A DNA stretch of 64,000 nt from Myxococcales bacterium 68-20 (GTDB taxonomy: Bacteria; Myxococcota_A; Polyangia; Polyangiales; Polyangiaceae): contig MKVQ01000049.1 of assembly GCA_001899635.1 (NCBI GenBank), positions 1 to 64,000 on the forward strand. Reading direction: 5' to 3'. Below, one piece after another: positions 1 to 64,000 of this stretch. Each line of letters opens with the position of its first letter. The first letter of the stretch is position 1. The notes under the pieces were generated by a model that saw only the letters and a list, made by a program, of their open reading frames with translations, made no database searches and was not told the DNA's origin. The position numbers and the translations under genes were made by a program.

Positions 1-216
1 CATGGCGAGGCTTGTGACGACGGGAACCAGATCACCGAGACGCAGTGCGCCTACGGCACGCCGAGCTGCGTCCGGTGCACGGCCGACTGCTCGGCGCCGC
101 TCGTGCTCACAGGCGGCTATTGCGGTGATGGAATCGTGAACGGTCCGGAGGACTGCGACGACGGGAACACCTACGACGGCGACGGCTGCCCGAGCACCTG
201 CGTCTTCCCGCGCTGA
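1..216 (+). CDS. C-terminal end of a cysteine-rich repeat surface protein (5' end outside window)
   Basis: The reading frame is open from the first base of the window and ends with TGA at 214-216, so only about 71 C-terminal residues are visible. They contain two cysteine-rich units of the CGDG-(x)n-E-x-CDDGN-x-x-x-GDGC type (DUF4215 / 'Myxococcus cysteine-rich repeat' style), the second reading [16 protein letters not shown] followed by DGDGC and a final Cys. Such repeats are typical of exported, probably disulfide-bonded, proteins of myxobacteria. The rest of the protein, including any signal peptide, cannot be seen. The biological role is unknown. Confidence 0.8.
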
Positions 217-363
217 TTCTGCTTCGTCACGCCCATACCGGGAGCGACTGTCGCGGAGGGCGACGGCCTCACGAAGTTCCTCGTCGGGGGCATTTGCCGT
301 ACGTCCCCGATCGCGAATCGCTCGGTGACGTCCGACGTCGCGGTTCGCTCCTGCAACGGGCAA

Positions 364-391
364 CGGCGACGGCATCGGCATGCCGTCGCCG
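364..391. terminator. Perfect 12-bp hairpin between convergent genes
   Basis: Arms 364-375 and 380-391 are perfectly complementary around a CGGC tetraloop. The hairpin lies in the 266-base gap between two convergent genes (stops at 216 and 483), so it may stop transcription from both sides. There is no T-run, so a classical intrinsic terminator is not proven. Confidence 0.5.
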
Positions 392-482
392 GTCGCGCCG
401 CGTGCACGGGGCACATCGTCAGGCGCGTCTCGAGCACCGCCGATGCGAGGGAGCGGCCCGCGAATCGGAGTGACGGTGCGGA

Positions 483-1223
483 CTACTGCATCGTCACGGT
501 GACGCCGGTGGCGGTGCCGTGGCTGCTCGAGCAGCCGCTGAAGCCGGTGTCGGCGCCGAGCGCGTCGAGCACCGCGGTGCTGCCTTCCCACTTGCCGGTC
601 GTCTCCGACTTCTCGACGATCTTGGCGACGATGCACTTGTTGCCCTTGCACACGCGCGCGCTGTCTCCGCACATGCTTCGCGAGAAGTGCGCGCGCGGCA
701 CGGCGATCCATGCGCCGTCGTCGACGAACGAGCGCGACGGCGACTCGTCGCAGAAGAACACGACGCGTCCCTTCGAGCGCGAGTACGAGTCGCACCGGAC
801 GAGGAAGCTCCAGTTTCCCTGCCAGAGCATCGTCACGCCGGTGAACCTGCGGCCGTTGAACGTGCCGCTCGCGGCCGGCGCGTCGTCGTCACGGGAGCCG
901 TCGGCCAGCTTCAGGTACGCGCCGTGCGCCCACCCGGTCGCTCCGTCGTACGACACCTTGTAGAAGCCGTTCGTCTCGGTGCCGCTGACGGCCGTGACGG
1001 TGGCACCGCTCGGGATCGTGTCGACGATGTCGCTGTTCGTCGACGCTGCTTCGCGAAGGTTCACGCGGGTGGTCGTCACGAGCTGCGTGCCCACGGCGAT
1101 CGGGCCGCTGAGCGCGTCACCCGTCGCGGCGACGTCCTCGGCGGCACCGTCATCGGCGGCGCAGGCGACGAGGCCGATCGGTGCGAGGAGGACGAGGGCG
1201 GCGAGGAGGCGTCCAGCGAGCAT
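483..1223 (-). CDS. Lipoprotein with SH3b domain and putative double-psi beta-barrel domain
   Basis: A 246-residue protein. A lipoprotein signal peptide ends in LVAC (Cys21) and is followed by an acidic Ala/Asp linker. Residues about 43-105 form a bacterial SH3 (SH3b) domain (VNLREAAS, VTAVSGTE, YKVSYDGATGWAHGAYL), a fold that commonly binds peptidoglycan. Residues about 120-246 contain four or more cysteines and a pattern (AWIAVPRAHF, CG.., KIVEK, AVLDALG) resembling the RlpA/barwin-like double-psi beta-barrel; that part is inference. The probable role is a cell-wall-associated or wall-modifying envelope lipoprotein. The start is the ATG directly before the hydrophobic segment. It converges with the fragment at 1-216 and diverges from the peptidase gene at 1605. 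Confidence 0.8.
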   Translation of the reverse strand: MLAGRLLAALVLLAPIGLVACAADDGAAEDVAATGDALSGPIAVGTQLVTTTRVNLREAASTNSDIVDTIPSGATVTAVSGTETNGFYKVSYDGATGWAHGAYLKLADGSRDDDAPAASGTFNGRRFTGVTMLWQGNWSFLVRCDSYSRSKGRVVFFCDESPSRSFVDDGAWIAVPRAHFSRSMCGDSARVCKGNKCIVAKIVEKSETTGKWEGSTAVLDALGADTGFSGCSSSHGTATGVTVTMQ

Positions 1224-1353
1224 CGCGGAGGATTTAGCAATGGCCGTGCCGCCGCTTTTCCCGCTTTCGCGTGCAGGATCTTCGGGGTTTTGTTGGGGAA
1301 GATCATGGAGTGATCCAGGTGATCAGGGGTGCGGATTATCCAGGTCGTCGTCC

Positions 1354-1369
1354 TCGCGATGCATCGCGA
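1354..1369. promoter_or_regulatory. 16-bp perfect palindrome, operator candidate
   Basis: TCGCGATGCATCGCGA reads the same on both strands. It lies in the divergent spacer about 235 bases before the peptidase start. A regulator-binding role is inference; CG-rich palindromes also occur by chance at this GC content. Confidence 0.3.
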
Positions 1370-1442
1370 TCGATGGAGGATGGTGGATGGGCACGTGGCC
1401 CGAAGCGACGAAGCGGACCGCGCGGCGCTCCACCGCGCGCGC

Positions 1443-1472
1443 CGTTCATCGTCCGTCCGTTCATCGTCCGTC
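1443..1472. repeat. Two tandem copies of a 15-bp unit
   Basis: CGTTCATCGTCCGTC occurs twice without a gap (1443-1457, 1458-1472), followed by the first four bases of a third copy. It lies about 130 bases upstream of the peptidase start. Direct repeats here could be binding sites or replication slippage. Confidence 0.6.
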
Positions 1473-1604
1473 CGTTGCGCGAGGCGAGTGGCAGCCGACT
1501 CGACGCCGAGCTCGAGCACCGCCGTTCGACCGAGCCGTGGCAGAGCTCGGATCGCTCGATCGGCGGTCCTGCATCGGCCGGGGATCGTCTAGAGTCGAGG
1601 CGCG

Positions 1605-4553
1605 ATGAAGCGCGCATCCCTCGTCCTTGGGTCCTCGGGTCTCGTAGCTCTGCTCGTCGCGGCGTGCGGAGGCGACCCGCCTTCGCCGAAGACGCCCGAG
1701 GGGAAGCCCGGGGTCGCGCTACCGCCGGTGAAGCCGATCCCGGAGGAGACTCATCTCGCCGACGTGAAGCAGCTCACGCTCTCCGGCGAGAACGCCGAGG
1801 CCTACTGGGCGTTCGGTGGACGCGAGCTCGTCCTTCAGTCACGCACGGGTGACAATGACTGCGATCGCATCTATCGGATGCCGCTCTCGAGCGTCCTCGG
1901 GCTGCCGCAAGGAGGAGGGCGAGAGACCGTGCCGCCGTTCATCCCGGTGTCGAGCGGCAAGGGCGCGACGACGTGCTCGTACTTCATGCCGGGCGACCAG
2001 CAGGTCATCTACGCCTCGACCCATCTCGGCGGCGATGCATGTCCGCCGAAGCCCGATCACAGCCAGGGCTACGTCTGGCCGCTCTACGACTCCTACGACA
2101 TCTTCAAGTCCGACGGCGACGGCAAGAACGTCGTGCGTCTCACCGACACGCCGGGCTACGACGCCGAGGCGACGGTCTGCGGGAAGGACGGCTCGATCGT
2201 CTTCACGAGCCTCCGCGACGGCGACATCGAGCTCTATCGGATGGACGCCGACGGCAAGAACGTGAAGCGGCTCACGAACGCGCCGGGCTACGACGGCGGC
2301 GCGTTCTTCAATGCGGACTGCTCGAAGATCGTCTGGCGCGCATCGCGGCCGAAGCCGGGCAAGCAGCTCGACGACTACAAGCGGCTGCTCACGCAGAGCC
2401 CGCCGCTCGTCCGTCCGTCGAAGCTCGAGCTCTACGTCGCCAATGCCGACGGCAGCGACGCGCAGCAGATCACGTACCTCGACGCGGCTTCGTTCGCTCC
2501 CTACTGGCACCCGTCGCAGAAGCGGCTCCTGTTCTCGACGAACTATGGCGACCCGAAGGGCCGCGAGTTCGACATCTGGGGCGTGAACATCGACGGAACG
2601 GGCCTCGAGCGCATCACCTACGCGGGTGGCTTCGACGGGTTCCCGATGTTCTCGCCCGACGGGAGCCTGCTCGCGTTCGCATCGAATCGCGCGACCGAGC
2701 CGGGCAAGCACGACACGAACGTGTTCCTCGCGAAGTGGGTCGAGAACGCGGGTGAGCCCCGCATCGTCGAGACGGGCGCGGACCGCATCAAGAAGGACGT
2801 GTCCTGGTTCGCGGACCCCGCTCGCGAGGGGCGCGGGATCGGCCTCGCAGGGCTCGAGGCGTCGGGCAAGTACATCGAGGATCGGATGAAGGCACTCGGC
2901 CTTGCGCCCGCCGGTGATGACCGCGCCGCGGGGGCAACGGAGACCGGCTTCCGTCAGGCGTTCCCCGTCGTGACGAACCTGAAGCAGGAGGACGCGACGG
3001 CGCTCGAGGTCGACGGCAAGGCGATCGCGAAGGAGGACTTCGTCGTCCTCGGGTACTCGCCGCAGAAGGCGAACGTCACGGGCGCTCTCGTCTTCGCGGA
3101 CTACGGCATCGTCGCGAAGGAGCTCGGGCGCTACGACTACGCCAACCTCGACGTGAAGGGGAAGCTCGTCGTCGTGCGTCGCTTCGTCCCCGACGATGCG
3201 AAGTTCGCGAGCCCCGACGTGCAGCGCCGCTTCGGCGACATCCGGCGAAAGGCCTTCTGGGCGCGCGAGAAGGGAGCTGCCGGCCTCATCGTGATCGACG
3301 ATCCCGCTCGTCCCGCGCAGGCGGCTGCAGACTGGAAGCAGCCGGAGGAGGCGAAGCTCCCGTCGCTCCAGCCGGAGGGCTACGCCGACGCCGGGTTGCC
3401 CGTGATCGTGCTGAAGCGCTCGGTCGGGCATCCGCTCGTCGAGCGCCTCCAGAAGAAGCAGGCCACGCGCGCGAAGCTCGCCGTCGCGCTCGCGCCGGTG
3501 ACGTCGCAGGCGTTCAACGTCGCCGGTCGCCTCGTCGCCGAGCCGAAGGACGGCAAGAAGCTGCCGGGCGTCATCGTGATCGGCGCGCACTACGATCACC
3601 TCGGCCGCGGCGGGCGTCACTCGCTCGCGCCGCACGCGGACGAGCCCCATGTCGGCGCGGACGACAACGCCTCCGGCGCGGCGACGCTCCTCGAGGTGGC
3701 GCGCGAGCTCGCGGCGAAGAAGAGCGAGCTCCGGCGTGACATCGTCTTCGTCGCCTTCTCGGGCGAGGAGTCGGGCGTGCTCGGCTCGGCGCACTTCGTC
3801 CAGAAATGGATCGCCGCGGAGAACGCGAACAAGCCGAAGGGCGCGAAGGCCGCCAAGCCGTCGGACAAGGCGACTGGGATCTTCGCGATGCTCAACATGG
3901 ACATGGTCGGACGCATGCGCGACAACCGGCTCCAGGTACTCGGTGCCGAGACGGCGACGGAGTGGCAGGGGATGATCGCGAGCGCGTGCGAGGAGAGCCG
4001 CGTCTCGTGCGCGGCGAGCGGCGACGGCTACGGCCCGAGCGATCAGATCAACTTCTTCTCCGCCGGCGTGCCCGTGCTGCACTTCTTCACGGGGACGCAC
4101 TCGGACTACCACAAGCCCTCCGACACGGCGGACAAGGTCAACGCCGCGGGCTCGATGCAGACGGGGAAGATCTGCGCGAACATCGCCCTCGCGACGTCGC
4201 AGCGCGAGGCGCCCCTCACGTTCAAGTCCGACGCACAGGGCCCCGCGCCGCACGGCGACATGCGCAGCTTCAACGCTTCGCTCGGCACGATCCCCGACTA
4301 CGGTGGCCCGGGCGCGGGCAAAAAGGGCGTCCTGCTCGCCGGGGTCCGCCCGGGAGGCGCCGCGGAGAAGGCGGGGATGAAGAAGGGTGACATCCTCGTG
4401 CGTCTCGGCAAGAGCGAGATCGCGAGCGTCGAGGATCTCATGTTTGTGCTCAACGCGAGCAAGCCTGGCGAGACCGTTCCTGCGATCGTCGTCCGCGATG
4501 GCAAGGAGACGAAGCTCGAGGTGACGTTCCAGGAGAGCCAGCGTCCGAAGTGA
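1605..4553 (+). CDS. Lipoprotein aminopeptidase: TolB-like propeller, PA, peptidase M28 and PDZ domains
   Basis: A 982-residue protein. The signal peptide ends in a lipobox (LLVAAC). Residues about 45-380 carry PD40/WD40-like propeller repeats (for example DGDIELYRMDADG). A PA-type insert follows, then a zinc peptidase M28 domain with all expected ligands and catalytic residues: His662 and Asp664 (HYD), Asp686 (GADDNASG), Glu721-Glu722 (FSGEESG), Asp766 (NMDMVGR) and His836 (SDYHKPSD). Residues about 906-980 form a PDZ domain (GVRPGGAAEKAGMKKGDIL). It should be a di-zinc aminopeptidase on the cell surface or in the periplasm, acting on peptides perhaps captured by the propeller or PDZ. It is single-gene, diverging from the SH3b gene, with hairpins just after the stop. 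The annotated ATG precedes the signal peptide directly. Confidence 0.93.
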   Translation: MKRASLVLGSSGLVALLVAACGGDPPSPKTPEGKPGVALPPVKPIPEETHLADVKQLTLSGENAEAYWAFGGRELVLQSRTGDNDCDRIYRMPLSSVLGLPQGGGRETVPPFIPVSSGKGATTCSYFMPGDQQVIYASTHLGGDACPPKPDHSQGYVWPLYDSYDIFKSDGDGKNVVRLTDTPGYDAEATVCGKDGSIVFTSLRDGDIELYRMDADGKNVKRLTNAPGYDGGAFFNADCSKIVWRASRPKPGKQLDDYKRLLTQSPPLVRPSKLELYVANADGSDAQQITYLDAASFAPYWHPSQKRLLFSTNYGDPKGREFDIWGVNIDGTGLERITYAGGFDGFPMFSPDGSLLAFASNRATEPGKHDTNVFLAKWVENAGEPRIVETGADRIKKDVSWFADPAREGRGIGLAGLEASGKYIEDRMKALGLAPAGDDRAAGATETGFRQAFPVVTNLKQEDATALEVDGKAIAKEDFVVLGYSPQKANVTGALVFADYGIVAKELGRYDYANLDVKGKLVVVRRFVPDDAKFASPDVQRRFGDIRRKAFWAREKGAAGLIVIDDPARPAQAAADWKQPEEAKLPSLQPEGYADAGLPVIVLKRSVGHPLVERLQKKQATRAKLAVALAPVTSQAFNVAGRLVAEPKDGKKLPGVIVIGAHYDHLGRGGRHSLAPHADEPHVGADDNASGAATLLEVARELAAKKSELRRDIVFVAFSGEESGVLGSAHFVQKWIAAENANKPKGAKAAKPSDKATGIFAMLNMDMVGRMRDNRLQVLGAETATEWQGMIASACEESRVSCAASGDGYGPSDQINFFSAGVPVLHFFTGTHSDYHKPSDTADKVNAAGSMQTGKICANIALATSQREAPLTFKSDAQGPAPHGDMRSFNASLGTIPDYGGPGAGKKGVLLAGVRPGGAAEKAGMKKGDILVRLGKSEIASVEDLMFVLNASKPGETVPAIVVRDGKETKLEVTFQESQRPK

Positions 4554-4558
4554 AAAGC

Positions 4559-4605
4559 CGTCCAAGAGTTGGACGACGGGGAGCTCGAGGGGGGAAACCC
4601 CTCGA
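4559..4605 (+). terminator. Two consecutive hairpins after the M28 peptidase
   Basis: A 7-bp stem (4559-4565 with 4569-4575, loop GAG) and an 8-bp stem (4585-4592 with 4598-4605, loop GGAAA) follow the peptidase stop within 6 and 32 bases. The second is followed by an A-rich stretch rather than T residues. A terminator function is inferred from position. Confidence 0.5.
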
Positions 4606-4684
4606 ACAAACGAGCGCGCTTTCTGGCTCCGATCGATGACGGTCGCGCGTATCGTCCATCGCCGATCAGCCAGGAGGTCGAGTG

Positions 4685-5290
4685 ATGAACGGACCGATTC
4701 GAAGCTTCACGTACGCGAGCCTCGTCGCTCTCGGCACTCTCGTCGCTGCCGCGTGCAGTGACGACGACGCGAGCGGTACGAGCAGCGGCAGCTCGGGCTC
4801 GACCAGCAGCAGCAGCTCGAGCGGCAGCTCGGGCTCGACCAGCAGCAGCAGCTCGAGCGGGGGCGGTAACGCGTGCGAGCCGGAGGGCACCTACGCGATG
4901 GGGAAGGCGACCTGGACGTCGAGCGGCGGGAAGGTCTGTGACGAGCTCGCCGCCGACGCGAACCGGATCTCGAAGGAGAGCGACATCACGCTCACGAAGA
5001 CGGACGCGACGACCTACGTCTCCGGGGAGCCCGGCGCCACGAACGACACACCCGTCTCGTTCACGCTCGATGCTTCGAAGTGCACGCTCTCCGGTGTCGA
5101 GGAGCCGCAGAGCTTCATGGTCGACGACGGCGCCGGCAACGAGGTCGAGATCACGCTCGAGGGGACGGACACGATCGTGATCTCGGGCAAGACACTCACG
5201 TTCACCGGGACGGGGCAGGTGACGAGCAAGGCCGCCCTCGACGGTGTCCCCTGCACGATCACCGGAACGCGCACCGGCACGAAGAAGTAG
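4685..5290 (+). CDS. Small lipoprotein with Ser/Gly low-complexity linker
   Basis: A 201-residue protein. Start chosen at ATG 4685 because AGGAGG (4672-4677) sits 7 bases upstream; a GTG directly before it is possible. The signal peptide ends in VAAAC, followed by SDDD and a Ser/Gly/Thr linker encoded by two identical 36-bp DNA units. The rest (residues about 65-201) is a small beta-rich domain with conserved-looking Cys positions (ACEPEG, VCDELA, KCTLSG, PCTITG), which could form disulfides. No family was recognised. It is likely outer-membrane anchored, with the linker acting as a tether. Confidence 0.85.
4787..4858 (+). repeat. Two identical tandem 36-bp units encoding the Ser/Gly linker
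   Basis: The 36-bp unit at 4787-4822 is repeated exactly at 4823-4858, in frame, encoding [12 protein letters not shown]-type residues. Exact identity suggests recent slippage; copy number may vary between strains and change linker length. Confidence 0.85.
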
Positions 5291-5335
5291 CTCACGGACG
5301 AGCGCGGCGACCGCTCGAGCTCACTCGACCGTGAG
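5291..5335 (+). terminator. Branched inverted repeat after the Ser/Gly lipoprotein
   Basis: CTCACGG (5291-5297) pairs with CCGTGAG (5329-5335). A smaller GAGCG/CGCTC pair lies inside. It begins directly after the stop codon, so a transcription-termination role is plausible, though there is no T-tract. Confidence 0.4.
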
Positions 5336-5423
5336 GCTGGAGCGCGCGGACGCTACGCGGGACACTACCTGTCGGCTCCCGTCGGCTGGTAACGTGGCGG
5401 CGCTTTTGCCAAGGAGCGTTTCC

Positions 5424-6710
5424 ATGTCCGATCCGAAGAGCGCCTCTCTGTTCGAGCGCGCCGAGCGTGTCATCCCCGGCGGCGTGAACAGCCCCGTTCG
5501 CGCATTCCGCAGCGTCGGCGGCAAGCCCGTGTTCGTCGCGCGTGCCGAGGGCGCCTACCTCTTCGGTGCGGACGGCGCGCGCTACACCGACTACGTCGGC
5601 TCGTGGGGGCCGATGATCCTCGGGCATGCGCATCCGGCCGTCGTCGCGGCGATCACCGAGGCAGCGAAGAACGGCACGAGCTACGGCGCGCCGACGGAGC
5701 TCGAGATTCGCTTCGCCGAGAAGGTGATCGAGCTCTACCCGTCGATCGAGATGGTGCGCGCGGTGTCGAGCGGCACCGAGGCCTGCATGGCCGCGCTTCG
5801 GGTCGCGCGCGGGTTCACCGGGCGTGAGGCGATCGTCAAGTTCGAGGGCTGCTACCACGGCCACGCCGACTTCCTCCTCGTGAAGGCAGGCTCGGGCGCG
5901 CTCACGTTCGGTGTCCCCGATTCGGCGGGCGTGCCGGCGCAGACCGCGAAGGCGACGATCACGACGGCCTACAACGACGTGAAGGCGCTCGAGGCGCTCT
6001 TCGCCGAGCGCGGCAAGGAGATCGCCGCGGTCATCGTGGAGCCGGTCGTCGGCAACATGGGCGTCGTTCCGCCCGAGCCGGGCTTCCTCGAGGCCATCAT
6101 CCGCCTCTGCAAGGAACACGGCGCCGTCTCGATCTTCGACGAGGTCATGACGGGGAGCCGCGTCGCGCGCGGTGGCATGCAGGAGCGCGTGAAGCTTCGC
6201 CCCGACATGACGTGCCTCGGCAAGATCGTCGGCGGTGGCATGCCCCTCGCGGCCTACGGTGGTCGCCGCGAGATCATGCAGAAGGTCGCGCCGATCGGTC
6301 CCGTCTACCAGGCCGGCACGCTCAGCGGTAACCCGATCGCGGTCAGCGCCGCGCTCGCGCTTCTCGAGCGCCTCGACGCCGGCGTCTACGAGAAGCTCGA
6401 GGCGCTCGGCGCGCGCCTCGAGCGCGGCTTCGTCGAGGGCGCGAAGAAGGCCAACGTCGAGATCTGCGTCCAGCGCGTCGGCTCGATGATCACTCCGTTC
6501 TTCACGACGGGCCCGATCCGATCCTTCGGCGACGCCGTGAAGTCGGACACGACGCGCTTCGGCAAGTGGCACGCCGCGATGCTCTTGCGCGGGCAGTACT
6601 GGCCGCCGTCTCAGTACGAGGCCGGTTTCCTCAGCGCGGCGCACTCCGAAGCGGACGTCGACGCGACGATCGCCGCCGCGGCCGAGGCGTTCGCCGTCGT
6701 CGCGGCCTGA
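5424..6710 (+). CDS. hemL: Glutamate-1-semialdehyde 2,1-aminomutase
   Basis: A 428-residue PLP enzyme of aminotransferase class III that converts glutamate-1-semialdehyde to 5-aminolevulinate in the C5 pathway of tetrapyrrole synthesis, in the cytoplasm. The N-terminus ([18 protein letters not shown]), the [16 protein letters not shown] and [10 protein letters not shown] motifs, and the PLP lysine Lys267 in [17 protein letters not shown] are characteristic. The start is ATG 5424 with AAGGAG at 5411-5416; an upstream in-frame extension lacks family similarity. Length matches the family. It is convergent with the SDR gene, only 34 bases apart. Confidence 0.97.
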
Positions 6711-6744
6711 GGTGCGCGGCGACGCAGCCGCCCATCGAACCCGC

Positions 6745-7782
6745 TCACGCAGGGGCGGCGGCGGTCGCGGTGGCGCCGTCGCCGCGTGTCTCTGCGTACC
6801 AGTCGACGACCGCTCGCATGGTCTCGTCGAGCGGTCGGAACGTGACGCCGAGCTCCCGTTCGGCCTTCGCCGACGTCACCGTGTGCCTCGCCAGGAGGGT
6901 CCGCACTCCACGGATCGGCACGGCGGGGACGCCGCCCGTGAGCTTCGCCCACGCCTCGGAAGCATGCGCGAACGCGAGCGCGAGCGGCGCCGGCACGTCG
7001 AAACGCAGCGGAGCCTTCCCCGACGCACGGGCTAGCGCGTCGAGCACCTCTCTCAGCGAGCGGTACTGCCCCCCGACGATGAAGCGGTCGCCGTGCGCGC
7101 CGCGTGTCAACGTGGCGACCATCGCCCGCGCGACGTCGCGTGCGTCGACGAGGGAGGTGCCTCCCGGCGGAGCGCCGGGGATCTTGCCGGCGGCGAAGTC
7201 GAGGTAGAGCTTCCCGGCGGACGTCGGACCGGCGTCGCCGGGGCCCCACATCCAGCCCGGCAGGATCTCGATGACGCTCATGCCGCTGCGCGGACGAAAG
7301 GCGGCGATCTTCGCGTCTCCCTCCGCCTTGCTGCGGAAGTAGAGGTTCTCGAGCTGCTCCTCCGAGGGGAGCGTGTTCTCGTCGCCGGGGCTGCCGTCCG
7401 CGTTCATGCCGACGGCTCCGCTGCTGCTCACATGAATGAAGCGCCCGACGCCGTGCTGGTCTGCGGCTTCGAGCAGCGCGAGCGTCCCGCGCACGTTGAC
7501 GCTCTCGAGGGCCTCCTCGTGCGTGCCCTTGGACGCGGGGGAGTAGTACTCGCGAAAGTACGCGGCGGTGTGGAACACGACGTCCGCCCCGGCGATCTCC
7601 CCGGCGAAGCCCGCGACGTCGCGCATGTCGCCGAGCACGACGCGTGCGCCGGTCCCGGCGAGCATGCGCTCGGCCTTCTCTCGCGAGCGCGCGAGCGCGA
7701 CGACGTCGTGTCCCAGCGGGACGAGCGCGCGGACGAGGTTGTTCCCGAGCAGACCGGTACTGCCGGTGACGAAGACACGCAT
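6745..7782 (-). CDS. NAD(P)-dependent epimerase/dehydratase (extended SDR)
   Basis: A 345-residue protein starting at the ATG that begins MRVFVTGSTGLLG; the Rossmann motif is Gly7-x-x-Gly10-x-x-Gly13. VVFHTAAYFREYY, a VSSSGAVG segment and a YFRSK (YxxxK) active-site motif mark an extended short-chain dehydrogenase, similar to dihydroflavonol-reductase/NDP-sugar-epimerase-like proteins. The substrate cannot be told from sequence. It diverges from a TetR-family gene 136 bases away, with a dyad in between, so it is probably that regulator's target and possibly acts on a hydrophobic or xenobiotic carbonyl compound (inference). Confidence 0.9.
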   Translation of the reverse strand: MRVFVTGSTGLLGNNLVRALVPLGHDVVALARSREKAERMLAGTGARVVLGDMRDVAGFAGEIAGADVVFHTAAYFREYYSPASKGTHEEALESVNVRGTLALLEAADQHGVGRFIHVSSSGAVGMNADGSPGDENTLPSEEQLENLYFRSKAEGDAKIAAFRPRSGMSVIEILPGWMWGPGDAGPTSAGKLYLDFAAGKIPGAPPGGTSLVDARDVARAMVATLTRGAHGDRFIVGGQYRSLREVLDALARASGKAPLRFDVPAPLALAFAHASEAWAKLTGGVPAVPIRGVRTLLARHTVTSAKAERELGVTFRPLDETMRAVVDWYAETRGDGATATAAAPA

Positions 7783-7870
7783 GGATCGTTCTCGTTTCTC
7801 TCGCTCTCCGCGCCTTCGGGAGGACGAGGGAGGGGTCGTGAAGGCGCCCGCTCGACCGCGGGCTGCGCTA

Positions 7871-7894
7871 GAATGTGAATCATCCTTCACGTTC
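7871..7894. promoter_or_regulatory. TetR operator candidate in SDR/TetR divergent spacer
   Basis: An inverted repeat GTGAA-N6-TTCAC (7875-7879, 7886-7890) extends outward with GAA and TTC, one mismatch in a 9-bp half-site. It overlaps TAGAAT at 7869-7874, which could be a -10 box for the TetR gene. Size and position fit a TetR-family dimer controlling both directions. Confidence 0.55.
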
Positions 7895-7918
7895 CACAAT
7901 TCGCTTTCCGAGGTCCCC

Positions 7919-8563
7919 ATGAAGGCTCGTGCGCGCCGCTCGCTGGCCCCTAGAAAACAGCCTCGCCAGCATCGAGCGCAGGCGACCATGGACAGCCTGC
8001 TCGAGGCGGCCGCTCAGGTTCTGGAGAGCGAGGGCTTCGAGAAGATGACCACCACGAAGGTGGCTCTCCGCGCAGGCGCGAGCGTGGGATCGCTCTACCA
8101 GTACTACCCGTCGAAGGACGCGCTCCTGCACGCGCTCTTCGAGCGCAAGACCGAGCGTCTCCGGGCACGCTTCGCCGCCTCGCTCGCGGCGACGGAGGGC
8201 CAGGGCCTCGAGGCTCGTGTGCGCGCGCTCATCGAGACGCTCTTCCTCGAGAAGGCGACCCGCTCGCGGCTCGGCGTCGAGCTCGCGCGTCAGGCGCCGC
8301 GGCTCGAGAAGGAACGTCTCATCGAGCGTCTCTCGGAGGACATCCATCGCGCGGTCCACGCGGTCCTCGACGCGCACGCAGACGAGGTCGGCGTCGCCGA
8401 TCGCGAGCTCGCGAGCTGGCTCGTCGTCCACGGCGTCGTCGGTATCGCCGATGCCGCGATGCTCGGACCGCCGGCGCGCCTTCGCGATCCGGTGTTCATC
8501 TCCGCGGTCACCGAGCACGTGCTCGATGCGCTCCGGGTCGCGCGCTTGCCATCGGCGCGCTGA
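7919..8563 (+). CDS. TetR/AcrR family transcriptional regulator
   Basis: A 214-residue protein starting at ATG 7919 with GAGG (7910-7913) upstream. Residues about 20-66 form the TetR helix-turn-helix (ATMDSLLEAAAQVL, KMTTTKVALRAGASVGSLYQYY, SKDALLHALFERK). The C-terminal helical ligand-binding part is of the kind with a C-terminal LVVHGVVGIADAA helix. It is a probable repressor of itself and the divergent SDR gene through the dyad at 7871-7894. The basic N-terminus (KARARRSLAPRKQPRQHRAQ) is longer than average and may add DNA contacts. Confidence 0.92.
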   Translation: MKARARRSLAPRKQPRQHRAQATMDSLLEAAAQVLESEGFEKMTTTKVALRAGASVGSLYQYYPSKDALLHALFERKTERLRARFAASLAATEGQGLEARVRALIETLFLEKATRSRLGVELARQAPRLEKERLIERLSEDIHRAVHAVLDAHADEVGVADRELASWLVVHGVVGIADAAMLGPPARLRDPVFISAVTEHVLDALRVARLPSAR

Positions 8564-8616
8564 CCTCGACGGCATCGCTCAGCGAGGCGACGTCGTCGGT
8601 GCGTTCGCTTCGCCGA

Positions 8617-9033
8617 TCACGATCGATCGTGGCGGTGGTTTCGAGAGCCGTCGCCGGCGGTGCCGGCAGGATCCGTGGTGGTGCCGTCTGCGTCGAGCGC
8701 TGCGACCGCGCTTCGGAGCGCCGAGACGGAGGCCGAGCGAAGGTAGACCACCGGCGCGTCGTCGGAGACGAGCGCCTTGGCCTGGTCGCGGAGCGAGTGC
8801 GAGACCATGCCCACCATGACGACGACGGCGGCGACGCGACCGAGGATGCGGCGCGTTCCGTTCGGGACGCGGTTCTCGAAGTGCCGCAGCTCGAGCCCAC
8901 GCTCCTCGACGACCTCGCGGTAGCGCTCCGACATGCCGCCGCTTCCGCCGACGACGATCACCGCGCCCTTCGAACCCGTCGTCGGGCTCGCCCCTCCGCC
9001 TCGTTCCGTCTCGCTCGTCGTGTTGCGTGCCAT
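8617..9033 (-). CDS. DUF2325-domain protein
   Basis: A 138-residue protein. Start chosen at the ATG giving MARNTTSE, with GAGG upstream on the minus strand. Residues about 20-120 match the DUF2325 pattern: a nucleotide-binding-like beta strand plus glycines (AVIVVGGSGGMSERYREVVEERG), an H-x-E segment, and a C-terminal D-x-x-V-x-MVSHSLRDQAKAL and PVVYLRSASVSALRSA. The function of the family is not established. The hydrophobic VAAVVVMVGMVSHSL is part of the fold rather than a membrane span. It follows the debranching-enzyme gene on the same strand but is separated by 246 bases, so co-transcription is uncertain. Confidence 0.85.
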   Translation of the reverse strand: MARNTTSETERGGGASPTTGSKGAVIVVGGSGGMSERYREVVEERGLELRHFENRVPNGTRRILGRVAAVVVMVGMVSHSLRDQAKALVSDDAPVVYLRSASVSALRSAVAALDADGTTTDPAGTAGDGSRNHRHDRS

Positions 9034-9279
9034 GCTCGACCTCGCAGCAAGAGCGGGGCCAGCGTGTGCGCCACGCCTTTCTCTCGGTGATCTCGCATGA
9101 GGGCGCCGTATTCCTGCAATCCTGGCAAAGGCGCGGGCACGGGCGAGCCCAGGCGCTGCCAAACTGTCTGCTTGCCGACAGCGGCTCGTCTTGGACCGGA
9201 CAGTGTCGACGGGGGAGCTGCCGTCGTGAGACGTGGGATCGGAGGGCCGGCGACCGCACCCTGGCGCGCCACGGGGACG

Positions 9280-11490
9280 TCACTCGACTTCGACGAACGT
9301 ACGGAGCGGGGCGCCGACGACATCGAGGCGATCGACATGGCAGTGCTTCCCGACGCGACGGAGCCGTAGTGACACGCGCGACCGTCCCACCCGCAGCCTC
9401 TCGATCTCGACTCTGCTCATCGCCGAAGGCATCTTCGGATTGCGGATGAAGATGCGCTGGTTGACGCCGTCGACGTGAATGCCCAGCACGGACTGCAAGA
9501 GCAGGAACGGCGCTGCTGCGGCCCATGCTTGCGGACTGCAGGCCACCGGATAGCGAACCAAGGTGTTCTCCTCCGACGTCCCGCAGAACAGCTCCGGCAA
9601 GCGCCGATCGGGGAATCGTCCCATCGCCGAAGACAGCGCCTCGAAGACTGCGCAGGCGTGGTCCATGAGGTCGTAGTTCGCGAAGCCCTTTGCAATGAGC
9701 GCGTTGTCGTGCGGCCACACGGTCCCGTTGTGGTAGCTGAGCGGGTTGTAGACCGCCTGCCCTGCAGCGAGCGTGCGGATGCCGAACGCGGAGAGCGACT
9801 CGCGCGCGACGAGCAGGTCCGCCGCCGACTTCGCTCGGTCCGGCCCGGGAACGCGTGACCACAACAGATGACCGATGTTCGAGACGATGGTCGGGAGGGG
9901 GACCCCGTGTCCGTCGATCGCGAACGCGTATCGACCGAAGTCGGGCAGGTAGAGCGACCGCTCGACGACGGCGCGGAAGGTCTCGGCGCGCGCGGCGTAG
10001 GTCGCCGCGGTCGCGTGGTCTCCCGCGGACTCGAGCAGGCTCGCCCCGCGACGGTAGGCATCGACGCAGTAGCCTTGCACCTCGGAGAGCGCGATCGGCG
10101 GCTCTGCGCGGCGGCCGTCGGGGAACGACAGCGCCGCGCGTGAGTCCTTCCAGCCCTGGTTCTCGAGACCGCGAGGGCTGCGCTGCTGGTAGGTCACGAG
10201 CTTCGTCCCATCCTCGCTCCGGACGTCGATCCACCGGAGGGCAGCGAGGATCGCGTGCTTCAGATCCGTGAGCAGGTTCTCGTCGCCCGTCACCTTGTGC
10301 GTCGCGTGGGCTACCACGACGAAGAGCGGCGTTGCGTCGATCGTCCCGTAGTAGGGCGAGTGCGGGATCTCCTTGCACGTCGCCATCTCGCCCAGGCGGA
10401 GCTCGTGCATGATCTTGCCGGGCTCCTCCTCCGTGAAGTCGTCGAACTTCGTTCCCTGGAGCTTCGCGAGCGCTCGCAAGGTGGACGAAGCGAGCTCGGG
10501 GTCGAGCATGAGCGCCTCGTAGGCAGTCAGGAGCGTGTCACGCCCGAAGGGGCAGCAGAACCAGGGGATGCCCGCGGCCACCGTGCGCTGGCCCCCCAGC
10601 TCGAGTGAGAGCGCGCGAAGGTCCTTGGTCGACTGCTCGAGGACGTTCTCGATGATCGCGTTGTCGCATCGGAAGCGGGTGCAGTCCTCGAAGTATCGAG
10701 CGGCGTCGTCTCGCGCAGCGCGCAGAAGCACGTCGAAGTCCGTGCCCTTCACGGAGCTCGCCGGCAGCGAGGTCAGCGGAGCGACGCCGATCTCGAGCTG
10801 CGCGGCCTGCCCGGGCTCGACGGTGAGATGGAACGATGCGTCTGCGCTCGACACGCGCGCCGGTGGTGGCGAGAACCAGAGACGCGCCGTGTAGGTCGTC
10901 CCGTCGAGCCCGTCGTAGGCGAGCTGCACGGTGCTCTCGTCGACGACTGGCGGGCGAAGTCGCCCGCGGCGCGCGCGCCTTGCGCCCCGGATCTCGAAGA
11001 CGTCCGCGAAGTCCGCCGCGAACGACACCACGACCTCGATCTGGACCCGGCGTGGCAGGTAGTTGACGATCTCCACCTCCTCCCGGAAGTGGTCGTCGAC
11101 GAGCTGGCGCCGTCGCACGTGGAGATAGTTCTGCGGATCGTCGAGCAGCGCATCCTCGCTGCCGAGCCCGGAGACCATGAGATCGATCCGATTGCACGCC
11201 AGGTCGAAGGAGTCGGACGACAGGTGCACGAGCGCGAGGTCACGTGCCTCGGACCCGTTGCGCTCGGCGTGCCCGTTCAATCGCCGAATGGAGAGCTCGT
11301 AGTGGGACAGGTAGCGCGTGTCGTCGAAGAGGAGCCCGAGCTCGCGCGCGCCGGCCGGAGTTACATCTCCCTTCTTGTTCGTGACGATGAACCTCGTGCC
11401 GTGCGCGCGGATCAACGTCTCGATGTCACCGGCCGTCGTGAGCTCGAGCGGGGCGTCCTCATCGGTGGAGCTTGGTGAGCGCAGCGCCAT
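9280..11490 (-). CDS. Amylo-alpha-1,6-glucosidase / glycogen-debranching-like glycoside hydrolase
   Basis: A 736-residue protein. The N-terminal domain (residues about 25-220; TRFIVTNKKGDV, LGLLFDDTRYLSHYEL) matches the GDE_N_bis domain. The C-terminal (alpha/alpha)6 part carries IPWFCCPFGRDTLLT, GLENQGWKDS, EVQGYCVDAYRRG and NPLSYHNGTVWPHDN, typical of bacterial amylo-alpha-1,6-glucosidase/MGH1-like enzymes. Its role is likely hydrolysis of alpha-linked glucans or glycosides in the cytoplasm. The first 32 bases overlap the end of the GT4 glycosyltransferase gene, so the two are translationally coupled; such pairs recur in storage-sugar or glycoside metabolism. The exact substrate is unknown. 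Confidence 0.92.
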   Translation of the reverse strand: MALRSPSSTDEDAPLELTTAGDIETLIRAHGTRFIVTNKKGDVTPAGARELGLLFDDTRYLSHYELSIRRLNGHAERNGSEARDLALVHLSSDSFDLACNRIDLMVSGLGSEDALLDDPQNYLHVRRRQLVDDHFREEVEIVNYLPRRVQIEVVVSFAADFADVFEIRGARRARRGRLRPPVVDESTVQLAYDGLDGTTYTARLWFSPPPARVSSADASFHLTVEPGQAAQLEIGVAPLTSLPASSVKGTDFDVLLRAARDDAARYFEDCTRFRCDNAIIENVLEQSTKDLRALSLELGGQRTVAAGIPWFCCPFGRDTLLTAYEALMLDPELASSTLRALAKLQGTKFDDFTEEEPGKIMHELRLGEMATCKEIPHSPYYGTIDATPLFVVVAHATHKVTGDENLLTDLKHAILAALRWIDVRSEDGTKLVTYQQRSPRGLENQGWKDSRAALSFPDGRRAEPPIALSEVQGYCVDAYRRGASLLESAGDHATAATYAARAETFRAVVERSLYLPDFGRYAFAIDGHGVPLPTIVSNIGHLLWSRVPGPDRAKSAADLLVARESLSAFGIRTLAAGQAVYNPLSYHNGTVWPHDNALIAKGFANYDLMDHACAVFEALSSAMGRFPDRRLPELFCGTSEENTLVRYPVACSPQAWAAAAPFLLLQSVLGIHVDGVNQRIFIRNPKMPSAMSRVEIERLRVGRSRVSLRLRRVGKHCHVDRLDVVGAPLRTFVEVE

Positions 11491-12571
11491 GATCGCCTCG
11501 CGTATGCAACGTGTGTCCGGCCTCTGTGTTGCTCCAGCGGTCGATCGCCTGTCGGTAGACGGCGGTATAGGCGCGAGCCATCCGTGAGGCGCTCCACCGG
11601 GCTCGTGCGCGCGCGCGACACGCCCTCCGATCGAGGTTCTCGGCGTCGCGAAGTCGGCGGCTGAACTCGTCGAGCGAATGGACGAGGAAGCCGGTGACGC
11701 CGTCCTCGATGACCTCCGGTGCGGAGCCGCAGGCGAACGCGACGACGGGCGTTCCGACGAGCATGGCCTCGATCATCACGAGCCCGAACGGCTCTTCCCA
11801 CTGGATCGGAAAGACGAGACATCGGGCGCTCTGGAGGAGCTCCACCTTCGTGTCGTGGTCGGCCTCCCCGATCCATTGCGCGTCCGGACCCAAGCGAGGT
11901 GCCACCTCTCGATCGAAGTAGCTGCGGTCGACGGAGTGCGCCTCACCGGCGAGCACGATCGGAAGTCCTGCCCGGCGGGCCACCTCGATCGCGAGATGCG
12001 GTGCCTTCTGCACGGCGAAGCGACCGAGGAAGGCGCAACGGTTCCCCCCGCTCCCGAATGGGTAGCGCTCGATGTCGAGGCCGTGGTGGACGGTCGCGCG
12101 GAAGGGCACCTCCCACGAGAGCTCTGCTTGGCGTCGCGAGATCGCGACGAAGTCGACATCAGGGTGCGCGGCGTAGTGCGCCAGGAGCGATTCGTCACGG
12201 TCGTGGTGGATCGTCGCCACGGTGGGCACCGGAAACAGGGTCGTGAACGGGAGCGCCGCCGCCGAGTTCACGTGCACGACGTCGACATCCTCGAGCCTCG
12301 CGATTCGGCTCCAGGCAGCGCAGACGTGCCGAAGCTCCGCCAACGGATCGGGCGGCCAGACGCCGTGATCGAAGAGGGCCTTGCGCGCTCCGGTGCAGGT
12401 CGAGTCGCCGGTCGCGAACACCGTCGGGTGGTGTCCGAGCTCCCGAAGCTTGCGCGCGAGCTCGGCGATGATGAGCTCCGTTCCGCCATACGCCTTCGGA
12501 GGCGTCGAGAGAGCGCAGGTGGAAACGATCGCGATACGCAGCGAGCCAGCTTCGACGTCTCCGCGCGCCAT
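11459..12571 (-). CDS. GT4-family glycosyltransferase
   Basis: A 370-residue protein. The N-terminal Rossmann segment with PPKAYGGTE and HPTVFATGDSTC, and the C-terminal donor-binding motif EPFGLVMIEAMLVGTPVVAFACGSAPEVIEDG, identify a retaining GT-B fold glycosyltransferase of family GT4. It transfers a sugar from an activated donor; the acceptor is unknown. Its 3' end overlaps the debranching-type enzyme gene by 32 bases, and an MFS gene lies 169 bases upstream on the same strand, suggesting one operon. There is no membrane segment, so it acts in the cytoplasm. Confidence 0.92.
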   Translation of the reverse strand: MARGDVEAGSLRIAIVSTCALSTPPKAYGGTELIIAELARKLRELGHHPTVFATGDSTCTGARKALFDHGVWPPDPLAELRHVCAAWSRIARLEDVDVVHVNSAAALPFTTLFPVPTVATIHHDRDESLLAHYAAHPDVDFVAISRRQAELSWEVPFRATVHHGLDIERYPFGSGGNRCAFLGRFAVQKAPHLAIEVARRAGLPIVLAGEAHSVDRSYFDREVAPRLGPDAQWIGEADHDTKVELLQSARCLVFPIQWEEPFGLVMIEAMLVGTPVVAFACGSAPEVIEDGVTGFLVHSLDEFSRRLRDAENLDRRACRARARARWSASRMARAYTAVYRQAIDRWSNTEAGHTLHTRGDHGAALTKLHR

Positions 12572-12740
12572 CGCTCAACCTCGTCGTGTCGCGGGTGCAC
12601 GCCACGCGCCAGGCGTCCCACGCTTGGGCACCGAAGGCAGAGGCTTGGTGGCTCCCGCGGCGGTGCCCCAACCACCCGCAGCGGTGCGCCTGCGGTTCGC
12701 GTCGAGCTCGTGGGTCGGGAATGAAGTCGGCGCGGGCGCT

Positions 12741-14048
12741 TTACTCCACGATCGGGCCGCGCGGCTCGCGGTCGAGGCGGGATGCGAAGAATGCCGCGAC
12801 GAGCCTCCAGGCCGTCGAGAGCAGGAGTAAGGTCGAGAGCGAGAGCGATCCCGACAACACTCCGCCGGCGACCGACGAAAGCCCATACGCGACGCCGCTG
12901 ACGGTCAGGATCGCGGCTGCGAACAGGGGCCGGCGATTGCTCGGGGCCGTCGAGAGCGGCAGAGTGAAGAGCGCGAGCTCTTGTCCGCCGATCAAGAGTC
13001 CGCACACCAGTGCGTCGAGCCCGATCAGCCACGGCAGACCGGAGCTCACGCCGACCCACGAGAGGGAGCTCAGCGCAACACCGAAGCTGCACAGCACGAG
13101 CACCCGACGACCCCCGACCCGATCGAGCGCTCGCCCCCAGAGCGGCGTCGTCACGATGCGGAGCACAGCTACGGTCACTGCGTAGAACGCGATGCCCGAG
13201 AAGCCCAGGCCCAGCGTTCGCAGCGTGAGCACGGCGGCGATGCTCGCGGTGAGCCCGGTCGCGATGCCCCAGGCCGCGCCATAGGCCAGGAGCGTTCGAT
13301 AGCCTCTGTCGGCGAGCGGCAGGGCGATGTCGGCGAGCCGCGGAGGGTGCTCCACTCGTGGAGGGTCGTGCTGCCGGGCCATGAGCGCGGTCGTCATTGC
13401 GCCCGCGATTGAGCGGATCACGAGGACGCCGGCGAGCACCGGTCCGAGCAGCGTGTGCGTACGCCCCGTGTCGAGCGACGACGCGACGGCGACCGTGGCG
13501 GCGATCCCCACGGCCGAGCCCATCGCGGCGCGGCGTCCGAAGTACGTGCCGCGGATGCGCTCGGGCACGAGGTCGCCCATCCACGCGAGCCACGCATTGT
13601 GCCCGATGACGGACAGGAGCGACGACAACGCGAAGAGCGCGACGAGGAGCGCACGCTTGGCCTCGACCGAGATGTCGACGAACGGTAGGGCCGCGATGGG
13701 CAGCGTGACCTGTCGTGCGAGCGCTTGAACCGTGACGGCGACGCGCTTCCTTCCGTAGAACGTCGTCACCCAGGCTGCGGGGAGCTGGAAGACCTGGCCG
13801 AAGTGAGGCACCGCCCAGAGGAGACCGAGGAGCAGCGGGCTGGCGCCGAGCTCGATTCCCCAGGCGGTCACGACAGCCGGACCGAAGCATGCTCCGACGA
13901 CCTCTGCGGCGAGGCCCTCGGCGCTGCACGCCGCGAGCGACTTCCGAAGTCTCTGCGCGCTCGGCGCCGCGTCGTCGACCGACGATCGCGGAGCGAGCGA
14001 GAGAGACCGTCGAGCGGTCGAGAGCGGCGTGGGTTGCGTCGCGTTCAT
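12741..14048 (-). CDS. MFS transporter
   Basis: A 435-residue membrane protein with about 12 hydrophobic segments, a typical MFS size. Segments such as PLLLGLLWAVPHFGQVFQLPAAW and GHNAWLAWMGDLVPERIRGTYFGRR (a motif-A-like loop after the second or fourth span) fit a major facilitator of the sugar/drug class. The start is the ATG giving MNATQPTPL; no good ribosome-binding site is visible, so a slightly different start is possible. It lies upstream of the GT4 and debranching genes and could move a sugar or glycoside handled by them (inference). Confidence 0.85.
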   Translation of the reverse strand: MNATQPTPLSTARRSLSLAPRSSVDDAAPSAQRLRKSLAACSAEGLAAEVVGACFGPAVVTAWGIELGASPLLLGLLWAVPHFGQVFQLPAAWVTTFYGRKRVAVTVQALARQVTLPIAALPFVDISVEAKRALLVALFALSSLLSVIGHNAWLAWMGDLVPERIRGTYFGRRAAMGSAVGIAATVAVASSLDTGRTHTLLGPVLAGVLVIRSIAGAMTTALMARQHDPPRVEHPPRLADIALPLADRGYRTLLAYGAAWGIATGLTASIAAVLTLRTLGLGFSGIAFYAVTVAVLRIVTTPLWGRALDRVGGRRVLVLCSFGVALSSLSWVGVSSGLPWLIGLDALVCGLLIGGQELALFTLPLSTAPSNRRPLFAAAILTVSGVAYGLSSVAGGVLSGSLSLSTLLLLSTAWRLVAAFFASRLDREPRGPIVE

Positions 14049-14238
14049 TCCGGAGGAGCGCAAGCGGAAGCGCTTGGAGGTACGGTCCGCACGTCGACGG
14101 CACGTCGACGAAGGTCGATGCGTGCCCGCGCGTGTCCAAATCCCCACCTTAGCGAAGCGCGCGCAAATCGTGCAGCTGCGTATCACCTGAGATCGCGCGC
14201 GCACGACGAGCGCGACCACGCTCGATCGCGTCCGTGAG

Positions 14239-15759
14239 TCAGACCTTCTTCGTCTTCCACTTGCCCAGCCGGAAGGCGATGCCGCCCGCGATCGCCTGCG
14301 CCGAGTAGGACGCGGTGATGGCGATGAAGACCCCATGCGGACCGAGCCCCACGAGCTTCGCGAGCACGTATGCGAGCGGGACCCTCAGCAGCCAGAACGC
14401 GCCCAGGTTGATGGCCATCGGCGTGACAGGGTCGCCCGCGCCGTTGAACGCCTGGATCGTCACCATGCCGTGCGCGAACATGACGAAGCCGAGCGCGACG
14501 ATGCGCAGGCAGTCTGCGCCGTACGCGAGGACCCCCGCGTCACTCGTGAAGACTCCGAGGACCGCCCTCGGCACGAGCGCCAGCGTGGCGCCGACGAGCA
14601 GCAGCAGGCCCGTGTTGTAGAGCGCGATCGTGTGCACCGATTGACGCGCTCGCTCCGGCTCCTTCGCGCCGAGGTTCTGTCCCACCAGGGTTGCCGCCGA
14701 CGTCGCGAGCCCGAGCGCAGGGAGCAGGACGAAGGTCGTGATGCGCATCGCGATCGTGTATCCAGCGACTGCGACGCTTCCGAACATGGCGAGGATGCGC
14801 ACCAGGCCGAGCCAGCTCACCGTCTCGATGAGCACCTGAAGGGTCGCCGTCCACGCGAGGCGAATGAGCCGGAGCATCACGTGGAGGCGCGGCGCGAGAT
14901 GACGTGGCTCGAACGGGAGCCGCGGCCGGCGAGGACCGCGCGCCAGAATGCTGACCTGATAGAGGACGCCGACGCCGCGGCTCACCGTCGTCGCCACGGC
15001 CGCGCCTAGAACACCCATCCCCTCGATCGGCCCCACGCCGAAGATGAGGATCGGGGCGACGACGATGTTGAGCCCGTTCGCGAGCCAGAGCGACCGCATC
15101 GCGATCACGGAGTCACCGGCGCTCCGGAAGATCGCGTTGAACACGAAGAGGAGGAAGATCGTGAGGCTCCCTCCGAGCATCGTGCTCGCGTAGGGCGCTC
15201 CGTGCGCGAGGATGCTCTCGCTGGCGCCCATCGCCGACAGGAGCGTGGGGGCGAGCAGAGCTCCTCCAATACCGATCAACACGGCATAGACGAGCGCGAC
15301 GAGAATGACCTGCCCCGCGGCGGTGGCGGCGCCGTCCGCGTCCTTCTCTCCTGTTCGGCGCGCGATGAGCGCGGTCGCGCCGGCGGAGAGGCCGATCGAG
15401 AGCGCGTACACGGGGGAGAGCATCGTCTCGGTGAGCCCGACGGTGGCGACCGCCTCGGAGCCCAGCCGTGAGACGTAGAAGATGTCGACGACCGCGAAGA
15501 GCGACTCCATCGACATCTCGAGGACGACCGGGGTGGCGAGCAAGAGGACCGCACGGCGAAGCGGGACCGACGTGAGGTCCGCCTGCGATCCACGGACGGC
15601 TTCACGCAGAGTGGACCAGAGCCCGGGGGCAGCGGGGAGGATGCCCTCGGTGCGCGTGCTCGCGACATCTTGCGGTTGATGGGGCAAAGGGCTTCGCCGC
15701 GATCGGTAGGGGACGTCGCGGTTCTCGTCCGAGAGCGTGCTCGTGCTCTCGTCGCGCAC
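14239..15759 (-). CDS. MATE family efflux transporter
   Basis: About 506 residues with twelve hydrophobic segments. The conserved start of the MATE fold is near SVPLRRAVLLLATPVVLEMSMESLF, and further family patterns include VGLTETMLSPVYALSIGLSAGATALIARR and QAFNGAGDPVTPM. It exports cationic or organic compounds using an ion gradient, in the inner membrane. The start is uncertain: GTG 15759 was taken because no ATG precedes the conserved part, leaving a polar leader of about 60 residues. It stands alone; the MFS gene downstream is 190 bases away. Confidence 0.88.
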   Translation of the reverse strand: MRDESTSTLSDENRDVPYRSRRSPLPHQPQDVASTRTEGILPAAPGLWSTLREAVRGSQADLTSVPLRRAVLLLATPVVLEMSMESLFAVVDIFYVSRLGSEAVATVGLTETMLSPVYALSIGLSAGATALIARRTGEKDADGAATAAGQVILVALVYAVLIGIGGALLAPTLLSAMGASESILAHGAPYASTMLGGSLTIFLLFVFNAIFRSAGDSVIAMRSLWLANGLNIVVAPILIFGVGPIEGMGVLGAAVATTVSRGVGVLYQVSILARGPRRPRLPFEPRHLAPRLHVMLRLIRLAWTATLQVLIETVSWLGLVRILAMFGSVAVAGYTIAMRITTFVLLPALGLATSAATLVGQNLGAKEPERARQSVHTIALYNTGLLLLVGATLALVPRAVLGVFTSDAGVLAYGADCLRIVALGFVMFAHGMVTIQAFNGAGDPVTPMAINLGAFWLLRVPLAYVLAKLVGLGPHGVFIAITASYSAQAIAGGIAFRLGKWKTKKV

Positions 15760-15929
15760 CGCGCTGGTTCGTCTTGCGACGGCTACGCCAGCATGACGTC
15801 GGTCTCGACCGTTGCTCACCGATGCAACGAGCGGCCGAGATTTCGTCGAGAGCTCGGTCCGGCGTTCACCTCGCCGAGCTTCACGGGGCGGAGCGCCCGA
15901 GCTCGCAGGCGCGGCGTCGCTCGGGCTCT

Positions 15930-16940
15930 TCAGGCGCCGAGCGCGAGGAGCGCGTAGGTCGCCAACCAGTGCTCGCCCATGTAGTCGCCCGTCACGTGAG
16001 GGAGGCTCGCGGAGAGATGGGTGTCGGCCGCGGCGAGCATGACCGCCTGGCGCGGATCGTCGTCGTCGAGCGCGGCCGCGAGGCTGCGGAAGCACCACGC
16101 GCGGCTCAGGTTTAGGCCGTCGAGATGGGCGATCTTGCCGTCGCTGCGGTTGGTCACCCGTGCGGGCGTGAACAGGGTGGCGGGCTCTCCGGCCGCGAGA
16201 TGCGGAAGGAATCCCGACAGCCACGCGGCGAACTCGTCCGGCGGAAGGACGCGGCGCATGCACTCGGCCTCGATGAGGGTCGGCGAGAGGAAGTCGTCGC
16301 CGCTCGGCTCCCACGCCTGGCAGGCGAGGTCGGCCCCGTACCAAGCGATCGCCTTGTCCATCAGCGCCGGCCGGAGGTGCGGGTGAAGGTGCACCGTGGC
16401 GTACTCGAGCGCGAGGGCGAGGGCGAACGCCGTGTTGAAGTGCGTGCCGGCGCGGATCGGGTAGGCAGCCTGCGGGAGGTGATCGAGGAAGCGCTCCGCG
16501 AACGCATCCGCGAGAGGAGCGAGGGTCTGGTGCCAGCGCTTGCCCTCGGCGCCGCGGTGCTGCGCGAGGTCGGCGGCGAGCTTGAGGAGCCACGCCCAGC
16601 CGTACGGGCGCTCGAAGGTCTTGCTCGACGGTCGCGCGAGGTAGGCGAGCTCGACGGCCACGTTGTCCGGCGTGAAGTGGGCATCGACGACGGCGCGGAT
16701 CTCCTCCGCCTCGGGCAGCTCGGGGAAGCGGCGATGGAGGTGAACGAGGAGCCAGTAGCCGTGCACGCAGGAGTGCCAGTCGAAGCTCCCGTAGAAGATC
16801 GGGTGCAGCGCGCGGGGACCCTGCAGGTCCTCCGGACCCTGCAGCACGTGATCGAGCTTGTTCGGGTACTCACGCGTCACGTGTCCGAGGGCGGTGCGCG
16901 CGAGCTTGGAGGCGATGGTGGCATCGAGGACGTGTCTCAT
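15930..16940 (-). CDS. DUF2891 family protein
   Basis: A 336-residue protein. The start is the ATG giving MRHVLDATIASKLA. It has the DUF2891 layout: EYPNKLDHVL, LHPIFYGSFDWHSCVHGYWLL, HFTPDNV, FERPYGWAWLLKLA, GTHFNTAFALALAL, GDDFLSPTLIEAECM, NLSRAWCFRS and the C-terminal GDYMGEHWLATYALLA. The family is probably an (alpha/alpha)-barrel enzyme with conserved His, Asp and Trp, but no reaction is established. It is cytoplasmic with no signal peptide. DHFR lies upstream on the same strand with two hairpins between, so it likely has its own promoter. Confidence 0.9.
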   Translation of the reverse strand: MRHVLDATIASKLARTALGHVTREYPNKLDHVLQGPEDLQGPRALHPIFYGSFDWHSCVHGYWLLVHLHRRFPELPEAEEIRAVVDAHFTPDNVAVELAYLARPSSKTFERPYGWAWLLKLAADLAQHRGAEGKRWHQTLAPLADAFAERFLDHLPQAAYPIRAGTHFNTAFALALALEYATVHLHPHLRPALMDKAIAWYGADLACQAWEPSGDDFLSPTLIEAECMRRVLPPDEFAAWLSGFLPHLAAGEPATLFTPARVTNRSDGKIAHLDGLNLSRAWCFRSLAAALDDDDPRQAVMLAAADTHLSASLPHVTGDYMGEHWLATYALLALGA

Positions 16941-16970
16941 CGAATGACCTATAGCGGTGCTCACTTGAAT

Positions 16971-17023
16971 TGACCTCCGATTCACGCCCGCCCGTTGGGC
17001 GAGCGGGCGTGAATCTCCGGTCA
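16971..17023. other. Long interrupted palindrome upstream of the DUF2891 gene
   Basis: Arms 16979-16991 and 17003-17015 form a perfect 13-bp stem with an 11-base loop. After three mismatched bases on each side, TGACC (16971-16975) pairs with GGTCA (17019-17023). It lies 31 bases before the DUF2891 start, which suits either an operator or a terminator of upstream transcription. It is the strongest dyad in this part of the window. Confidence 0.55.
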
Positions 17024-17065
17024 ACGCGTGCTCGTGTGAGCCGACCGCTACTAACTTTCAGGATC

Positions 17066-17084
17066 GGCGCAACTGGGTTGCGCC
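17066..17084. terminator. Hairpin downstream of DHFR
   Basis: GGCGCAAC (17066-17073) pairs perfectly with GTTGCGCC (17077-17084) around a TGG loop. It lies about 110 bases after the folA stop on the minus strand. No T-run follows in that direction, so termination is inferred only from position. Confidence 0.35.
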
Positions 17085-17191
17085 TTAGCCTCTGGAGTTA
17101 CACGAGGAGCACGTTCCAGACGAGGACCAAGCGCCGGCGTCCTCGCGCCACCGCATTGTCGAGCTCTACGAGCGGCCGATGCCGAAGCGCG

Positions 17192-17677
17192 TTAGCCGTC
17201 GCGCTCGAGGACCAGGTACCTCAGCCCGCCTTCTCCGGTGCGCTCGTCCACGACGCTGAAGTCGGTGCGATCGAGCTCGAAGAACACGTCCGCGTCCGGG
17301 GTCTCCGGGATCTCGGTCAGGAAGATCCGTGTGACGAACGGCATGGCCTCGGCGAAGAGGCGCGCGCCGCCGATGACGAACGGCGCATCGTCGACCTCCC
17401 ATGCGAGCGCGAGCGCCTCGTCGAGGGTGCGTGCGACGAGAACGCTGGCTTCGTCGCTCGGTCGTGCGAAGGAACGCGAGATGACGACGTTGACGCGGTC
17501 GGGGAGGGGACTGCCCTCTTCCTCCCAGGTGCGCCGGCCCATGATGACGGCGTGCCCTCGTGTGGTGCGCTCGAAGTGCGCGCGATCCTCGGGATGGCTC
17601 CACGGAAGCTTACCGTCGCGTCCGAGCGCACCGTTACGACCGAGCGCGAGGATCATGGAGAGCGGGCGGCGGGGCAT
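17192..17677 (-). CDS. folA: Dihydrofolate reductase
   Basis: A 161-residue protein, the normal length. It reduces dihydrofolate to tetrahydrofolate with NADPH. ILALGRNGALGRDGKLPW is the Met20-loop region; HPEDRAHFERTTRGHAVIMGRRTWE includes the acidic substrate-binding position and NADPH-binding Arg; PFVIGGARLFAEAMPFVTRIFLTEI is the family C-terminal motif. The start is the ATG giving MPRRPLSM; an upstream in-frame extension lacks similarity. thyA is not in the window. Whether this is the housekeeping enzyme cannot be told. Confidence 0.93.
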   Translation of the reverse strand: MPRRPLSMILALGRNGALGRDGKLPWSHPEDRAHFERTTRGHAVIMGRRTWEEEGSPLPDRVNVVISRSFARPSDEASVLVARTLDEALALAWEVDDAPFVIGGARLFAEAMPFVTRIFLTEIPETPDADVFFELDRTDFSVVDERTGEGGLRYLVLERDG

Positions 17678-17864
17678 CACGTAGGGCGGAGGGTAAGAGA
17701 GGTCCTGCTCGCCGTCGAGCGGGCCGTCTCGCCGGTCGTCACGTTCCGCGTGCGATTCGGCTAAGGCACATAGCCACCCCACGGGGTTCGATATCCATGA
17801 GCGCGCGCCGCGCGCCCTCGCCGCTCACGCTGGAAGTTAAGCCGCCGGTCGTCGATCATGAGGC

Positions 17865-18476
17865 ATGGCTCCGTCCCTGAACGCGAAGGTTCGTGCGCTC
17901 GCGCTCCTCGCGGCGTCGGCGTGCGCGCGAGAGCTGCCGCTGGTGCAAGCGCCCGTGGCCGCCACGCTGGCGCCCGTCCGGGATGCCTCGCCATCGCCGG
18001 TTCCGCCGCCGAGTGACGTCGCGGGGCGGAGCCGGCCGGAGGGGCCGTCGGCCGCGTGCACGTCCGCGCTCCCAGCGCTGGACCTGCTGACCGACAACCT
18101 CGCCACGACGCGCATGAGCGCGCTCGGCGAGATCGTCGCGTCGTCGAAGACCGGCCCGGGCGGAAGAGGGCCGGCGCCGACGCGCGGGTATGTGACCTTC
18201 CGCTACGAGGTCGAGGTCGTCCGTTGGCTCCGCGGCCAAGGGGCCGATCGCCTCGTCCTCCTCCAGACTGCCGAGGCGGATCTCGAGCCCAAACCTCCTG
18301 GCACGCTGCTTTTGTTCAGCGCCTGCACCTCGAGCAGCGGTGACGCGTACGAGCCCGACGTCGGCTACTTCTTCCCGGTCGATCCGTCGTGCCGTGACGA
18401 TGCCGAGGCGCTCGGCACGACCGCGACGAAACGCGTGCGGCCGTCGACGAACGACGCGAGCGCGTGCAAGCAATGA
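17865..18476 (+). CDS. Exported protein of unknown function
   Basis: A 203-residue protein with an N-terminal hydrophobic segment (VRALALLAASAC) that is a signal peptide, perhaps with lipidation at the Cys, then a Pro/Ser-rich linker. Residues about 65-190 form a compact domain with four cysteines (ACTSAL, SACTSSS, PSCRDD, ACKQ) and a beta-rich core (GYVTFRYEVEVVRWLRG, RLVLLQTAEADL, GTLLLFSAC). No family was recognised. The start ATG directly precedes the signal peptide. It is divergent from folA, with 187 bases between. Confidence 0.75.
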   Translation: MAPSLNAKVRALALLAASACARELPLVQAPVAATLAPVRDASPSPVPPPSDVAGRSRPEGPSAACTSALPALDLLTDNLATTRMSALGEIVASSKTGPGGRGPAPTRGYVTFRYEVEVVRWLRGQGADRLVLLQTAEADLEPKPPGTLLLFSACTSSSGDAYEPDVGYFFPVDPSCRDDAEALGTTATKRVRPSTNDASACKQ

Positions 18477-18944
18477 GCGGCGAAGACGCGTTGCTCCTCC
18501 GCAGTGAGAGTCTGGCGGCTCGGTCGAGTGTGGGAGGACGAGGCGGCGCTCTCCGCGTCTTGGCGCGACGCGCGCCCGCTCGCACAGCGCGTCGTCGAAC
18601 GCGGGCCTGTTCGAGGTGGTGAGCGTGTTGACGCATCGCCTCGAAGCCGAGAACAGCGCAAGCCCCTACCGATGCGCAACGGGGCCGGGACGAAACGGGG
18701 CGTACCGCGCCGATCGGCCGTGACGAGCCCGGGCCCATGACGTCGCGGCGCGGGCTGTCCCAACCCGGTACGAAGTTCGCTCGTGACGTACTAGCATCCG
18801 GGGCGGTGGCTCGAAGGCGTCGGGATCGCTTTGCCGGAGCGTCGAACGTGCCGTTCTCACGGCGGGTCCTGCGCCTCTTCGAGCTAGCGCGCACATGATG
18901 CACAAGGCCTTCATCGAGGCGCCCGCGCGCACTGGCTACGCTCG
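18477..18944. other. 468-base gene-free spacer before the first eight-gene operon
   Basis: No open frame here has a signal peptide, a recognisable domain or a ribosome-binding site, and no RNA gene was recognised. It should contain the promoter of the operon starting at 18945. No shared motif with the region upstream of 33538 could be seen by eye. Confidence 0.5.
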
Positions 18945-19985
18945 ATGAGCGTCTGGACGGACGCGCCTGTGAGCCGGCGGCTGGTGCGTGGCTCGAGCCG
19001 AATCGTACTCGCGATTTCGATGCTTCTTCTCGCCACCGGGTTGGCGTGGGGGGCCGAGGAGGACGAGAGCGGTTGGTCGTTGGATGACCTCGAGCGCCAC
19101 CTCGTCCTCGATTGGGACGCGCCCGCCGAGTGTCCAAGTGACCGCGCCGTACGCGACAGGATTCGCACGCTCCTCAAAACCAAGGGCGAAGCCGAGCATC
19201 AGGTCGTGGCAAAGGCAACGGTCACTCGGACGCCGGCGGGGTATGCGCTCGAGCTCGCCTTCGACGATGGCCCCAAACGCCAGCTGACCAGCGACAACTG
19301 CATCGGGCTCGTCGAAGCCACCTCGATCATCATCGCGCTCGACATCGAAACTCACGTGAAGCCCGCGCCTTCGATCGCGGAGTCGACGCCGACTCCGCAT
19401 CGGCCGCGAGCGGCAAGGTCGACGCGACCTTCTACCCGCCTCCCGTCTTCCGCGGCATCCCCCCTTCGTTTGGCTGTCGGCGCGATGACACTCGGCGACG
19501 TGGGCTCCCTGCCCGAGCCCACCGCGGGGTATCGCGCGACGTTCGCGCTTTCGTATCGAGCCGTTCGCGCCGAAGCGGCTGCGACGGTGTTCGCGTCGCG
19601 GGACGCGGAGGGGCTACGGGAAGGTACGGGGGTTCGAGTCGATCTCAGGACGGGCGGGCTCCAGCTCTGCCATTCTTGGTCGCTCGATCGCTCCGCCGCG
19701 CTCGGCACGTGCCTTGGAAGCGAAGCAGGAAGCTCGACGGTGACAGGCTTCGGTATCACTCGGCCTTCCACGTCGACGGGGCTGTGGATGTCGGTGCTCG
19801 CTTCGTCGCAGCTCCGGCTTCGCTCGGTCCGACCGCTGGTCTTCGGCCTCGAAGTCGGCGCGGTGACGAGTCGGGCTCAGGCCATCATCCGTGGACAAGG
19901 AACGGTCTTCGATCCGGCTCCTTGGCTTGCGCGCGCTACGGTTGGTCTCGAGTTCGAAATTCTTCCGCGTGCGCGGATGGAATGA
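18945..19985 (+). CDS. Operon A, gene 1: exported protein, probable envelope beta-rich protein
   Basis: A 346-residue protein. The signal peptide (residues about 18-36, ending LATGLAWG-AE) is followed by LDWDAPAECPSDRAVRDRI, a linker rich in Thr/Pro/Arg at about 140-170, and a Gly/Ser/aromatic alternating C-terminal half (FALSYRAVRAEAAATVFAS, GLQLCHSWSLDRS, GLWMSVLASSQLRL, ATVGLEFEIL) that looks like membrane beta-strands, although no family was recognised. The protein at 33538 has the same layout (ECP motif, then SC/NC-(x)n-A-x-T-x-IIA-I/A) and the same place before a sigma factor. It is 24 bases upstream of the sigma gene, so probably co-transcribed. It may be the sensor or structural component of the system (inference). 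Confidence 0.8.
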   Translation: MSVWTDAPVSRRLVRGSSRIVLAISMLLLATGLAWGAEEDESGWSLDDLERHLVLDWDAPAECPSDRAVRDRIRTLLKTKGEAEHQVVAKATVTRTPAGYALELAFDDGPKRQLTSDNCIGLVEATSIIIALDIETHVKPAPSIAESTPTPHRPRAARSTRPSTRLPSSAASPLRLAVGAMTLGDVGSLPEPTAGYRATFALSYRAVRAEAAATVFASRDAEGLREGTGVRVDLRTGGLQLCHSWSLDRSAALGTCLGSEAGSSTVTGFGITRPSTSTGLWMSVLASSQLRLRSVRPLVFGLEVGAVTSRAQAIIRGQGTVFDPAPWLARATVGLEFEILPRARME

Positions 19986-20009
19986 GCCGATGCCCCCATA
20001 AAGGTTAAC

Positions 20010-20594
20010 GTGGCTCAGGCTCGCGCCGAAGATCGGCTGGCATCGCTGTCGCTCGCCGACCCAGAAGAATCCGCTGCTGGACCCGTGGTAAATCGGCTGA
20101 GCTTCGAGGCGACCTACGCCGAGCATTTCCCGTTCATCTGGAACTCCCTGCGTGGGCTCGGGGTGCATCCCACGATGCTCGAGGACGCCGCGCAGGACGT
20201 GTTCGTCGTGGTCCACCGACGGCTTCCCGAGTTCCGCGGGCAGGATCACCTGCGGACCTGGCTCTTCGCCATCGCCAGGCGCGTCGCCTCCGACTATCGG
20301 CGGCGGCGGCGGCCGTTCGAGGAGCTCTCCGCTGCGGAGACCGTTCTCGACAAGCGACCGAGCCCCCACGACATCACGGCGCACAACGAAGCCGTGCAGC
20401 TCCTCGAGCGTGCGCTCGAACGCTTGGACGAGCATCACCGCGTGGTCTTCGTCCTCATGGATGTCGCGGAGCTACGCGCCAACGACGTGTCCGAGATTCT
20501 GTCGATCAACATCAACACGGTCTACTCGCGCCTCAATCGGGCGAGGGAACGCTTCAACGAGATCGTGGCTCAGCTCGAGCGCCCGACCCGATGA
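20010..20594 (+). CDS. Operon A, gene 2: ECF-type RNA polymerase sigma factor
   Basis: A 194-residue protein starting at GTG 20010 (AAAGG upstream). Residues about 30-105 form sigma region 2 (YAEHFPFIWNSLRGLGV, LEDAAQDVFVVVHRRL, LRTWLFAIARRVASDYRRRRR). Residues about 130-190 form region 4 (ALERLDEHHRVVFVLMDVAELRANDVSEIL, NTVYSRLNRARERF). It directs RNA polymerase to a small regulon, probably including its own operon. The next gene encodes a single-span membrane protein, the likely partner. Its counterpart at 34596 is clearly related but divergent. Confidence 0.93.
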   Translation: MAQARAEDRLASLSLADPEESAAGPVVNRLSFEATYAEHFPFIWNSLRGLGVHPTMLEDAAQDVFVVVHRRLPEFRGQDHLRTWLFAIARRVASDYRRRRRPFEELSAAETVLDKRPSPHDITAHNEAVQLLERALERLDEHHRVVFVLMDVAELRANDVSEILSININTVYSRLNRARERFNEIVAQLERPTR

Positions 20595-20652
20595 ACCCGA
20601 GGTCCGGCCGAACGCCGAAGGGCAGCCCGATGGGCGGATTGAAAGGAAAGCA

Positions 20653-21441
20653 GTGAGCAAGCTCTCTCCCGAGGCCGCAGCGGTTCTCGCTGCGGCCCGC
20701 AAAGATCTGGGCGCATCCGCAGAGGTCGTCGCGCGTGTAAAGAGCGCGGTCGCTGCTCGTGTGAACGCCGAACCTCCGCCTTCCGGCGTGAAGCCCCGCA
20801 CGGGCTGGTCGACCGTCGGGCGTTTCGGGCACATCGCCGCGTTCGGTCTGCTCGGCGGCGCGTTCGTCGCGGGCTACGTCGCGTCGTCGAGGACGGTGAC
20901 GCCCAACGCGATCACGGTTCCGTCGGAGTCCTCCGCTGAGGACGCCCGTCCGAGCGAGCCACCGCACGCCGACTCGCCCGACGATGGCACGCCGAGCGAG
21001 CTCGCGAATCCCATTCCCACGCTTCCGCTCGCATCGCTGCCGGATCGCCCACTTCCTCGGGCCGAGCGCGCGCCGCGCGTGCGCGAACCTCACGTCCGGC
21101 GACCGCCGATCGAGCCAGCGACCGCCGAGGTGAAGCCTAACGCGACGACGGGCGATGACCTCGTAGAGGAGAGCCGGCTCCTGCGGGCGGCGCAGCTCGA
21201 CCTTCAGGCCCACCGAGCGGCGGCTGCGCAGCGCTCGATCGAGGAGCACGCCCAGCGATTCCCGATGGGCGTCCTGCGCGAGGAGCGCCTCACGCTGCGT
21301 GTGCTCGCCCTTTGCGAGGCGGGAGCGGTCGATGCGGCACGACGCGCGCGCGCCGAGCTCGACCGGAGCTTTCCCGCGACGTCCCACGCTTCCCGCCTGG
21401 CGACCTCCTGTGCGGCGGCAGATCCGGAAGGAGCCCGGTGA
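20653..21441 (+). CDS. Operon A, gene 3: single-pass membrane protein, putative sigma partner
   Basis: A 262-residue protein starting at GTG 20653 with GAAAGGAAAG just upstream. A cytoplasmic N-terminus of about 55 residues precedes one membrane span (residues about 60-78, FGHIAAFGLLGGAFVAGYVA), a long Pro/Glu/Ser-rich linker, and a C-terminal helical segment (residues about 175-255) resembling tetratricopeptide-type helices (LLRAAQLDLQAHRAAAAQRSIEEHAQRFP). Its place after an ECF gene and its topology fit an anti-sigma factor or signal transducer, but no zinc-binding or RsgI-like anti-sigma domain was recognised, so this is inference. The stop is 2 bases before the next ATG. Confidence 0.8.
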   Translation: MSKLSPEAAAVLAAARKDLGASAEVVARVKSAVAARVNAEPPPSGVKPRTGWSTVGRFGHIAAFGLLGGAFVAGYVASSRTVTPNAITVPSESSAEDARPSEPPHADSPDDGTPSELANPIPTLPLASLPDRPLPRAERAPRVREPHVRRPPIEPATAEVKPNATTGDDLVEESRLLRAAQLDLQAHRAAAAQRSIEEHAQRFPMGVLREERLTLRVLALCEAGAVDAARRARAELDRSFPATSHASRLATSCAAADPEGAR

Positions 21442-21443
21442 TC

Positions 21444-22652
21444 ATGCGATCGTTCATGAAAGCGGTCTTTTCGCTCACGCTTGCGTGCTTCACCGCAGGC
21501 GCATGCGCGAACACCCTCGAAGCCGGCGTCGATGACGTCGCGGCGCAGCCCTCGACTGGGCCTTCGTTCACCAACGCAGACGCGGCGGCCGACGACGTTA
21601 CCGAAGCAAGAGACACCTTCACATCGTATTGCCCGTCCAACAAATGCCCGGCGGGATACACGACATGTCCAAACTCGGACTTCCCGTGCGACGTGAACCT
21701 GCTGGCCGACCGACAGAATTGCGGAGCGTGCGGGGTGGTCTGTCCAGAGAGTCAAGAGACGCCAAGTCGAGAGCGGTACGAGTGTGTCGAGGGACGCTGC
21801 GTACTGATGTGCAGCCGCAATCCCAAAACGATGGACTGCGATGGTCTTCCCGACAACGGTTGTGAGGCGAGCGCAGCCTGGGATACCTCCTGCGGGGCAT
21901 GCGGGGTCGTCTGCTCGGACCCGGCCAAGCCCTGCATGCATCAAGGGGGAGACGTCGCCACCGACTACGCATGCGGCTGCAAGGACGGCCTACAGCTCTG
22001 TCAAGGTCGATGTGTCGACATGAAAGACGACGACCTGCATTGCGGCGCATGCCGTAATGTATGTCCGAAAACCGGAGATGGCGGCCCGCTCGATCCGGAG
22101 CTGCATCTTTACTACGGGTGCGTGGACGAGGTCTGCGGTCGTCGCAAATGTGAACCCACCTGGAGCGATTGCGACGGCAATCCCCACAACGGTTGCGAAG
22201 CTTCCATGTTGTCGAACGACAACTGCGGTGCTTGCGGGAACGCCTGCTCTGCAGGTCAACGCTGCCAAAAAGATGTTTACGGCGGTATTCAATGCATGTG
22301 TCCGGATGGACAGTCTTACTGCTCCAGGGGCACGAGCGCAGGCTCATGCCACGATTTCGACTCGGACCCGGACAACTGCGGTGGTTGCAATTTTACGTGC
22401 AGGCGCTTCGACTTCTACACGTCGGTCGGGGTCTGCGTGAAAGGCGTATGCAAACTGGAGTGCCTTACCGGGCAGGCCGACTGCAACGGGAATCAGAGCG
22501 ACGGTTGCGAGGTCAATGTCAGCAGCGATCCGCGCAATTGCGGCGGCTGCGGTATCGTCTGTGATGCAATTGCCGGCCAGGCGTGCGTACAAGGCCGGTG
22601 CGTGGTCGAGCCGTGCGCTCCGGACGAAGACGCCGGGAGGGGGCCGCAATGA
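21444..22652 (+). CDS. Operon A, gene 4: 'CGACG' cysteine-rich lipoprotein
   Basis: A 402-residue protein. ATG 21444 has GGAAGGAG (21426-21433) upstream. The signal peptide ends in TAGAC. After an acidic linker come seven or so units with the core D-x-x-x-CGACGxxC, alternating with DCDG-x-x-x-NGCE and CxxGxC motifs. Proteins of this kind are common in myxobacteria and have been labelled 'tryptophan synthase alpha chain' in databases; nothing here supports that enzyme. It is a disulfide-rich surface protein, probably lipid-anchored in the outer membrane, role unknown. Its stop overlaps the next start as ATGA. The counterpart is at 36077. Confidence 0.9.
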   Translation: MRSFMKAVFSLTLACFTAGACANTLEAGVDDVAAQPSTGPSFTNADAAADDVTEARDTFTSYCPSNKCPAGYTTCPNSDFPCDVNLLADRQNCGACGVVCPESQETPSRERYECVEGRCVLMCSRNPKTMDCDGLPDNGCEASAAWDTSCGACGVVCSDPAKPCMHQGGDVATDYACGCKDGLQLCQGRCVDMKDDDLHCGACRNVCPKTGDGGPLDPELHLYYGCVDEVCGRRKCEPTWSDCDGNPHNGCEASMLSNDNCGACGNACSAGQRCQKDVYGGIQCMCPDGQSYCSRGTSAGSCHDFDSDPDNCGGCNFTCRRFDFYTSVGVCVKGVCKLECLTGQADCNGNQSDGCEVNVSSDPRNCGGCGIVCDAIAGQACVQGRCVVEPCAPDEDAGRGPQ

Positions 22653-23869
22653 ACATCCGATGGATCGTATTCACTTTCGCCGCCGCAGCGTGCGCTTCGA
22701 CGGAGTCCGCTGTCGACCCGGCCGTCCCGGATGACTCTGCCGCCGTTCCCTCGCCTCCGGAGCCGGACGGCGGGCTCGACGCGGCTCCGGATTTGGACGC
22801 GGGACCGTGTACCGACTGCGAGTATTTCCCCGCTGCCTGCTCCGCCGACACGCTCTGCCCCAACGGACTGTTCGATTCGAATCCCCACGGCAGCGGCTAC
22901 GACCCGCGCGTGACGGTGAACGTCATTCGGGGGCGCTCGCCGACGGACGTCTGGGCCGTTGGATCGACCGGATCGATCGCCCGTTTCGACGGCACCTCAT
23001 GGACGCGATTGGATCTGGGCAAGAATGAGACCGTGCGAGGGCTCTGGCTACGTGACTCCGATGAAGTCGCGCTCGTCTCGTGGTGGAGCACCTATTTGCG
23101 CGGTGTCGCCGTTCCCGATGCCGGCGCAGTCCCCTCGGCCGACGGCTGGACCTTCACCCGGCCGCTACTCTCGCCCGCCTTGCCGGAACTGGTGCGCCTG
23201 AACCTGATCGATGCCGTGTTCACTTATGCGTGGAGCGGTCCGGGGTCGTCATCACTTTGGTGTACGTCTGCGGCCAAACCGAACGACGGGCTGAACGGGT
23301 TTACCGGACTGTGGCGTATACGTCGGTTGCCATCCAACGAGCTCGAGCTCCACGCCGCCGTGCCTGGCCCGGTGTGCAGGGACAATGGATGTATGCAAAT
23401 GAAGAGCGTCCATGGCGCTTCGGCGGACGATCTGTGGGCGGTCGGGGAGGTGGGCACCGCGGTGCGCATTCTCGATGCCGACGGTGACACGCCGAGTGTC
23501 AAGCCGGCAAACACCCAGACCTCGAATGCATTGAACGGAGTTTGGGTTGCGTCCACGTCGGACGCCTGGGCGGTCGGTGCGAACGGTACCATCCGGCACT
23601 ATACGGGTGACCCCGTGCTATGGGACGTGGTCTCGGATGTCCCGACGCAGGGCGTGCTCCGAGCCGTTTGGGGTTCCTCCTCGACGGACATCTGGGCCGT
23701 CGGCGATGCCGGCGTCGTCCTTCATTACGACGGAAAGAGCTGGTCGCGTGTGAAGATCGCTGGACTCGGGACGCGGCGCCCGAATCTCACGACGGTCTGG
23801 GTCCCGGCGCCGGGGCATGTCTGGGTCGGAGGGCATGGCGTCATTCTCTCGCTCGGAGGAAAGCCATGA
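22649..23869 (+). CDS. Operon A, gene 5: propeller lipoprotein with DVWAVG repeats
   Basis: A 406-residue protein whose ATG overlaps the preceding stop (ATGA). The signal peptide ends in FAAAAC, followed by a Pro/Asp linker and a CTDCEYFPAAC cysteine cluster. Repeats of D-V/I/L-W-A-V-G-x-x-G-x-x-x-R/H-x-D/Y-G-x-S/P-W (for example DVWAVGSTGSIARFDG and DIWAVGDAGVVLHYDG) indicate a beta-propeller or Asp-box-like fold. Such domains bind ligands rather than catalyse. It is an outer-membrane lipoprotein by inference. The stop overlaps the next start (ATGA). The counterpart at 37291 shares the CxDCEYFPxxCS cluster and repeat pattern. Confidence 0.88.
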   Translation: MNIRWIVFTFAAAACASTESAVDPAVPDDSAAVPSPPEPDGGLDAAPDLDAGPCTDCEYFPAACSADTLCPNGLFDSNPHGSGYDPRVTVNVIRGRSPTDVWAVGSTGSIARFDGTSWTRLDLGKNETVRGLWLRDSDEVALVSWWSTYLRGVAVPDAGAVPSADGWTFTRPLLSPALPELVRLNLIDAVFTYAWSGPGSSSLWCTSAAKPNDGLNGFTGLWRIRRLPSNELELHAAVPGPVCRDNGCMQMKSVHGASADDLWAVGEVGTAVRILDADGDTPSVKPANTQTSNALNGVWVASTSDAWAVGANGTIRHYTGDPVLWDVVSDVPTQGVLRAVWGSSSTDIWAVGDAGVVLHYDGKSWSRVKIAGLGTRRPNLTTVWVPAPGHVWVGGHGVILSLGGKP

Positions 23870-25197
23870 GAGCGACGATTCTCGTCTACTTCGGATGGAT
23901 CGCACTCGGAAGCATTTCGTCGCTCGTGGCGTGCTCGTCGAGTGAACCCGAGCCTCCGATGACGAGCCCGCCGGACTCCGGAGGAATCGCGCTCGGCCCT
24001 GAAGACGCCGGACAGCGCGACCCCGAGGACTCCGGGCGGAGCGGAGCCGAGGCGGGCCCCGGCACGGAGGTCCAGGCACCGAAGTGCACTGACGCCGGCT
24101 GGTGTGAAACGTCATTGCCCGACGAGGACCTCGTCCTGAAGGACGTCTGGCCGCTCGACGGTCGTGCGTTCGCGATCGCGTACAGCCTCACCCTCGGCGT
24201 CAAGGTTCTCGAGTGGAAAGAGAGCGACGCCGCGTGGAGCTACATCGACGACGGCACGCAGAACGAGGATTTCGCGCAGTACGTCGGGAGGATCTGGGCG
24301 CCCAACGAGAACGAGGTCTACTATGGAGTGGACCCGGGCTACATCTATCACGGTACGCGACCGACGCCGCCTGCGACGAAGTGGTCCTGGACACGGCAAA
24401 GGCTCAAAGACAATAGCCATGCGGACATCGTTCATCCGCAGGACGGCTACCCGAAGTATTTTCAGTTGAATGCAAACTACCCGACGCTGGGCATCTGGGG
24501 CACGAGCGTCGACGATGTCTACGCGTGGTTCACAGATACCATCTATCGCCGCACGAAGTTCGATGGCGATACGTTCGAGTGGGTGCCTGAGTACATCGCA
24601 AACGATGCTTCCGGAGCGGCGGAGCACATGTACTTCGTCGCGGCCACCGGGAGCGGGCCCGACGACCTTTGGTTCTCGGGTACGAGGACGAGGTCCCCTT
24701 CGCTCGCCGCCTGCGCCGTCCTCGTGCACAGGACAGGAGGGGACTATCTGCGAATCGCGGACGGCGTCCTCTCCAGCAACACGGGCAGATGCGCTGCGAA
24801 GCCTGGATACCTATCGATCGGGGGCGCCGAGGGCTGGCTGACCGACATACATATGCGGTCTGTGAACGAGATCGTCGGCCTCAAGGGCGCTCGTGACGTC
24901 GTGAAGGTCTCGATCGCAGAGGGAGGGTATTCGGTCTCCGTCGCCACCGTCCCTATGGCCCTGGATCAAGAGCCTTTGAGCTCGTTGTGGGCAGATCCCG
25001 GCAGTCTCTGGCTGAGCGGCTTCGGGACCGTCGTTCGAGCGAGCGGCGACGTTTGGGACGGAGGGGCGTTCCAGCTCTCTTCCGTCGCGGTAACGGGGGC
25101 GCCGCTCGGTCGACATCTCTACCAGGTTCGCGGCACGTCCAACACCAACCTCTGGGCCATCGGTGTCCGCAATGCGCTCCACAAGACGACTCCTTGA
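23866..25197 (+). CDS. Operon A, gene 6: propeller-like lipoprotein
   Basis: A 443-residue protein whose ATG overlaps the preceding stop. The signal peptide ends in SLVAC, followed by an acidic/Pro linker. The folded part starts at CTDAGWCETSLPDEDLVLKDVWPL and contains segments such as FAIAYSLTLGVKVLEW, IWAPNENEVYYGVDPGYIYHG, LGIWGTSVDDVYAWFTDTIY, DDLWFSGTRT and TSNTNLWAIGV. These are W/D-rich repeats suggesting a beta-propeller, but no named family was recognised. The last 26 bases are also the first 26 of the RCC1 gene in another frame. The counterpart at 38445 is closely similar throughout the folded part. Confidence 0.88.
   Translation: MRATILVYFGWIALGSISSLVACSSSEPEPPMTSPPDSGGIALGPEDAGQRDPEDSGRSGAEAGPGTEVQAPKCTDAGWCETSLPDEDLVLKDVWPLDGRAFAIAYSLTLGVKVLEWKESDAAWSYIDDGTQNEDFAQYVGRIWAPNENEVYYGVDPGYIYHGTRPTPPATKWSWTRQRLKDNSHADIVHPQDGYPKYFQLNANYPTLGIWGTSVDDVYAWFTDTIYRRTKFDGDTFEWVPEYIANDASGAAEHMYFVAATGSGPDDLWFSGTRTRSPSLAACAVLVHRTGGDYLRIADGVLSSNTGRCAAKPGYLSIGGAEGWLTDIHMRSVNEIVGLKGARDVVKVSIAEGGYSVSVATVPMALDQEPLSSLWADPGSLWLSGFGTVVRASGDVWDGGAFQLSSVAVTGAPLGRHLYQVRGTSNTNLWAIGVRNALHKTTP
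25172..25197 (+). other. Out-of-frame gene overlap conserved between operon copies
   Basis: These 26 bases encode the C-terminus ALHKTTP of gene 6 and, in another frame, MRSTRRLLD, the N-terminus of the RCC1 gene. The same 26 bases occur unchanged at 39733-39758 in the second operon, although flanking DNA differs. Both reading frames therefore constrain the sequence. Confidence 0.8.
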
Positions 25198-26545
25198 TCG
25201 ATATCCACTCGGCGCGGTCCTGCTTTTGTTCGCATGCGGCGCCGCGGCGAGCTGCTCCAGCGCCGACGACGAAAGGGAGCTTGGTCCTGCGGATGCCGGG
25301 CCGGAAGCGTTCGCGCCCACCGACGATGCCGCGCCGTCCGACGCCGGAGGAGGCGATGTGACGGCGCCTGACGCGGCGCCAGCGCCGTTCGACGGAGGGC
25401 CTCTCCCGGTCGTCTGTAGCTCCGATCCATGCGCGACGGCACTCGTGACGACGCTCGCGCTCGACGACTCGCAACCCAGCGAGGGCTATTGTGCGCTTCT
25501 CCGCGACGGTACGGTGGCGTGCTGGGGCGCGAACGAAGTAGGACAGCTCGGTCGCGGCGACGACGCGGGGACGTCGAACAGCGCGGTAGCCGGGCGCGTC
25601 GTCGGTCTCTCCGAGGTCGAGGAGCTCGACCACACGTGTGCCGTCGACAAAAGCGGAGGCATCTGGTGTTGGGGCACCGGCCCCTACCTTCGCGATGGGA
25701 CGGGCGCGCGCACGACCGAGCGCGCGCCCATCAAGCTGCCGCTTGCACCCGCGAAACACGTGGGGGTCGGAACGGACGTCGCGTGTGCGTCGAACGACGA
25801 CGGGCTGCTCTGCTGGGGAAAGAATACGAACGGAACGTTCGCGCCGCTCACCACGATGCCCGCAGATACGCTCGTCGCACCACGACCGATCGACCTTCCC
25901 AGCGGGCCGCCCATCCGCGAAATCCGCGTGCGTCAGGCTTCATTCGTTCTCCGAGAGGACGGCGCGACGCTGAGCTGGGGCGCAAATCCTCCGCTCGGCC
26001 GCGTCTCCTCCTACACTCCCGATCCGTACCCGCTACCGATCCCTCTCACCGGTGTCTCTTCGATCGACCTCGCGAGCGAGAGTGGGTGTGCTACCGCGGG
26101 CGGCGTCGGTTACTGCTGGGGGCGTCTCAATCTCCGCGATGTTTCGGCCGTGACGCCGCCCGTTCGGACACTTCCCGAGCCGGTCGTGGCACCGGAGCCG
26201 CTCGTTCAGATCGCCACCACGAGCCTATGGGTCGACAAGAGCCTCGGGACCCCGACCGTCCGACGGCAGCGATGGTGCGCCGTCGGCGCCTCGGGCGCCG
26301 TCTACTGCTGGGGACCGAACGCGAACGGTCAGGCGGGCGACGGGACGAAGGAGTTCGCCCACCGCGCGGTCAAGGTGGAGGGCCTCCCGAAGGCCGCTGC
26401 GCGCGTAAAGACGATGCCCGAGTCCACGTGTGCGCTGCTCACGAACGGTAAAGTCTATTGCTGGGGATCGAATTACTACGGACAACTGGGCAACGGTAAG
26501 CCCCGAGCTCGGACCCTCGTGCCCGAAGAAGTGGTGCTCCCATGA
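25172..26545 (+). CDS. Operon A, gene 7: RCC1-repeat lipoprotein (seven blades)
   Basis: A 457-residue protein. ATG 25172 was chosen because it begins MRSTRRLLDR, identical to the second copy, and no later start precedes the hydrophobic segment (GAVLLLFACGAAASC); a GTG three codons earlier is possible. Seven RCC1 units carry the conserved (C/S)WG motif (CWGAN, CWGTG, CWGKN, SWGAN, CWGRL, CWGPN, CWGSN), each preceded by CA-L-x-x-G-x-V. It should form a seven-blade RCC1/BLIP-II-type propeller, a protein-binding platform, on the cell surface. It is translationally coupled to its neighbours on both sides (26-base and 4-base overlaps). Confidence 0.92.
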   Translation: MRSTRRLLDRYPLGAVLLLFACGAAASCSSADDERELGPADAGPEAFAPTDDAAPSDAGGGDVTAPDAAPAPFDGGPLPVVCSSDPCATALVTTLALDDSQPSEGYCALLRDGTVACWGANEVGQLGRGDDAGTSNSAVAGRVVGLSEVEELDHTCAVDKSGGIWCWGTGPYLRDGTGARTTERAPIKLPLAPAKHVGVGTDVACASNDDGLLCWGKNTNGTFAPLTTMPADTLVAPRPIDLPSGPPIREIRVRQASFVLREDGATLSWGANPPLGRVSSYTPDPYPLPIPLTGVSSIDLASESGCATAGGVGYCWGRLNLRDVSAVTPPVRTLPEPVVAPEPLVQIATTSLWVDKSLGTPTVRRQRWCAVGASGAVYCWGPNANGQAGDGTKEFAHRAVKVEGLPKAAARVKTMPESTCALLTNGKVYCWGSNYYGQLGNGKPRARTLVPEEVVLP

Positions 26546-28374
26546 AATTGACCACGAAAGGGTGGTTCAGCCAACGACCGATGACCCGCTGGGGGCTCGC
26601 CGCAGTCGTCGGCTTCACGTTCGCCGCGGCTTGCATCGGGGCGTGTTCGGCCGATCGCGGTGGATTCGTCCCCGATACGCATTCAACCTTCCCCGAAGCG
26701 TCGGTTGAGGAGGACGGCCCGGTCTGCCACCACCAGTGTTCCCTCGACGGTCGCTCGGTCATCGACGATTGCACGGGCCGCGTCGTCGAGACGTGCGCCG
26801 AGACTCTCGCGTGCGGGGCCGGAGAGTGCCAGGAGCAGTGCGCTGCAGCGGCAGCGGACCGAAGCTCGAACGGCTGCAACTTCTACTTCCAGATGCCGCG
26901 TATGTCCAAGAAGTATCCTCACGGTTGCAATGCTGCATTCGTCGTCAATACGTCGACGCAACCGGTGGACATGACGCTCGAGCGCGACGGGAGGCAGATC
27001 GACATTTCGAAGTCGGTCTTTCGCACCATCCCGGGCAGCGCGAAGCTCGTCTCTCACGCCGGCGCCATCCCACCGGGAGAGAGCGTCGTTCTCTTTCTCT
27101 CGGACTCTCCGCCGGGGTTTGTCGGTAAAGACTACATCCCATGTCCAGACGGGGTGACGCCTGCCACCACCGACGATCCGGTTCCAGGTAGGACCGGGTT
27201 CGGCTCGTCTTTCCGACTGAGCACCGATATGCCGGTGGCGTTGACATCGATGTACCCGTTCGGCGGGGCCAAGTCCTACTACCCTACGGCCACGCTCGTT
27301 CTCCCGGTGGCAACATGGGGAAAAGAGCACGTCATCGTCAACGGGTGGGCAGCGAGTACGGCGGGATTTCCGGCCGTGCAGATCGTCGCTTCGGAAGACG
27401 ATACCGAAGTGACCATTCTGCCGAACAAGGATATTCAGGATGGTAGCGAAGTTGTCGGCAGTCTCGCGCACGAGCGGGCGAAGTATCGGCTCTCTCGAGG
27501 ACAATTTCTGCAGATCGTCCAGCCCGAAGAGCTCTCCGGGAGCATGGTGACTTCGGACAAGCCGACGACCCTCTTCGGCGGGAATTCCTGTGCGTTCATT
27601 CCGTCGAGCGCTCCGTGGTGCGATATTCTGTGGCAGCAAATTCCGCCGTTTGCGCAGTGGGGCTCGGAATATGTCGGCGTGGGCTATCGACCGCGCGCAG
27701 GCAACGAACACGAGCCGGTGCCGTATCGGCTCGTTGCGGCGAGGGACGGGACTCGGCTCGAATACGAGCCTGATATCCCGCCCGGCGCGCCCACCACGAT
27801 GAAGGCGGGCGAGGTAGCCGAGTTCCGCTACGGAACAGGGGATGCCTTCGTCGTGCGTACGCAGGATGCCGAGCACCCCATCTACGTCTCCGCGCACATG
27901 ACCGGCAGCGCCGGCGCCGGCGGCAATGACTCGGTCGGTGCCCCGAATTACATGGGCGCCGGCGACGCGGAGTTCGTGAACGTCGTCCCGACAGCGCAGT
28001 ACTTGAACTCGTACAGCTTCTATGCGGATCCCTCGTTTGCGGAGACCTCGCTCACGATCGTTCGACGGCAGACGAGCGGCGCATTCAAGGACGTGTGGCT
28101 CGAGTGCGCGGGGAAGCTGACGCGATGGAAGCCCGTCGGAGCTCGGGGCGAGTACGAGTATACGCGGGTCGATCTGTCGCGCGGTGGCAAGCCCGGCGAC
28201 ACGTTCGGGGAGGGCGACGAGGCCACGGTTTGCCGGACGGGCCTGCAACGCATGCGGAGCGAAGGTCCGTTCACCGCCACGGTGTGGGGCTGGGATAAGG
28301 ATGCGAGCTACGCATATCCCGGTGGAACGGCCCTGCGGAAGCTCGTGGAGACGCCGCTCGCGCCCGTGAACTGA
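26542..28374 (+). CDS. Operon A, gene 8: IgGFc-binding-domain lipoprotein
   Basis: A 610-residue protein starting at an ATGA overlap. The signal peptide ends in CIGAC. A small cysteine motif (CHHQCSLDGRSVIDDC, ETCAETLACGAGECQ) is followed, from about residue 110, by SSNGCNFYF, AAFVVNTSTQPVDMTL, IPPGESVVLFLSD, GSSFRLSTDMPVALTSMYPFGG and QWGSEYVGVGYRPR, the pattern of the IgGFc-binding N-terminal domain found in human FCGBP and many myxobacterial proteins. In bacteria it is presumed to be an adhesion or recognition module. It is the last coupled gene of the operon; 130 bases separate it from the next gene. Confidence 0.92.
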   Translation: MKLTTKGWFSQRPMTRWGLAAVVGFTFAAACIGACSADRGGFVPDTHSTFPEASVEEDGPVCHHQCSLDGRSVIDDCTGRVVETCAETLACGAGECQEQCAAAAADRSSNGCNFYFQMPRMSKKYPHGCNAAFVVNTSTQPVDMTLERDGRQIDISKSVFRTIPGSAKLVSHAGAIPPGESVVLFLSDSPPGFVGKDYIPCPDGVTPATTDDPVPGRTGFGSSFRLSTDMPVALTSMYPFGGAKSYYPTATLVLPVATWGKEHVIVNGWAASTAGFPAVQIVASEDDTEVTILPNKDIQDGSEVVGSLAHERAKYRLSRGQFLQIVQPEELSGSMVTSDKPTTLFGGNSCAFIPSSAPWCDILWQQIPPFAQWGSEYVGVGYRPRAGNEHEPVPYRLVAARDGTRLEYEPDIPPGAPTTMKAGEVAEFRYGTGDAFVVRTQDAEHPIYVSAHMTGSAGAGGNDSVGAPNYMGAGDAEFVNVVPTAQYLNSYSFYADPSFAETSLTIVRRQTSGAFKDVWLECAGKLTRWKPVGARGEYEYTRVDLSRGGKPGDTFGEGDEATVCRTGLQRMRSEGPFTATVWGWDKDASYAYPGGTALRKLVETPLAPVN

Positions 28375-28504
28375 GGTCGGCGCGTAGAGGAGGTTGAACG
28401 GCTGGCGCGCAATGCAGAGGCGCTCGCCGGGGAGCTCGGTGTTGCTCAGCGAGGCATGAGCACGAGTTGAGATGACCTGCAGCGGGAAGCTGAGTGAGGC
28501 AGTC

Positions 28505-30646
28505 ATGAAAACATCACGAGTGGTAAGAGCGGCTTGGCCGGCCTCTGCGATCACAGTCATCCTTCTGGTCGGCGCCTGTGGTGATCAGGTTTCGAGCCAG
28601 GATCATGGCAGTCCCGACGGCGGAAGCGCGCCCAGGACCTGTGGAGACGGGATCTGGGACGACAATGGGTGCGTCCCGTGGTCAACGTGCGAGCCGGGCA
28701 CGTACGTCACGAATGCGCCCTCGGCCACCTCCGACCGTACATGCGCGGTCTGCGGGAGCGGGACCTTCAGCGCGACGGAAAACGCTGAGAGCTGCACTCC
28801 CTGGACCACGTGCTCGCCGGGCAACCACGTGAGCAGTCCCGGCAGCAGTATCGCCGATCGACAGTGCGCTCCTTGTGTAGACGGCACATACGCTTGGTCG
28901 CCGAACCAGAGCACGTGTCTGCCGGCCGGCGCGTGCCCTGCGGGTACGGTGCAAACTAGAGCGGGAATGGCGACGTCGGCGCCCGTATGCGAGTCCTGTG
29001 AGGTCGGGACCCATTGCGCCGGAGGCACTGCACCCAAGGACCCCTGCGCGAGCGGCACCTGGGATCACGACGACGATTCAGCGACGGCCTGCGTCGCGTG
29101 GACCGAGTGCGTGGCCGGACAGTCCGGTGCCAACGGAACTGCGACGACCAATCAGACGTGCACGGCATGCGCGAGCGGGACCTTCAGCTCGACGGTCAAC
29201 GCCGCGTCGTGCGCCCCGTGGTCCAACTGTGTGGCCGGACAGTCCGTCACCGCCGACGGAACTGCGACGACCGATCGGACATGCACGGCATGCGCGAGCG
29301 GGACCTTCAGCTCGACGGTCAACGCCGCGTCGTGCGCCCCGTGGTCCAACTGCGTGGCCGGACAGTCCTTCATCGCGGACGGAACTCCGACGACGAATCG
29401 GACGTGCGCGGCATGCGCGAGCGGGACCTTCAGCTCGGCCGCCAACGCCGCGTCCTGCGCGGCTTGGAGCAACTGTTCGCCTGGCGACTTCGTGAGCACG
29501 AGCGGGACCGCTGTCGTGGATCGCCAGTGCACGGTCTGCCCCGCGGGACAGACGACCTCGGTCGCGAACGTCCCGGCGTGCACGGGCGCGGGGGGGCCGG
29601 CCGACTTCGGGCTCGCCGTGGGCGGTAGTCATACGTGCGCGCGCCTCTCCGACGGCTCCGTCCGCTGCTGGGGGCGGAACCTGCAGGGCCAGCTCGGCGA
29701 CGGAACGCTGGCGGACAGGGTCTACCCCGCCGCCGTCCCCAATCTCTCCGGGGTCGAACAGGTCGTCGCGGGCAGTGCTCACACCTGCGCGGTCCTCACT
29801 GGCGGCTCCGTCAGCTGTTGGGGCGCCAACGCCGCCGGCCAGCTCGGTGACGGAACGACGACGGACAGGCTCACCCCGATTGCCGTCCCCAACCTCTCCG
29901 GGGTCGAACAGCTCGTCGCAGGCAGTGCTCACACCTGCGCGGTCCTCACCGGAGGCTCCGTCAGCTGCTGGGGGAACAACTCCAGCGGCCAGTTCGGCGA
30001 CGGAACGACGACGGACAGTCTTACCCCCAATGCCGTCGCCAACCTCTCCGGCGTCGTACAGCTCGTCATGGGCAATGCTCACGCCTGCGCGCGCCTTACC
30101 GACGACTCCGTCAGCTGCTGGGCGAACAACTTCCACGGCCAGCTCGGCGACGGAACGACGACGGAAAGGCTGACCCCCGCGGTCATCCCCGACCTCTCCG
30201 GCGTCAAAGAGCTTGCCGCGGGCGGCGGCCACACCTGCGCGCGCCTCGCCAGCGGTTCCGTCAGCTGCTGGGGGGGCAACTCCAGCGGCCAGCTCGGCGA
30301 CGGAACGACGACGGGCAGGCGTACCCCCACCGCCGTCCCCAACCTCTCCGGCGTCACGAAGCTCGCCGCAGGTGGTAACCGAACCTGCGCGCGCCTCACC
30401 GGCGGCTCCGTCAGCTGCTGGGGAGTCAACAACCAAGGGCAGGTCGGCGACGGAACGACGACGATGAGGCTCAGCCCGACGGCCATCCCCGACCTCTCCG
30501 GCGTCGCGGAGCTCGCCGCGGGTGGTTCCCACGCCTGCGTGTTCGTCGACGACGGCTCCGCCCGCTGCTGGGGAGTCAACGCCCAAGGCCAGCTCGGCGA
30601 CCGAACGACGACGCGAAGTCTCTCGCCGGCGCTCGTCATTTGGTAG
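28505..30646 (+). CDS. Lipoprotein with TNFR-like cysteine-rich units and seven RCC1 repeats
   Basis: A 713-residue protein. ATG 28505 has GAGG 6 bases upstream; it begins MKTSRVVRAAW with a lipobox LLVGAC. Residues about 40-355 are TNFR/ephrin-receptor-like units (C-x-x-GTFS-x-x-x-x-x-x-C-x-x-W-x-x-C-x-x-G), the last three encoded by nearly identical 123-bp DNA units. Residues about 370-713 are seven RCC1 units, each encoded by 150 bp, with conserved HTCARL-x-x-GSVSCWG and GQLGDGT motifs. It is a probable surface recognition lipoprotein. It may be part of operon A or separate (130-base gap). Operon B has no counterpart. Confidence 0.9.
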   Translation: MKTSRVVRAAWPASAITVILLVGACGDQVSSQDHGSPDGGSAPRTCGDGIWDDNGCVPWSTCEPGTYVTNAPSATSDRTCAVCGSGTFSATENAESCTPWTTCSPGNHVSSPGSSIADRQCAPCVDGTYAWSPNQSTCLPAGACPAGTVQTRAGMATSAPVCESCEVGTHCAGGTAPKDPCASGTWDHDDDSATACVAWTECVAGQSGANGTATTNQTCTACASGTFSSTVNAASCAPWSNCVAGQSVTADGTATTDRTCTACASGTFSSTVNAASCAPWSNCVAGQSFIADGTPTTNRTCAACASGTFSSAANAASCAAWSNCSPGDFVSTSGTAVVDRQCTVCPAGQTTSVANVPACTGAGGPADFGLAVGGSHTCARLSDGSVRCWGRNLQGQLGDGTLADRVYPAAVPNLSGVEQVVAGSAHTCAVLTGGSVSCWGANAAGQLGDGTTTDRLTPIAVPNLSGVEQLVAGSAHTCAVLTGGSVSCWGNNSSGQFGDGTTTDSLTPNAVANLSGVVQLVMGNAHACARLTDDSVSCWANNFHGQLGDGTTTERLTPAVIPDLSGVKELAAGGGHTCARLASGSVSCWGGNSSGQLGDGTTTGRRTPTAVPNLSGVTKLAAGGNRTCARLTGGSVSCWGVNNQGQVGDGTTTMRLSPTAIPDLSGVAELAAGGSHACVFVDDGSARCWGVNAQGQLGDRTTTRSLSPALVIW
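29158..29527 (+). repeat. Three tandem 123-bp units inside the TNFR/RCC1 lipoprotein gene
   Basis: Units of 123 bp (41 codons) start near 29161, 29284 and 29407. The first two are almost identical and the third slightly diverged. Each encodes ACASGTFSSTVNAASCAPWS-type residues. High DNA identity implies recent expansion or homogenisation. Confidence 0.85.
29625..30640 (+). repeat. Seven tandem 150-bp units encoding RCC1 blades
   Basis: The spacing of ACACCTGCGCGGTCCTCAC-type segments is exactly 150 bases (for example 29781 and 29931). Seven units are present with high DNA similarity, especially around the TCCGTCAGCTGCTGGG and GGCGACGGAACGACGACG blocks. The array could expand or shrink by recombination. 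Confidence 0.85.
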
Positions 30647-30670
30647 CGGCCTGAAGACTCTCGGCGGCAT

Positions 30671-30706
30671 GTCCTGAGCGTCGATGCTCAGCATCGACGC
30701 TCGGAC
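30671..30706 (+). terminator. Strong hairpin after the TNFR/RCC1 gene
   Basis: A perfect 12-bp stem (30676-30687 with 30691-30702, loop TCA) is extended by GTCC/GGAC past a single bulged T. It starts 25 bases after the stop codon at 30646, so it is a good transcription-end candidate despite lacking a T-tract. Confidence 0.6.
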
Positions 30707-30797
30707 CTGCGAATCGCGGGGGTATCGGAGGACGGCCGCTATCCAGGCGTCCGCTCGTTTCCCGATCATCCATCCTCGATTGCCTCTGTACGTGCCG

Positions 30798-30828
30798 CGA
30801 CTGGTCGGCGGGCACGAGCCGACCGTCG
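30798..30828. promoter_or_regulatory. Dyad 69 bases upstream of the delta-60 repeat gene
   Basis: CGAC plus GGTCGGC (30798-30801, 30803-30809) pairs with GCCGACC plus GTCG (30818-30828), with one bulged T and an 8-base loop. Its position between the terminator hairpin and the start at 30897 suits an operator or a 5'-leader structure. Confidence 0.35.
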
Positions 30829-30896
30829 ACAGCGGCCGCGGCTCGTCGCGTCTTCTCGATTGACGCTATCGCCGCACCCGCACTTTACTGGCTTTC

Positions 30897-33371
30897 ATGG
30901 CCCTGGCTTCTCGTACGACCGTCGTGGCATGCGTCGGCTCGCTGATGGTCTGTTTTGGTCTTGCCTGCGGAGGTGACGACTCCGGCTCGGACGGTACGGG
31001 CGGCGGAGGCGTCGACGGCGGCACCTCCGACGACATCGACGCGGGCGACGGCGGAGCAGGTCCGGACGCTGACGCGGCAGGAGATGCGGGCCCCGGCTTA
31101 CCGCTTCCGCCTTACCGCTTCGACGCGCCGGTCAACGCGGTCCTCCACGCCGGCGGCGCGCTCTTCGTGGGCGGGGACTTCACGCGCCTCTCGCCGCACG
31201 GCGCATCGCGCTTCATCACGGTGGAGACGAGCGGCGAGACGAGCTCATGCGTCTCCGGCGCAGGATTCGACGGCCGGGTGTTCGCATCGCTTCAGGTCGG
31301 GAACGCGATCTACATCGGCGGCGACTTCGACGCGTACCGCGATCAGCCCGTCGGACACCTCGTGAAGATCGACGCGACGACGTGCGCGCTCGATCCGACG
31401 TTCGTGCCGGCGACGAACCCGGGCTTCGACGGCAGCGTCCATGCGCTCGCAGTGCTGGGGACGTCCCTCTACGTCGGCGGCGACTTCACGACGTACCGGG
31501 ACCTCGGCGCGGACTCCGCCCGACGGATCGCGAAGCTCGATCTGACGACCGGCGCGCTCGACGAGACGTTCAGCCCGATCGGGGATTCGAACAACGGATT
31601 CGACGGCCGCGTCAACGCCCTCGCGGTCTCCGGGACGTCGCTCTACGTCGGCGGCGCGTTCGGCTCCTATCGCGACGCAGGGATCGCGGCGAACGCCGTC
31701 CGGAACATCGCAAAGCTGGACGTCTCGACCGGCGCGCTCGACACGACGTTCAGCGTCGGGAGCAGCGGGTTCGACGCTGAGGTTCGCGCGTTGACGGTGT
31801 CGGCGAGCGGCGTCTACGCGGCCGGCGACTTCACGACCTATCGGGGCTCGCTCCCGGCCAACCGCATCGCCAAGGTCGATCCGGCGAGCGGCGAGCTCGA
31901 CACGACGTTCAGCCCGCCGTCGGCCAACGGCTTCGACGGGCCGGTCTTCGCGCTCGCCTCGTCGGGCGCCGCGCTCTACGCCGGCGGTGACTTCACCCGC
32001 TACCGCGGCACGACGCAGACGCCGCGGATCGCCAAGCTCGACCTCGTCACCGGCGCTGCCGACACGACGTTCAGCCCACAGGCTTCGCCGAAGGCCTTCG
32101 ACGGTTCGGTGCGGGCTCTGGCCATGGCCGGCACGAGCCTCTTCGTCGGCGGCACGTTCACGACCTACGGCGCCGCGACCGGCGTGAACCGCATCGCCAA
32201 GCTGAACGCGGCGACCGGCGTGATCGAAGCGTTCAGGCCGGGCGGCGAGACCGTCTCGGGCGTCGACGGCGACGTCACCTCGCTTACGGTGGTCGGCTCG
32301 ACCCTCCTCGTGGGCGGCGACTTCTCGATGTACGCCGGGTACCGCGCCGAGGGCTTGGCGAAGCTCGACGATCGGACCTTCGCCGTCGACACCGCGTTCA
32401 GCCCTGCAGACCAACCCGGCTTCAGCTACGGAAGTGTCTTCGCGCTCGCCGCGAGCGCCACCTCTCTCTACGTCGGCGGCATGTTCGACACGTACCGCGA
32501 CCGTCCAGCCGTGAACATCGCCAAGCTCGATCTCGTGACCGGTGCGCTCGACACCGCCTATCAGCCGGCGGTCGATGGAGGCTTCGATAGTCGTGTGTCG
32601 TCGCTCGCGATCGCGGGCGGAGCGCTCTACGCCACCGGTTACTTCAGCTCCTACCGCGGCGTCGCCGACTCGGCGATGGCGCTCGCCAAGCTCGACCTCG
32701 TGACCGGCGTGCTCGACAAGACGTTTAGTCCGCCCGCGAACAACGGCTTCTCCGGGATCGGCTGCTCGCTCGCGATCGCGGGGACGTCGCTCTATGTGGG
32801 CGGCAGCTTCGATGACTACCGAGGCGCATCGGCCAACAACATCGCGAAGCTCGACCTCGTGACCGGCGCGCTCGACACGACGTTCAGCCCGCCTACGAAC
32901 AACGGCTTCGACGATCGCGTGTGCATGCTCGCCGCTTCGATGACCTCACTCTACGTCACGGGCAACTTCACCGAGTACCGGGGGGACTCGGCCAATCGCG
33001 TCGCGAAGCTCGATCTCGTGACCGGGGCGCTCGACACGACGTTCAGCCCGCCCGCGAACAACGGCTTCGACGGTAGCGGCGACGCGATCGCCGTCGCCGG
33101 CGGCGCGGTCTTCGTGAGCGGCACGTTCAACGAGTATCGCGGTGTCGCGTTCTCCGCGAAGAACTTCGCGAAGCTCGACGCGGTCACGGGCACGCTCGAC
33201 ACGACGTTCGGTCCCATCGGCGAGAACGTCAACGGAGTCGACGGCGCGGTCTTCGCCATCGCGCCGTGGGGCTCGTCGGTCATCGTCGGCGGGGTCTTCG
33301 AGCGCTACCGCGGCGGCGTCTTCGGCAACGCGCTGTTGAAGCTGAACGCCGCCTCGGGCGCGCTCGAATGA
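30897..33371 (+). CDS. Delta-60 repeat (DUF5122-type propeller) lipoprotein, about 14 repeats
   Basis: An 824-residue protein. The signal peptide ends in FGLAC, followed by a Gly/Asp linker of about 50 residues. From about residue 75 there are about 14 units of 53-58 residues with the consensus FDG-x-V-x-ALA-x-x-G-x-SLYVGGDFT-x-YRG-x-x-x-x-RIAKLD-x-x-TGALD-TTFSP, matching the delta-60/DUF5122 propeller repeat, so probably two propellers or an extended one. It is likely a surface-exposed lipoprotein, ligand unknown. Several units are nearly identical in DNA. It has its own upstream spacer. The stop codon lies inside a 63-base repeat found again at 42983. Confidence 0.9.
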   Translation: MALASRTTVVACVGSLMVCFGLACGGDDSGSDGTGGGGVDGGTSDDIDAGDGGAGPDADAAGDAGPGLPLPPYRFDAPVNAVLHAGGALFVGGDFTRLSPHGASRFITVETSGETSSCVSGAGFDGRVFASLQVGNAIYIGGDFDAYRDQPVGHLVKIDATTCALDPTFVPATNPGFDGSVHALAVLGTSLYVGGDFTTYRDLGADSARRIAKLDLTTGALDETFSPIGDSNNGFDGRVNALAVSGTSLYVGGAFGSYRDAGIAANAVRNIAKLDVSTGALDTTFSVGSSGFDAEVRALTVSASGVYAAGDFTTYRGSLPANRIAKVDPASGELDTTFSPPSANGFDGPVFALASSGAALYAGGDFTRYRGTTQTPRIAKLDLVTGAADTTFSPQASPKAFDGSVRALAMAGTSLFVGGTFTTYGAATGVNRIAKLNAATGVIEAFRPGGETVSGVDGDVTSLTVVGSTLLVGGDFSMYAGYRAEGLAKLDDRTFAVDTAFSPADQPGFSYGSVFALAASATSLYVGGMFDTYRDRPAVNIAKLDLVTGALDTAYQPAVDGGFDSRVSSLAIAGGALYATGYFSSYRGVADSAMALAKLDLVTGVLDKTFSPPANNGFSGIGCSLAIAGTSLYVGGSFDDYRGASANNIAKLDLVTGALDTTFSPPTNNGFDDRVCMLAASMTSLYVTGNFTEYRGDSANRVAKLDLVTGALDTTFSPPANNGFDGSGDAIAVAGGAVFVSGTFNEYRGVAFSAKNFAKLDAVTGTLDTTFGPIGENVNGVDGAVFAIAPWGSSVIVGGVFERYRGGVFGNALLKLNAASGALE

Positions 33372-33423
33372 CCGATGTCCGCCCTCGTCGCGGGGCGCGC
33401 TTCGGAGCTCGTGCGAAGGCTAG
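33361..33423 (+). repeat. 63-base direct repeat, first copy
   Basis: It starts in the last codons of the delta-60 gene (CGCTCGAATGA includes its stop) and runs to GGCTAG. It matches 42983-43045 at 58 of 63 positions by eye. The two copies bracket the second eight-gene operon. Confidence 0.8.
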
Positions 33424-33537
33424 CCGCTGACTCCATTCGAGGTCGAGCTGGTCGAGTCGGCGCGGCCGGACCGAAGCGCAGAGACCGCGATCTTCGAAGC
33501 CAACGCGCGGTGGTTTCGGTAGGCTCGCCGATTTGGA

Positions 33538-34515
33538 ATGACGAGACGTCGGTGGTGGCCCTCCGCATGGGTCGGGCTCGTCGTGGCCCATGCCTTTCCA
33601 TGCGCGGGCTACGCGGCGGAATCACGCCCTGTCGGTGTCCGGCTCTCCGAGACGCTCCACGCGGAATGCCCCACGGAACCGCCCCTCTTCGAACGCCTGA
33701 AGGCGCAGCTTCCGCACGCCTACCGGGCGTCCCCGGACGAACCGGCGTTCGACCTCGGGGTTCGGATCGAGCTTCGCGACGGTCTCAGCCACGGCACGCT
33801 CACCTTGCTCGTCGGGGACTTCAGCGAGGAGCGAGAGGCGTCGTCGTCTTCGTGTGGTGACGTCCTCGCAGCTCTCACGATGATGGCGGCGATCATCATC
33901 GGCGAAGAGGAGGCGCACCTCCAAGCCCCCGAGCCTCCGAAGCCGCTTCGTCCGAACCGAGCGCCACGGAAGAAGCTGCCGTCAGGTCCGGCGCGCCGGG
34001 GCGAGCGCGTTTCTTGGGCTCTCGGCGCGGGTGGGGAGAGCGACGGCACGCGCGGTCGGCTCATGCTCGCAAGATGGTTCGTGCAGGTCGGCTTTCCGGG
34101 AGCGCTCGAGCCAGCGCTGCGATTGGGGCTTGCTCGAAGCACGCGGACAGAGCTGACCTCGCCGAACGGCGTGGTCTCGACGCGATGGAGTGAGGTCACC
34201 TTCGCGTCGTGCGCGACCATGCATCGGAGAGGGGCGTTGCGCGTTGCGCCATGCATCGAGCTCGCGGTCGGAACGCTTCAGGCGAGCGTCAATGCCCCGC
34301 CGCCGGTCCGCAGCTTCTCTTATCCGTGGCTCTCCGCAGGGGCCTCGGCAACGCTCGCGTGGCGGGTGGTCGGCCCCCTCTCTGTCGAAGGATCCGTCGG
34401 CGTGCGGGTCCCTTTCATCCGAGACGAGCTGTTCTTCGAGCCGGACATGGTCGTCCACCGGGTCCCACTGTTCATTCCTTTCGGCGCCGCCGGGATCGTC
34501 GTCGACCTCCCTTGA
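33538..34515 (+). CDS. Operon B, gene 1: exported protein, counterpart of 18945
   Basis: A 325-residue protein starting at ATG 33538. The signal peptide MTRRRWWPSAWVGLVVAHAFPCAGYA-A is followed by LSETLHAECPTEPPLFERL, a cysteine pattern SSSCGDVLAALTMMAAIIIGEEE, a basic/Pro linker, and a beta-rich C-terminal half (VQVGFPGALEPALRLGLARS, SVGVRVPFI). The order of features matches the protein at 18945 and both precede an ECF sigma gene. It has alternating hydrophobic strands that could be outer-membrane or periplasmic; no family was recognised. 80 bases separate it from the sigma gene. Confidence 0.8.
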   Translation: MTRRRWWPSAWVGLVVAHAFPCAGYAAESRPVGVRLSETLHAECPTEPPLFERLKAQLPHAYRASPDEPAFDLGVRIELRDGLSHGTLTLLVGDFSEEREASSSSCGDVLAALTMMAAIIIGEEEAHLQAPEPPKPLRPNRAPRKKLPSGPARRGERVSWALGAGGESDGTRGRLMLARWFVQVGFPGALEPALRLGLARSTRTELTSPNGVVSTRWSEVTFASCATMHRRGALRVAPCIELAVGTLQASVNAPPPVRSFSYPWLSAGASATLAWRVVGPLSVEGSVGVRVPFIRDELFFEPDMVVHRVPLFIPFGAAGIVVDLP

Positions 34516-34595
34516 GGCTGAGCTCGATAAATTCGTCGAGGAGGGGCTCTTTTCCGGATAAGCGGGCTGCGAGCGAGCATTGCTCCGATACTCCC

Positions 34596-35198
34596 GTGCT
34601 CGTCGCCTCCGCCGCAAAACCCTCGCCCAGTGGGAACGAGGTCGAGAACGAGGACGACGACGTCCGTCGCAACGAGCAAGGTTCGCTGCGAGAGCGCCTC
34701 CGCCGCATTGCAGCGGAGGAGTATGAGTTCATCTGGCGATCGCTGCGGAGACTCGGGGTTCGGCCGCCGGAGACCGATGACGCTGCGCAGCAAGTCTTCG
34801 TCATCCTCTCGCCCAAACTGGCGAGTGTCGAACCCGGCAAGGAGCGAAGCTACCTCTTCAGCATCGTCATGCGCGTGGCGAGCGGATATCGACGGCGTCA
34901 GGCGAAGCGCCGTGAGGTGTCCGACGAAGCGACCGACTCTTTCCCGGTCGCCCTTCCCTCGCCGGAGGTCGACCTCGATCGGGCATTCGGCCGAGCGATC
35001 CTCGACGACATCTTGGCGAGGATGTCCGACGAGCGCCGAGCGGCGTTCGTCCTCGTCGAGCTCGAAGAGCTGACGCTCGCCGCGGCGGCCGAAATCTTGA
35101 ACGCCCCGATCGGGACGGTGGCGTCGCGAGTGGCCCGTGCGCGGGAGGAACTACGCGCGGCCATCGTTCGACTGCACGCACGTGGGCAGGGAGTCTAA
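34596..35198 (+). CDS. Operon B, gene 2: ECF-type RNA polymerase sigma factor
   Basis: About 200 residues, start probably GTG 34596 (no clear ribosome-binding site; the frame stays open further upstream). Region 2 is EYEFIWRSLRRLGVRPPETDDAAQQVFVIL, RSYLFSIVMRVASGYRRRQ. Region 4 is ILARMSDERRAAFVLVELEELTLAAAAEIL, GTVASRVARAREELRAAI. It is related to but clearly diverged from the sigma factor at 20010 (notably FIW-SLR-LGV is shared), so the two probably recognise different promoters. The stop TAA at 35196-35198 is followed after one base by the start of the next gene. Confidence 0.92.
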   Translation: MLVASAAKPSPSGNEVENEDDDVRRNEQGSLRERLRRIAAEEYEFIWRSLRRLGVRPPETDDAAQQVFVILSPKLASVEPGKERSYLFSIVMRVASGYRRRQAKRREVSDEATDSFPVALPSPEVDLDRAFGRAILDDILARMSDERRAAFVLVELEELTLAAAAEILNAPIGTVASRVARAREELRAAIVRLHARGQGV

Positions 35199-35199
35199 C

Positions 35200-36018
35200 G
35201 TGACCGAAGAAGACATCCAGCGGCTAGCACGCGGCGAGCTCGATGGTGCGGAGCTCGACCGGCTCGAGCGCTTCGTGATCGATACGGCGCGAGACGACGT
35301 CGCCCCTTCGGCAGCCAAGGCTCGTCTCCTCGCATCTCCAGAGATGATGGGGAGCGAGCCGCCGCGCGAGCCACCGATTGGCCGCATGCTTGCCGGTCGC
35401 ACCGGTCACCTCGTCGGTCTCTCGCTGCTCGTCGGTGTCGCGCTCGTCGGCTCCACGATGACCACACCCTCCGGCCGGGACGACGCACACTCCGAAGCGT
35501 CGCCGCTCCGTTCGCCGCCCACGCCGTCGACCCAGGAGAGTGCACCGGCCGAGCCCTCTTTGCCCGCTCCCCCGGTGGCCACTACTCCGCAGGTGCAGGA
35601 AGCGTCGAAGCAGGAGCCGGCCGTCGTGAGGAAGGTCGCGAATGGCCGGTCGCCAACGCGCGGGCCGGCCGAGCCGTCGATGGTTACGCCCTCTCCCGCG
35701 TCGTCGGCCTCTCTGCATCCCGATGAGCTTGCGCCGTCGACGCTCGATCGTGAGGTCGCTCGGATGACGTCCGTGCGCGCGGCGCTGGCGGCCGGCGAAG
35801 CCGAGCGCGCGCTGCAGGGACTGGCCGCGTACGAGGCCGAGTTCCCTGCCGGCGCGTTCACGATCGAGGTCTCGGTCCTGAGAATCGAAGCACTCGTCCG
35901 GAGTGGACGAGCGGCTGAAGCGCGCGACCTCGGGGCGCGCTTCCTCGCGCAGCATCCATCCGGCGCGTCTGCACGTCGAGTGACGCTCTCCTTGCAGAGC
36001 ATCACGCCAATGGATTGA
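35200..36018 (+). CDS. Operon B, gene 3: single-pass membrane protein, putative sigma partner
   Basis: A 272-residue protein starting at GTG 35200, with GGGAG 8 bases upstream and only one base after the sigma stop, so coupled. The N-terminus (MTEEDIQRLARGELDGAELDRLERFV) resembles short anti-sigma N-termini. One membrane span lies at about residues 68-88 (LVGLSLLVGVALVGSTM), followed by a Pro/Ser/Ala linker and a C-terminal helical segment (ALAAGEAERALQGLAAYEAEFPAG, AEARDLGARFLAQHPSG) of tetratricopeptide type. Its architecture matches the protein at 20653. The anti-sigma role is inferred from position and topology. Confidence 0.82.
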   Translation: MTEEDIQRLARGELDGAELDRLERFVIDTARDDVAPSAAKARLLASPEMMGSEPPREPPIGRMLAGRTGHLVGLSLLVGVALVGSTMTTPSGRDDAHSEASPLRSPPTPSTQESAPAEPSLPAPPVATTPQVQEASKQEPAVVRKVANGRSPTRGPAEPSMVTPSPASSASLHPDELAPSTLDREVARMTSVRAALAAGEAERALQGLAAYEAEFPAGAFTIEVSVLRIEALVRSGRAAEARDLGARFLAQHPSGASARRVTLSLQSITPMD

Positions 36019-36076
36019 CGATTTCATCCTGATCCCGCCACGGAGTGCAAGCTCCGACATCTCCCAAGGAGGCTTC

Positions 36077-37294
36077 GTGAGAGGTCGTACGCTCGGGCCC
36101 GCGCTGGCCCTCCCCATCCTATTCCTGATCGCGCCATCGTGCGTCAGCCCGCGGTCTCTCGGCACTGGTTACGACCAAGACGCGGGGGCCTCGCCAAGCG
36201 ATTCGTTCACCGCGGCAGACGCCGGCCCCGACGCGAACGCCGACGCGAAGAATAACCTCACGACGTATTGCCCTTCCGACACGTGCCCCGCGGGATGGAC
36301 GACCTGTTCCTCATCCCGTTTTCCCTGCGACGTGAATCTCAACATCGATCCAGCAAACTGTGGAGAGTGCGGCGCCCTCTGTCCTGAAGGAGGTGACGGC
36401 ACCTGGTACACCTGTGTCGGCGGGAAGTGCACCATCAGCTGTCAGTACGCTCCGCGGCACCTCGACTGCGACGGGCTGCCAGACAACGGATGCGAGATCC
36501 TCGCGAGCACCAACCAGAACTGCGGTGCTTGCGGACTGACATGTTTGGACCCGGACAAGCCGTGCGTCGCACAACCCCACACGGACGGCGACTTTCGCTG
36601 TGGATGTCCGCCGCCCTTCATTTTCTGTGCAGCTCCGTGGCCCCGCTGCGTCGACCCGCGTTCGGACGACATGAACTGCGGAGCATGTGGAAATCGATGC
36701 GATCTGAGCGGAGGCGGTTTGCCCTCGTACGAAAACACCACCTACGGATGCGTGGGGGGTGCATGCGACAAACTTCGCTGTGAGATGAACTGGGCCGACT
36801 GCGACCAGGACATCACGACCGGATGTGAGACCTTCGCGGTCACGACGGAGAACTGCGGGGCATGCGGACTGAAGTGCGGCGCGGGCCAAGAGTGCCTAAT
36901 CAACGAGATGGGTATGCCCGAATGCATGTGCGGCCCAGGAAAGACCGTTTGCAACAAATTTTGCATCGGCGACAGCTGTAGGGGCGAGTGCCGCGACCTG
37001 ACCTCGGACCCCTACCATTGCGGGGCCTGCAACTTTTCGTGCCACTCTAACAACGGCCCATACAGCACGGCAGTCTGCTCGTTTGGCACGTGCCAGCGCA
37101 AGTGCATTCAAGGACGCGCCGATTGCAATGGAAACGTCGCGGACGACTGTGAGGTCGACACGAACAGTGACCCACGGAACTGCGGTGCGTGCGGACGCGT
37201 ATGTGATGCCATTGCCGGCCAGGCGTGCGTTGCGGGCGAATGCGTGCTCGAACCGTGTGACCCGGACCAAGACGGCGGACCGGTGGCGCGATGA
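36077..37294 (+). CDS. Operon B, gene 4: 'CGACG' cysteine-rich lipoprotein
   Basis: A 405-residue protein starting at GTG 36077 with a strong AAGGAGG (36066-36072). The signal peptide ends in LIAPSC. TYCPSDTCPAGWTTCSSSRFPCDVNLNIDPANCGECG lines up with the protein at 21444, followed by the same alternation of CGACG-x-x-C, DCDG-x-PDNGCE and CxxGxC units through to the C-terminus (RNCGACGRVCDAIAGQACV). It is an outer-membrane, disulfide-rich lipoprotein, role unknown. The gap to the preceding gene is 58 bases, unlike copy A (2 bases). It overlaps the next start as ATGA. Confidence 0.9.
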   Translation: MRGRTLGPALALPILFLIAPSCVSPRSLGTGYDQDAGASPSDSFTAADAGPDANADAKNNLTTYCPSDTCPAGWTTCSSSRFPCDVNLNIDPANCGECGALCPEGGDGTWYTCVGGKCTISCQYAPRHLDCDGLPDNGCEILASTNQNCGACGLTCLDPDKPCVAQPHTDGDFRCGCPPPFIFCAAPWPRCVDPRSDDMNCGACGNRCDLSGGGLPSYENTTYGCVGGACDKLRCEMNWADCDQDITTGCETFAVTTENCGACGLKCGAGQECLINEMGMPECMCGPGKTVCNKFCIGDSCRGECRDLTSDPYHCGACNFSCHSNNGPYSTAVCSFGTCQRKCIQGRADCNGNVADDCEVDTNSDPRNCGACGRVCDAIAGQACVAGECVLEPCDPDQDGGPVAR

Positions 37295-38448
37295 AGCACC
37301 GTGAATACGTCCTCATCGCCTTGGGAATCATGGCGTGTGCATCCTCGGAGCAACAGGCGGACGCCGTCGATGACGCGTCGCGAGTTCCCGTCACCGCGCC
37401 CGACGCGGGCGAGATCCTCGACGCCGGGGACGCTGGCGACGACGTCGTCGATGGCCCCGCGTGCAGCGACTGCGAATACTTCCCCGAGACCTGCTCCGAC
37501 GACGTTCTCTGTTCGAACGGTCTGTTCGGCCCCAAGGGTAGCGACAGCTTCGATCCTCGCACACAGATCAACGTGATTCGCGGCCGCTCCCCGAACGACG
37601 TGTGGATTGCCGGGGCAATGGGGGCGATCGCTCACTTCGACGGAACATCCTGGGTCCGCTCGGACCCGGGCCATCCAGAGACGATGCGCGCTCTCTGGCT
37701 CGGCGACTTCGGCGAAGTTTCGCTCGGGATGCTGGACCGCATCTACCTGCACGACGAAAATGGCTGGACCGCCCAATACCTGATTGGACATACAATTTCG
37801 CGACAAAGCTGGATGACATCGGCCTGGACCGCCCCAGGCTCGTCGTCGCTCTGGTGTGCGACCGTGGCCAGGGACCTTGGCGAGACCACGGGGCTCTGGC
37901 GTCTGAGTCATTCGCCATCGACGGGGTTCGCTCTTCGCCCCGGAATTCCGAACGAAGTTTGCCGTGTCGCTGGATGTTCTCAGATGCTCGCGATTCATGG
38001 GCCGTCGGCGAATGATCTCTGGGCCGTGGGGATGGGAGGCTCGATCGTCCGCATCATCGATGCCGAGAGCGAGGAGCCGAATGCCGTGGGGCACAACAGC
38101 CAGACATGGAACTCGCTCAATGGAGTGTGGGCCGCCTCTGAGTCCGAGGCGTGGGCCGTTGGTGTCATGGGCACGATTCGTCACTTCACGGGTGCGAAGC
38201 TCTGGGAAATCGTGCCGAGCCCGACCACGGCTCGGCTGAACGCGATATGGGGCACGTCGGCGTCCGACGTTTGGGCGGTCGGCGAGGGTGCGATCGTTCT
38301 CCACTACGACGGCAAGAGCTGGTCACGTGCGAAGATCGGAGGTCTTGGAATGCAGCGCCCGAATCTCACGGCCGTATGGGCCGCGGCGCCCGGACGTGTC
38401 TGGATCGGTGGAGAAGGCGTGCTTCTTTCCCTCGGAGGGAAACCATGA
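37291..38448 (+). CDS. Operon B, gene 5: propeller lipoprotein with DVWAVG repeats
   Basis: A 385-residue protein starting at an ATGA overlap. The signal peptide ends in GIMAC. After the linker, CSDCEYFPETCSDDVLCSNGLFG matches the cluster in 22649, then the same repeats (DVWIAGAMGAIAHFDG, DLWAVGMGGSIV, DVWAVGEGAIVLHYDGKSWSR). Shorter than its counterpart by about 20 residues. It is a likely ligand-binding propeller on the outer membrane. The stop overlaps the next start (ATGA). Confidence 0.88.
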   Translation: MKHREYVLIALGIMACASSEQQADAVDDASRVPVTAPDAGEILDAGDAGDDVVDGPACSDCEYFPETCSDDVLCSNGLFGPKGSDSFDPRTQINVIRGRSPNDVWIAGAMGAIAHFDGTSWVRSDPGHPETMRALWLGDFGEVSLGMLDRIYLHDENGWTAQYLIGHTISRQSWMTSAWTAPGSSSLWCATVARDLGETTGLWRLSHSPSTGFALRPGIPNEVCRVAGCSQMLAIHGPSANDLWAVGMGGSIVRIIDAESEEPNAVGHNSQTWNSLNGVWAASESEAWAVGVMGTIRHFTGAKLWEIVPSPTTARLNAIWGTSASDVWAVGEGAIVLHYDGKSWSRAKIGGLGMQRPNLTAVWAAAPGRVWIGGEGVLLSLGGKP

Positions 38449-39758
38449 GGGGCGCATTCGTGCTCGCCGGAGGTGTCGTCTCGCTCGCCATGCTCAGCGC
38501 GGCCGCCTGCGCGGAATCGACATCGGACGAGGCCCTCGCCTCGGACGCAGGCGAGAGTGACAGTGCACTCAGTGTCCCCGAGGGAGACAGCGCACCTCCG
38601 GACGCCGAGGCCGGAATCGACGCTGCCGTCAATCCATCAAGGTGCAGTGCAGCCGGATGGTGCGAGACGACCTTGCCGGACACGGATCTCGTGATGAGAG
38701 ATCTGTGGCCGCTGCAGAATCGAGCCTTCGCCATTGCGGAGAGCCCCACGCTCGGCGTGAAAGTCCTCGAATGGGACGATGCGAACGAAACGTGGGAGTA
38801 CATCGATGACCACACGCAGAACGCGCCGGGGATGGGGGCCTACGCCGGCAAGATATGGGCACCGAACGACGACGAGGTCTACTACGGCGTCGCGCCGGGC
38901 TACATCTACCACGGTACTCGTCCCGTCCCGCCTGCGAAGGCCTGGTCATGGACTCGACAAGCACTCCCCGACAACGCTCGCCCGCCAACGCCGTCGCAGC
39001 CGAGAAACGGGTATCCGCCCTACGAGGCCATGGGGATCAACTATCCGGCCCTCGGCGTGTGGGGCACGAGTCGCGACGACGTTTACGCGTGGTTCACGAA
39101 CACCATCTTCCATTGGAAGAGCGTCGACGGCGCCGCACCGACGTGGGTCGCAGAGTACATCATCGACGACGTCAGCAGCACTGCGGAGCGCGCGTTCATT
39201 CTCGGAGCCTCGGGTATCGGTCCTGACGACATTTGGTTCGCCGGCGGCAGGAGCCGTTCCACCGCCCCCGGGTGCGGGATCGCCGTGCGAAAGATGTCGG
39301 GCGTCTATCGGCGCGTCGCAGATGCCGCCTTGCCGAGCAACCTGTGCGTCGCAAAAGAAGGGCACTTGCTGATCGAAGGTGGGCGGCAGAAGGCGTTCCT
39401 GACGGATATCCAGCTCGTCGCACCGAACGAGGTCGTCGCGCTCAAGGGAGCTCGTGACATCGTCAAGATCTCGGTGAACGGAGACAGCTACTCGCTCGCG
39501 ACCTCGAATGTTCCGCGAGAGGTCGCGGCGACCGAAACCTTCTATTCGCTCTGGGCTCGCGACGGCTCCACCTGGCTGAGCGGGCCAAGCCGGATCGTCC
39601 GCGGGACGGATGTGTGGGAGGACGGAGGCTATCAAATTTCGACCATTTGGGCGGACGGTACGCCGGTCAACCTGCCGCTCTACAAGGTCCGCGGCACGTC
39701 AAACGAAAACCTCTGGGCAATTGGTGTCCGATATGCGCTCCACAAGACGACTCCTTGA
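38445..39758 (+). CDS. Operon B, gene 6: propeller-like lipoprotein
   Basis: A 437-residue protein starting at an ATGA overlap. The signal peptide ends in LSAAAC. The folded part (GWCETTLPDTDLVMRDLWPL, YYGVAPGYIYHGTR, LGVWGTSRDDVYAWFTNTIF, DDIWFAGGRSRS, TSNENLWAIGV) is closely similar to 23866 in order and motifs. The C-terminal ALHKTTP coding segment overlaps the RCC1 start by 26 bases. Family and function are not known; a surface propeller is inferred. Confidence 0.88.
   Translation: MRGAFVLAGGVVSLAMLSAAACAESTSDEALASDAGESDSALSVPEGDSAPPDAEAGIDAAVNPSRCSAAGWCETTLPDTDLVMRDLWPLQNRAFAIAESPTLGVKVLEWDDANETWEYIDDHTQNAPGMGAYAGKIWAPNDDEVYYGVAPGYIYHGTRPVPPAKAWSWTRQALPDNARPPTPSQPRNGYPPYEAMGINYPALGVWGTSRDDVYAWFTNTIFHWKSVDGAAPTWVAEYIIDDVSSTAERAFILGASGIGPDDIWFAGGRSRSTAPGCGIAVRKMSGVYRRVADAALPSNLCVAKEGHLLIEGGRQKAFLTDIQLVAPNEVVALKGARDIVKISVNGDSYSLATSNVPREVAATETFYSLWARDGSTWLSGPSRIVRGTDVWEDGGYQISTIWADGTPVNLPLYKVRGTSNENLWAIGVRYALHKTTP
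39733..39758 (+). other. Out-of-frame overlap, second copy (identical 26 bases)
   Basis: The same 26 bases as 25172-25197 encode ALHKTTP plus stop in one frame and MRSTRRLLD in another. The identity is in contrast to many substitutions in both genes around it. Confidence 0.8.
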
Positions 39759-41154
39759 CCGATACGCCATGGCGCCCGGCATGAGCCGGCTCCTCGCGCG
39801 CGTCACGTTCGTCGCCGGCACGTGCTGCGCGACGGCCTGCGCGGTCGCAAGTTGCACGAGCGACGAAGGCAGCGAACCTCCGCCGGAGGCCGACGCTGGG
39901 AACGAAGAAGCACCGCCCCCCACGACGACGGAGCCGGTCGATGCCGGCGTGCACGTGGAGCATCCTGACGCGGCGCCGTTCGACGGCGGCCCCCGCGACG
40001 TCGTGTGCGAGTCGTCTCGTTGCGCCACGGCGCTCGTGACGACGCTCGGCGCGAACGCGAACGATCGAGCCGAAGGCTTCTGCGCTCTCTTGAACGATGG
40101 AACGGTGGCGTGCTGGGGCGCGAACGGGGGCGGGCAGCTCGGCCGAGGCGACGACGCCGGGAGCCTCGACGGTCCGTCGGCGGAGCGCGTCGTCGGGATC
40201 GAGGGCGCGACGCGGCTCGACCATACGTGCGCGCTCGACAAGACTGGCGCGGTTCGTTGTTGGGGAACGGGTCCGCACCTTCGCGACGGCGGCGGCACGA
40301 TCACCACGGACCGAACTCCGGTGACGCTCCCTCTCGCTCCGGTCGCGACCATGGGGATCGGCGCGGAGGTCGGATGTGCCGTCGTCGACGAAGGCATCGT
40401 CTGCTGGGGAAGGAACTTCCACGGGCAAGTCGCTCCGTTCACCTCGTCCGCTCCTGGCACGGCGCTCGCACCGGCGCCGGTCGATCTTCCACTCGGAGCG
40501 CCGATCCGGGCGCTCGTCGTGTCGAAGGCATCGTTCGTACTCCGCGAAGACGGCACCCTCGTGAGCTGGGGCGCAAACCCTCCCCTGGGCCGGCTCTCGT
40601 CGCTCTTTCCCGATCCGACTCCGACGCCGATCGACCTTGCTGGAGTCTCGTCGTTGGACTCGAGCTACGAGAGCGCGTGCGCGACGGTGGCTGGTATTGG
40701 CTATTGCTGGGGCGATATCGTGGAGAGGCTTCACGAATACGTGAATCCAGCCGCTCCGCGCATCGACCGAGCGCTTCCGGAGCCCGTCGTCACACCCGAG
40801 CCGATCGTACGAATTGCCACGACGCGTAGCATGTACACGAGGGGGACATACGGCATCATGTTCACCACTCCCCAGCGGTGGTGCGCGGTCGGCGCGAGCG
40901 GTGCCATCTACTGTTGGGGCTTCAACGAGAGCGGTCAGGCGGGGGATGGGACGAAGCTCGACGTCTTGTCCGATGCCGTCAAGGTCCAGGGGCTTCCCGG
41001 ACCAGCGGCCGACGTGAAGACGACGCCGAACGCCACATGCGCCCTCCTGACGAGCGGCAAAGTGTACTGCTGGGGGTCGAACTACTACGGACAGCTCGGC
41101 AGCGGGAATCTCAAAGTGCCGAGCCTCACGCCACAGGAGGTGGCCCTGCCATGA
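39733..41154 (+). CDS. Operon B, gene 7: RCC1-repeat lipoprotein (seven blades)
   Basis: A 473-residue protein. ATG 39733 gives the same MRSTRRLLDR start as the first copy; alternative ATGs at 39769 and 39781 would also leave a signal peptide (LLARVTFVAGTCCATACAVASC). The seven WG-bearing blades align with those of 25172, including CATALVTTL, GTVACWGAN-x-x-GQLGRGDDAG and VYCWGSNYYGQLG. It has a longer N-terminus and extra residues in the fifth blade (REY-type insert near GDIVERLHEYVNP). It is a probable protein-binding propeller on the cell surface. The stop overlaps the next ATG. Confidence 0.92.
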   Translation: MRSTRRLLDRYAMAPGMSRLLARVTFVAGTCCATACAVASCTSDEGSEPPPEADAGNEEAPPPTTTEPVDAGVHVEHPDAAPFDGGPRDVVCESSRCATALVTTLGANANDRAEGFCALLNDGTVACWGANGGGQLGRGDDAGSLDGPSAERVVGIEGATRLDHTCALDKTGAVRCWGTGPHLRDGGGTITTDRTPVTLPLAPVATMGIGAEVGCAVVDEGIVCWGRNFHGQVAPFTSSAPGTALAPAPVDLPLGAPIRALVVSKASFVLREDGTLVSWGANPPLGRLSSLFPDPTPTPIDLAGVSSLDSSYESACATVAGIGYCWGDIVERLHEYVNPAAPRIDRALPEPVVTPEPIVRIATTRSMYTRGTYGIMFTTPQRWCAVGASGAIYCWGFNESGQAGDGTKLDVLSDAVKVQGLPGPAADVKTTPNATCALLTSGKVYCWGSNYYGQLGSGNLKVPSLTPQEVALP

Positions 41155-42962
41155 GGAGTCTCAAGCTAGCGGCGGGCGTGATGGCCGCCGGTCTCGCGGT
41201 CACGCTCGCGACGATGACGATGGGAGCCTGCAGCGGAGAACGTTCCGAGTTCGACACTCGAAACGAGAGCTTCCTCAACGACGCCTCTCCGGACGCACCA
41301 GCGCCCGGCCCGGGCTGTGGGCACCAATGTTCGCTCGACGGACGTTCGGTCATCAACACCTGCACGGGGGAGACGGTCCAAACCTGCGCGGCGGACCTCG
41401 CGTGTGGCGCCGGGGTTTGCCAGCCCCCATGTGCTGCAGCGGCGGCGGATAAGAGCTCGAACGGCTGCGACTTCTACTTCCAGGAACCTCGGTTCGAATA
41501 CACCACCATCAGTCAGAGTTGCTACGCAGCGTACGTCGTCAATACGTCGATGCAGCCCGTCGAGGTGTCGATGGAACTCGAGGGAAAGCCGCTCGATCTG
41601 TCGCGCGCACTCTATCGCGCCGAGCCTGGGAGCGCGGAGATGACGCCGCTCGTCGGACCGATCCCACCGGGTGAGAGTGCCATTCTGTTCATCTCGGACA
41701 AGTCACCCGACACGCCCCTCACCCCGCTCGAGAGCGCTTATCTCGGTTGTCCCGAAGGCGTCGTCCCTGCGTCGTACGTCGGAGGCACTCCGTGGGGGAC
41801 CGGCTACGGCGTCGCCTTTCACCTGACGACCAACGCACCGGTCAGCCTGGCGGCCGTTTTCCCGTTCGGCGGCGCGTCATCCGCTTACTCGTCCGCCACG
41901 CTCCTGCTTCCCGTCCCGACGTGGGCGAAGCAGCACATGATCGTCAACGCCTGGGAAATGTTTCGGGACGGCTTCGGTCCTGGCGCGCAGATCTTCGCTG
42001 CCGAGGACGACACCGAAGTGACGATCGTTCCGTCTCGCCCGATTCAGAGCGGGAAGGGCGTCACCGGGGCCCCCGCGCGCGTTCCCGTCACGTATCACCT
42101 CGACAAAGGGCAGCTGCTGCAGATCGCGCAGAACGAAGAGCTCACCGGAAGCCTCGTCTCGTCGACCAAACCGACGGCCATCGTCGGCGGACACGCGTGC
42201 GCGAATGTTCCGACACACGTCACGACCTGTGATGTCCTGGCTCAGCAAATCCCGGCGCTCGAGCAATGGGGACACGAATACGTCGGCGTTGGCTACGCGC
42301 CACGAATGGGCGGCGAGGACGAATTGATGATGTATCGGATCATTGCGGCGCGAGATGGGACGCGCCTCGACTATGATCCGGCGCTTCCCGCTGGCGCGCC
42401 GGTCACGATGTCCGCGGGTGAACACGTGTCGTTCCCCGCCGGTGTCGGCGAAGCATTCGTCGTTCGAACGCAGGACGCCGATCACCCCATTTACCTTGCC
42501 GCATACATGCCCGGGCACGGCGCTGCTGGTGGTATTTGGACGGGGTCAGACGGCCGTGGCGATCCGGACTTCGTCAACGTCGTTCCCGCGGGCCAATACA
42601 TGAGCTCGTACTCGTTTTATGCGGACCCAACGTTTGCGGACACGTCGCTCGTTCTCGTTCGAGCCAAAACGAACGGGGAGTTCAAGGACGTCTCGCTCGA
42701 GTGCGCCGGCACTCTGACGGATTGGAAGCCGGTCGGGACCCGCGGCGACTACGAGTTCACCAGAGTCATCCTCTCACGGAACTACCGGCCGGGGGACTCG
42801 TTCGATGGCGGCGGCACGTGTCAGTACGGGCTCCAGCGTACCAAGAGCGATGGCCCATTCACCGCGACGATCTGGGGAACGGCCTACTGCGTCAGCTACG
42901 GGTACACGGGCGGAATGGCGTTGCGGAAGCTCGTCGAGATCCCGCTCGACGTCCCTCACTGA
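41151..42962 (+). CDS. Operon B, gene 8: IgGFc-binding-domain lipoprotein
   Basis: A 603-residue protein starting at an ATGA overlap. The signal peptide ends in TMGAC. CGHQCSLDGRSVINTC, SSNGCDFYFQEP, AAYVVNTSMQPVEVSM, IPPGESAILFISD, AVFPFGGASSAYSSATLLLPVPTW, EQWGHEYVGVGYAPR and QYMSSYSFYADPTFADTSL match the counterpart at 26542 along the full length (roughly 60% identity by eye in these stretches). It is the last gene of the operon and a likely adhesion/recognition lipoprotein. Confidence 0.92.
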   Translation: MRSLKLAAGVMAAGLAVTLATMTMGACSGERSEFDTRNESFLNDASPDAPAPGPGCGHQCSLDGRSVINTCTGETVQTCAADLACGAGVCQPPCAAAAADKSSNGCDFYFQEPRFEYTTISQSCYAAYVVNTSMQPVEVSMELEGKPLDLSRALYRAEPGSAEMTPLVGPIPPGESAILFISDKSPDTPLTPLESAYLGCPEGVVPASYVGGTPWGTGYGVAFHLTTNAPVSLAAVFPFGGASSAYSSATLLLPVPTWAKQHMIVNAWEMFRDGFGPGAQIFAAEDDTEVTIVPSRPIQSGKGVTGAPARVPVTYHLDKGQLLQIAQNEELTGSLVSSTKPTAIVGGHACANVPTHVTTCDVLAQQIPALEQWGHEYVGVGYAPRMGGEDELMMYRIIAARDGTRLDYDPALPAGAPVTMSAGEHVSFPAGVGEAFVVRTQDADHPIYLAAYMPGHGAAGGIWTGSDGRGDPDFVNVVPAGQYMSSYSFYADPTFADTSLVLVRAKTNGEFKDVSLECAGTLTDWKPVGTRGDYEFTRVILSRNYRPGDSFDGGGTCQYGLQRTKSDGPFTATIWGTAYCVSYGYTGGMALRKLVEIPLDVPH

Positions 42963-42982
42963 TCGAGCGGCGGCCTCGGTCG

Positions 42983-43045
42983 CGCTCGAATGACCGATGT
43001 TCGCCGTAGTCGCGAGGCGCGTTTCGGAGCTCGTGCGAAGGCTAG
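42983..43045 (+). repeat. 63-base direct repeat, second copy; remnant of a delta-60 gene end
   Basis: It matches 33361-33423 at 58 of 63 positions. Here the CTCGAATGA that is the stop region of the delta-60 gene in the first copy lies in non-coding DNA after the IgGFc gene, and weaker similarity to the gene end extends about 20 bases further left. That suggests the 3' tip of a lost second delta-60 gene. Confidence 0.75.
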
Positions 43046-43174
43046 AGCAGGTTGCAGTCTCGAACCGGATTCGACGCGATGCGAGATCGACCGCGATCGT
43101 GCCCACCGAAAGCGCAGAAGACGCGAAGCGCTAATTCATGGCGCTCCCGAGCCGGAACACTAACATTCGACGCG

Positions 43175-43978
43175 ATGCCGGAGCTTCCCGAGGTCGAGTT
43201 CACTCGCAAGAACCTAGCGCGCTGGATGCTTCACGCGCGCGTCGCGAGCGTGAAGACGAACGACACACGCATCGTTCGCCCTGAGAAGCCGCGCGCGTTC
43301 GTTCGGGCGCTCACCGGCCGGACCGTCGATCGGATCGAGCGCCGAGGAAAGTGGATGAAGGTCACGCTCGATGACGGCCGATACCTGTTCGCGCATCTGG
43401 GGATGAGCGGCTGGTTCGAGCATGTCGGCTCGGGTGAGGCGCCTCTTCGCTTCGAGCGTGTGAGCTTCGAGGTCGAGAAGCGCGGAACGCGCTCCCGCGT
43501 CGTGTATGTCGATTCTCGGCGATGGGGCCGCATGATCCTCGCAGGCGAAGACATTGCGACGTGGAGGGCGCTGGGGCCTGACCCGCTCGACGACGGCGTC
43601 GATCTCGAGCGGCTCGCGCAAAAGCTGACACGTCGGAAGCGAAGCTCGATCAAGGAAGCGCTGATGGATCAGACCATCCTTGCCGGCGTCGGCAACATCC
43701 AGGCGATCGAGGCGCTATGGAAGGCCGGCATCGATCCGTGCTCCACGGCGAGCGCGATCTCGACGAGCGACCTCGAGGAGATCGCGTCGGGGCTGCGCTG
43801 GACGATTCAGCGAACGCTCGAAGACCTCGAGAAGAGCGGCCTCGTCACCGAGAACCTGTTCTGCATCTATGGACGGCAGGGGGAGCCGTGTCCGCGCTGC
43901 GGTCATACGCTCGAGCGTGTCGTGCTCGGCGGTCGTGCGACGACGTTCTGTCCGGGGTGCCAGCAGCGCCGAGAATGA
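43175..43978 (+). CDS. mutM: Formamidopyrimidine-DNA glycosylase (Fpg/MutM)
   Basis: A 267-residue protein. ATG 43175 is the only start giving the required MPELPEVE N-terminus, in which Pro2 is the catalytic nucleophile and Glu3 assists. Lys59 (RRGKWMKV) is the conserved beta-hairpin lysine, followed by FAHLGMSGWF, the helix-two-turn-helix (DQTILAGVGNIQAIEALWKAGIDP), and a C-terminal zinc finger Cys239-x2-Cys242-x16-Cys259-x2-Cys262. It removes oxidised purines such as 8-oxoguanine from DNA and cleaves the abasic site. It is a stand-alone gene downstream of the second operon, with 129 bases after the 63-base repeat. Confidence 0.97.
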   Translation: MPELPEVEFTRKNLARWMLHARVASVKTNDTRIVRPEKPRAFVRALTGRTVDRIERRGKWMKVTLDDGRYLFAHLGMSGWFEHVGSGEAPLRFERVSFEVEKRGTRSRVVYVDSRRWGRMILAGEDIATWRALGPDPLDDGVDLERLAQKLTRRKRSSIKEALMDQTILAGVGNIQAIEALWKAGIDPCSTASAISTSDLEEIASGLRWTIQRTLEDLEKSGLVTENLFCIYGRQGEPCPRCGHTLERVVLGGRATTFCPGCQQRRE

Positions 43979-44267
43979 CGTCGGCGCGTACCTGGGGACG
44001 AGGTGTCAGGTGTGCGCGTACGACGGCGCAATCGAGCGTGGAGGCTCGAAGCGGTGGACTACCTGGCCTTGATGCCTCGGCGCATACGGCATGTCAGTCG
44101 TCATAGTCTGGGCTCGCGACCAATCTCTCCCCGAGCTCGTTCGTGCTCCTCGACACCGACAACGACGCGAAGCCTGACCTGCTCTACAGCGCGGACGATC
44201 GAGGCGGCACCAGCGGCGGCATCTACAAGTGGATCTCGGCCGACGGCGCGACATCGCTAAGCGACGC
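43979..44267. other. Region of gene remnants after mutM
   Basis: No intact gene. Bases 43979-44106 show no recognisable content. From 44107 a frame resembling a calcium-binding/VCBS-type repeat begins (separate entry). It then runs into the reversed remains of a phosphoesterase gene. Confidence 0.5.
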
Positions 44268-44270
44268 TCA
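44107..44270 (+). pseudogene. Fragment of a VCBS/FG-GAP-like repeat protein
   Basis: Directly after an in-frame TAG (44104-44106) about 55 codons read like the end of a repeat protein: SSFVLLDTDNDAKPDLLYSADD and GGIYKWISADG, with the DTDNDxKPDLL pattern of VCBS/FG-GAP repeats. There is no start codon context or signal peptide. Similarity ends where the antisense phosphoesterase remnant begins. Probably a decayed fragment; moderate support. Confidence 0.4.
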
Positions 44271-44750
44271 GGGCGTCTTCCGATCCCTGACGAACATCTC
44301 GCGCCAACGCCGGCTGTCCCAGTCGCAGGACGAGAGCGTGAAGCGCGCGTCCGTGAGGTGGGCGACGGCGAAGGTGTGGGCGGCGTTCTTCACCGCCCCG
44401 GGCTTCCACACGTCGATGCCGCGCCATCGATGGTGTTCCGTCGCATGGTGGTGGCCGTGGAAGATGCCCACCACGTCGTGGCGAGCGATCGTCGCGAACA
44501 GGCGCTCCTTGTAGTCGCCGTCGGCGAACCAGTTTCCGTTCGACCACGGCCCCTCGAGCGCGAGGTGGAAGTAGAGAACGACGGGGACGTCGGGATCGAC
44601 GTTTGCGAGATCACGGGCGAGGAAGGAGAGCCCCTCGTCGTCCGGCGCCTCGCCGAGCGCAACGACGTGGAGATCGTCCCAGTCCCACGAATGGAACCGG
44701 CCGCCGTGACGGCTCGCGACCCCTTCGAGACGGATGCCGCGCGCGTGTCG
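44268..44750 (-). pseudogene. 5'-truncated calcineurin-like metallophosphoesterase
   Basis: About 160 codons open on the minus strand encode the C-terminal half of a metallophosphoesterase: HSWDWDDLHVVALGEAPDDEG, LSFLARDLANVDPDVPVVLYFHLALEGPWS, GDYKERLFATIARHDVVGIFHGHHH (the GHxH metal-binding motif) and WRGIDVWKPGAVKNAAHTFAVAHL. In frame upstream is TGA (44751-44753), and the N-terminal metal-binding motifs (DxH, GDxxD, GNH) are missing. No usable start codon exists. It is therefore a remnant, lying 6 bases after the stop of the HesB-like fusion gene on the same strand. Confidence 0.7.
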
Positions 44751-44756
44751 TCAGCA

Positions 44757-45755
44757 TCAGGGGTGCGAGGGCGCGGTCGAGCCGGCGTTCGGATTGTCGA
44801 AGCGGAAGCCTTGCTGGGCTTCCACCCACTCGATCGTCGTCCCTCTGACCAGGGGTACGCTCTTCGCGTCGACGACGATCGGGATGCCCCGTGACGAGGT
44901 CCGGACGATCGCGTCTTCGGCAGGAAGGTCGCTCCGCGCCTTTGCGCCGAGGACGTGATTCACGCCGGAGGCCCCTTCGCGGCTGGCCGACACCCACAGA
45001 ACGTCGTCCTTGCCCAGCATCGTCCCGATGCGTTGGGCGGCGCTTTCGGTCAGCTCGAGCAGCGGCGCGGCTGCGCTGTCCGTCGACTTCGGCGCCGAGC
45101 CGACCGTGGAGTCCGAGACCACGACGCTGCCGACCAGCGCTCTCCCGATGGTGTCGGTTGCGTCGACGTCCGAGCTGTTCGCCCGATCGAGGGAGAGGCT
45201 CACGACACGGAAGCCGCCGTTCGCCGTCTTCCGACCGACGACCGAGAAGAAGACCGCCGAGGAGGCGCCATCGGGCGCGGTGGCGACCCCGCGGTAGCAG
45301 GCGATCGCGACATCGCCCCGGTGCTCCCAGCGAACGGGCTCGAGCGAGGCCTTCAAGACGCGCTCGGTCGTGCTCCGGACGTTGTCGACGACATAGGAGA
45401 GGAGGTTGTCGAGCGTGGAGCCCACGGTGGGCGGGTAGGGGATCTCCTCGATCGAGAGCGTCATGCCGCTGCTCCGATCGGCCAGCTCGACGCCGCTCGC
45501 CGCGGGCCGCTCTTCCCAGTCGGCGGGGACGTCGAGGGTGACGAACGGCTTCGTCACCCTGCGGGGCTTCCCCGTCAGCGCGCGTCCCGAGCACGCTCGA
45601 TCGCTCGGCGCTGCATCGATCGTCTCGGCTGCGCTCGAGGCGGACGGCTCCGGGGTCGGCGGAGGCGGCGTCGACGTTGGACGGCGCGTGAGCCAGACGA
45701 ACGCTCCCACCACCGCGAGGGCGAGGAGCGCGAGGAAGAGCGACCGCCGGTTCAT
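44757..45755 (-). CDS. Membrane-anchored protein with C-terminal cysteine-less A-type (HesB/IscA-like) domain
   Basis: A 332-residue protein. The start is the ATG giving MNRRSLFLALLALAVVGAFVWL, a signal anchor of one span. A Pro-rich linker and an N-terminal domain (residues about 68-215: FVTLDVPADWEERP, SGVELADRSSGMTLSI, VAIACYRGVA) resemble PsbP/MOG1-like or DcrB-type extracytoplasmic domains. Residues 232-324 match A-type iron-sulfur carriers (ELTESAAQRIGTML, GASGVNHVLGAK, IPIVVDAKSVPLVRGTTIEWVE, GFRFDNPNA), but all three cluster-binding cysteines are absent: Ala262 stands in the GCSG position, and the CGC tail is missing. It cannot bind a cluster in the usual way, so a structural role is likely. 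Domain calls are by eye. Confidence 0.8.
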   Translation of the reverse strand: MNRRSLFLALLALAVVGAFVWLTRRPTSTPPPPTPEPSASSAAETIDAAPSDRACSGRALTGKPRRVTKPFVTLDVPADWEERPAASGVELADRSSGMTLSIEEIPYPPTVGSTLDNLLSYVVDNVRSTTERVLKASLEPVRWEHRGDVAIACYRGVATAPDGASSAVFFSVVGRKTANGGFRVVSLSLDRANSSDVDATDTIGRALVGSVVVSDSTVGSAPKSTDSAAAPLLELTESAAQRIGTMLGKDDVLWVSASREGASGVNHVLGAKARSDLPAEDAIVRTSSRGIPIVVDAKSVPLVRGTTIEWVEAQQGFRFDNPNAGSTAPSHP

Positions 45756-46123
45756 GTTCCGCCACTCTTTAGCAGCGTTGGCGCGCGACGGGCGAGGCAC
45801 ACCATCGCTCTCCGTGCAGAGCTCAGGAGACCCCTGGTCGTCGTCGCGCTGGGCTCGTCGTCGCCACCGCCTCCTCGAACCAGGACGTGTCCGGGGGCGC
45901 GGTGATCGTCGGTGCGGAGCGCACTGACGGGACCGAGCTCCTCGATGGAAACGTCGCCGAGATCCTCGTCTGCGGCGGCCTCTCGGACGCGGAGCGCGCG
46001 AGCGTGACGAAGTACCTGAGCCGCGCCACGCGATCGTCGCTCAGTAGGTCAGGCGCGTGCCGCGGAGCGGAAGCTCGGAGTCGAGCGGAGGCGCAGCCAT
46101 GCGCCAACCGCTCGATCATCAGA
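45756..46123. other. Spacer with a LamG-like fragment
   Basis: 368 bases between two minus-strand genes. There is no complete gene. The plus strand carries the tail of a laminin-G/concanavalin-type domain (next entry). The upstream promoter of the HesB-like fusion gene must lie at its start. Confidence 0.5.
45823..46050 (+). pseudogene. C-terminal fragment of a LamG/concanavalin A-like domain protein
   Basis: The plus-strand frame reads VVATASSNQDVSGGAVIVGAERTDG and TELLDGNVAEILVCGGLSDAERASVTKYLSR. The DGxVAEILV-x-x-x-LSDAER-x-x-V-x-x-YL pattern is the usual end of bacterial LamG-like domains. No start codon or signal peptide is found, and the frame then runs on into the antisense of the cyclophilin gene. 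Probably a decayed gene end. Confidence 0.5.
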
Positions 46124-46900
46124 TCAGTTCGGGCAGCGCGCGATGTCGATCCGCTGCATGTGCACGTCGGTGTTCGGCTTGTCGGACCTGTTGCGCGGCA
46201 CGGACGCGATGGCGACTGCCGTCTTCGTCTCGCACTTGCCGAACACGTTGTAGTCGGCCGCCGGTCCCCTGCCGACGACGATGTAGAACTGGCTGCCGTT
46301 CGGCTCCGTGCTCGCCGCCATGGCGAGCGTTCCGCGCGGCTCGTCGACGTGGTTCTCTTCGACGAGAGTGTAGCCCGGCCCGCCCGTTCCGGTCCCGCGC
46401 GGGTCGCCGCCCTGGATGACGAAGTTCGGGATCACGCGATGCCAGATGAGGCCATCGTAGAAGCGGCCGACCTTCCACTTGGTTCCGGTCTTGTACGGAC
46501 GCGTTCCGCGTGCGAGGCCGACGAAGTTCGCTACCGTGATCGGTGCCGCGGTCTCGTCGAGCTCGCAGCGGATCGTTCCCTTGTCGGTCGTGATGAGCGC
46601 CGTCAGCACTCCCGTCGATGCGGGGTAGCCGGCGAGCGCCTGCGCGAGCGTGAACTTCTCTGCGCCACCGATCGGATCGGTCGCCGCCTTGGAATCGACC
46701 TCGATCTCCGGGGGGCCGGGATCCTGAGGACATCCCGGGAGCGGATTCGGAAGCGAGGGACCGGCGTCGGTGTCGCCGTCGACCTGCTCATCGTCGCCGT
46801 TCACCAAGGGCGCTCCCGTCGACGAGGAAGATGAGGAACACGCAAACATCAACGCGCCGCCGCCGACGATGGCGGCGATGTACCGGATGAACATGAGCAT
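46124..46900 (-). CDS. Peptidyl-prolyl cis-trans isomerase (cyclophilin) lipoprotein
   Basis: A 258-residue protein. The signal peptide ends in LMFAC and is followed by a Ser-rich and acidic linker and a Pro-rich CPQDPGPP segment. Residues about 95-255 form a bacterial cyclophilin domain: ITTDKGTIRCELDETAAPITVANFVGLARG, FYDGLIWHRVIPNFVIQGGDP (catalytic Arg in HRV), GTLAMAASTEPNGSQFYIV and YNVFGKCETK. It catalyses proline isomerisation in exported proteins, probably anchored in the outer membrane or periplasm. Two in-frame ATGs (46900, 46894) are possible starts. Confidence 0.93.
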   Translation of the reverse strand: MLMFIRYIAAIVGGGALMFACSSSSSSTGAPLVNGDDEQVDGDTDAGPSLPNPLPGCPQDPGPPEIEVDSKAATDPIGGAEKFTLAQALAGYPASTGVLTALITTDKGTIRCELDETAAPITVANFVGLARGTRPYKTGTKWKVGRFYDGLIWHRVIPNFVIQGGDPRGTGTGGPGYTLVEENHVDEPRGTLAMAASTEPNGSQFYIVVGRGPAADYNVFGKCETKTAVAIASVPRNRSDKPNTDVHMQRIDIARCPN

Positions 46901-47141
46901 CGCTCGTTAGCAGTTCCGGATCGCGGTCCCCACATGCATTCGGTCACCTGCAGAAATTTGCTTGCGTGATGCGGGCACGAAGGTGCGTCGAGCTGCGAGA
47001 GCGTGTGATGACCGACTCGAGTGGTTGAAGCCCGACCGTTCCGAGCGAGCGCTGACGAACGCGGTTCAATCGGTCGCGACTCGCGGCTCGTTTCATTTGC
47101 TGTCAGCGGCGCTCGCAAGAGCGGGCCCGCATGCTGGGCGT

Positions 47142-48203
47142 GTGGAAGCCGTCATCGTCGGAGCTGGGGCCTCGGGAGTCCTCCACGCGCTTGCGCTGCG
47201 CGCTGCGGGCGTGCGGATCGCGGCGATCTACGACCCGGATGGCGAGCGTGCGCGCGCCCTCGCCGAGTTGTGTGAGGCGCGTGTCGTCGACTCGCTCGCT
47301 TCTGCGGCCTCCGTGGACGCGGTCATCGCGGCGGTCTGCAGCCCGCCGAGCGCGCACGTCGCGCAGGCCGAGGTGCTCTCCGCGTCTGCCTCCGATCGAG
47401 TCGTGCTCGTGGAGAAGCCCGTGGCGACGACGCGCGCCGAGCTCGACCGGCTCTGCGCCCTGCCGACCTGCGTTCCGGTCCTCCAGTGGCGCGCGGGGAG
47501 GGCACTCCGGGCGCTCCGTCGTGCCGTGGTGCACGGTGAGCTCGGTCCTGCGCCCGTCGTCTCGTGCGACCTCGCGTGGTCGCGGGACGATGACTACTTC
47601 GCGGCTCGCCGCGGGTGGGGCTGCGGCGCGCTTCTCTCGATCGGGATTCATGCCGTCGACGCGATCGCCTGGGCGCTCGGGCGCGCGATCGAGGGCGCGG
47701 CTGGGCTGACGTCGACGCGCCGCGGCGTCGATCACGAAGGGCCGTCAGCGATCGAGGGAGATACCTCCGCCGTCGGTGTCCTTCGGCTCTCGGACGGAGC
47801 GATGGCTTCGCTCCGGATCTCACTCGACGGCGCCGCCGACACGACCCGCATCACGATGTGCGGCGGCGGGACGAGCGTGTCGCTCGAAGGTGGTGAGGCC
47901 GATCCCACCTCGGGACGGCTCCGCTGGCAGGCGAAGAGCGCGCGTGTGCTCGAGCGTCTCGTCGCGCTCGAGCGCGACACACCGGGGGCCCTCGGTTCGC
48001 CGTTGCTCGTCCCCTATCTCGGCGCTGCGATCGCGGCCGTGCGCGACGGCGAGGCGCCCGGCGAGACCCAGCGCCTCCCGTCGATCGCCGACACGTTCGG
48101 CGCCCATGCAGCGGTGATCGCCATCGCCGCGCCGCTCGCCGGCGTGCTCGGGGCCCAAAGTGCTTCGCGAGCCCGGGACGACGCCGGGATGCAGGCGCGG
48201 TGA
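47142..48203 (+). CDS. Gfo/Idh/MocA family oxidoreductase
   Basis: A 353-residue protein. The N-terminal Rossmann fold VEAVIVGAGASGVLHALALRAAGVRIAAIYDP carries the dinucleotide motif GAGASG. VVLVEKPVATT contains the EKP motif. GCGALLSIGIHAVDAIAWALG contains the conserved histidine, and the C-terminal alpha/beta domain is complete. It is a probable NAD(P)-dependent sugar or related dehydrogenase; substrate unknown. The start at GTG 47142 was taken because similarity begins there; a TTG/GTG further upstream could add up to 60 residues. It is convergent with the propeller gene, 16 bases apart. Confidence 0.85.
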   Translation: MEAVIVGAGASGVLHALALRAAGVRIAAIYDPDGERARALAELCEARVVDSLASAASVDAVIAAVCSPPSAHVAQAEVLSASASDRVVLVEKPVATTRAELDRLCALPTCVPVLQWRAGRALRALRRAVVHGELGPAPVVSCDLAWSRDDDYFAARRGWGCGALLSIGIHAVDAIAWALGRAIEGAAGLTSTRRGVDHEGPSAIEGDTSAVGVLRLSDGAMASLRISLDGAADTTRITMCGGGTSVSLEGGEADPTSGRLRWQAKSARVLERLVALERDTPGALGSPLLVPYLGAAIAAVRDGEAPGETQRLPSIADTFGAHAAVIAIAAPLAGVLGAQSASRARDDAGMQAR

Positions 48204-48219
48204 GCGGGCTCGTGCTCGA

Positions 48220-49470
48220 TCAGGGCTGGACGCCGATGGAGCCGACGATGCCGCTGACGCCGTCGAACGTCACCTTCTTCCCGAGATCGGTGATGGTGCC
48301 GTCGTCCGCGAATGCGAGCTGCCGGATCATCTGGAGCTCCGCCACGAGGACGCGTCCTTTCAGCGCGCCGCGATCGATCACCGACGCGAGGGTGGGCAGC
48401 TCGGTCTTGCCGCTCGTGTACGTGATCTCGCCTCCGACCGTGAACGGCTTCGTGGCGTTGGCCGGATCGTAGGTGACGGCGACGAGGGCGTCCTCGCCGT
48501 CGGACTGGAGCAGCAGCGCTGCGTTGCCGAAGGGCGACATCACCACCGCGGCGGGGGCCGGGACCTCGATCGTCGCCGTCGCCTTCATCGTGTCGAGCGC
48601 GACGGCGGCCATGCGGTTGCCCTTCACGATGCCGTTGTCGGTCACGAGCGCCCACTTGCCGTCAGGCGTCACCGCCACCGAGGACGCGATCGCGTCGCCG
48701 TCGCCGAAGACCGCGCCGCCCGCGAGTCGCGCCGGCCTGGCCGGGGCGAGATCGAGCAGGTGCGCATAGTCCGTTGCCGCCGAATCGAATGCCGCGCCTG
48801 CGACGAGGACGGCGCGGTCGGGGTTGGTCGGGAGGAGCGTCATCGCGTGCGCCCGCCCGCCGGGCACGGCGAGGCCGACGTACGTGAGGGTGCCGTCGCA
48901 GCCGATCGCGACCTCGTGGACGCCGCCCCCGTTGTCTGCCGTGTTCGGATCGACCACGAACGCGCGAGCGCCGTCGCGCGAGACGACGACGTGGTCCGCG
49001 TAGAAGTCTCCCTTGAACGCGGCGTGGACGACGCGCACCTTGCCGGCGGTGTCGAACGTGAACACGCCGATCGACCCGTCGTCTTGCGCGACGAGGCCGA
49101 CCTCGCCGTCGGGCGTGAAGGCGATCTCGGTGAGCCCTCGATCCATCTCGAAGGTCTCGTTCGTGGGCGTGAGCTCACCGGTGGTCGACAGCTCGAGCAC
49201 CTTGTAGATCTTCGTCTTCGCCCCACCCTCGCCGAATGGATGCGAGACGACGACCTTGCGCGTCCGATCGGCCGGCTTGGCGACGCGCGGACACGCCGAT
49301 GCCGGGGGATCGCCCCCGTCTTCCGTCGGAGAGGTCTTCGAATCCGGCTTCGCCGACGCATCCGGGGCGGTCGCGCCGCTCGGCGGGTCATCCGCGCTGG
49401 AGCAGGCGGCCGTGACGACCGGAGCAGTGGCGGCGAGCGCGATGAGGGCGACGAGCGAAGCGGAGCGCAT
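48220..49470 (-). CDS. Beta-propeller lipoprotein
   Basis: A 416-residue protein. The signal peptide ends in VTAAC and is followed by an Asp/Pro/Ser linker. From about residue 60 there are repeating strands of the lactonase/YVTN type: TEIAFTPDGEVGLVAQDDGSIGVFTFD, VVVSRDGARAFVVDPNT, SSVAVTPDGKWALVTDNG, AVVMSPFGNAALLLQSDGED, with a TPDG/SRDG motif per blade. It is an outer-membrane or periplasmic propeller lipoprotein. No catalytic residues were recognised. The start is the ATG immediately before the signal peptide. Confidence 0.88.
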   Translation of the reverse strand: MRSASLVALIALAATAPVVTAACSSADDPPSGATAPDASAKPDSKTSPTEDGGDPPASACPRVAKPADRTRKVVVSHPFGEGGAKTKIYKVLELSTTGELTPTNETFEMDRGLTEIAFTPDGEVGLVAQDDGSIGVFTFDTAGKVRVVHAAFKGDFYADHVVVSRDGARAFVVDPNTADNGGGVHEVAIGCDGTLTYVGLAVPGGRAHAMTLLPTNPDRAVLVAGAAFDSAATDYAHLLDLAPARPARLAGGAVFGDGDAIASSVAVTPDGKWALVTDNGIVKGNRMAAVALDTMKATATIEVPAPAAVVMSPFGNAALLLQSDGEDALVAVTYDPANATKPFTVGGEITYTSGKTELPTLASVIDRGALKGRVLVAELQMIRQLAFADDGTITDLGKKVTFDGVSGIVGSIGVQP

Positions 49471-49625
49471 GAGCTTGTTCTCGCCGTGCGCGTTGCCCGC
49501 GTCAACCCGCTGGGGGGAGACGGGGCGGCGACGCTCGATGGGGGGGCTTCAGTTCAACTCCCGATCGGGCGCGGTCACGGGCTCCGGCTCGGATCAGAGG
49601 ATCCATTTTCTCGCTGCCTGCGACT

Positions 49626-50411
49626 TCACGGGAACGAGATGCTGCCGTTCCATTGCGTGGCGCTGGGCCAGCTCGGTGACGGTGGCGGTGGCGCCGGCGG
49701 CAGCCGCGCGGGGCCGACGCCGCAGATCGAGGGCGTGAGCGGGTGGCCGCTCTCCTGCGCGAGCAGGCAGCGATCAGAAGGCGTCGGAGTCCACGTCGCG
49801 ACCCGGCCGCCGACGGAGATCGAGGCACCGAAGTCGACGACCCAACCCGCCGCTGCCGTGCCTCCGGGCAGGCGTCCCCAAGGATCGACCGGGAGCGACT
49901 GGTTGCCGGTCTGCACGAGGATGCCGGGAGGACACGTGCCCGTGCGCTCCGGGACGCCTTGAACGATGTCCTGCCTGACGTCCTCGCGCGACGGGGCGAA
50001 AATCGCGTACCCCGCCGCGAAGAGCGCGTCGGCCTGGAGAATGGCGGCGCCGGTCCAAGACGCGGCATCCCCCGTCTCGACGGCATGACGGCCGGGGAAC
50101 ATGATCATGATCGCCGTCTCGGCGACGGCCATGAACCCGACAACGGTGCGCTGCGCGCCGTCGAACGTCGCCTGCTTCGTCCGCGCCATTCGCGGCACGA
50201 CCGTCTCCGTATCGCAAACGACCCGCAGCGGGGCGCTCGCCAACGTGTAGCGGGCGCTCGTTTGCGGCGGCGCGAGAGGCACGTAGCCGATTGAAGTCTC
50301 GTTGTGCGCCCGGAGGAAGGGAATGTCTGCCGGATAGGATGCGAGGATCGAGACCCCGCAACCCGCGTTCGAGAGCGCCAGGAGGATCGAGCGAATGCGC
50401 GCACGGAACAT
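49626..50411 (-). CDS. Exported protein of unknown function
   Basis: A 261-residue protein. The N-terminal hydrophobic segment ILLALSNAGCGVSILA may be a lipoprotein signal (NAGC). Two further hydrophobic stretches lie at about residues 90-106 (VVGFMAVAETAIMIMF) and 125-143 (AILQADALFAAGYAIFA), so it may be a small membrane protein. The C-terminal half contains three cysteines and a Pro-rich tail. No family was recognised. It shares strand with the propeller gene downstream (155-base gap). Confidence 0.7.
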   Translation of the reverse strand: MFRARIRSILLALSNAGCGVSILASYPADIPFLRAHNETSIGYVPLAPPQTSARYTLASAPLRVVCDTETVVPRMARTKQATFDGAQRTVVGFMAVAETAIMIMFPGRHAVETGDAASWTGAAILQADALFAAGYAIFAPSREDVRQDIVQGVPERTGTCPPGILVQTGNQSLPVDPWGRLPGGTAAAGWVVDFGASISVGGRVATWTPTPSDRCLLAQESGHPLTPSICGVGPARLPPAPPPPSPSWPSATQWNGSISFP

Positions 50412-50478
50412 GCCGAGCCCCCCGAGGGAGCGCCTTCATTGTACCTGCGGACGGGCTCGACGCACCTACGGAAGAGCT

Positions 50479-50501
50479 CGACGATCGGATACGGATCGTC
50501 G
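50479..50501. terminator. Hairpin, distal to ppdK
   Basis: CGACGATC pairs with GATCGTCG around a 7-base loop, about 220 bases past the ppdK stop. Only its position suggests termination. Confidence 0.3.
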
Positions 50502-50581
50502 GACGCGATGGCGAGCCGAGGCTCGCTTCAGCACCCGCAGAGGCGATGGCTCGGGAGGTGCCCGTCCTCGATGGCCCGCGC

Positions 50582-50600
50582 TTGGCGCCAATTGCGCCAA
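50582..50600. terminator. Hairpin downstream of ppdK
   Basis: TTGGCGC (50582-50588) pairs with GCGCCAA (50594-50600) around CAATT, 120 bases past the ppdK stop on the minus strand. No T-run. Confidence 0.35.
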
Positions 50601-50720
50601 CGTCGGGCTCGGTTCACGTCCGAGGCGGCGTCGTCGCCGCCCCGGCCATCCCGTCTGTTCCCTGTTCAGATTCCGTCTCTGCTCGTCCGAACCGTATTGG
50701 CCCGAGGCCGGCACCGACTC

Positions 50721-53480
50721 TCAGGCCGTGCCGCCTCCGGACGTGACCGAGGCGCGCCCCTTCCGGTGCGAGACCTCAGCTTGCGCCGCGGCGAGGCGGG
50801 CGATCGTGACGCGGAAGGGAGAGCACGACACGTAATCGAGCTTGGCGTCGCGGAAGAAGCGGATGCTCTCCGGATCGCCGCCGTGCTCGCCGCAGATCCC
50901 GAGCTTGATCGTGCTCTTCGTCTGGCGACCGCGCTCGACCGCGAGGCGCACCAGCGCGCCGACGCCGTCGACGTCGATCGACACGAAGGGATCCTTCGGG
51001 AGGATGCCGCTCTCGACGTACGCCGGGAGGAACTTGCCGGCGTCGTCGCGGGAGAGGCCCAGCGTGCACTGGGTGAGGTCGTTCGTGCCGAACGAGAAGA
51101 AGTCGACGTTCTGCGCGATCTCACCAGCGCGGAGCGCTGCACGCGGAAGCTCGATCATGGTGCCGAACGTGAACGGCACCTTGGGGCGCGTCGCGAAGAC
51201 CTCGTTCGCGACGTCGTCGACGATCTGTCGCATCCGGGCGAGCTCCTCGCGCGTCATCGCGAGCGGGATCATGATCTCGGGCTGCACCGCCGCTCCCTCG
51301 GCGTCGACGTCGGCAGCGGCCCGGAGGATCGCGCGGACCTGCATCGCGTAGATCTCCGGGTACGTGATCGCGAGGCGACAGCCGCGGTGGCCGAGCATCG
51401 GGTTGAACTCGTGGAGGTCCTTGATCCGCTGCTCGAGCCGGGCAACGGAGACGCCGAGGAGCCCGGCGAGCTCTTCGATCTGCTTCCTCTCGGTCGGAAG
51501 GAACTCGTGAAGCGGCGGATCGAGGAGGCGGATCGTGACCGGGAGACCGCGCATCTCGCGGAAGATCTCGACGAAGTCCCGCTCCTGGTGCGGCAGGAGC
51601 TTCGCGAGCGCGGCCTCGCGGCCCTTTACGTCCTCCGCGAGGATCATCTCGCGGACGGCGCGGATGCGCTCCTCGTCGAAGAACATGTGCTCGGTGCGGC
51701 AGAGCCCGATGCCCTCGGCGCCGAAGCTTCGCGCGGTGCGGGCGTCGAGCGGGGTGTCGGCGTTCGCGCGCACCTTCATCGTGCGGACGTTGTCGGCCCA
51801 GCTCATCAGCTCGCCGAACTCGCCGGTGAGCGCGGCGCTCACCGTGGGGATCGCGCCCTGGTAGACGTGGCCGGCGCCGCCGTCGATCGTGATGACGTCG
51901 CCCTTCTTGACCGTGACCGTCTCGGTCGGCCGGCCGGCGTCGTCGTATTGGGTGATCGTCACCATCTGCTCGGCGTAGCTCACGGCGAGCGCGGAGCAGC
52001 CGGCGACGCAGGGCTTGCCCATCCCACGCGCGACGACCGCAGCGTGGCTCGTCATGCCTCCACGTGCCGTGAGGATGCCGCGCGCGGCCTTCATGCCGTG
52101 GATGTCCTCCGGTGAGGTCTCGACGCGCACGAGGATGACGGCCTCGCCCTGGCCGGCTCGGCGCTCCGCCTCGTCGGCGCTGAAGACGACCTTGCCCTGG
52201 GCCGCGCCCGGGCTTGCAGCGAGGCCGCGCGCGAGGAGCTTCTTCGGCGCGCTCGGGTCGAGGGTCGGGTGGAGGAGCTGATCGAGAGACGCGGGGTCGA
52301 CACGGCAGACGGCCTCGTCGTGCGTGATCAGGCCTTCCTTCGCCATCTCGACGGCGGCGCGGACGGCGGCCGGGCTCGTGCGCTTCGCGGAGCGGCACTG
52401 GAGCATGTAGAGGTGGCCTTCCTGGATGGTGAACTCCAGGTCCTGCATGTCGCGGAAGTGCTTCTCGAGCCGCGCGCCGATCGACACGAGCGTCTTGAAC
52501 GCCTCGGGCATGCGGCGCTCGAGCGACTCGTCGTCGTTCTTGCCGGTCACGCGGATCGGCATCGGCGTGCGGATCCCCGCGACGACGTCCTCACCCTGCG
52601 CGTTCGGGAGCCACTCGCCGTAGAGGACGCGCTCGCCGGTCGATGGATCGCGCGTGAAGGCGACGCCGGTCGCGCTCGTCTCGCCGAGGTTGCCGAAGAC
52701 CATCGCCTGAATGTTGCAGGCGGTCCCCCAGCTCTCGGGGATGTCGTGCATTTTGCGGTAGACGATCGCGCGCTGATTCATCCACGAGTTGAAGACCGCG
52801 CGGATCGCCCACCAGAGCTGCTCCTTCGGGTCGTCGGGGAAGTCCTTCTTCGTCTTGTCCTTGACGATCGCCTTGAACGTCCCGACGAGCTCCTCGAGCG
52901 CATCTGCCGGGATGTCGGCGTCGGTGACCTTCCGGCGAAGCTCCTCGCCGTTGAGGCGCGTCGCGTCGATGCCGCGGTCCTTCGCGATCCGCGCGCGGAC
53001 CTCGTCGAGGGCGTGCTCGAAGTACTCGCGGGAGACGCCGAGCGCGACGTCGGCGTACATGGCGACGAAGCGGCGGTAGGCGTCGAAGACGAAGCGCTTG
53101 TTGCCGGTGCGCTCCACGAGGCCCTTGGCCGTGGCGTCGTTGAGGCCGAGGTTGAGGATCGTGTCCATCATGCCCGGCATCGACGCGCGCGCGCCGGAGC
53201 GGACGCTGACGAGCAGCGGGGCGTTCGGGTCGCCGAAGCGCATGCCGATGCGCTTCTCGAGCGCGACGAGCGCATCGTCGACCTCGGGCCCGAGCTCAGC
53301 CGGCATGGCGCCCGTCGCCGTGAAGCTGCGGCAGGCCTCCGTCGAGATCGTGAAGCCGGGAGGAACCGGGAGTCCGAGCGAGGTCATCTCGGCCAGCCCG
53401 GCGCCTTTTCCGCCGAGCAAGTCGCGACGTGTGGGATCCCCCTCGGCCTTGCCGTCACCGAACGAAAACACGAGCTTCAT
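50721..53480 (-). CDS. ppdK: Pyruvate, phosphate dikinase
   Basis: A 919-residue protein, slightly longer than the usual 870-890. It interconverts pyruvate, ATP and phosphate with PEP, AMP and pyrophosphate in central metabolism. The N-terminal ATP-grasp part begins VFSFGDGKAEGDPTRRDLLGGKGAGLAEM. The swivelling domain has the phosphorylated His479 in GGMTSHAAVVARGMGKPCVAG. The C-terminal PEP/pyruvate barrel has GIGLCRTEHMFF, GICGEHGGDPESIRFF and the catalytic Cys886 in YVSCSPFRV. The start is the ATG giving MKLVFSFGDG; an upstream in-frame extension is not conserved. glyS lies 64 bases upstream on the same strand, so they may be co-transcribed. Confidence 0.96.
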   Translation of the reverse strand: MKLVFSFGDGKAEGDPTRRDLLGGKGAGLAEMTSLGLPVPPGFTISTEACRSFTATGAMPAELGPEVDDALVALEKRIGMRFGDPNAPLLVSVRSGARASMPGMMDTILNLGLNDATAKGLVERTGNKRFVFDAYRRFVAMYADVALGVSREYFEHALDEVRARIAKDRGIDATRLNGEELRRKVTDADIPADALEELVGTFKAIVKDKTKKDFPDDPKEQLWWAIRAVFNSWMNQRAIVYRKMHDIPESWGTACNIQAMVFGNLGETSATGVAFTRDPSTGERVLYGEWLPNAQGEDVVAGIRTPMPIRVTGKNDDESLERRMPEAFKTLVSIGARLEKHFRDMQDLEFTIQEGHLYMLQCRSAKRTSPAAVRAAVEMAKEGLITHDEAVCRVDPASLDQLLHPTLDPSAPKKLLARGLAASPGAAQGKVVFSADEAERRAGQGEAVILVRVETSPEDIHGMKAARGILTARGGMTSHAAVVARGMGKPCVAGCSALAVSYAEQMVTITQYDDAGRPTETVTVKKGDVITIDGGAGHVYQGAIPTVSAALTGEFGELMSWADNVRTMKVRANADTPLDARTARSFGAEGIGLCRTEHMFFDEERIRAVREMILAEDVKGREAALAKLLPHQERDFVEIFREMRGLPVTIRLLDPPLHEFLPTERKQIEELAGLLGVSVARLEQRIKDLHEFNPMLGHRGCRLAITYPEIYAMQVRAILRAAADVDAEGAAVQPEIMIPLAMTREELARMRQIVDDVANEVFATRPKVPFTFGTMIELPRAALRAGEIAQNVDFFSFGTNDLTQCTLGLSRDDAGKFLPAYVESGILPKDPFVSIDVDGVGALVRLAVERGRQTKSTIKLGICGEHGGDPESIRFFRDAKLDYVSCSPFRVTIARLAAAQAEVSHRKGRASVTSGGGTA

Positions 53481-53544
53481 GGCTCGTGACTCTACACAAG
53501 ATGAGGGCCGCTGAAAGGGCGTTGCTCGGGCTGTTTGCAGCTCC

Positions 53545-55659
53545 TCAGACGAGGCGCGAGAAGTCGCCGATGCGCAGCATGCACTTCGCGCCGTGCGAGA
53601 GGAGCTCGAGGCGCTTCGGGGTGCGCGCGTCGTTCGGATCGTTGACGAGCGTGCGGTTGAATACGTCATCGAGCCGCGCCGCGAGGTCCTCGGCTCCGGC
53701 GAGAGCAGCCGTCACGGCATCCTCGGTTTCGAGCGCCTTCGTCGAGGCGTCGACCTTCACGATGACGTCGACGATCGCGTGGTCGTCCGCCTTCTCGAAG
53801 ATGTCCTTGCCGTGGAGCACCGGCTTCGCTTCCTTGGAGATACCGCTGAGCCGCTTTGCGACCGTGCGCGCCTTCTCGAGCCACGCGCGGCCCTCGGTGA
53901 GCGCAGTGTGGAGCGCCTTCGCGCGCGCGAGCACATGGGCGGGGCGATCGAGATCGCCGCCCGCACACGCGGCATCCGCAGCCGCGTTCGAGGTCTGCGT
54001 CGCGATGACGCCGCGGAGGCGCTCGTGGGTGAAGTCGCGGAGCTTCTTGACCGTCTCCTCCAGCGAGAGGTCGAGCTTCTTCCCGGCCAGCCCCTCGTAA
54101 GCCCAAGCGAAGAGATCGCTCAGCGCGAGTGCCGCGTACGCGGGGTTCCGCTTGGAGCTCTCGAGGAGCGTGCGCAGCGTGGCGATGCATGCGCGCCGGA
54201 GCGCGAACGGATCGGCGGCGCCGGTGGGGGAGAGGCCGACGGCGAAGCAGCCGACGAGCGAGTCGAGGCGATCGGCGAGCGCGACGCAGGCGGAGATGTC
54301 GTCCTCGGCGACGGGGCCTTCGGCGCCGATCGGGCGGTAGTGGTCACGAACGGCGTTCGCGACCTCGGCCGGCTCCTTCGCATGCAGGGCGTACTCACGC
54401 CCCATCTCGCCCTGCAGCTCGGGGAACTCGCCGACCATGAGCGAGACGAGGTCGAACTTGCAGATGTGCGCGGCGCGACGCACGAGCGCGATCTGGTCGT
54501 CCGTCAGACCGATCGCGGATGCGATCTTGGTCGCGAGCGCCTCCATGCGCGTGACCTTCTCGCGCACCGTGCCGAGGCGGTTGTGGAAGACGATGCCCTG
54601 GAGCTTCTCGACGCGGTCTTCGACCTTCGCGCGCCGATCCTCCTCGTAGAAGAACTTCCCGTCCGCGAGGCGCGAGCGCATGACGCGGTCGTTGCCCTTC
54701 GCGATGCGCGCCGGATCGAGGGCCGTGTTCACGACCGTGAGGTAGTGCGGCAAGAGCTCATCCGTGGCACCCGCCTTCGCCACGCAGAAGTACTTCTGGT
54801 GGCCGCGAGCGACGGCGCGGATCACGGACGCGGGGAGGCCGAGGTACTCCTTCTCGAAGGAGCCCGTGACGACGTGGGGATCCTCGACGAGGGACGCGTT
54901 CTCGTCGACGAGGTACGGATCGGGATCGTGGACGCCCCCGACCGCCTTCGCCGCGTCGGCGACGCGCTCCATCATCGTCTTCTCTCGCTCATCGCGGTCG
55001 ACGAGCACGTTCGCGGCGCGCATCGCCTCGACGTAGGCCGACGCCTCCGCGATCTCGAGCTTGCCGGGCGAGAGGAACCGGTGCCCATGCGACGTCCGGC
55101 CTGATCGAACCCCGGCGAACGTGACGTCGACGGTGTCCGCCCCGGAGAGCGCCACGAGCCACTGCACCGGACGGCCGAAGGTGGCGTCGCCCGCGCCCCA
55201 CCGCATCGACTTGCGGAACGGGATCTCCGCGCAGATCTCGGCGAGCGCCTTGCCGAGGAGCTCGCGTGCGTCGCGACCGCGCTCCTGACGCCGGCCGGAG
55301 AGGTAGCGTCCGGCCTTCTGCTTGCCGGAGGCGGCCCGCTCGACCACCGAGAGCTCGTCCAGCGAGATCCCGAGCTTCGTCGCGAAGGCTTCCGCTGCCT
55401 TCGTGGGCTTGCCGTCCTTGTACGACGCCGACTCGGGCGGTCCGATGACCTCCTCGTCGAGGTCGGGCTGCTTTTCGGCAACGTCGTCGACGAGGAGCGC
55501 CAGACGGCGCGGAGTACCGAGCGCGCGGACGTTGCCGTGCGTCAGTCTGAGCGCCTCCAGCTTCGTGCGGGCGAGGCCCGGAAGCGCCGCGAGCGCGGCG
55601 TCGACAAAAGAGGAGGGGAGCTCCTCGGTTCCGATCTCGAGCAGGAGGGCGTTTCCCAT
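53545..55659 (-). CDS. glyS: Glycyl-tRNA synthetase beta subunit
   Basis: A 704-residue protein, a normal length. It partners with the alpha subunit (GlyQ, not in the window) to attach glycine to tRNA-Gly. The start is MGNALLLEIGTEELPSSFVDAALAALPGL. The family core GPPESASYKDGKPTKAAEAFATKLGI, MRWGAGDATFGRPVQWLVAL, GHRFLSPG, HQKYFCVAKAG, RSRLADGKFFYEEDRRAKVEDRVEKLQGIVFHNRLGT and HICKFDLVSLMVGEFPELQGEMGREYA are all present. The C-terminal anticodon-binding part is complete. It is upstream of ppdK on the same strand. A separate beta subunit indicates the alpha2beta2 bacterial enzyme type. Confidence 0.97.
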   Translation of the reverse strand: MGNALLLEIGTEELPSSFVDAALAALPGLARTKLEALRLTHGNVRALGTPRRLALLVDDVAEKQPDLDEEVIGPPESASYKDGKPTKAAEAFATKLGISLDELSVVERAASGKQKAGRYLSGRRQERGRDARELLGKALAEICAEIPFRKSMRWGAGDATFGRPVQWLVALSGADTVDVTFAGVRSGRTSHGHRFLSPGKLEIAEASAYVEAMRAANVLVDRDEREKTMMERVADAAKAVGGVHDPDPYLVDENASLVEDPHVVTGSFEKEYLGLPASVIRAVARGHQKYFCVAKAGATDELLPHYLTVVNTALDPARIAKGNDRVMRSRLADGKFFYEEDRRAKVEDRVEKLQGIVFHNRLGTVREKVTRMEALATKIASAIGLTDDQIALVRRAAHICKFDLVSLMVGEFPELQGEMGREYALHAKEPAEVANAVRDHYRPIGAEGPVAEDDISACVALADRLDSLVGCFAVGLSPTGAADPFALRRACIATLRTLLESSKRNPAYAALALSDLFAWAYEGLAGKKLDLSLEETVKKLRDFTHERLRGVIATQTSNAAADAACAGGDLDRPAHVLARAKALHTALTEGRAWLEKARTVAKRLSGISKEAKPVLHGKDIFEKADDHAIVDVIVKVDASTKALETEDAVTAALAGAEDLAARLDDVFNRTLVNDPNDARTPKRLELLSHGAKCMLRIGDFSRLV

Positions 55660-55815
55660 CGTGGCCGCGCGACGCTAGCAGAAACCGGGCCCGTTGTTCA
55701 CGCTCCTCCTCTTGTGCCGGATGGCCTCGAACAGCGATAGCCTCAGCTCTGGCTGCTCGCTCGCATGAGCGCACACGGCTTCGACGTCGAGGCCAGGAAG
55801 GCCGCGGGGTAGGGG

Positions 55816-56415
55816 ATGCGTCTCGAAGGTCGCGCTGGTCGAATGCTCCTCGTCGTGGCCCTGGCGGCTCCAGCGTCAACGCTTGGGCTTGCCTGCCGCG
55901 ACAACATGTTCACGGGGAGCCTCACGCCCGTCCCGCCGGTGCACCGGCTGCCACCGGACGTGGCAGGCGCGGTGATCCTGCTCGACACCGATCCGGTCAT
56001 CGAGACGAAGGACCCGAGCCATGTCGTTCGCGCGAACGAGCAGGGCGTACCTCGAGGCTATCGCGAGGCGATGGCGAAGGCGCTCGAGCTCGGCGGCTTC
56101 AAGGTCACCGCGAAGGCGAGCGACCGTCACGATCTCGTCGCCCGGCTCGCGATTGCCGTGAGCGAGGACGGCGACGACGTCCGGCAGGTCTATCGCTGCG
56201 GGCTCGTCGCGCCCGGTACAGGATCGATGCTCGTCGCCCAGATCGACTGGTCCTGGCCGAAGGGCACTTACGTCGAGACGCTTTCGGTCTTCGACTTCGC
56301 GACCCACAACGTGGCGACGGAGGTCGTGACGTCGCCTCGGGTCCTCGATCATCTGCGTAGCGCGCGTAGCAGCGTGACTCGGATGTCGGACGGATCCGAC
56401 GCACGAGACCACTGA
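55816..56415 (+). CDS. Putative lipoprotein of unknown function
   Basis: A 199-residue protein. ATG 55816 has GGGTAGGGG just upstream. The signal peptide ends in TLGLAC. The mature part begins RDNMFTGSLTPVPPVHRLPPDVAGAVILLDTDP and contains GYREAMAKALELGGFKVTAKASDRHDLVARLAIAV, then beta-rich segments to SVFDFATHNVATEVVTSP. This alpha/beta layout recalls small envelope lipoproteins such as DUF4136-like ones, but no family is claimed. It is divergent from glyS. Confidence 0.78.
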   Translation: MRLEGRAGRMLLVVALAAPASTLGLACRDNMFTGSLTPVPPVHRLPPDVAGAVILLDTDPVIETKDPSHVVRANEQGVPRGYREAMAKALELGGFKVTAKASDRHDLVARLAIAVSEDGDDVRQVYRCGLVAPGTGSMLVAQIDWSWPKGTYVETLSVFDFATHNVATEVVTSPRVLDHLRSARSSVTRMSDGSDARDH

Positions 56416-56512
56416 GCGCGTCTCGATAGCGTATCGATATCGTCGAAAGGCCCGAAATCACGGGTGTCGCGTTGCGTGTCGATGACAGTGGAGCTAGGAA
56501 CCCCGCGCTCAG

Positions 56513-58924
56513 ATGAGTCATCCGCTCACGATTCGCCGCACGCTTGCTTGCGTCCTCTTTGGTTCAATCACCGCCTTCGCCCTGCAGGCAGGTTGCGGCG
56601 ATACGACCGGGGCCACCTATACGTTCCCCGAAGAGGAGTTCGACGGCTCCACCGGGCCGACCCCGCCCGGGTTCGAGAACGGCGATGGATCGAGCGGCAA
56701 CATCGGCAATCCCGACGCGACGGGCATCCTCGACGTCACGCCCGCCACCGCGACGATCAACGTCACGATCGTGAACGGCGTCGTCACCGCCCCGAAGCAG
56801 ACGTTCACCGCGTCGTACAACGGCCAGCCGGTGACCGGCGTCACCTGGCTCTTCGACCGCGGTGAGCTCGGCGACATCAGCAAGGCCGGCGTGTTCACCG
56901 CGAGCGGTACGAACGTCGGCGAGGGCGTCGTCACGGCCCGCTACGGCGCGCGTGAGGGCACGGCGACGGTCAAGATCGTCGTCAACTCCACGCAGAACGG
57001 CGCGCCCACCGGCGCCGACGCGGGTGGCGGCTCGGGCGGCATCGGCGGCGTCGGCGGTGAGCCGCTCGGCGCGGACGTCGCGGCGAACATCGTGACGAGG
57101 CTGAAGACGCAGTCGAACCCGCCGGCCAGCGCCGCGGAGCTCGGCTTCCTCTACCCGTACGACAAGACCGTCTGGCCGCGTGGGCTCCTCCCGCCGCTCC
57201 TCATGTGGCAGTCGACGCGCGAGGCGTCCGCCGTCTACGTGAAGCTCTCGCAGGGCAACTACACCTTCGAGGGGACGTACTCGCTCGCGCAGTTCCCCGC
57301 GGGCAGCGACGCTCGCAGGCGCGTGCGCCTCGAGGAGTCGGCGTGGAAGACGGCGACGCAGGGCAACACCGGCGACGACCTGAAGCTCGAGGTGAAGATC
57401 TATTCGTCGGCGGACGACAAGGTCTACGGCCCGATCTCGCGCACGTGGAAGGTCGCCCCGGGCGTGCTGAAGGGCACGGTCTATTACAACTCCTACGACT
57501 CGTCCCTCACCGCGGGCGGTGGCGCCGAGATGGGCGGCGTCATCAAGATCCGCCCGCGGTCGCCCGATCCCGAGCTCGCGCTCCCGAACATGGCGGGCAA
57601 GTGCCACGTCTGCCACAGCGTCTCGGCCGACGGCTCGACGCTGTGGGTGCAGGACGCGACCGGTCCGGTGGGCACGGAGACCGAATACGCGAACGGCGCG
57701 TCGTGGAACCTGAAGAACGCCAGCAAGGTCGCCGACTACAAGGCCGTCGGCGCCGGCGGGAACATCGCCAACGACCACAAGTTCACGTGGTCGGCGCCCT
57801 ATCCCGACGGCTCGTTCGCGCTCGCAAGCGCCTACTACGCACGCGAGGCGTACACGCGCGGCGACTCGAAGCTCTTCAAGCGCTCGGACGGTAACGAGCT
57901 CGCGACCTCCGGCTTCACGAACACCGTGAAGAGCGCGGTGACGCCGGCATTCGCTCCGGACGGCCGGAAGGTCGTGTTCAACTTCTGGGAGGGCCCCGGT
58001 GGCGGCGGCGTCACGGCCGGCGCGGGTCGCTCGCTCGCGGTGATGGACTTCAGCTGCGGCGCGGCCGCGGGCTCGATCACCTGCGCGCCGAACGCGACGA
58101 ACCAGTTCTCGAACCTCCGCGAGATCTACCGGGACAACGCGCGCTGGCCGGCGTGGCCGACCTTCCTCCCCGACAACTCCGCGGTCGTGTTCCACAACAC
58201 GAAGCACGGCGGCGAGTGCGCCCCGGCTGCGCCGAACAACACGAAGGACGGCTCGAACGAGTACATCCCGTACAAGCCGAGCACGAGGAACTGCCAGCTC
58301 ACGACCTGGTACGGCGCGACGTCCGAGCTCTGGGTCGCCTCCGCGGGCGCGACGAAGAGCGCGCGCCGGCTCGACGCGGCGAACGGCAACGGTCTCGACC
58401 TGCCGACGAACGCCGACCACCCGAACGACACGCTCTTCAACTACCAGCCGACGGTGAACCCCGTCGCGTCCGGCGGTTACTTCTGGGTCGTCTTCACCTC
58501 GCGCCGCATCTACGGCAACCTCCTCACGGGCAAGCCGTGGGGCGACAACAACGGCGACGGCGGCGGTCCGCAGAAGAAGCTCTGGGTCGCGGCGATCGAC
58601 ATCAACAACCCCAACGCGGGCGCCGACCCGAGCCACCCGGCCTTCTACCTCCCGGGCCAGGAGCTCGACGCGGGCAACTCGCGCGGCTTCTGGGTCGTGG
58701 ATCCGTGCAAGGCCAACGGGAACAGCTGCGAGACCGGCGACGAGTGCTGCAACGGCTTCTGCCGCAAGGACGACAAGAGCGGCGGGCTCGTCTGCATGGA
58801 CAAGCCGCCGGGCGCCCAGTGCGTGCAGGAGTTCGAGAAGTGCACCGTGGACGCGGACTGCTGCGATCCCAAGTACGAGTGCATCGCGAACAAGTGCACG
58901 CGTCCTGATCCGAACGTGAAGTGA
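56513..58924 (+). CDS. Large lipoprotein: Ig-like domain, PD40-type propeller, one CXXCH motif, Cys-rich tail
   Basis: An 803-residue protein. The signal peptide ends in ALQAGC. Residues about 70-160 form a bacterial Ig-like (Big-type) domain (DVTPATATINV, QTFTASYNGQPV, GVFTASGTNVGEGVVTARY). A Gly-rich linker leads to a large beta domain. Residues 364-368 are CHVCH in GKCHVCHSVSADGS, a c-type heme attachment motif, placed just before propeller-like repeats (FTWSAPYPDGSFALAS, PAFAPDGRKVVFNF, PTFLPDNSAVVFHN). The last 70 residues hold a disulfide cluster (CKANGNSCETGDECCNGFC, CTVDADCCDPKYEC) of the dickkopf/knottin type. It is an outer-membrane lipoprotein. Heme binding is suggested by the motif alone. 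Confidence 0.9.
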   Translation: MSHPLTIRRTLACVLFGSITAFALQAGCGDTTGATYTFPEEEFDGSTGPTPPGFENGDGSSGNIGNPDATGILDVTPATATINVTIVNGVVTAPKQTFTASYNGQPVTGVTWLFDRGELGDISKAGVFTASGTNVGEGVVTARYGAREGTATVKIVVNSTQNGAPTGADAGGGSGGIGGVGGEPLGADVAANIVTRLKTQSNPPASAAELGFLYPYDKTVWPRGLLPPLLMWQSTREASAVYVKLSQGNYTFEGTYSLAQFPAGSDARRRVRLEESAWKTATQGNTGDDLKLEVKIYSSADDKVYGPISRTWKVAPGVLKGTVYYNSYDSSLTAGGGAEMGGVIKIRPRSPDPELALPNMAGKCHVCHSVSADGSTLWVQDATGPVGTETEYANGASWNLKNASKVADYKAVGAGGNIANDHKFTWSAPYPDGSFALASAYYAREAYTRGDSKLFKRSDGNELATSGFTNTVKSAVTPAFAPDGRKVVFNFWEGPGGGGVTAGAGRSLAVMDFSCGAAAGSITCAPNATNQFSNLREIYRDNARWPAWPTFLPDNSAVVFHNTKHGGECAPAAPNNTKDGSNEYIPYKPSTRNCQLTTWYGATSELWVASAGATKSARRLDAANGNGLDLPTNADHPNDTLFNYQPTVNPVASGGYFWVVFTSRRIYGNLLTGKPWGDNNGDGGGPQKKLWVAAIDINNPNAGADPSHPAFYLPGQELDAGNSRGFWVVDPCKANGNSCETGDECCNGFCRKDDKSGGLVCMDKPPGAQCVQEFEKCTVDADCCDPKYECIANKCTRPDPNVK

Positions 58925-58938
58925 TCACGTCGTCGTCG

Positions 58939-59014
58939 CGCGTCGCGTCTTCCGGCGCGACGCGGCGACGGTCCGATCCTCACCGGATCGGATCGCGGAT
59001 GACGGGGCCGATCC
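58939..59014. terminator. Cluster of hairpins between convergent genes
   Basis: CGCGTCGCG (58939-58947) pairs with CGCGACGCG (58956-58964). Next, CCGATCC-TCACC-GGATCGG and a second similar hairpin around the GNAT stop form two tandem units of about 32 bases. The region separates the large lipoprotein (plus, stop 58924) from the acetyltransferase (minus, stop 59015), so it may stop transcription both ways. Confidence 0.5.
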
Positions 59015-59821
59015 TCACGGGATCGGACCGCGCATGAACATCGTTTCGAGCCTCAGCGTCGCGCCGGCGCGGAGGAGAGCCTCGGCGAGGTCGGGCTGAT
59101 CTTCGACCATGACGACGACGGACGCGTGCTCCGGCAGCGCGAACGGTCGGAGGGCGCGGAGGAGCGACAGCGCGTGCGCGAGGTCGGGCGTCCGGAATGG
59201 GCGGATACTGGGGAACCCGACGTCGAATACCCCGAGCGCCGTCCGCCCCGGCTCGGTCGTGATCGCTCGGAGCACGCACCCCCGCGCCCGCCTGCCTGCG
59301 AGGTTGCCGCGCTGCACCCCGCACTCCGCTTCGAGGACCGCATCCTCGTCGGGCGCGATCTCGCGCGCGTGGGCCGCGAGCGGTGCCGCGCTCTCGGGCT
59401 GGCGATCCACGATCGCCCATTCCATCCGCAGGCTGTGGTTCGTGTGCGAGCGCGTGAGGCCGAAGCTCTCGTAGAGGCGGATCGCGGGTGCGTTGTCCGG
59501 GCGGACGTTGAGGGTCATCTGAGTGCATCCCGCGTCACGCGCCCGGCGGACGACCTCGGCCATCAGCGCGCGGCCGACACCGTCGCCTCGCGCCTCCGGA
59601 GCCGTGACGATGTGCGAGAGGTGCACGACCTCGTTCAGCGGATTGAAGAACGCGTAGCCCTGCGCTTGCCCATCGCGTTCGGCGATCAGCGTCGTCGGCA
59701 TCATCAAGGCGATGAACCGCTCGAGCGGATAAATCGGATCGTCGACGCCGAGCTCGAGGCAGAGCTTCGCGTAGGTGCCGTGATCGGTCGGGGTGGCGCT
59801 TCGGATTGTGCTCGCGCTCAT
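59015..59821 (-). CDS. Two-domain GNAT acetyltransferase
   Basis: A 268-residue protein. Residues about 5-135 form a GNAT N-acetyltransferase domain (IRSATPTDHGTYAKLCLEL, VHLSHIVTAPEARGDGVGRALMAEVVRRARDAGC with the acetyl-CoA-binding R-G-x-G-x-G/A loop, LNVRPDNAPAIRLYESFGL). The C-terminal half is a second domain (ALGVFDVGFPSIRPFRTPDLAHALSLL, VVVMVEDQPDLAEALLRAGATLRLETMFM) reminiscent of a degenerate GNAT repeat. It transfers an acetyl group from acetyl-CoA to an unidentified amine. A copy of its last 32 bases lies just past its stop. Confidence 0.9.
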   Translation of the reverse strand: MSASTIRSATPTDHGTYAKLCLELGVDDPIYPLERFIALMMPTTLIAERDGQAQGYAFFNPLNEVVHLSHIVTAPEARGDGVGRALMAEVVRRARDAGCTQMTLNVRPDNAPAIRLYESFGLTRSHTNHSLRMEWAIVDRQPESAAPLAAHAREIAPDEDAVLEAECGVQRGNLAGRRARGCVLRAITTEPGRTALGVFDVGFPSIRPFRTPDLAHALSLLRALRPFALPEHASVVVMVEDQPDLAEALLRAGATLRLETMFMRGPIP

Positions 59822-60011
59822 CGGCGACGAATGTCGCGCGAGGCTTTCGGGAGGGCAACACGAAGGAAGACCCGGAAGAGACGTGGCCGCGTCGGGGCCC
59901 TGAGAGGCTTCCTATCAGCCAGATCCGCGAGATTTGCCGATAAATCTCGGCCAGAGCCGGGCGGATACGCGCTTGTCGGGCGCGTTTTGGCCATGGTATT
60001 CCTTCGGCCCC

Positions 60012-60731
60012 ATGAAGCCCTGGCGTTTCGGACTGGCCCTCACTGTCCTCGTCGTCGGTTGTTCCAACGGCTCCGACGAGCCGTACAAGCCGGCCCCGGC
60101 GTGGTCCGGCAGCAAGCCGAACCTGCCGGCCCCGCCGACGCTCAGCTCGGCGCCGATCAAGGTTGGCGACGCGTACACCATCCACGGTGCTTCGCATCAC
60201 CTTCGCAGCCGCATCCACGAGACGGACGTGACGAAGGCGCCGATCACGATCACCGGCTACATCGTCGAGGAGAACATCACCGACGCGCCGGGCTGCGCGC
60301 TTCACAAGACGGGCAAGGCCGATCCGGAGAACTGCCCCGGTGCAGGGCAGCCGCCGCTCGAGATCCCCTCGTTCTGGATCGCGGACGAGAAGGGCGCCGG
60401 CAAGGACAAGCCGCGCATCCGCGTCCTCGGCTGGGCGAAGAACTACGCCACGGTCTACGAGGCGTTCGAGAAGTACAAGAACCTGAAAGAGATCAAGAAC
60501 CCGGAGAAGGATCTCGTGAAGGACGAGATCTGGAGCGTCGACGTTCCGTACCCGCTCCCCGCGGTCGGCGCGAAGGTGAAGATCACCGGCAAGTACGGCT
60601 TCGTCTTCTCGAAGTCGTCGACGGGCCTCGTCTCCGATCCGGTCAACGGCGTCATGACGTACGAGAAGCTCGAGTACGTCGAGCCGGCGACCGACACGAT
60701 CAAGTTCAAGAACAAGCCCGGCAGCAAGTGA
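60012..60731 (+). CDS. Putative lipoprotein of unknown function
   Basis: A 239-residue protein. ATG 60012 precedes the signal peptide MKPWRFGLALTVLVVGC. The mature part begins with a Pro/Ser-rich linker. It then has beta-rich segments (KVGDAYTIHGASHHLRS, APITITGYIVEENITDAPGCALH, KPRIRVLGWAKNYATVY, GAKVKITGKYGFVFS) that recall an OB-fold-like protein with TGYI and KITGKYG strands. There are two cysteines besides the lipobox. No family was named. It stands alone, divergent from the acetyltransferase. Confidence 0.78.
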   Translation: MKPWRFGLALTVLVVGCSNGSDEPYKPAPAWSGSKPNLPAPPTLSSAPIKVGDAYTIHGASHHLRSRIHETDVTKAPITITGYIVEENITDAPGCALHKTGKADPENCPGAGQPPLEIPSFWIADEKGAGKDKPRIRVLGWAKNYATVYEAFEKYKNLKEIKNPEKDLVKDEIWSVDVPYPLPAVGAKVKITGKYGFVFSKSSTGLVSDPVNGVMTYEKLEYVEPATDTIKFKNKPGSK

Positions 60732-60740
60732 GCTCCCCGA

Positions 60741-60789
60741 ACGCCGATCGTCGCGCTCACTCGAGCCGCTAACTTAGGACGATCGGCGT
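60741..60789. terminator. 12-bp perfect inverted repeat between convergent genes
   Basis: ACGCCGATCGTC (60741-60752) pairs perfectly with GACGATCGGCGT (60778-60789), loop 25 bases. It lies between two convergent stops (60731 and 60807). A bidirectional terminator is the simplest reading. Confidence 0.5.
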
Positions 60790-60806
60790 CGGCCTCAGCG
60801 CGCTCC

Positions 60807-61910
60807 TCAGCCAAGCAGCGCCTTCACCTCTCGCGCCGCCGCCGACTGCGCGGCGGGCGCGAGGACGTGCAAGATCGCGCGGCGTTCGGCTTCGTTGAAG
60901 CCTCCGCCGGTCTGCGCGATCCAGTGGCTCGCGACGAGCGCGCCCGCGCCGATCGCGAAGGCCGCGTCGTTCTGCTCGGGGCCGATCGCGAGCGGCTCGG
61001 GCTCGTCCTTCCCGACGAGCCGTGCGCTCGCGGCCATCAGCGCCCGATCGCGCAGGAGGTCGACGGCGACGAACAGCGCGCGGACTGCCTTCGCGGCGAA
61101 GAGCTGCTTCGTTGCACGGCCGAGCGCGGTGTCGACGGCTCGCTGCGAGAGGAGCCCGAGGGCGCGGCCCACCATCGTGCGTCCGCCCTGCGTGGCGGCG
61201 AGCGCGAGGCTCTCGCGCGTCCAGAGGAACACGGGCGCCGATCGCGTCACCGTCGCGAGATCGGTGAGCGGTGTCTTCTCGAGGAACGCCGCGGTGACCA
61301 TGGTGAACCGCTGCACGTCGACCGCCGAGCCGCTGCTCGGGAGGTCCATCAGCGGCCGCGGGGTGCGCGTCTCGCTCACGCGCCTGAGCTCGGGCCATGC
61401 CGTGAGACGCCTCGGCGGCTCGGTGCCGAGGAAGCGCTCGGAGCCCGTCCACCACTGGAGGTCGATGTCCGTCCGTGCGAGCTCGAACATCCGCGAGAAC
61501 CAGGTGTGGCGCGAGAGCGCGTCGCCGACGCTCGCCGGAGGCGGGATTCGCTCGAGCGTCTTCTCGATCACGTCGAGGATGCGCTTCGGTCCGCTACGGC
61601 GGAAGAGGGCGTCGAAGCCGGGATGCGTCGACTGCACCAGGTCGTGGAGGCAGGCGGCGAGGGCCCACTCGTTGCCGCTCGGCGCTTGGTCGAGCGTGTC
61701 GATCGGCGCGAGCTTTCGCGCGACGCGCACGCGCGTGAGCTCCGAGCGCGACAGCAGATCGACATCGCTGGGCTGGCGATGGTTTCCGATCGAGAGCGCG
61801 CCCTTTCCACCGAACAGCTTTCCGGGGAGCATCGTCCCTCCGACCACGAGTGGTCCGAGGAACGTCGAGAAGAGCCGCTCGCAGAGGGTTTGCGGATCGT
61901 CCTTGGCCAT
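60807..61910 (-). CDS. Conserved-looking protein of unknown function (linked to 61917 gene)
   Basis: A 367-residue protein with no signal peptide. The N-terminus (LFSTFLGPLVVGGTMLPGKLFGGKGALSIGNHRQPSDVDLL) has one moderately hydrophobic stretch. The rest is mainly helical with ALAACLHDLVQSTHPGFDALFRR, RHTWFSRMFELARTDIDLQWW, VTAAFLEKTPLTDLATVTRSAP, and a hydrophobic C-terminal helix region (AFAIGAGALVASHWIAQTGGGFNEAERRAILHVL). No family was recognised. It starts 6 bases after the stop of the gene at 61917, so they are an operon. Confidence 0.72.
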   Translation of the reverse strand: MAKDDPQTLCERLFSTFLGPLVVGGTMLPGKLFGGKGALSIGNHRQPSDVDLLSRSELTRVRVARKLAPIDTLDQAPSGNEWALAACLHDLVQSTHPGFDALFRRSGPKRILDVIEKTLERIPPPASVGDALSRHTWFSRMFELARTDIDLQWWTGSERFLGTEPPRRLTAWPELRRVSETRTPRPLMDLPSSGSAVDVQRFTMVTAAFLEKTPLTDLATVTRSAPVFLWTRESLALAATQGGRTMVGRALGLLSQRAVDTALGRATKQLFAAKAVRALFVAVDLLRDRALMAASARLVGKDEPEPLAIGPEQNDAAFAIGAGALVASHWIAQTGGGFNEAERRAILHVLAPAAQSAAAREVKALLG

Positions 61911-61916
61911 CGGTCG

Positions 61917-63455
61917 TCAGCGCGGCGGTTGAGTCCCTGGAGGTAGCTGCGGGACGCCCGGCTGCGGTTCTTCGGGTTGCGCCGGCGGCTGGACCTGACT
62001 GAGCGCGAACACGCCGAGAGGCTCGAGCTTGAGATCCACCGGCGCCTCCTCGAGCGCACGATGGATCTCCTCGGCGACGAGCGGCTCCCATGCCTGCGCC
62101 TCGAGCAGCGCCGTCTCGAGAGGAGAGAACGCGCTCTCCTCCACCGCGATCGCGTGCGCGGCGGTATTGATGAAGAGGACCTGCGACGCCGACGCTCCGA
62201 GCGCCCGATAGAGGACCTCGGGCGCGACGGCGGGCGTCACGTCGTAGCCCGCGGGGATGTAGAGGTTCGGATGGATCTCGACGAAGAACGTCCCGAGCGG
62301 GATCGCCTCGATGCCCTGGTTCGAGCGCAGGAAGGCGCCTCGCTCCGTCAGCGCCACCTGCGTTCGGAGGATCGTCTGGTGCGGGAGCGCGTAGGCGATG
62401 CGCCGTAGCAGCGAGAGCTGCTGCGGGGGGATCCACGTTGCGGTGACGTTGCGCCACGGGGCCGGGGAGGGGACCACGCGCAGCGGGACGCGCACCGGCT
62501 CCGGGAGCCTCGTCGCGCTCGCCTTCAGCACGTCGGCCCCGCCCTCACTGCGCAGCTCGACGCGAGCGAAGGCCCGGAGGTCGCCCATCTGCGGCATCTT
62601 CTCGAGCGTCCACGGCTCGTCGCCACGGCCGCGAATGAGAACGAGGCCGTTCGGATCGAAGACGGGACAAGCGCGGAGCGCGACGGGATGGCGATAGCCC
62701 ATCTCGACCGCGACGCCGGGACCTGCGGGCAAGAACGTGGTGAGCCCCGGCGTCCGCGCCATCAGCGGGCGCATGCGCTTCGGCAGGTCCGGGATGCGCA
62801 TCACGTAGCGGCGCACCGGTCCTTCATCGAACGCGCTCTCCGGCGGCCATTCACCGACCGCCACTTCTCCCTCCACGCGCGAGCGGACGAAGTAGTGGAT
62901 CAACGCCGGGCCGAGGCCCTGCTCCGCGACGATGAATCGTGGGCCGCCGTCCTCGACCGTCGACGGATCGACGTGCGGCATGAGGCGAAGGAGGAGCGAC
63001 CTGAGCCCGACCTCCTTCTCCGTGGCGTAAACCTGGGTGAAGCGATCGTGGTAGAGGACGAGCGGCGCATCCGTCGAGATGAGCTGCGTCGCGTCGTAGC
63101 CGAAGGGCGCCGCCGCGTCCCGGTACTGGACGAAGTGGCGACTGGTCCCGGTGAACGTGAAGCCACCGACGAGGCGCGCGGTCTCCGCGACGCGATCCAT
63201 GCGATCGCTCGACTCCGCCGCGAACGAGAGCGTGATCTCCTTCGTCCCGAGCTTGCTCTGGACGATCTCGATCACGAGGCTCGGCATCAGATCCTCGAGC
63301 GAGTGCTCGCGCGTGTACACGCTGAGCCACGCCACGAGACGGTCGAGCGAGGGAAGGAGCACCAGGCCCTTCGCCCCGAGCGCCACCCCCTTGCCCTCGA
63401 GGCCGAGGCCCGGGGTCCGGAGGCGGGTCTGGTGGAGCGCGATGCGTTCGAGCAT
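61917..63455 (-). CDS. Protein of unknown function, first gene of a two-gene operon
   Basis: A 512-residue protein with no signal peptide or membrane span. Notable segments are VALGAKGLVLLPSLDRLVAWLSVYTREHSLEDLMPSL, LSFAAESSDRMDRVAETARLVGGFTFTGTSRHFVQYR, LVLYHDRFTQVYATEKEVGLRSLLLRL, PEVLYRALGASASQVLFINTAAHAIAVEESAFSPLETALLEAQ, and a Pro/Gln-rich tail. The mixed alpha/beta composition suggests a cytoplasmic multidomain protein. No named family was recognised. The next gene begins 6 bases on. The start is the only ATG before the conserved-looking block. Confidence 0.75.
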   Translation of the reverse strand: MLERIALHQTRLRTPGLGLEGKGVALGAKGLVLLPSLDRLVAWLSVYTREHSLEDLMPSLVIEIVQSKLGTKEITLSFAAESSDRMDRVAETARLVGGFTFTGTSRHFVQYRDAAAPFGYDATQLISTDAPLVLYHDRFTQVYATEKEVGLRSLLLRLMPHVDPSTVEDGGPRFIVAEQGLGPALIHYFVRSRVEGEVAVGEWPPESAFDEGPVRRYVMRIPDLPKRMRPLMARTPGLTTFLPAGPGVAVEMGYRHPVALRACPVFDPNGLVLIRGRGDEPWTLEKMPQMGDLRAFARVELRSEGGADVLKASATRLPEPVRVPLRVVPSPAPWRNVTATWIPPQQLSLLRRIAYALPHQTILRTQVALTERGAFLRSNQGIEAIPLGTFFVEIHPNLYIPAGYDVTPAVAPEVLYRALGASASQVLFINTAAHAIAVEESAFSPLETALLEAQAWEPLVAEEIHRALEEAPVDLKLEPLGVFALSQVQPPAQPEEPQPGVPQLPPGTQPPR

Positions 63456-63762
63456 ACGGGCGTCCCAGCATACACCGCCCTAGGCCGTCGCCGGGCTGGT
63501 GCGCCAGTGCACCGGTAGAAGAAGATGCCAGGGGTGGATCGGCCAGGGCTCGAAATCGGTGCGCACGCCGAGCCGGTGCCCCCGCCATCCCAGCGGCGCT
63601 CGCCGACCGAACCGCGAAATTGCAGTCGAATTCGGGCATCGGCCCGCAACGTCCCGAGCACTCGCCGCCGTGGTCCTTCGGCCGGCGTCCGATTTCGCGG
63701 ATCGCGTCAGTGGCACCATGTGTGCACGAGTGGGCGCCAGCTTTCCGGCTCGGAGGACTTCG
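63456..63762. other. 307-base divergent spacer
   Basis: No gene recognised. It must hold promoters for the unknown operon (minus) and the partial lipoprotein (plus). No striking repeats or dyads were noticed. Confidence 0.5.
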
Positions 63763-64000
63763 ATGATCCCGTTCGCTCGTTGGTTCGCGCTTGCTGCTCT
63801 TCCCCTCGCGATGACGACGCTCGTTGGTTGCGCGGCGCAGGAGGAGGATGACGAAGACGTGAGCGAGGAGGGAGACGTCACCGAAGAGCAGCTGCGCAAA
63901 GGCGCCGCCGAGCAGTGGGTCTACAACGGGACGATGCCGCATCTCGAGAAGCCGGCGATCACCGTCTCGCTGACGGCGCACACGGCGCGCGTCACGGGCT
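63763..64000 (+). CDS. Start of a lipoprotein gene (3' end outside window)
   Basis: ATG 63763 has GGAGG (63752-63756) 6 bases upstream. The signal peptide MIPFARWFALAALPLAMTTLVGC has a clear lipobox (LVGC), followed by an acidic segment (QEEDDEDVSEEGDVTEEQ) and the start of a folded domain (QWVYNGTMPHLEKPAITVSLTAHTARVTG). Only about 79 residues are visible, so no function can be assigned. Confidence 0.82.
   Translation, partial: MIPFARWFALAALPLAMTTLVGCAAQEEDDEDVSEEGDVTEEQLRKGAAEQWVYNGTMPHLEKPAITVSLTAHTARVTG

Follow-up and report, generated by a model that had tools for sequence, protein, structure and literature searches.

The window, a 64,000-nt stretch of contig MKVQ01000049.1 from Myxococcales bacterium 68-20, contains two blocks of eight genes, copies A and B, lying about 5 kb apart (Table 1). 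The families are denoted E (exported protein), S (sigma factor), T (single-span membrane protein), C (Cys-rich lipoprotein), P and Q (propeller lipoproteins), R (RCC1 lipoprotein), and I (IgGFc lipoprotein). All sixteen genes listed in a preliminary description of this DNA were verified, with identical order and strand in both copies, as were the overlaps of 4, 4, 26, and 4 bases at the junctions of the last five genes. Pfam identified sigma-70 regions 2 and 4, a Stig1-like Cys-rich protein, RCC1, and IgGFc_binding, and returned no significant family for E, T, or Q in the window copies.

Table 1. Features of the two eight-gene blocks (positions in the window)
Feature	Position	Strand	Description	Evidence or remark
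A, E	18945..19985	+	exported protein, predicted OmpA-like barrel	AlphaFold pLDDT 86; VIA-align Z 17.1 to OmpA
A, S	20010..20594	+	ECF sigma factor	Pfam Sigma70_r2 9.6e-12, r4_2 1e-9; TIGR02937 3.8e-23
A, T	20653..21441	+	single-span, probable anti-sigma factor	span; TPR/BamD-like similarity; coevolution with S
A, C codons 1-32	21444..21539	+	lipoprotein signal peptide, EST module	tracks EST over 111 operons
A, C codons ~33-62	21540..21629	+	interval holding the module joint	synonymous-site identity; chimera L226
A, C mature part	21630..22652	+	Cys-rich (Stig1/MXAN_6577-like) lipoprotein	
A, P	22649..23869	+	propeller lipoprotein	AlphaFold pLDDT 88, pTM 0.83; Foldseek YCF48
A, Q	23866..25197	+	second propeller-type lipoprotein	family profile, cross-matches P
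A, R	25172..26545	+	RCC1-propeller lipoprotein	Pfam RCC1_2 2.6e-25
A, I	26542..28374	+	IgGFc_binding-domain lipoprotein	Pfam PF17517 9e-104; stop is 3' end of exchange unit
B, E	33538..34515	+		26% identity to A
B, S	34596..35198	+	ECF sigma factor	Pfam r4_2 3e-12
B, T	35200..36018	+	probable anti-sigma factor	
B, C	36077..37294	+		signal peptide 36077-36172; joint ~36173-36268; mature Cys-rich part from 36269
B, P	37291..38448	+	propeller lipoprotein	54% identity to A
B, Q	38445..39758	+	propeller-type lipoprotein	52% identity to A
B, R	39733..41154	+	RCC1 lipoprotein	Pfam RCC1_2 8e-28
B, I	41151..42962	+	IgGFc_binding lipoprotein	Pfam PF17517 1e-99

We then compared the two copies gene by gene. 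Global identity was 26% in E, 37% in S, 27% in T, 49% in C, 54% in P, 52% in Q, 60% in R, and 55% in I, and all eight values were well above those of shuffled controls (z 4.8 to 84). The lipoproteins, for which 55-65% similarity had been estimated, are slightly less alike than that (49-60% global identity), and the sigma factors are indeed less alike (37%) than the lipoproteins.

The host genome is Labilithrix-like (Polyangiaceae) and 11.9 Mb in size. Initial profile searches of this genome gave ~60 clear homologues of Q and ~135 of I; reading frames were called in 2.1 Mb around the IgGFc matches and searched with iterated profiles of the eight families. Anchored on C, this yielded 128 operon loci, a number that may be a lower bound because several T genes lie near contig ends. 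All eight families are present in 111 loci, and the dominant gene order is E-S-T-C-P-Q-R-I. The operons span ~1.2 Mb, or ~10% of the genome, on 35 of its 52 contigs, and the two strands carry 67 and 61 loci. S and T adjoin 123 of the 128 cassettes (the lipoprotein genes C to I), usually directly upstream. The two window blocks are members of this dispersed family of ~128 operons, and the earlier view of the block as a defined, recurring unit that keeps its order and coupling was borne out, both here and in other Labilithrix genomes. The copies are intact but divergent: the median nearest-neighbour identity is 0.60 in C and 0.70 in I, the best partner in C reaches at most 0.75 for every locus, and even the closest cassettes differ by ~10-20%. 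No identical 127-mer was shared by any two cassettes when all were compared; the copies are therefore not assembly duplicates.

The preliminary description had interpreted A and B as a tandem duplication of one eight-gene operon, present in two specificities. Their shared order, strand, and overlaps and their 5-kb spacing agree with such an event, but there are 128 copies in the genome rather than two, and B is outranked by several other loci for every gene of A. A and B were not closest relatives in any gene, with ranks of 3-93 among 117-127 other loci; B ranked 10-57 among the relatives of A in the cassette genes and 25-93 in the regulatory genes (E, S, and T; hereafter EST). Moreover, the two parts of A differ in their closest relatives, which are C40_26896 and C43_178032 for the cassette and C43_627662, C1_277798, C23_301689, and C51_5237 for the regulatory genes. 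The preliminary description had itself named better matches elsewhere as an argument against its view, and this comparison, once run, showed A and B to be distinct members of a family scattered through the genome. We therefore assign practically no probability to a tandem duplication.

The operon consists of two modules, the regulatory trio EST and a cassette comprising the mature part of C together with P, Q, R, and I, and these modules have been repeatedly swapped between copies. Mantel correlations of pairwise-identity matrices were 0.72-0.77 within EST and 0.89-0.96 within the cassette, but 0.10 between the two. In trees of the 111 operons, EST had 65 well-supported splits and the cassette 81, of which one was in common; 64 of the 65 EST splits were contradicted by the cassette tree. 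The within-module controls shared 51 of 69 splits (CP vs QRI) and 29 of 49 (E vs ST). For neighbouring operons, cassette similarity was 0.54 vs 0.37 and EST similarity 0.31 vs 0.28, a pattern (cassettes alike, EST not) that would result from local copying of cassettes into loci keeping their own regulators. The shuffling is neither complete nor continuous, as the residual between-module correlation (r 0.10, p < 0.0005) fits a few unbroken EST-cassette pairs, and some pairings, L225, L236, and L248 among others, are intact between species. The sigma factors are more divergent than the lipoproteins because the trio and the cassette differ in history, rather than through faster change of one of them after a joint duplication.

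The modules change over inside gene C, just after the signal peptide, and the 3' end of the cassette is at the I stop codon. Over the 111 operons, C residues 1-32 correlated with EST (r 0.31, permutation sd 0.022), whereas their correlation with the cassette was nil (r 0.002). Third-codon-position identity was averaged over the 27 closest cassette pairs. It reached 0.76-0.78 in each of P, Q, R, and I and 0.66-0.79 in the part of C beyond codon 60 (averages per cassette gene 0.69-0.78, up to 0.86), compared with 0.30-0.40 in C codons 1-40 and 0.30-0.41 in E, S, and T. Synonymous-site identity in close cassette pairs climbed from background between C codons ~40 and ~60, so that the similar stretch starts near C codon 50, and homology dropped to background right after the I stop codon, delimiting an exchanged five-gene cassette of ~6.8 kb.

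Two loci of the related MAG ACE_MYX5 were found to be chimeras relative to this genome. In L226, the part ending at nt 5000 matched contig 40 (84%) and the part starting at nt 4924 matched contig 17 (82%), so that its parents overlap in ~76 nt within the joint interval; in L259, the corresponding matches were to contig 6 (70%) as far as nt 4970 and to contig 16 (92%) from nt 4994. The joint position is identical in both species. The apparent shuffling could in principle be an assembly artefact, given that the sequence at the joint is conserved and that several T genes are found near contig ends. However, no identical 51-mer around the joint was found in any two loci, several EST-cassette pairings recur in independently assembled genomes, and the joint is alike in both species, making an artefact very improbable. 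DNA is conserved at both cassette ends, which suits homologous recombination. A site-specific recombination motif at the joint was considered and rejected, as the conservation there mostly reflects conserved Cys codons with only moderately conserved third positions, and does not point to a recombinase.

We next characterised the EST proteins. E comprises a signal sequence, a periplasmic domain with two conserved Cys (C63 and C119 in copy A), a Pro-rich linker, and a C-terminal barrel. In the AlphaFold model (pLDDT 86), residues ~171-341 form an 8-stranded OmpA-like barrel, which aligned with OmpA over 164 aa at 2.7 Å (VIA-align Z 17.1) and superposed on the OprF and OmpA barrels with Z 16-17. 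Pfam detected no C-terminal peptidoglycan-binding OmpA domain in 60 members, the barrel itself being C-terminal. The model of E thus combines a periplasmic domain with an outer-membrane barrel of the OmpA type. S has the features of an ECF sigma factor, as judged from its sequence: sigma-70 regions 2 and 4 and no other sigma domain. Copy A exceeded the Pfam cut-offs for r2 and r4_2, and copy B exceeded that for r4_2 and fell just under that for r2 (23.2 of 24), while TIGR02937 was above its cut-off in both.

A hydrophobic span is present in 109 of the 123 T proteins, and the periplasmic C-terminus shows TPR/BamD-like similarity; Pfam found no recognised anti-sigma domain in 22 members. A sigma-adjacent gene, one span, and an extracytoplasmic domain fit the layout of transmembrane anti-sigma factors. 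S and T overlap by 4 bp in 79 of 123 loci, and this overlap, together with their coevolution, suggests an anti-sigma role. T is therefore a probable, still putative, anti-sigma factor.

Among the cassette proteins, C contains dozens of near-invariant Cys in a pattern matching MXAN_6577-like (NF041328) and STIG1 (PF04885) proteins, although its NF041328 score of 80.6 lies under the cut-off of 100 and C is longer, with many repeats. P gave only a weak propeller match in Pfam; its AlphaFold model (pLDDT 88, pTM 0.83) had a YCF48 propeller as its best Foldseek match (6.8e-12), and P is accordingly modelled as a YCF48-like propeller. The Q profile cross-matched P. Sequence search returned no solved structure for the IgGFc lipoproteins. 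A lipobox-like motif was present in 86-89% of P, Q, R, and I and in 71 of 128 C proteins (55%), for which start calls are approximate. Read directly, the window copies carry the signal peptide with lipobox Cys that characterises lipoproteins, and the five proteins would be located at the cell surface.

The cassette genes are translationally coupled. C and P overlap in 104 of 128 loci and P and Q in 108 of 123, Q and R overlap by 26 bp in 51 of 121, and R and I by 4 bp in 68 of 125. The spacing between T and C varies, with a median of 35 bp and a 4-bp overlap in 22 loci. The overlapping genes suggest balanced production of a complex. The cassette likely encodes a surface complex in which a Cys-rich rod is combined with three propellers and a binding domain of the IgGFc type. 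Because it has only binding-type folds and no recognised enzyme domain, its role is most likely surface recognition or adhesion, and the partner could be prey, kin, matrix, or phage.

We then examined how the modules are distributed. With the C profile, 128 cassettes were found in this genome, 40 matches in G122 (ACE_MYX5), 12 in G123 (ACE_MYX7, 83% complete), 1-4 in five further genomes of the genus, and none in four. Full cassettes were found only in some Labilithrix-group genomes, with about 1 to 40 copies besides this one. In most genomes of the class, the Q profile gave partial matches to common propeller repeats, which were left out of the cassette counts. In other Polyangiaceae (Minicystis, Polyangium, and Byssovorax), IgGFc_binding (PF17517) genes belong to the same domain family as I (~40% identity) but stand without C, P, Q, and R. 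The E family was present in 137 of 179 genomes of the order Polyangiales, and E, S, and T were contiguous, without the cassette, in most of 20 loci inspected elsewhere in the order; at several of these, other lipoproteins or Cys-rich exported proteins followed. As EST occurs through the order and full cassettes were found only in the Labilithrix group, EST appears to be the older module, of general use, and the cassette a more recent cargo whose expansion together with EST took place in a single lineage.

Taken together, these findings are best explained by dispersed, separately wired sense-and-display units whose cassettes are slowly reassorted, a reading that we regard as probable. E would sense a condition at the outer membrane and relay it through T, which would then release S to transcribe its own locus, so that EST would set when, and the cassette what, is displayed. 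Homologous recombination or gene conversion, acting through the conserved cassette ends, would have copied cassettes from locus to locus, each locus retaining its own regulator and signal peptide. The outcome would be a repertoire of surface assemblies for recognition or adhesion that differ in their wiring. As the closest cassettes differ by ~10-20%, this repertoire would change on an evolutionary rather than a generation time scale.

Control of the cassette by S is inferred from gene order, coupling, and coevolution. Scans with k-mers and an ECF consensus revealed nothing convincing as a shared ECF-type promoter motif upstream of E, S, and C, and a GATTTT motif upstream of S was discarded as a promoter since it appears to be the coding end of E. 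The absence of a shared motif in these scans, the nearly independent histories of the modules, and the occurrence of EST without the cassette in other genomes might indicate that the cassette spread passively beside common EST loci and is not under EST control. We consider this unlikely, however, as S and T lie beside 123 of 128 cassettes, usually directly upstream with a short T-C spacer, and EST elsewhere also precedes exported lipoproteins at several loci. Furthermore, the C signal peptide is on the EST side, and the cassette is therefore in a reading frame begun by the EST module.

A stronger version of the separately wired units is a combinatorial recognition system, in which >120 units would actively exchange their signal inputs (barrel, anti-sigma factor, and sigma factor) relative to the five-protein surface complex, always at one joint following the signal peptide. 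We put this forward only tentatively. If true, its logic would be like that of recombining receptor repertoires, but with whole multigene cassettes.

In Borrelia (vls/vmp) and Anaplasma (msp2), the 5' end and signal peptide of a surface protein gene are fixed, and the mature part is replaced via conserved ends. The present loci likewise keep the 5' part with the signal peptide, exchange the mature part, and have conserved ends, and rapid antigenic or phase variation, with silent cassettes converted into an active site within a population, might be envisaged. However, nearly every copy here has its own sigma factor, the copies are intact, and no silent archive was seen in the gene content; the lack of a common 127-bp word between cassettes further implies that the exchanges are old. 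Such variation is accordingly quite improbable. The present system also differs from these conversion systems in that the exchanged unit is a five-gene cassette of ~6.8 kb, with regulators at nearly all loci and no recent identical donors.

In the mechanosensing SigX/CfrX/OprF system of Pseudomonas aeruginosa, as in EST, an ECF sigma factor is combined with a putative anti-sigma factor and an OmpA-like outer-membrane barrel (PMC8999054), and by this parallel with OprF-CfrX-SigX, EST may constitute a trans-envelope relay. CfrX is small and soluble, and an ion channel is involved (PMC8999054). Here, by contrast, T spans the membrane and carries a TPR domain, and the three genes lie side by side in >120 copies, joined to a lipoprotein cassette. 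Bacteroides genomes contain many paralogous ECF sigma/anti-sigma loci, with SusC/SusD-type surface proteins. This arrangement of many loci, each with its own regulator pair and surface lipoproteins, resembles the present one, whereas here E is a small barrel, no enzyme domain was recognised, and regulator and cargo are reassorted at one joint. In neither block did Pfam detect a TonB-dependent receptor or a SusD family.

That one eight-gene operon family makes up a tenth of a bacterial genome, with regulator and cargo histories nearly fully uncoupled, bears on how large bacterial genomes are built and on why myxobacteria need so many surface complexes. The ~120 regulator-cargo combinations constitute a natural experiment on the separate evolution of signalling and surface specificity, and >120 natural trios of ECF sigma factor, anti-sigma factor, and outer-membrane barrel in one cell provide material for tests of insulation and cross-talk. 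No published description of this operon family was found in the open-access literature on IgGFc proteins and myxobacteria, on paralogous ECF/lipoprotein operons, and on Labilithrix (titles and abstracts and some full texts). Overall, parts of the system are reminiscent of known surface loci under ECF control and of known cases of cassette conversion, but the combination of a multigene cassette, >120 separately regulated loci, a joint behind the signal peptide, and a tenth of the genome is, to our knowledge, without precedent.

The layout of the operon varied among its copies in the same organism's genome. Some copies carried an extra RCC1 gene immediately 3' of the IgGFc gene (contig:position C21:106587, C36:134538, C42:244142, C45:11539, C44:117973 and C49:153731), as did loci L236 and L243 of ACE_MYX5, a related Labilithrix-group MAG. 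In others, the OmpA-like barrel gene (E) was relocated 3' of the IgGFc gene (C43:185168, C48:186386, C48:687818 and others), or the cassette of lipoprotein genes was divergent from the ECF sigma and probable anti-sigma genes (S-T) or from E-S-T (C4:444613, C23:240259 and C44:198704). The displaced genes usually still lay near the cassette; position was variable and association mostly constant. Three short IgGFc remnants (C48:255582-256021, C23:209637-209900 and C38:44359-44556), one with an internal TAA, look like debris from cassette loss or exchange.

Two genes separate copies A and B in the window, and both may be members of the operons' surface repertoire.

Genes between operon copies A and B
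Product	Window positions
RCC1 protein containing six Cys-rich repeats of the TNFR type	28472-30646
DUF5122 propeller protein with lipobox-like start	30897-33371

Pfam returned no matches for the long window reading frames near the operons at 8579-10378, 48160-49962, 56513-58924 and 61917-63455.

In a genome from another family of the order (G022 C195, L220), high-scoring homologues of the cassette-type propellers (P, Q) and RCC1 protein (R) were present, despite the absence there of a match to the Cys-rich lipoprotein (C); transfer or a binning error is possible. Other myxobacterial loci (L251, L287 and L296) contained lone IgGFc genes or fragments adjoined by S plus E or T, perhaps an ancestral EST-IgGFc arrangement. 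At further Polyangiales loci (L313, L316, L317, L319, L310, L324, L325 and L328), E-S-T was followed by different lipoproteins or by 25-43-Cys proteins. The EST module may have a general, as yet undescribed role in regulating surface lipoproteins across Polyangiales.
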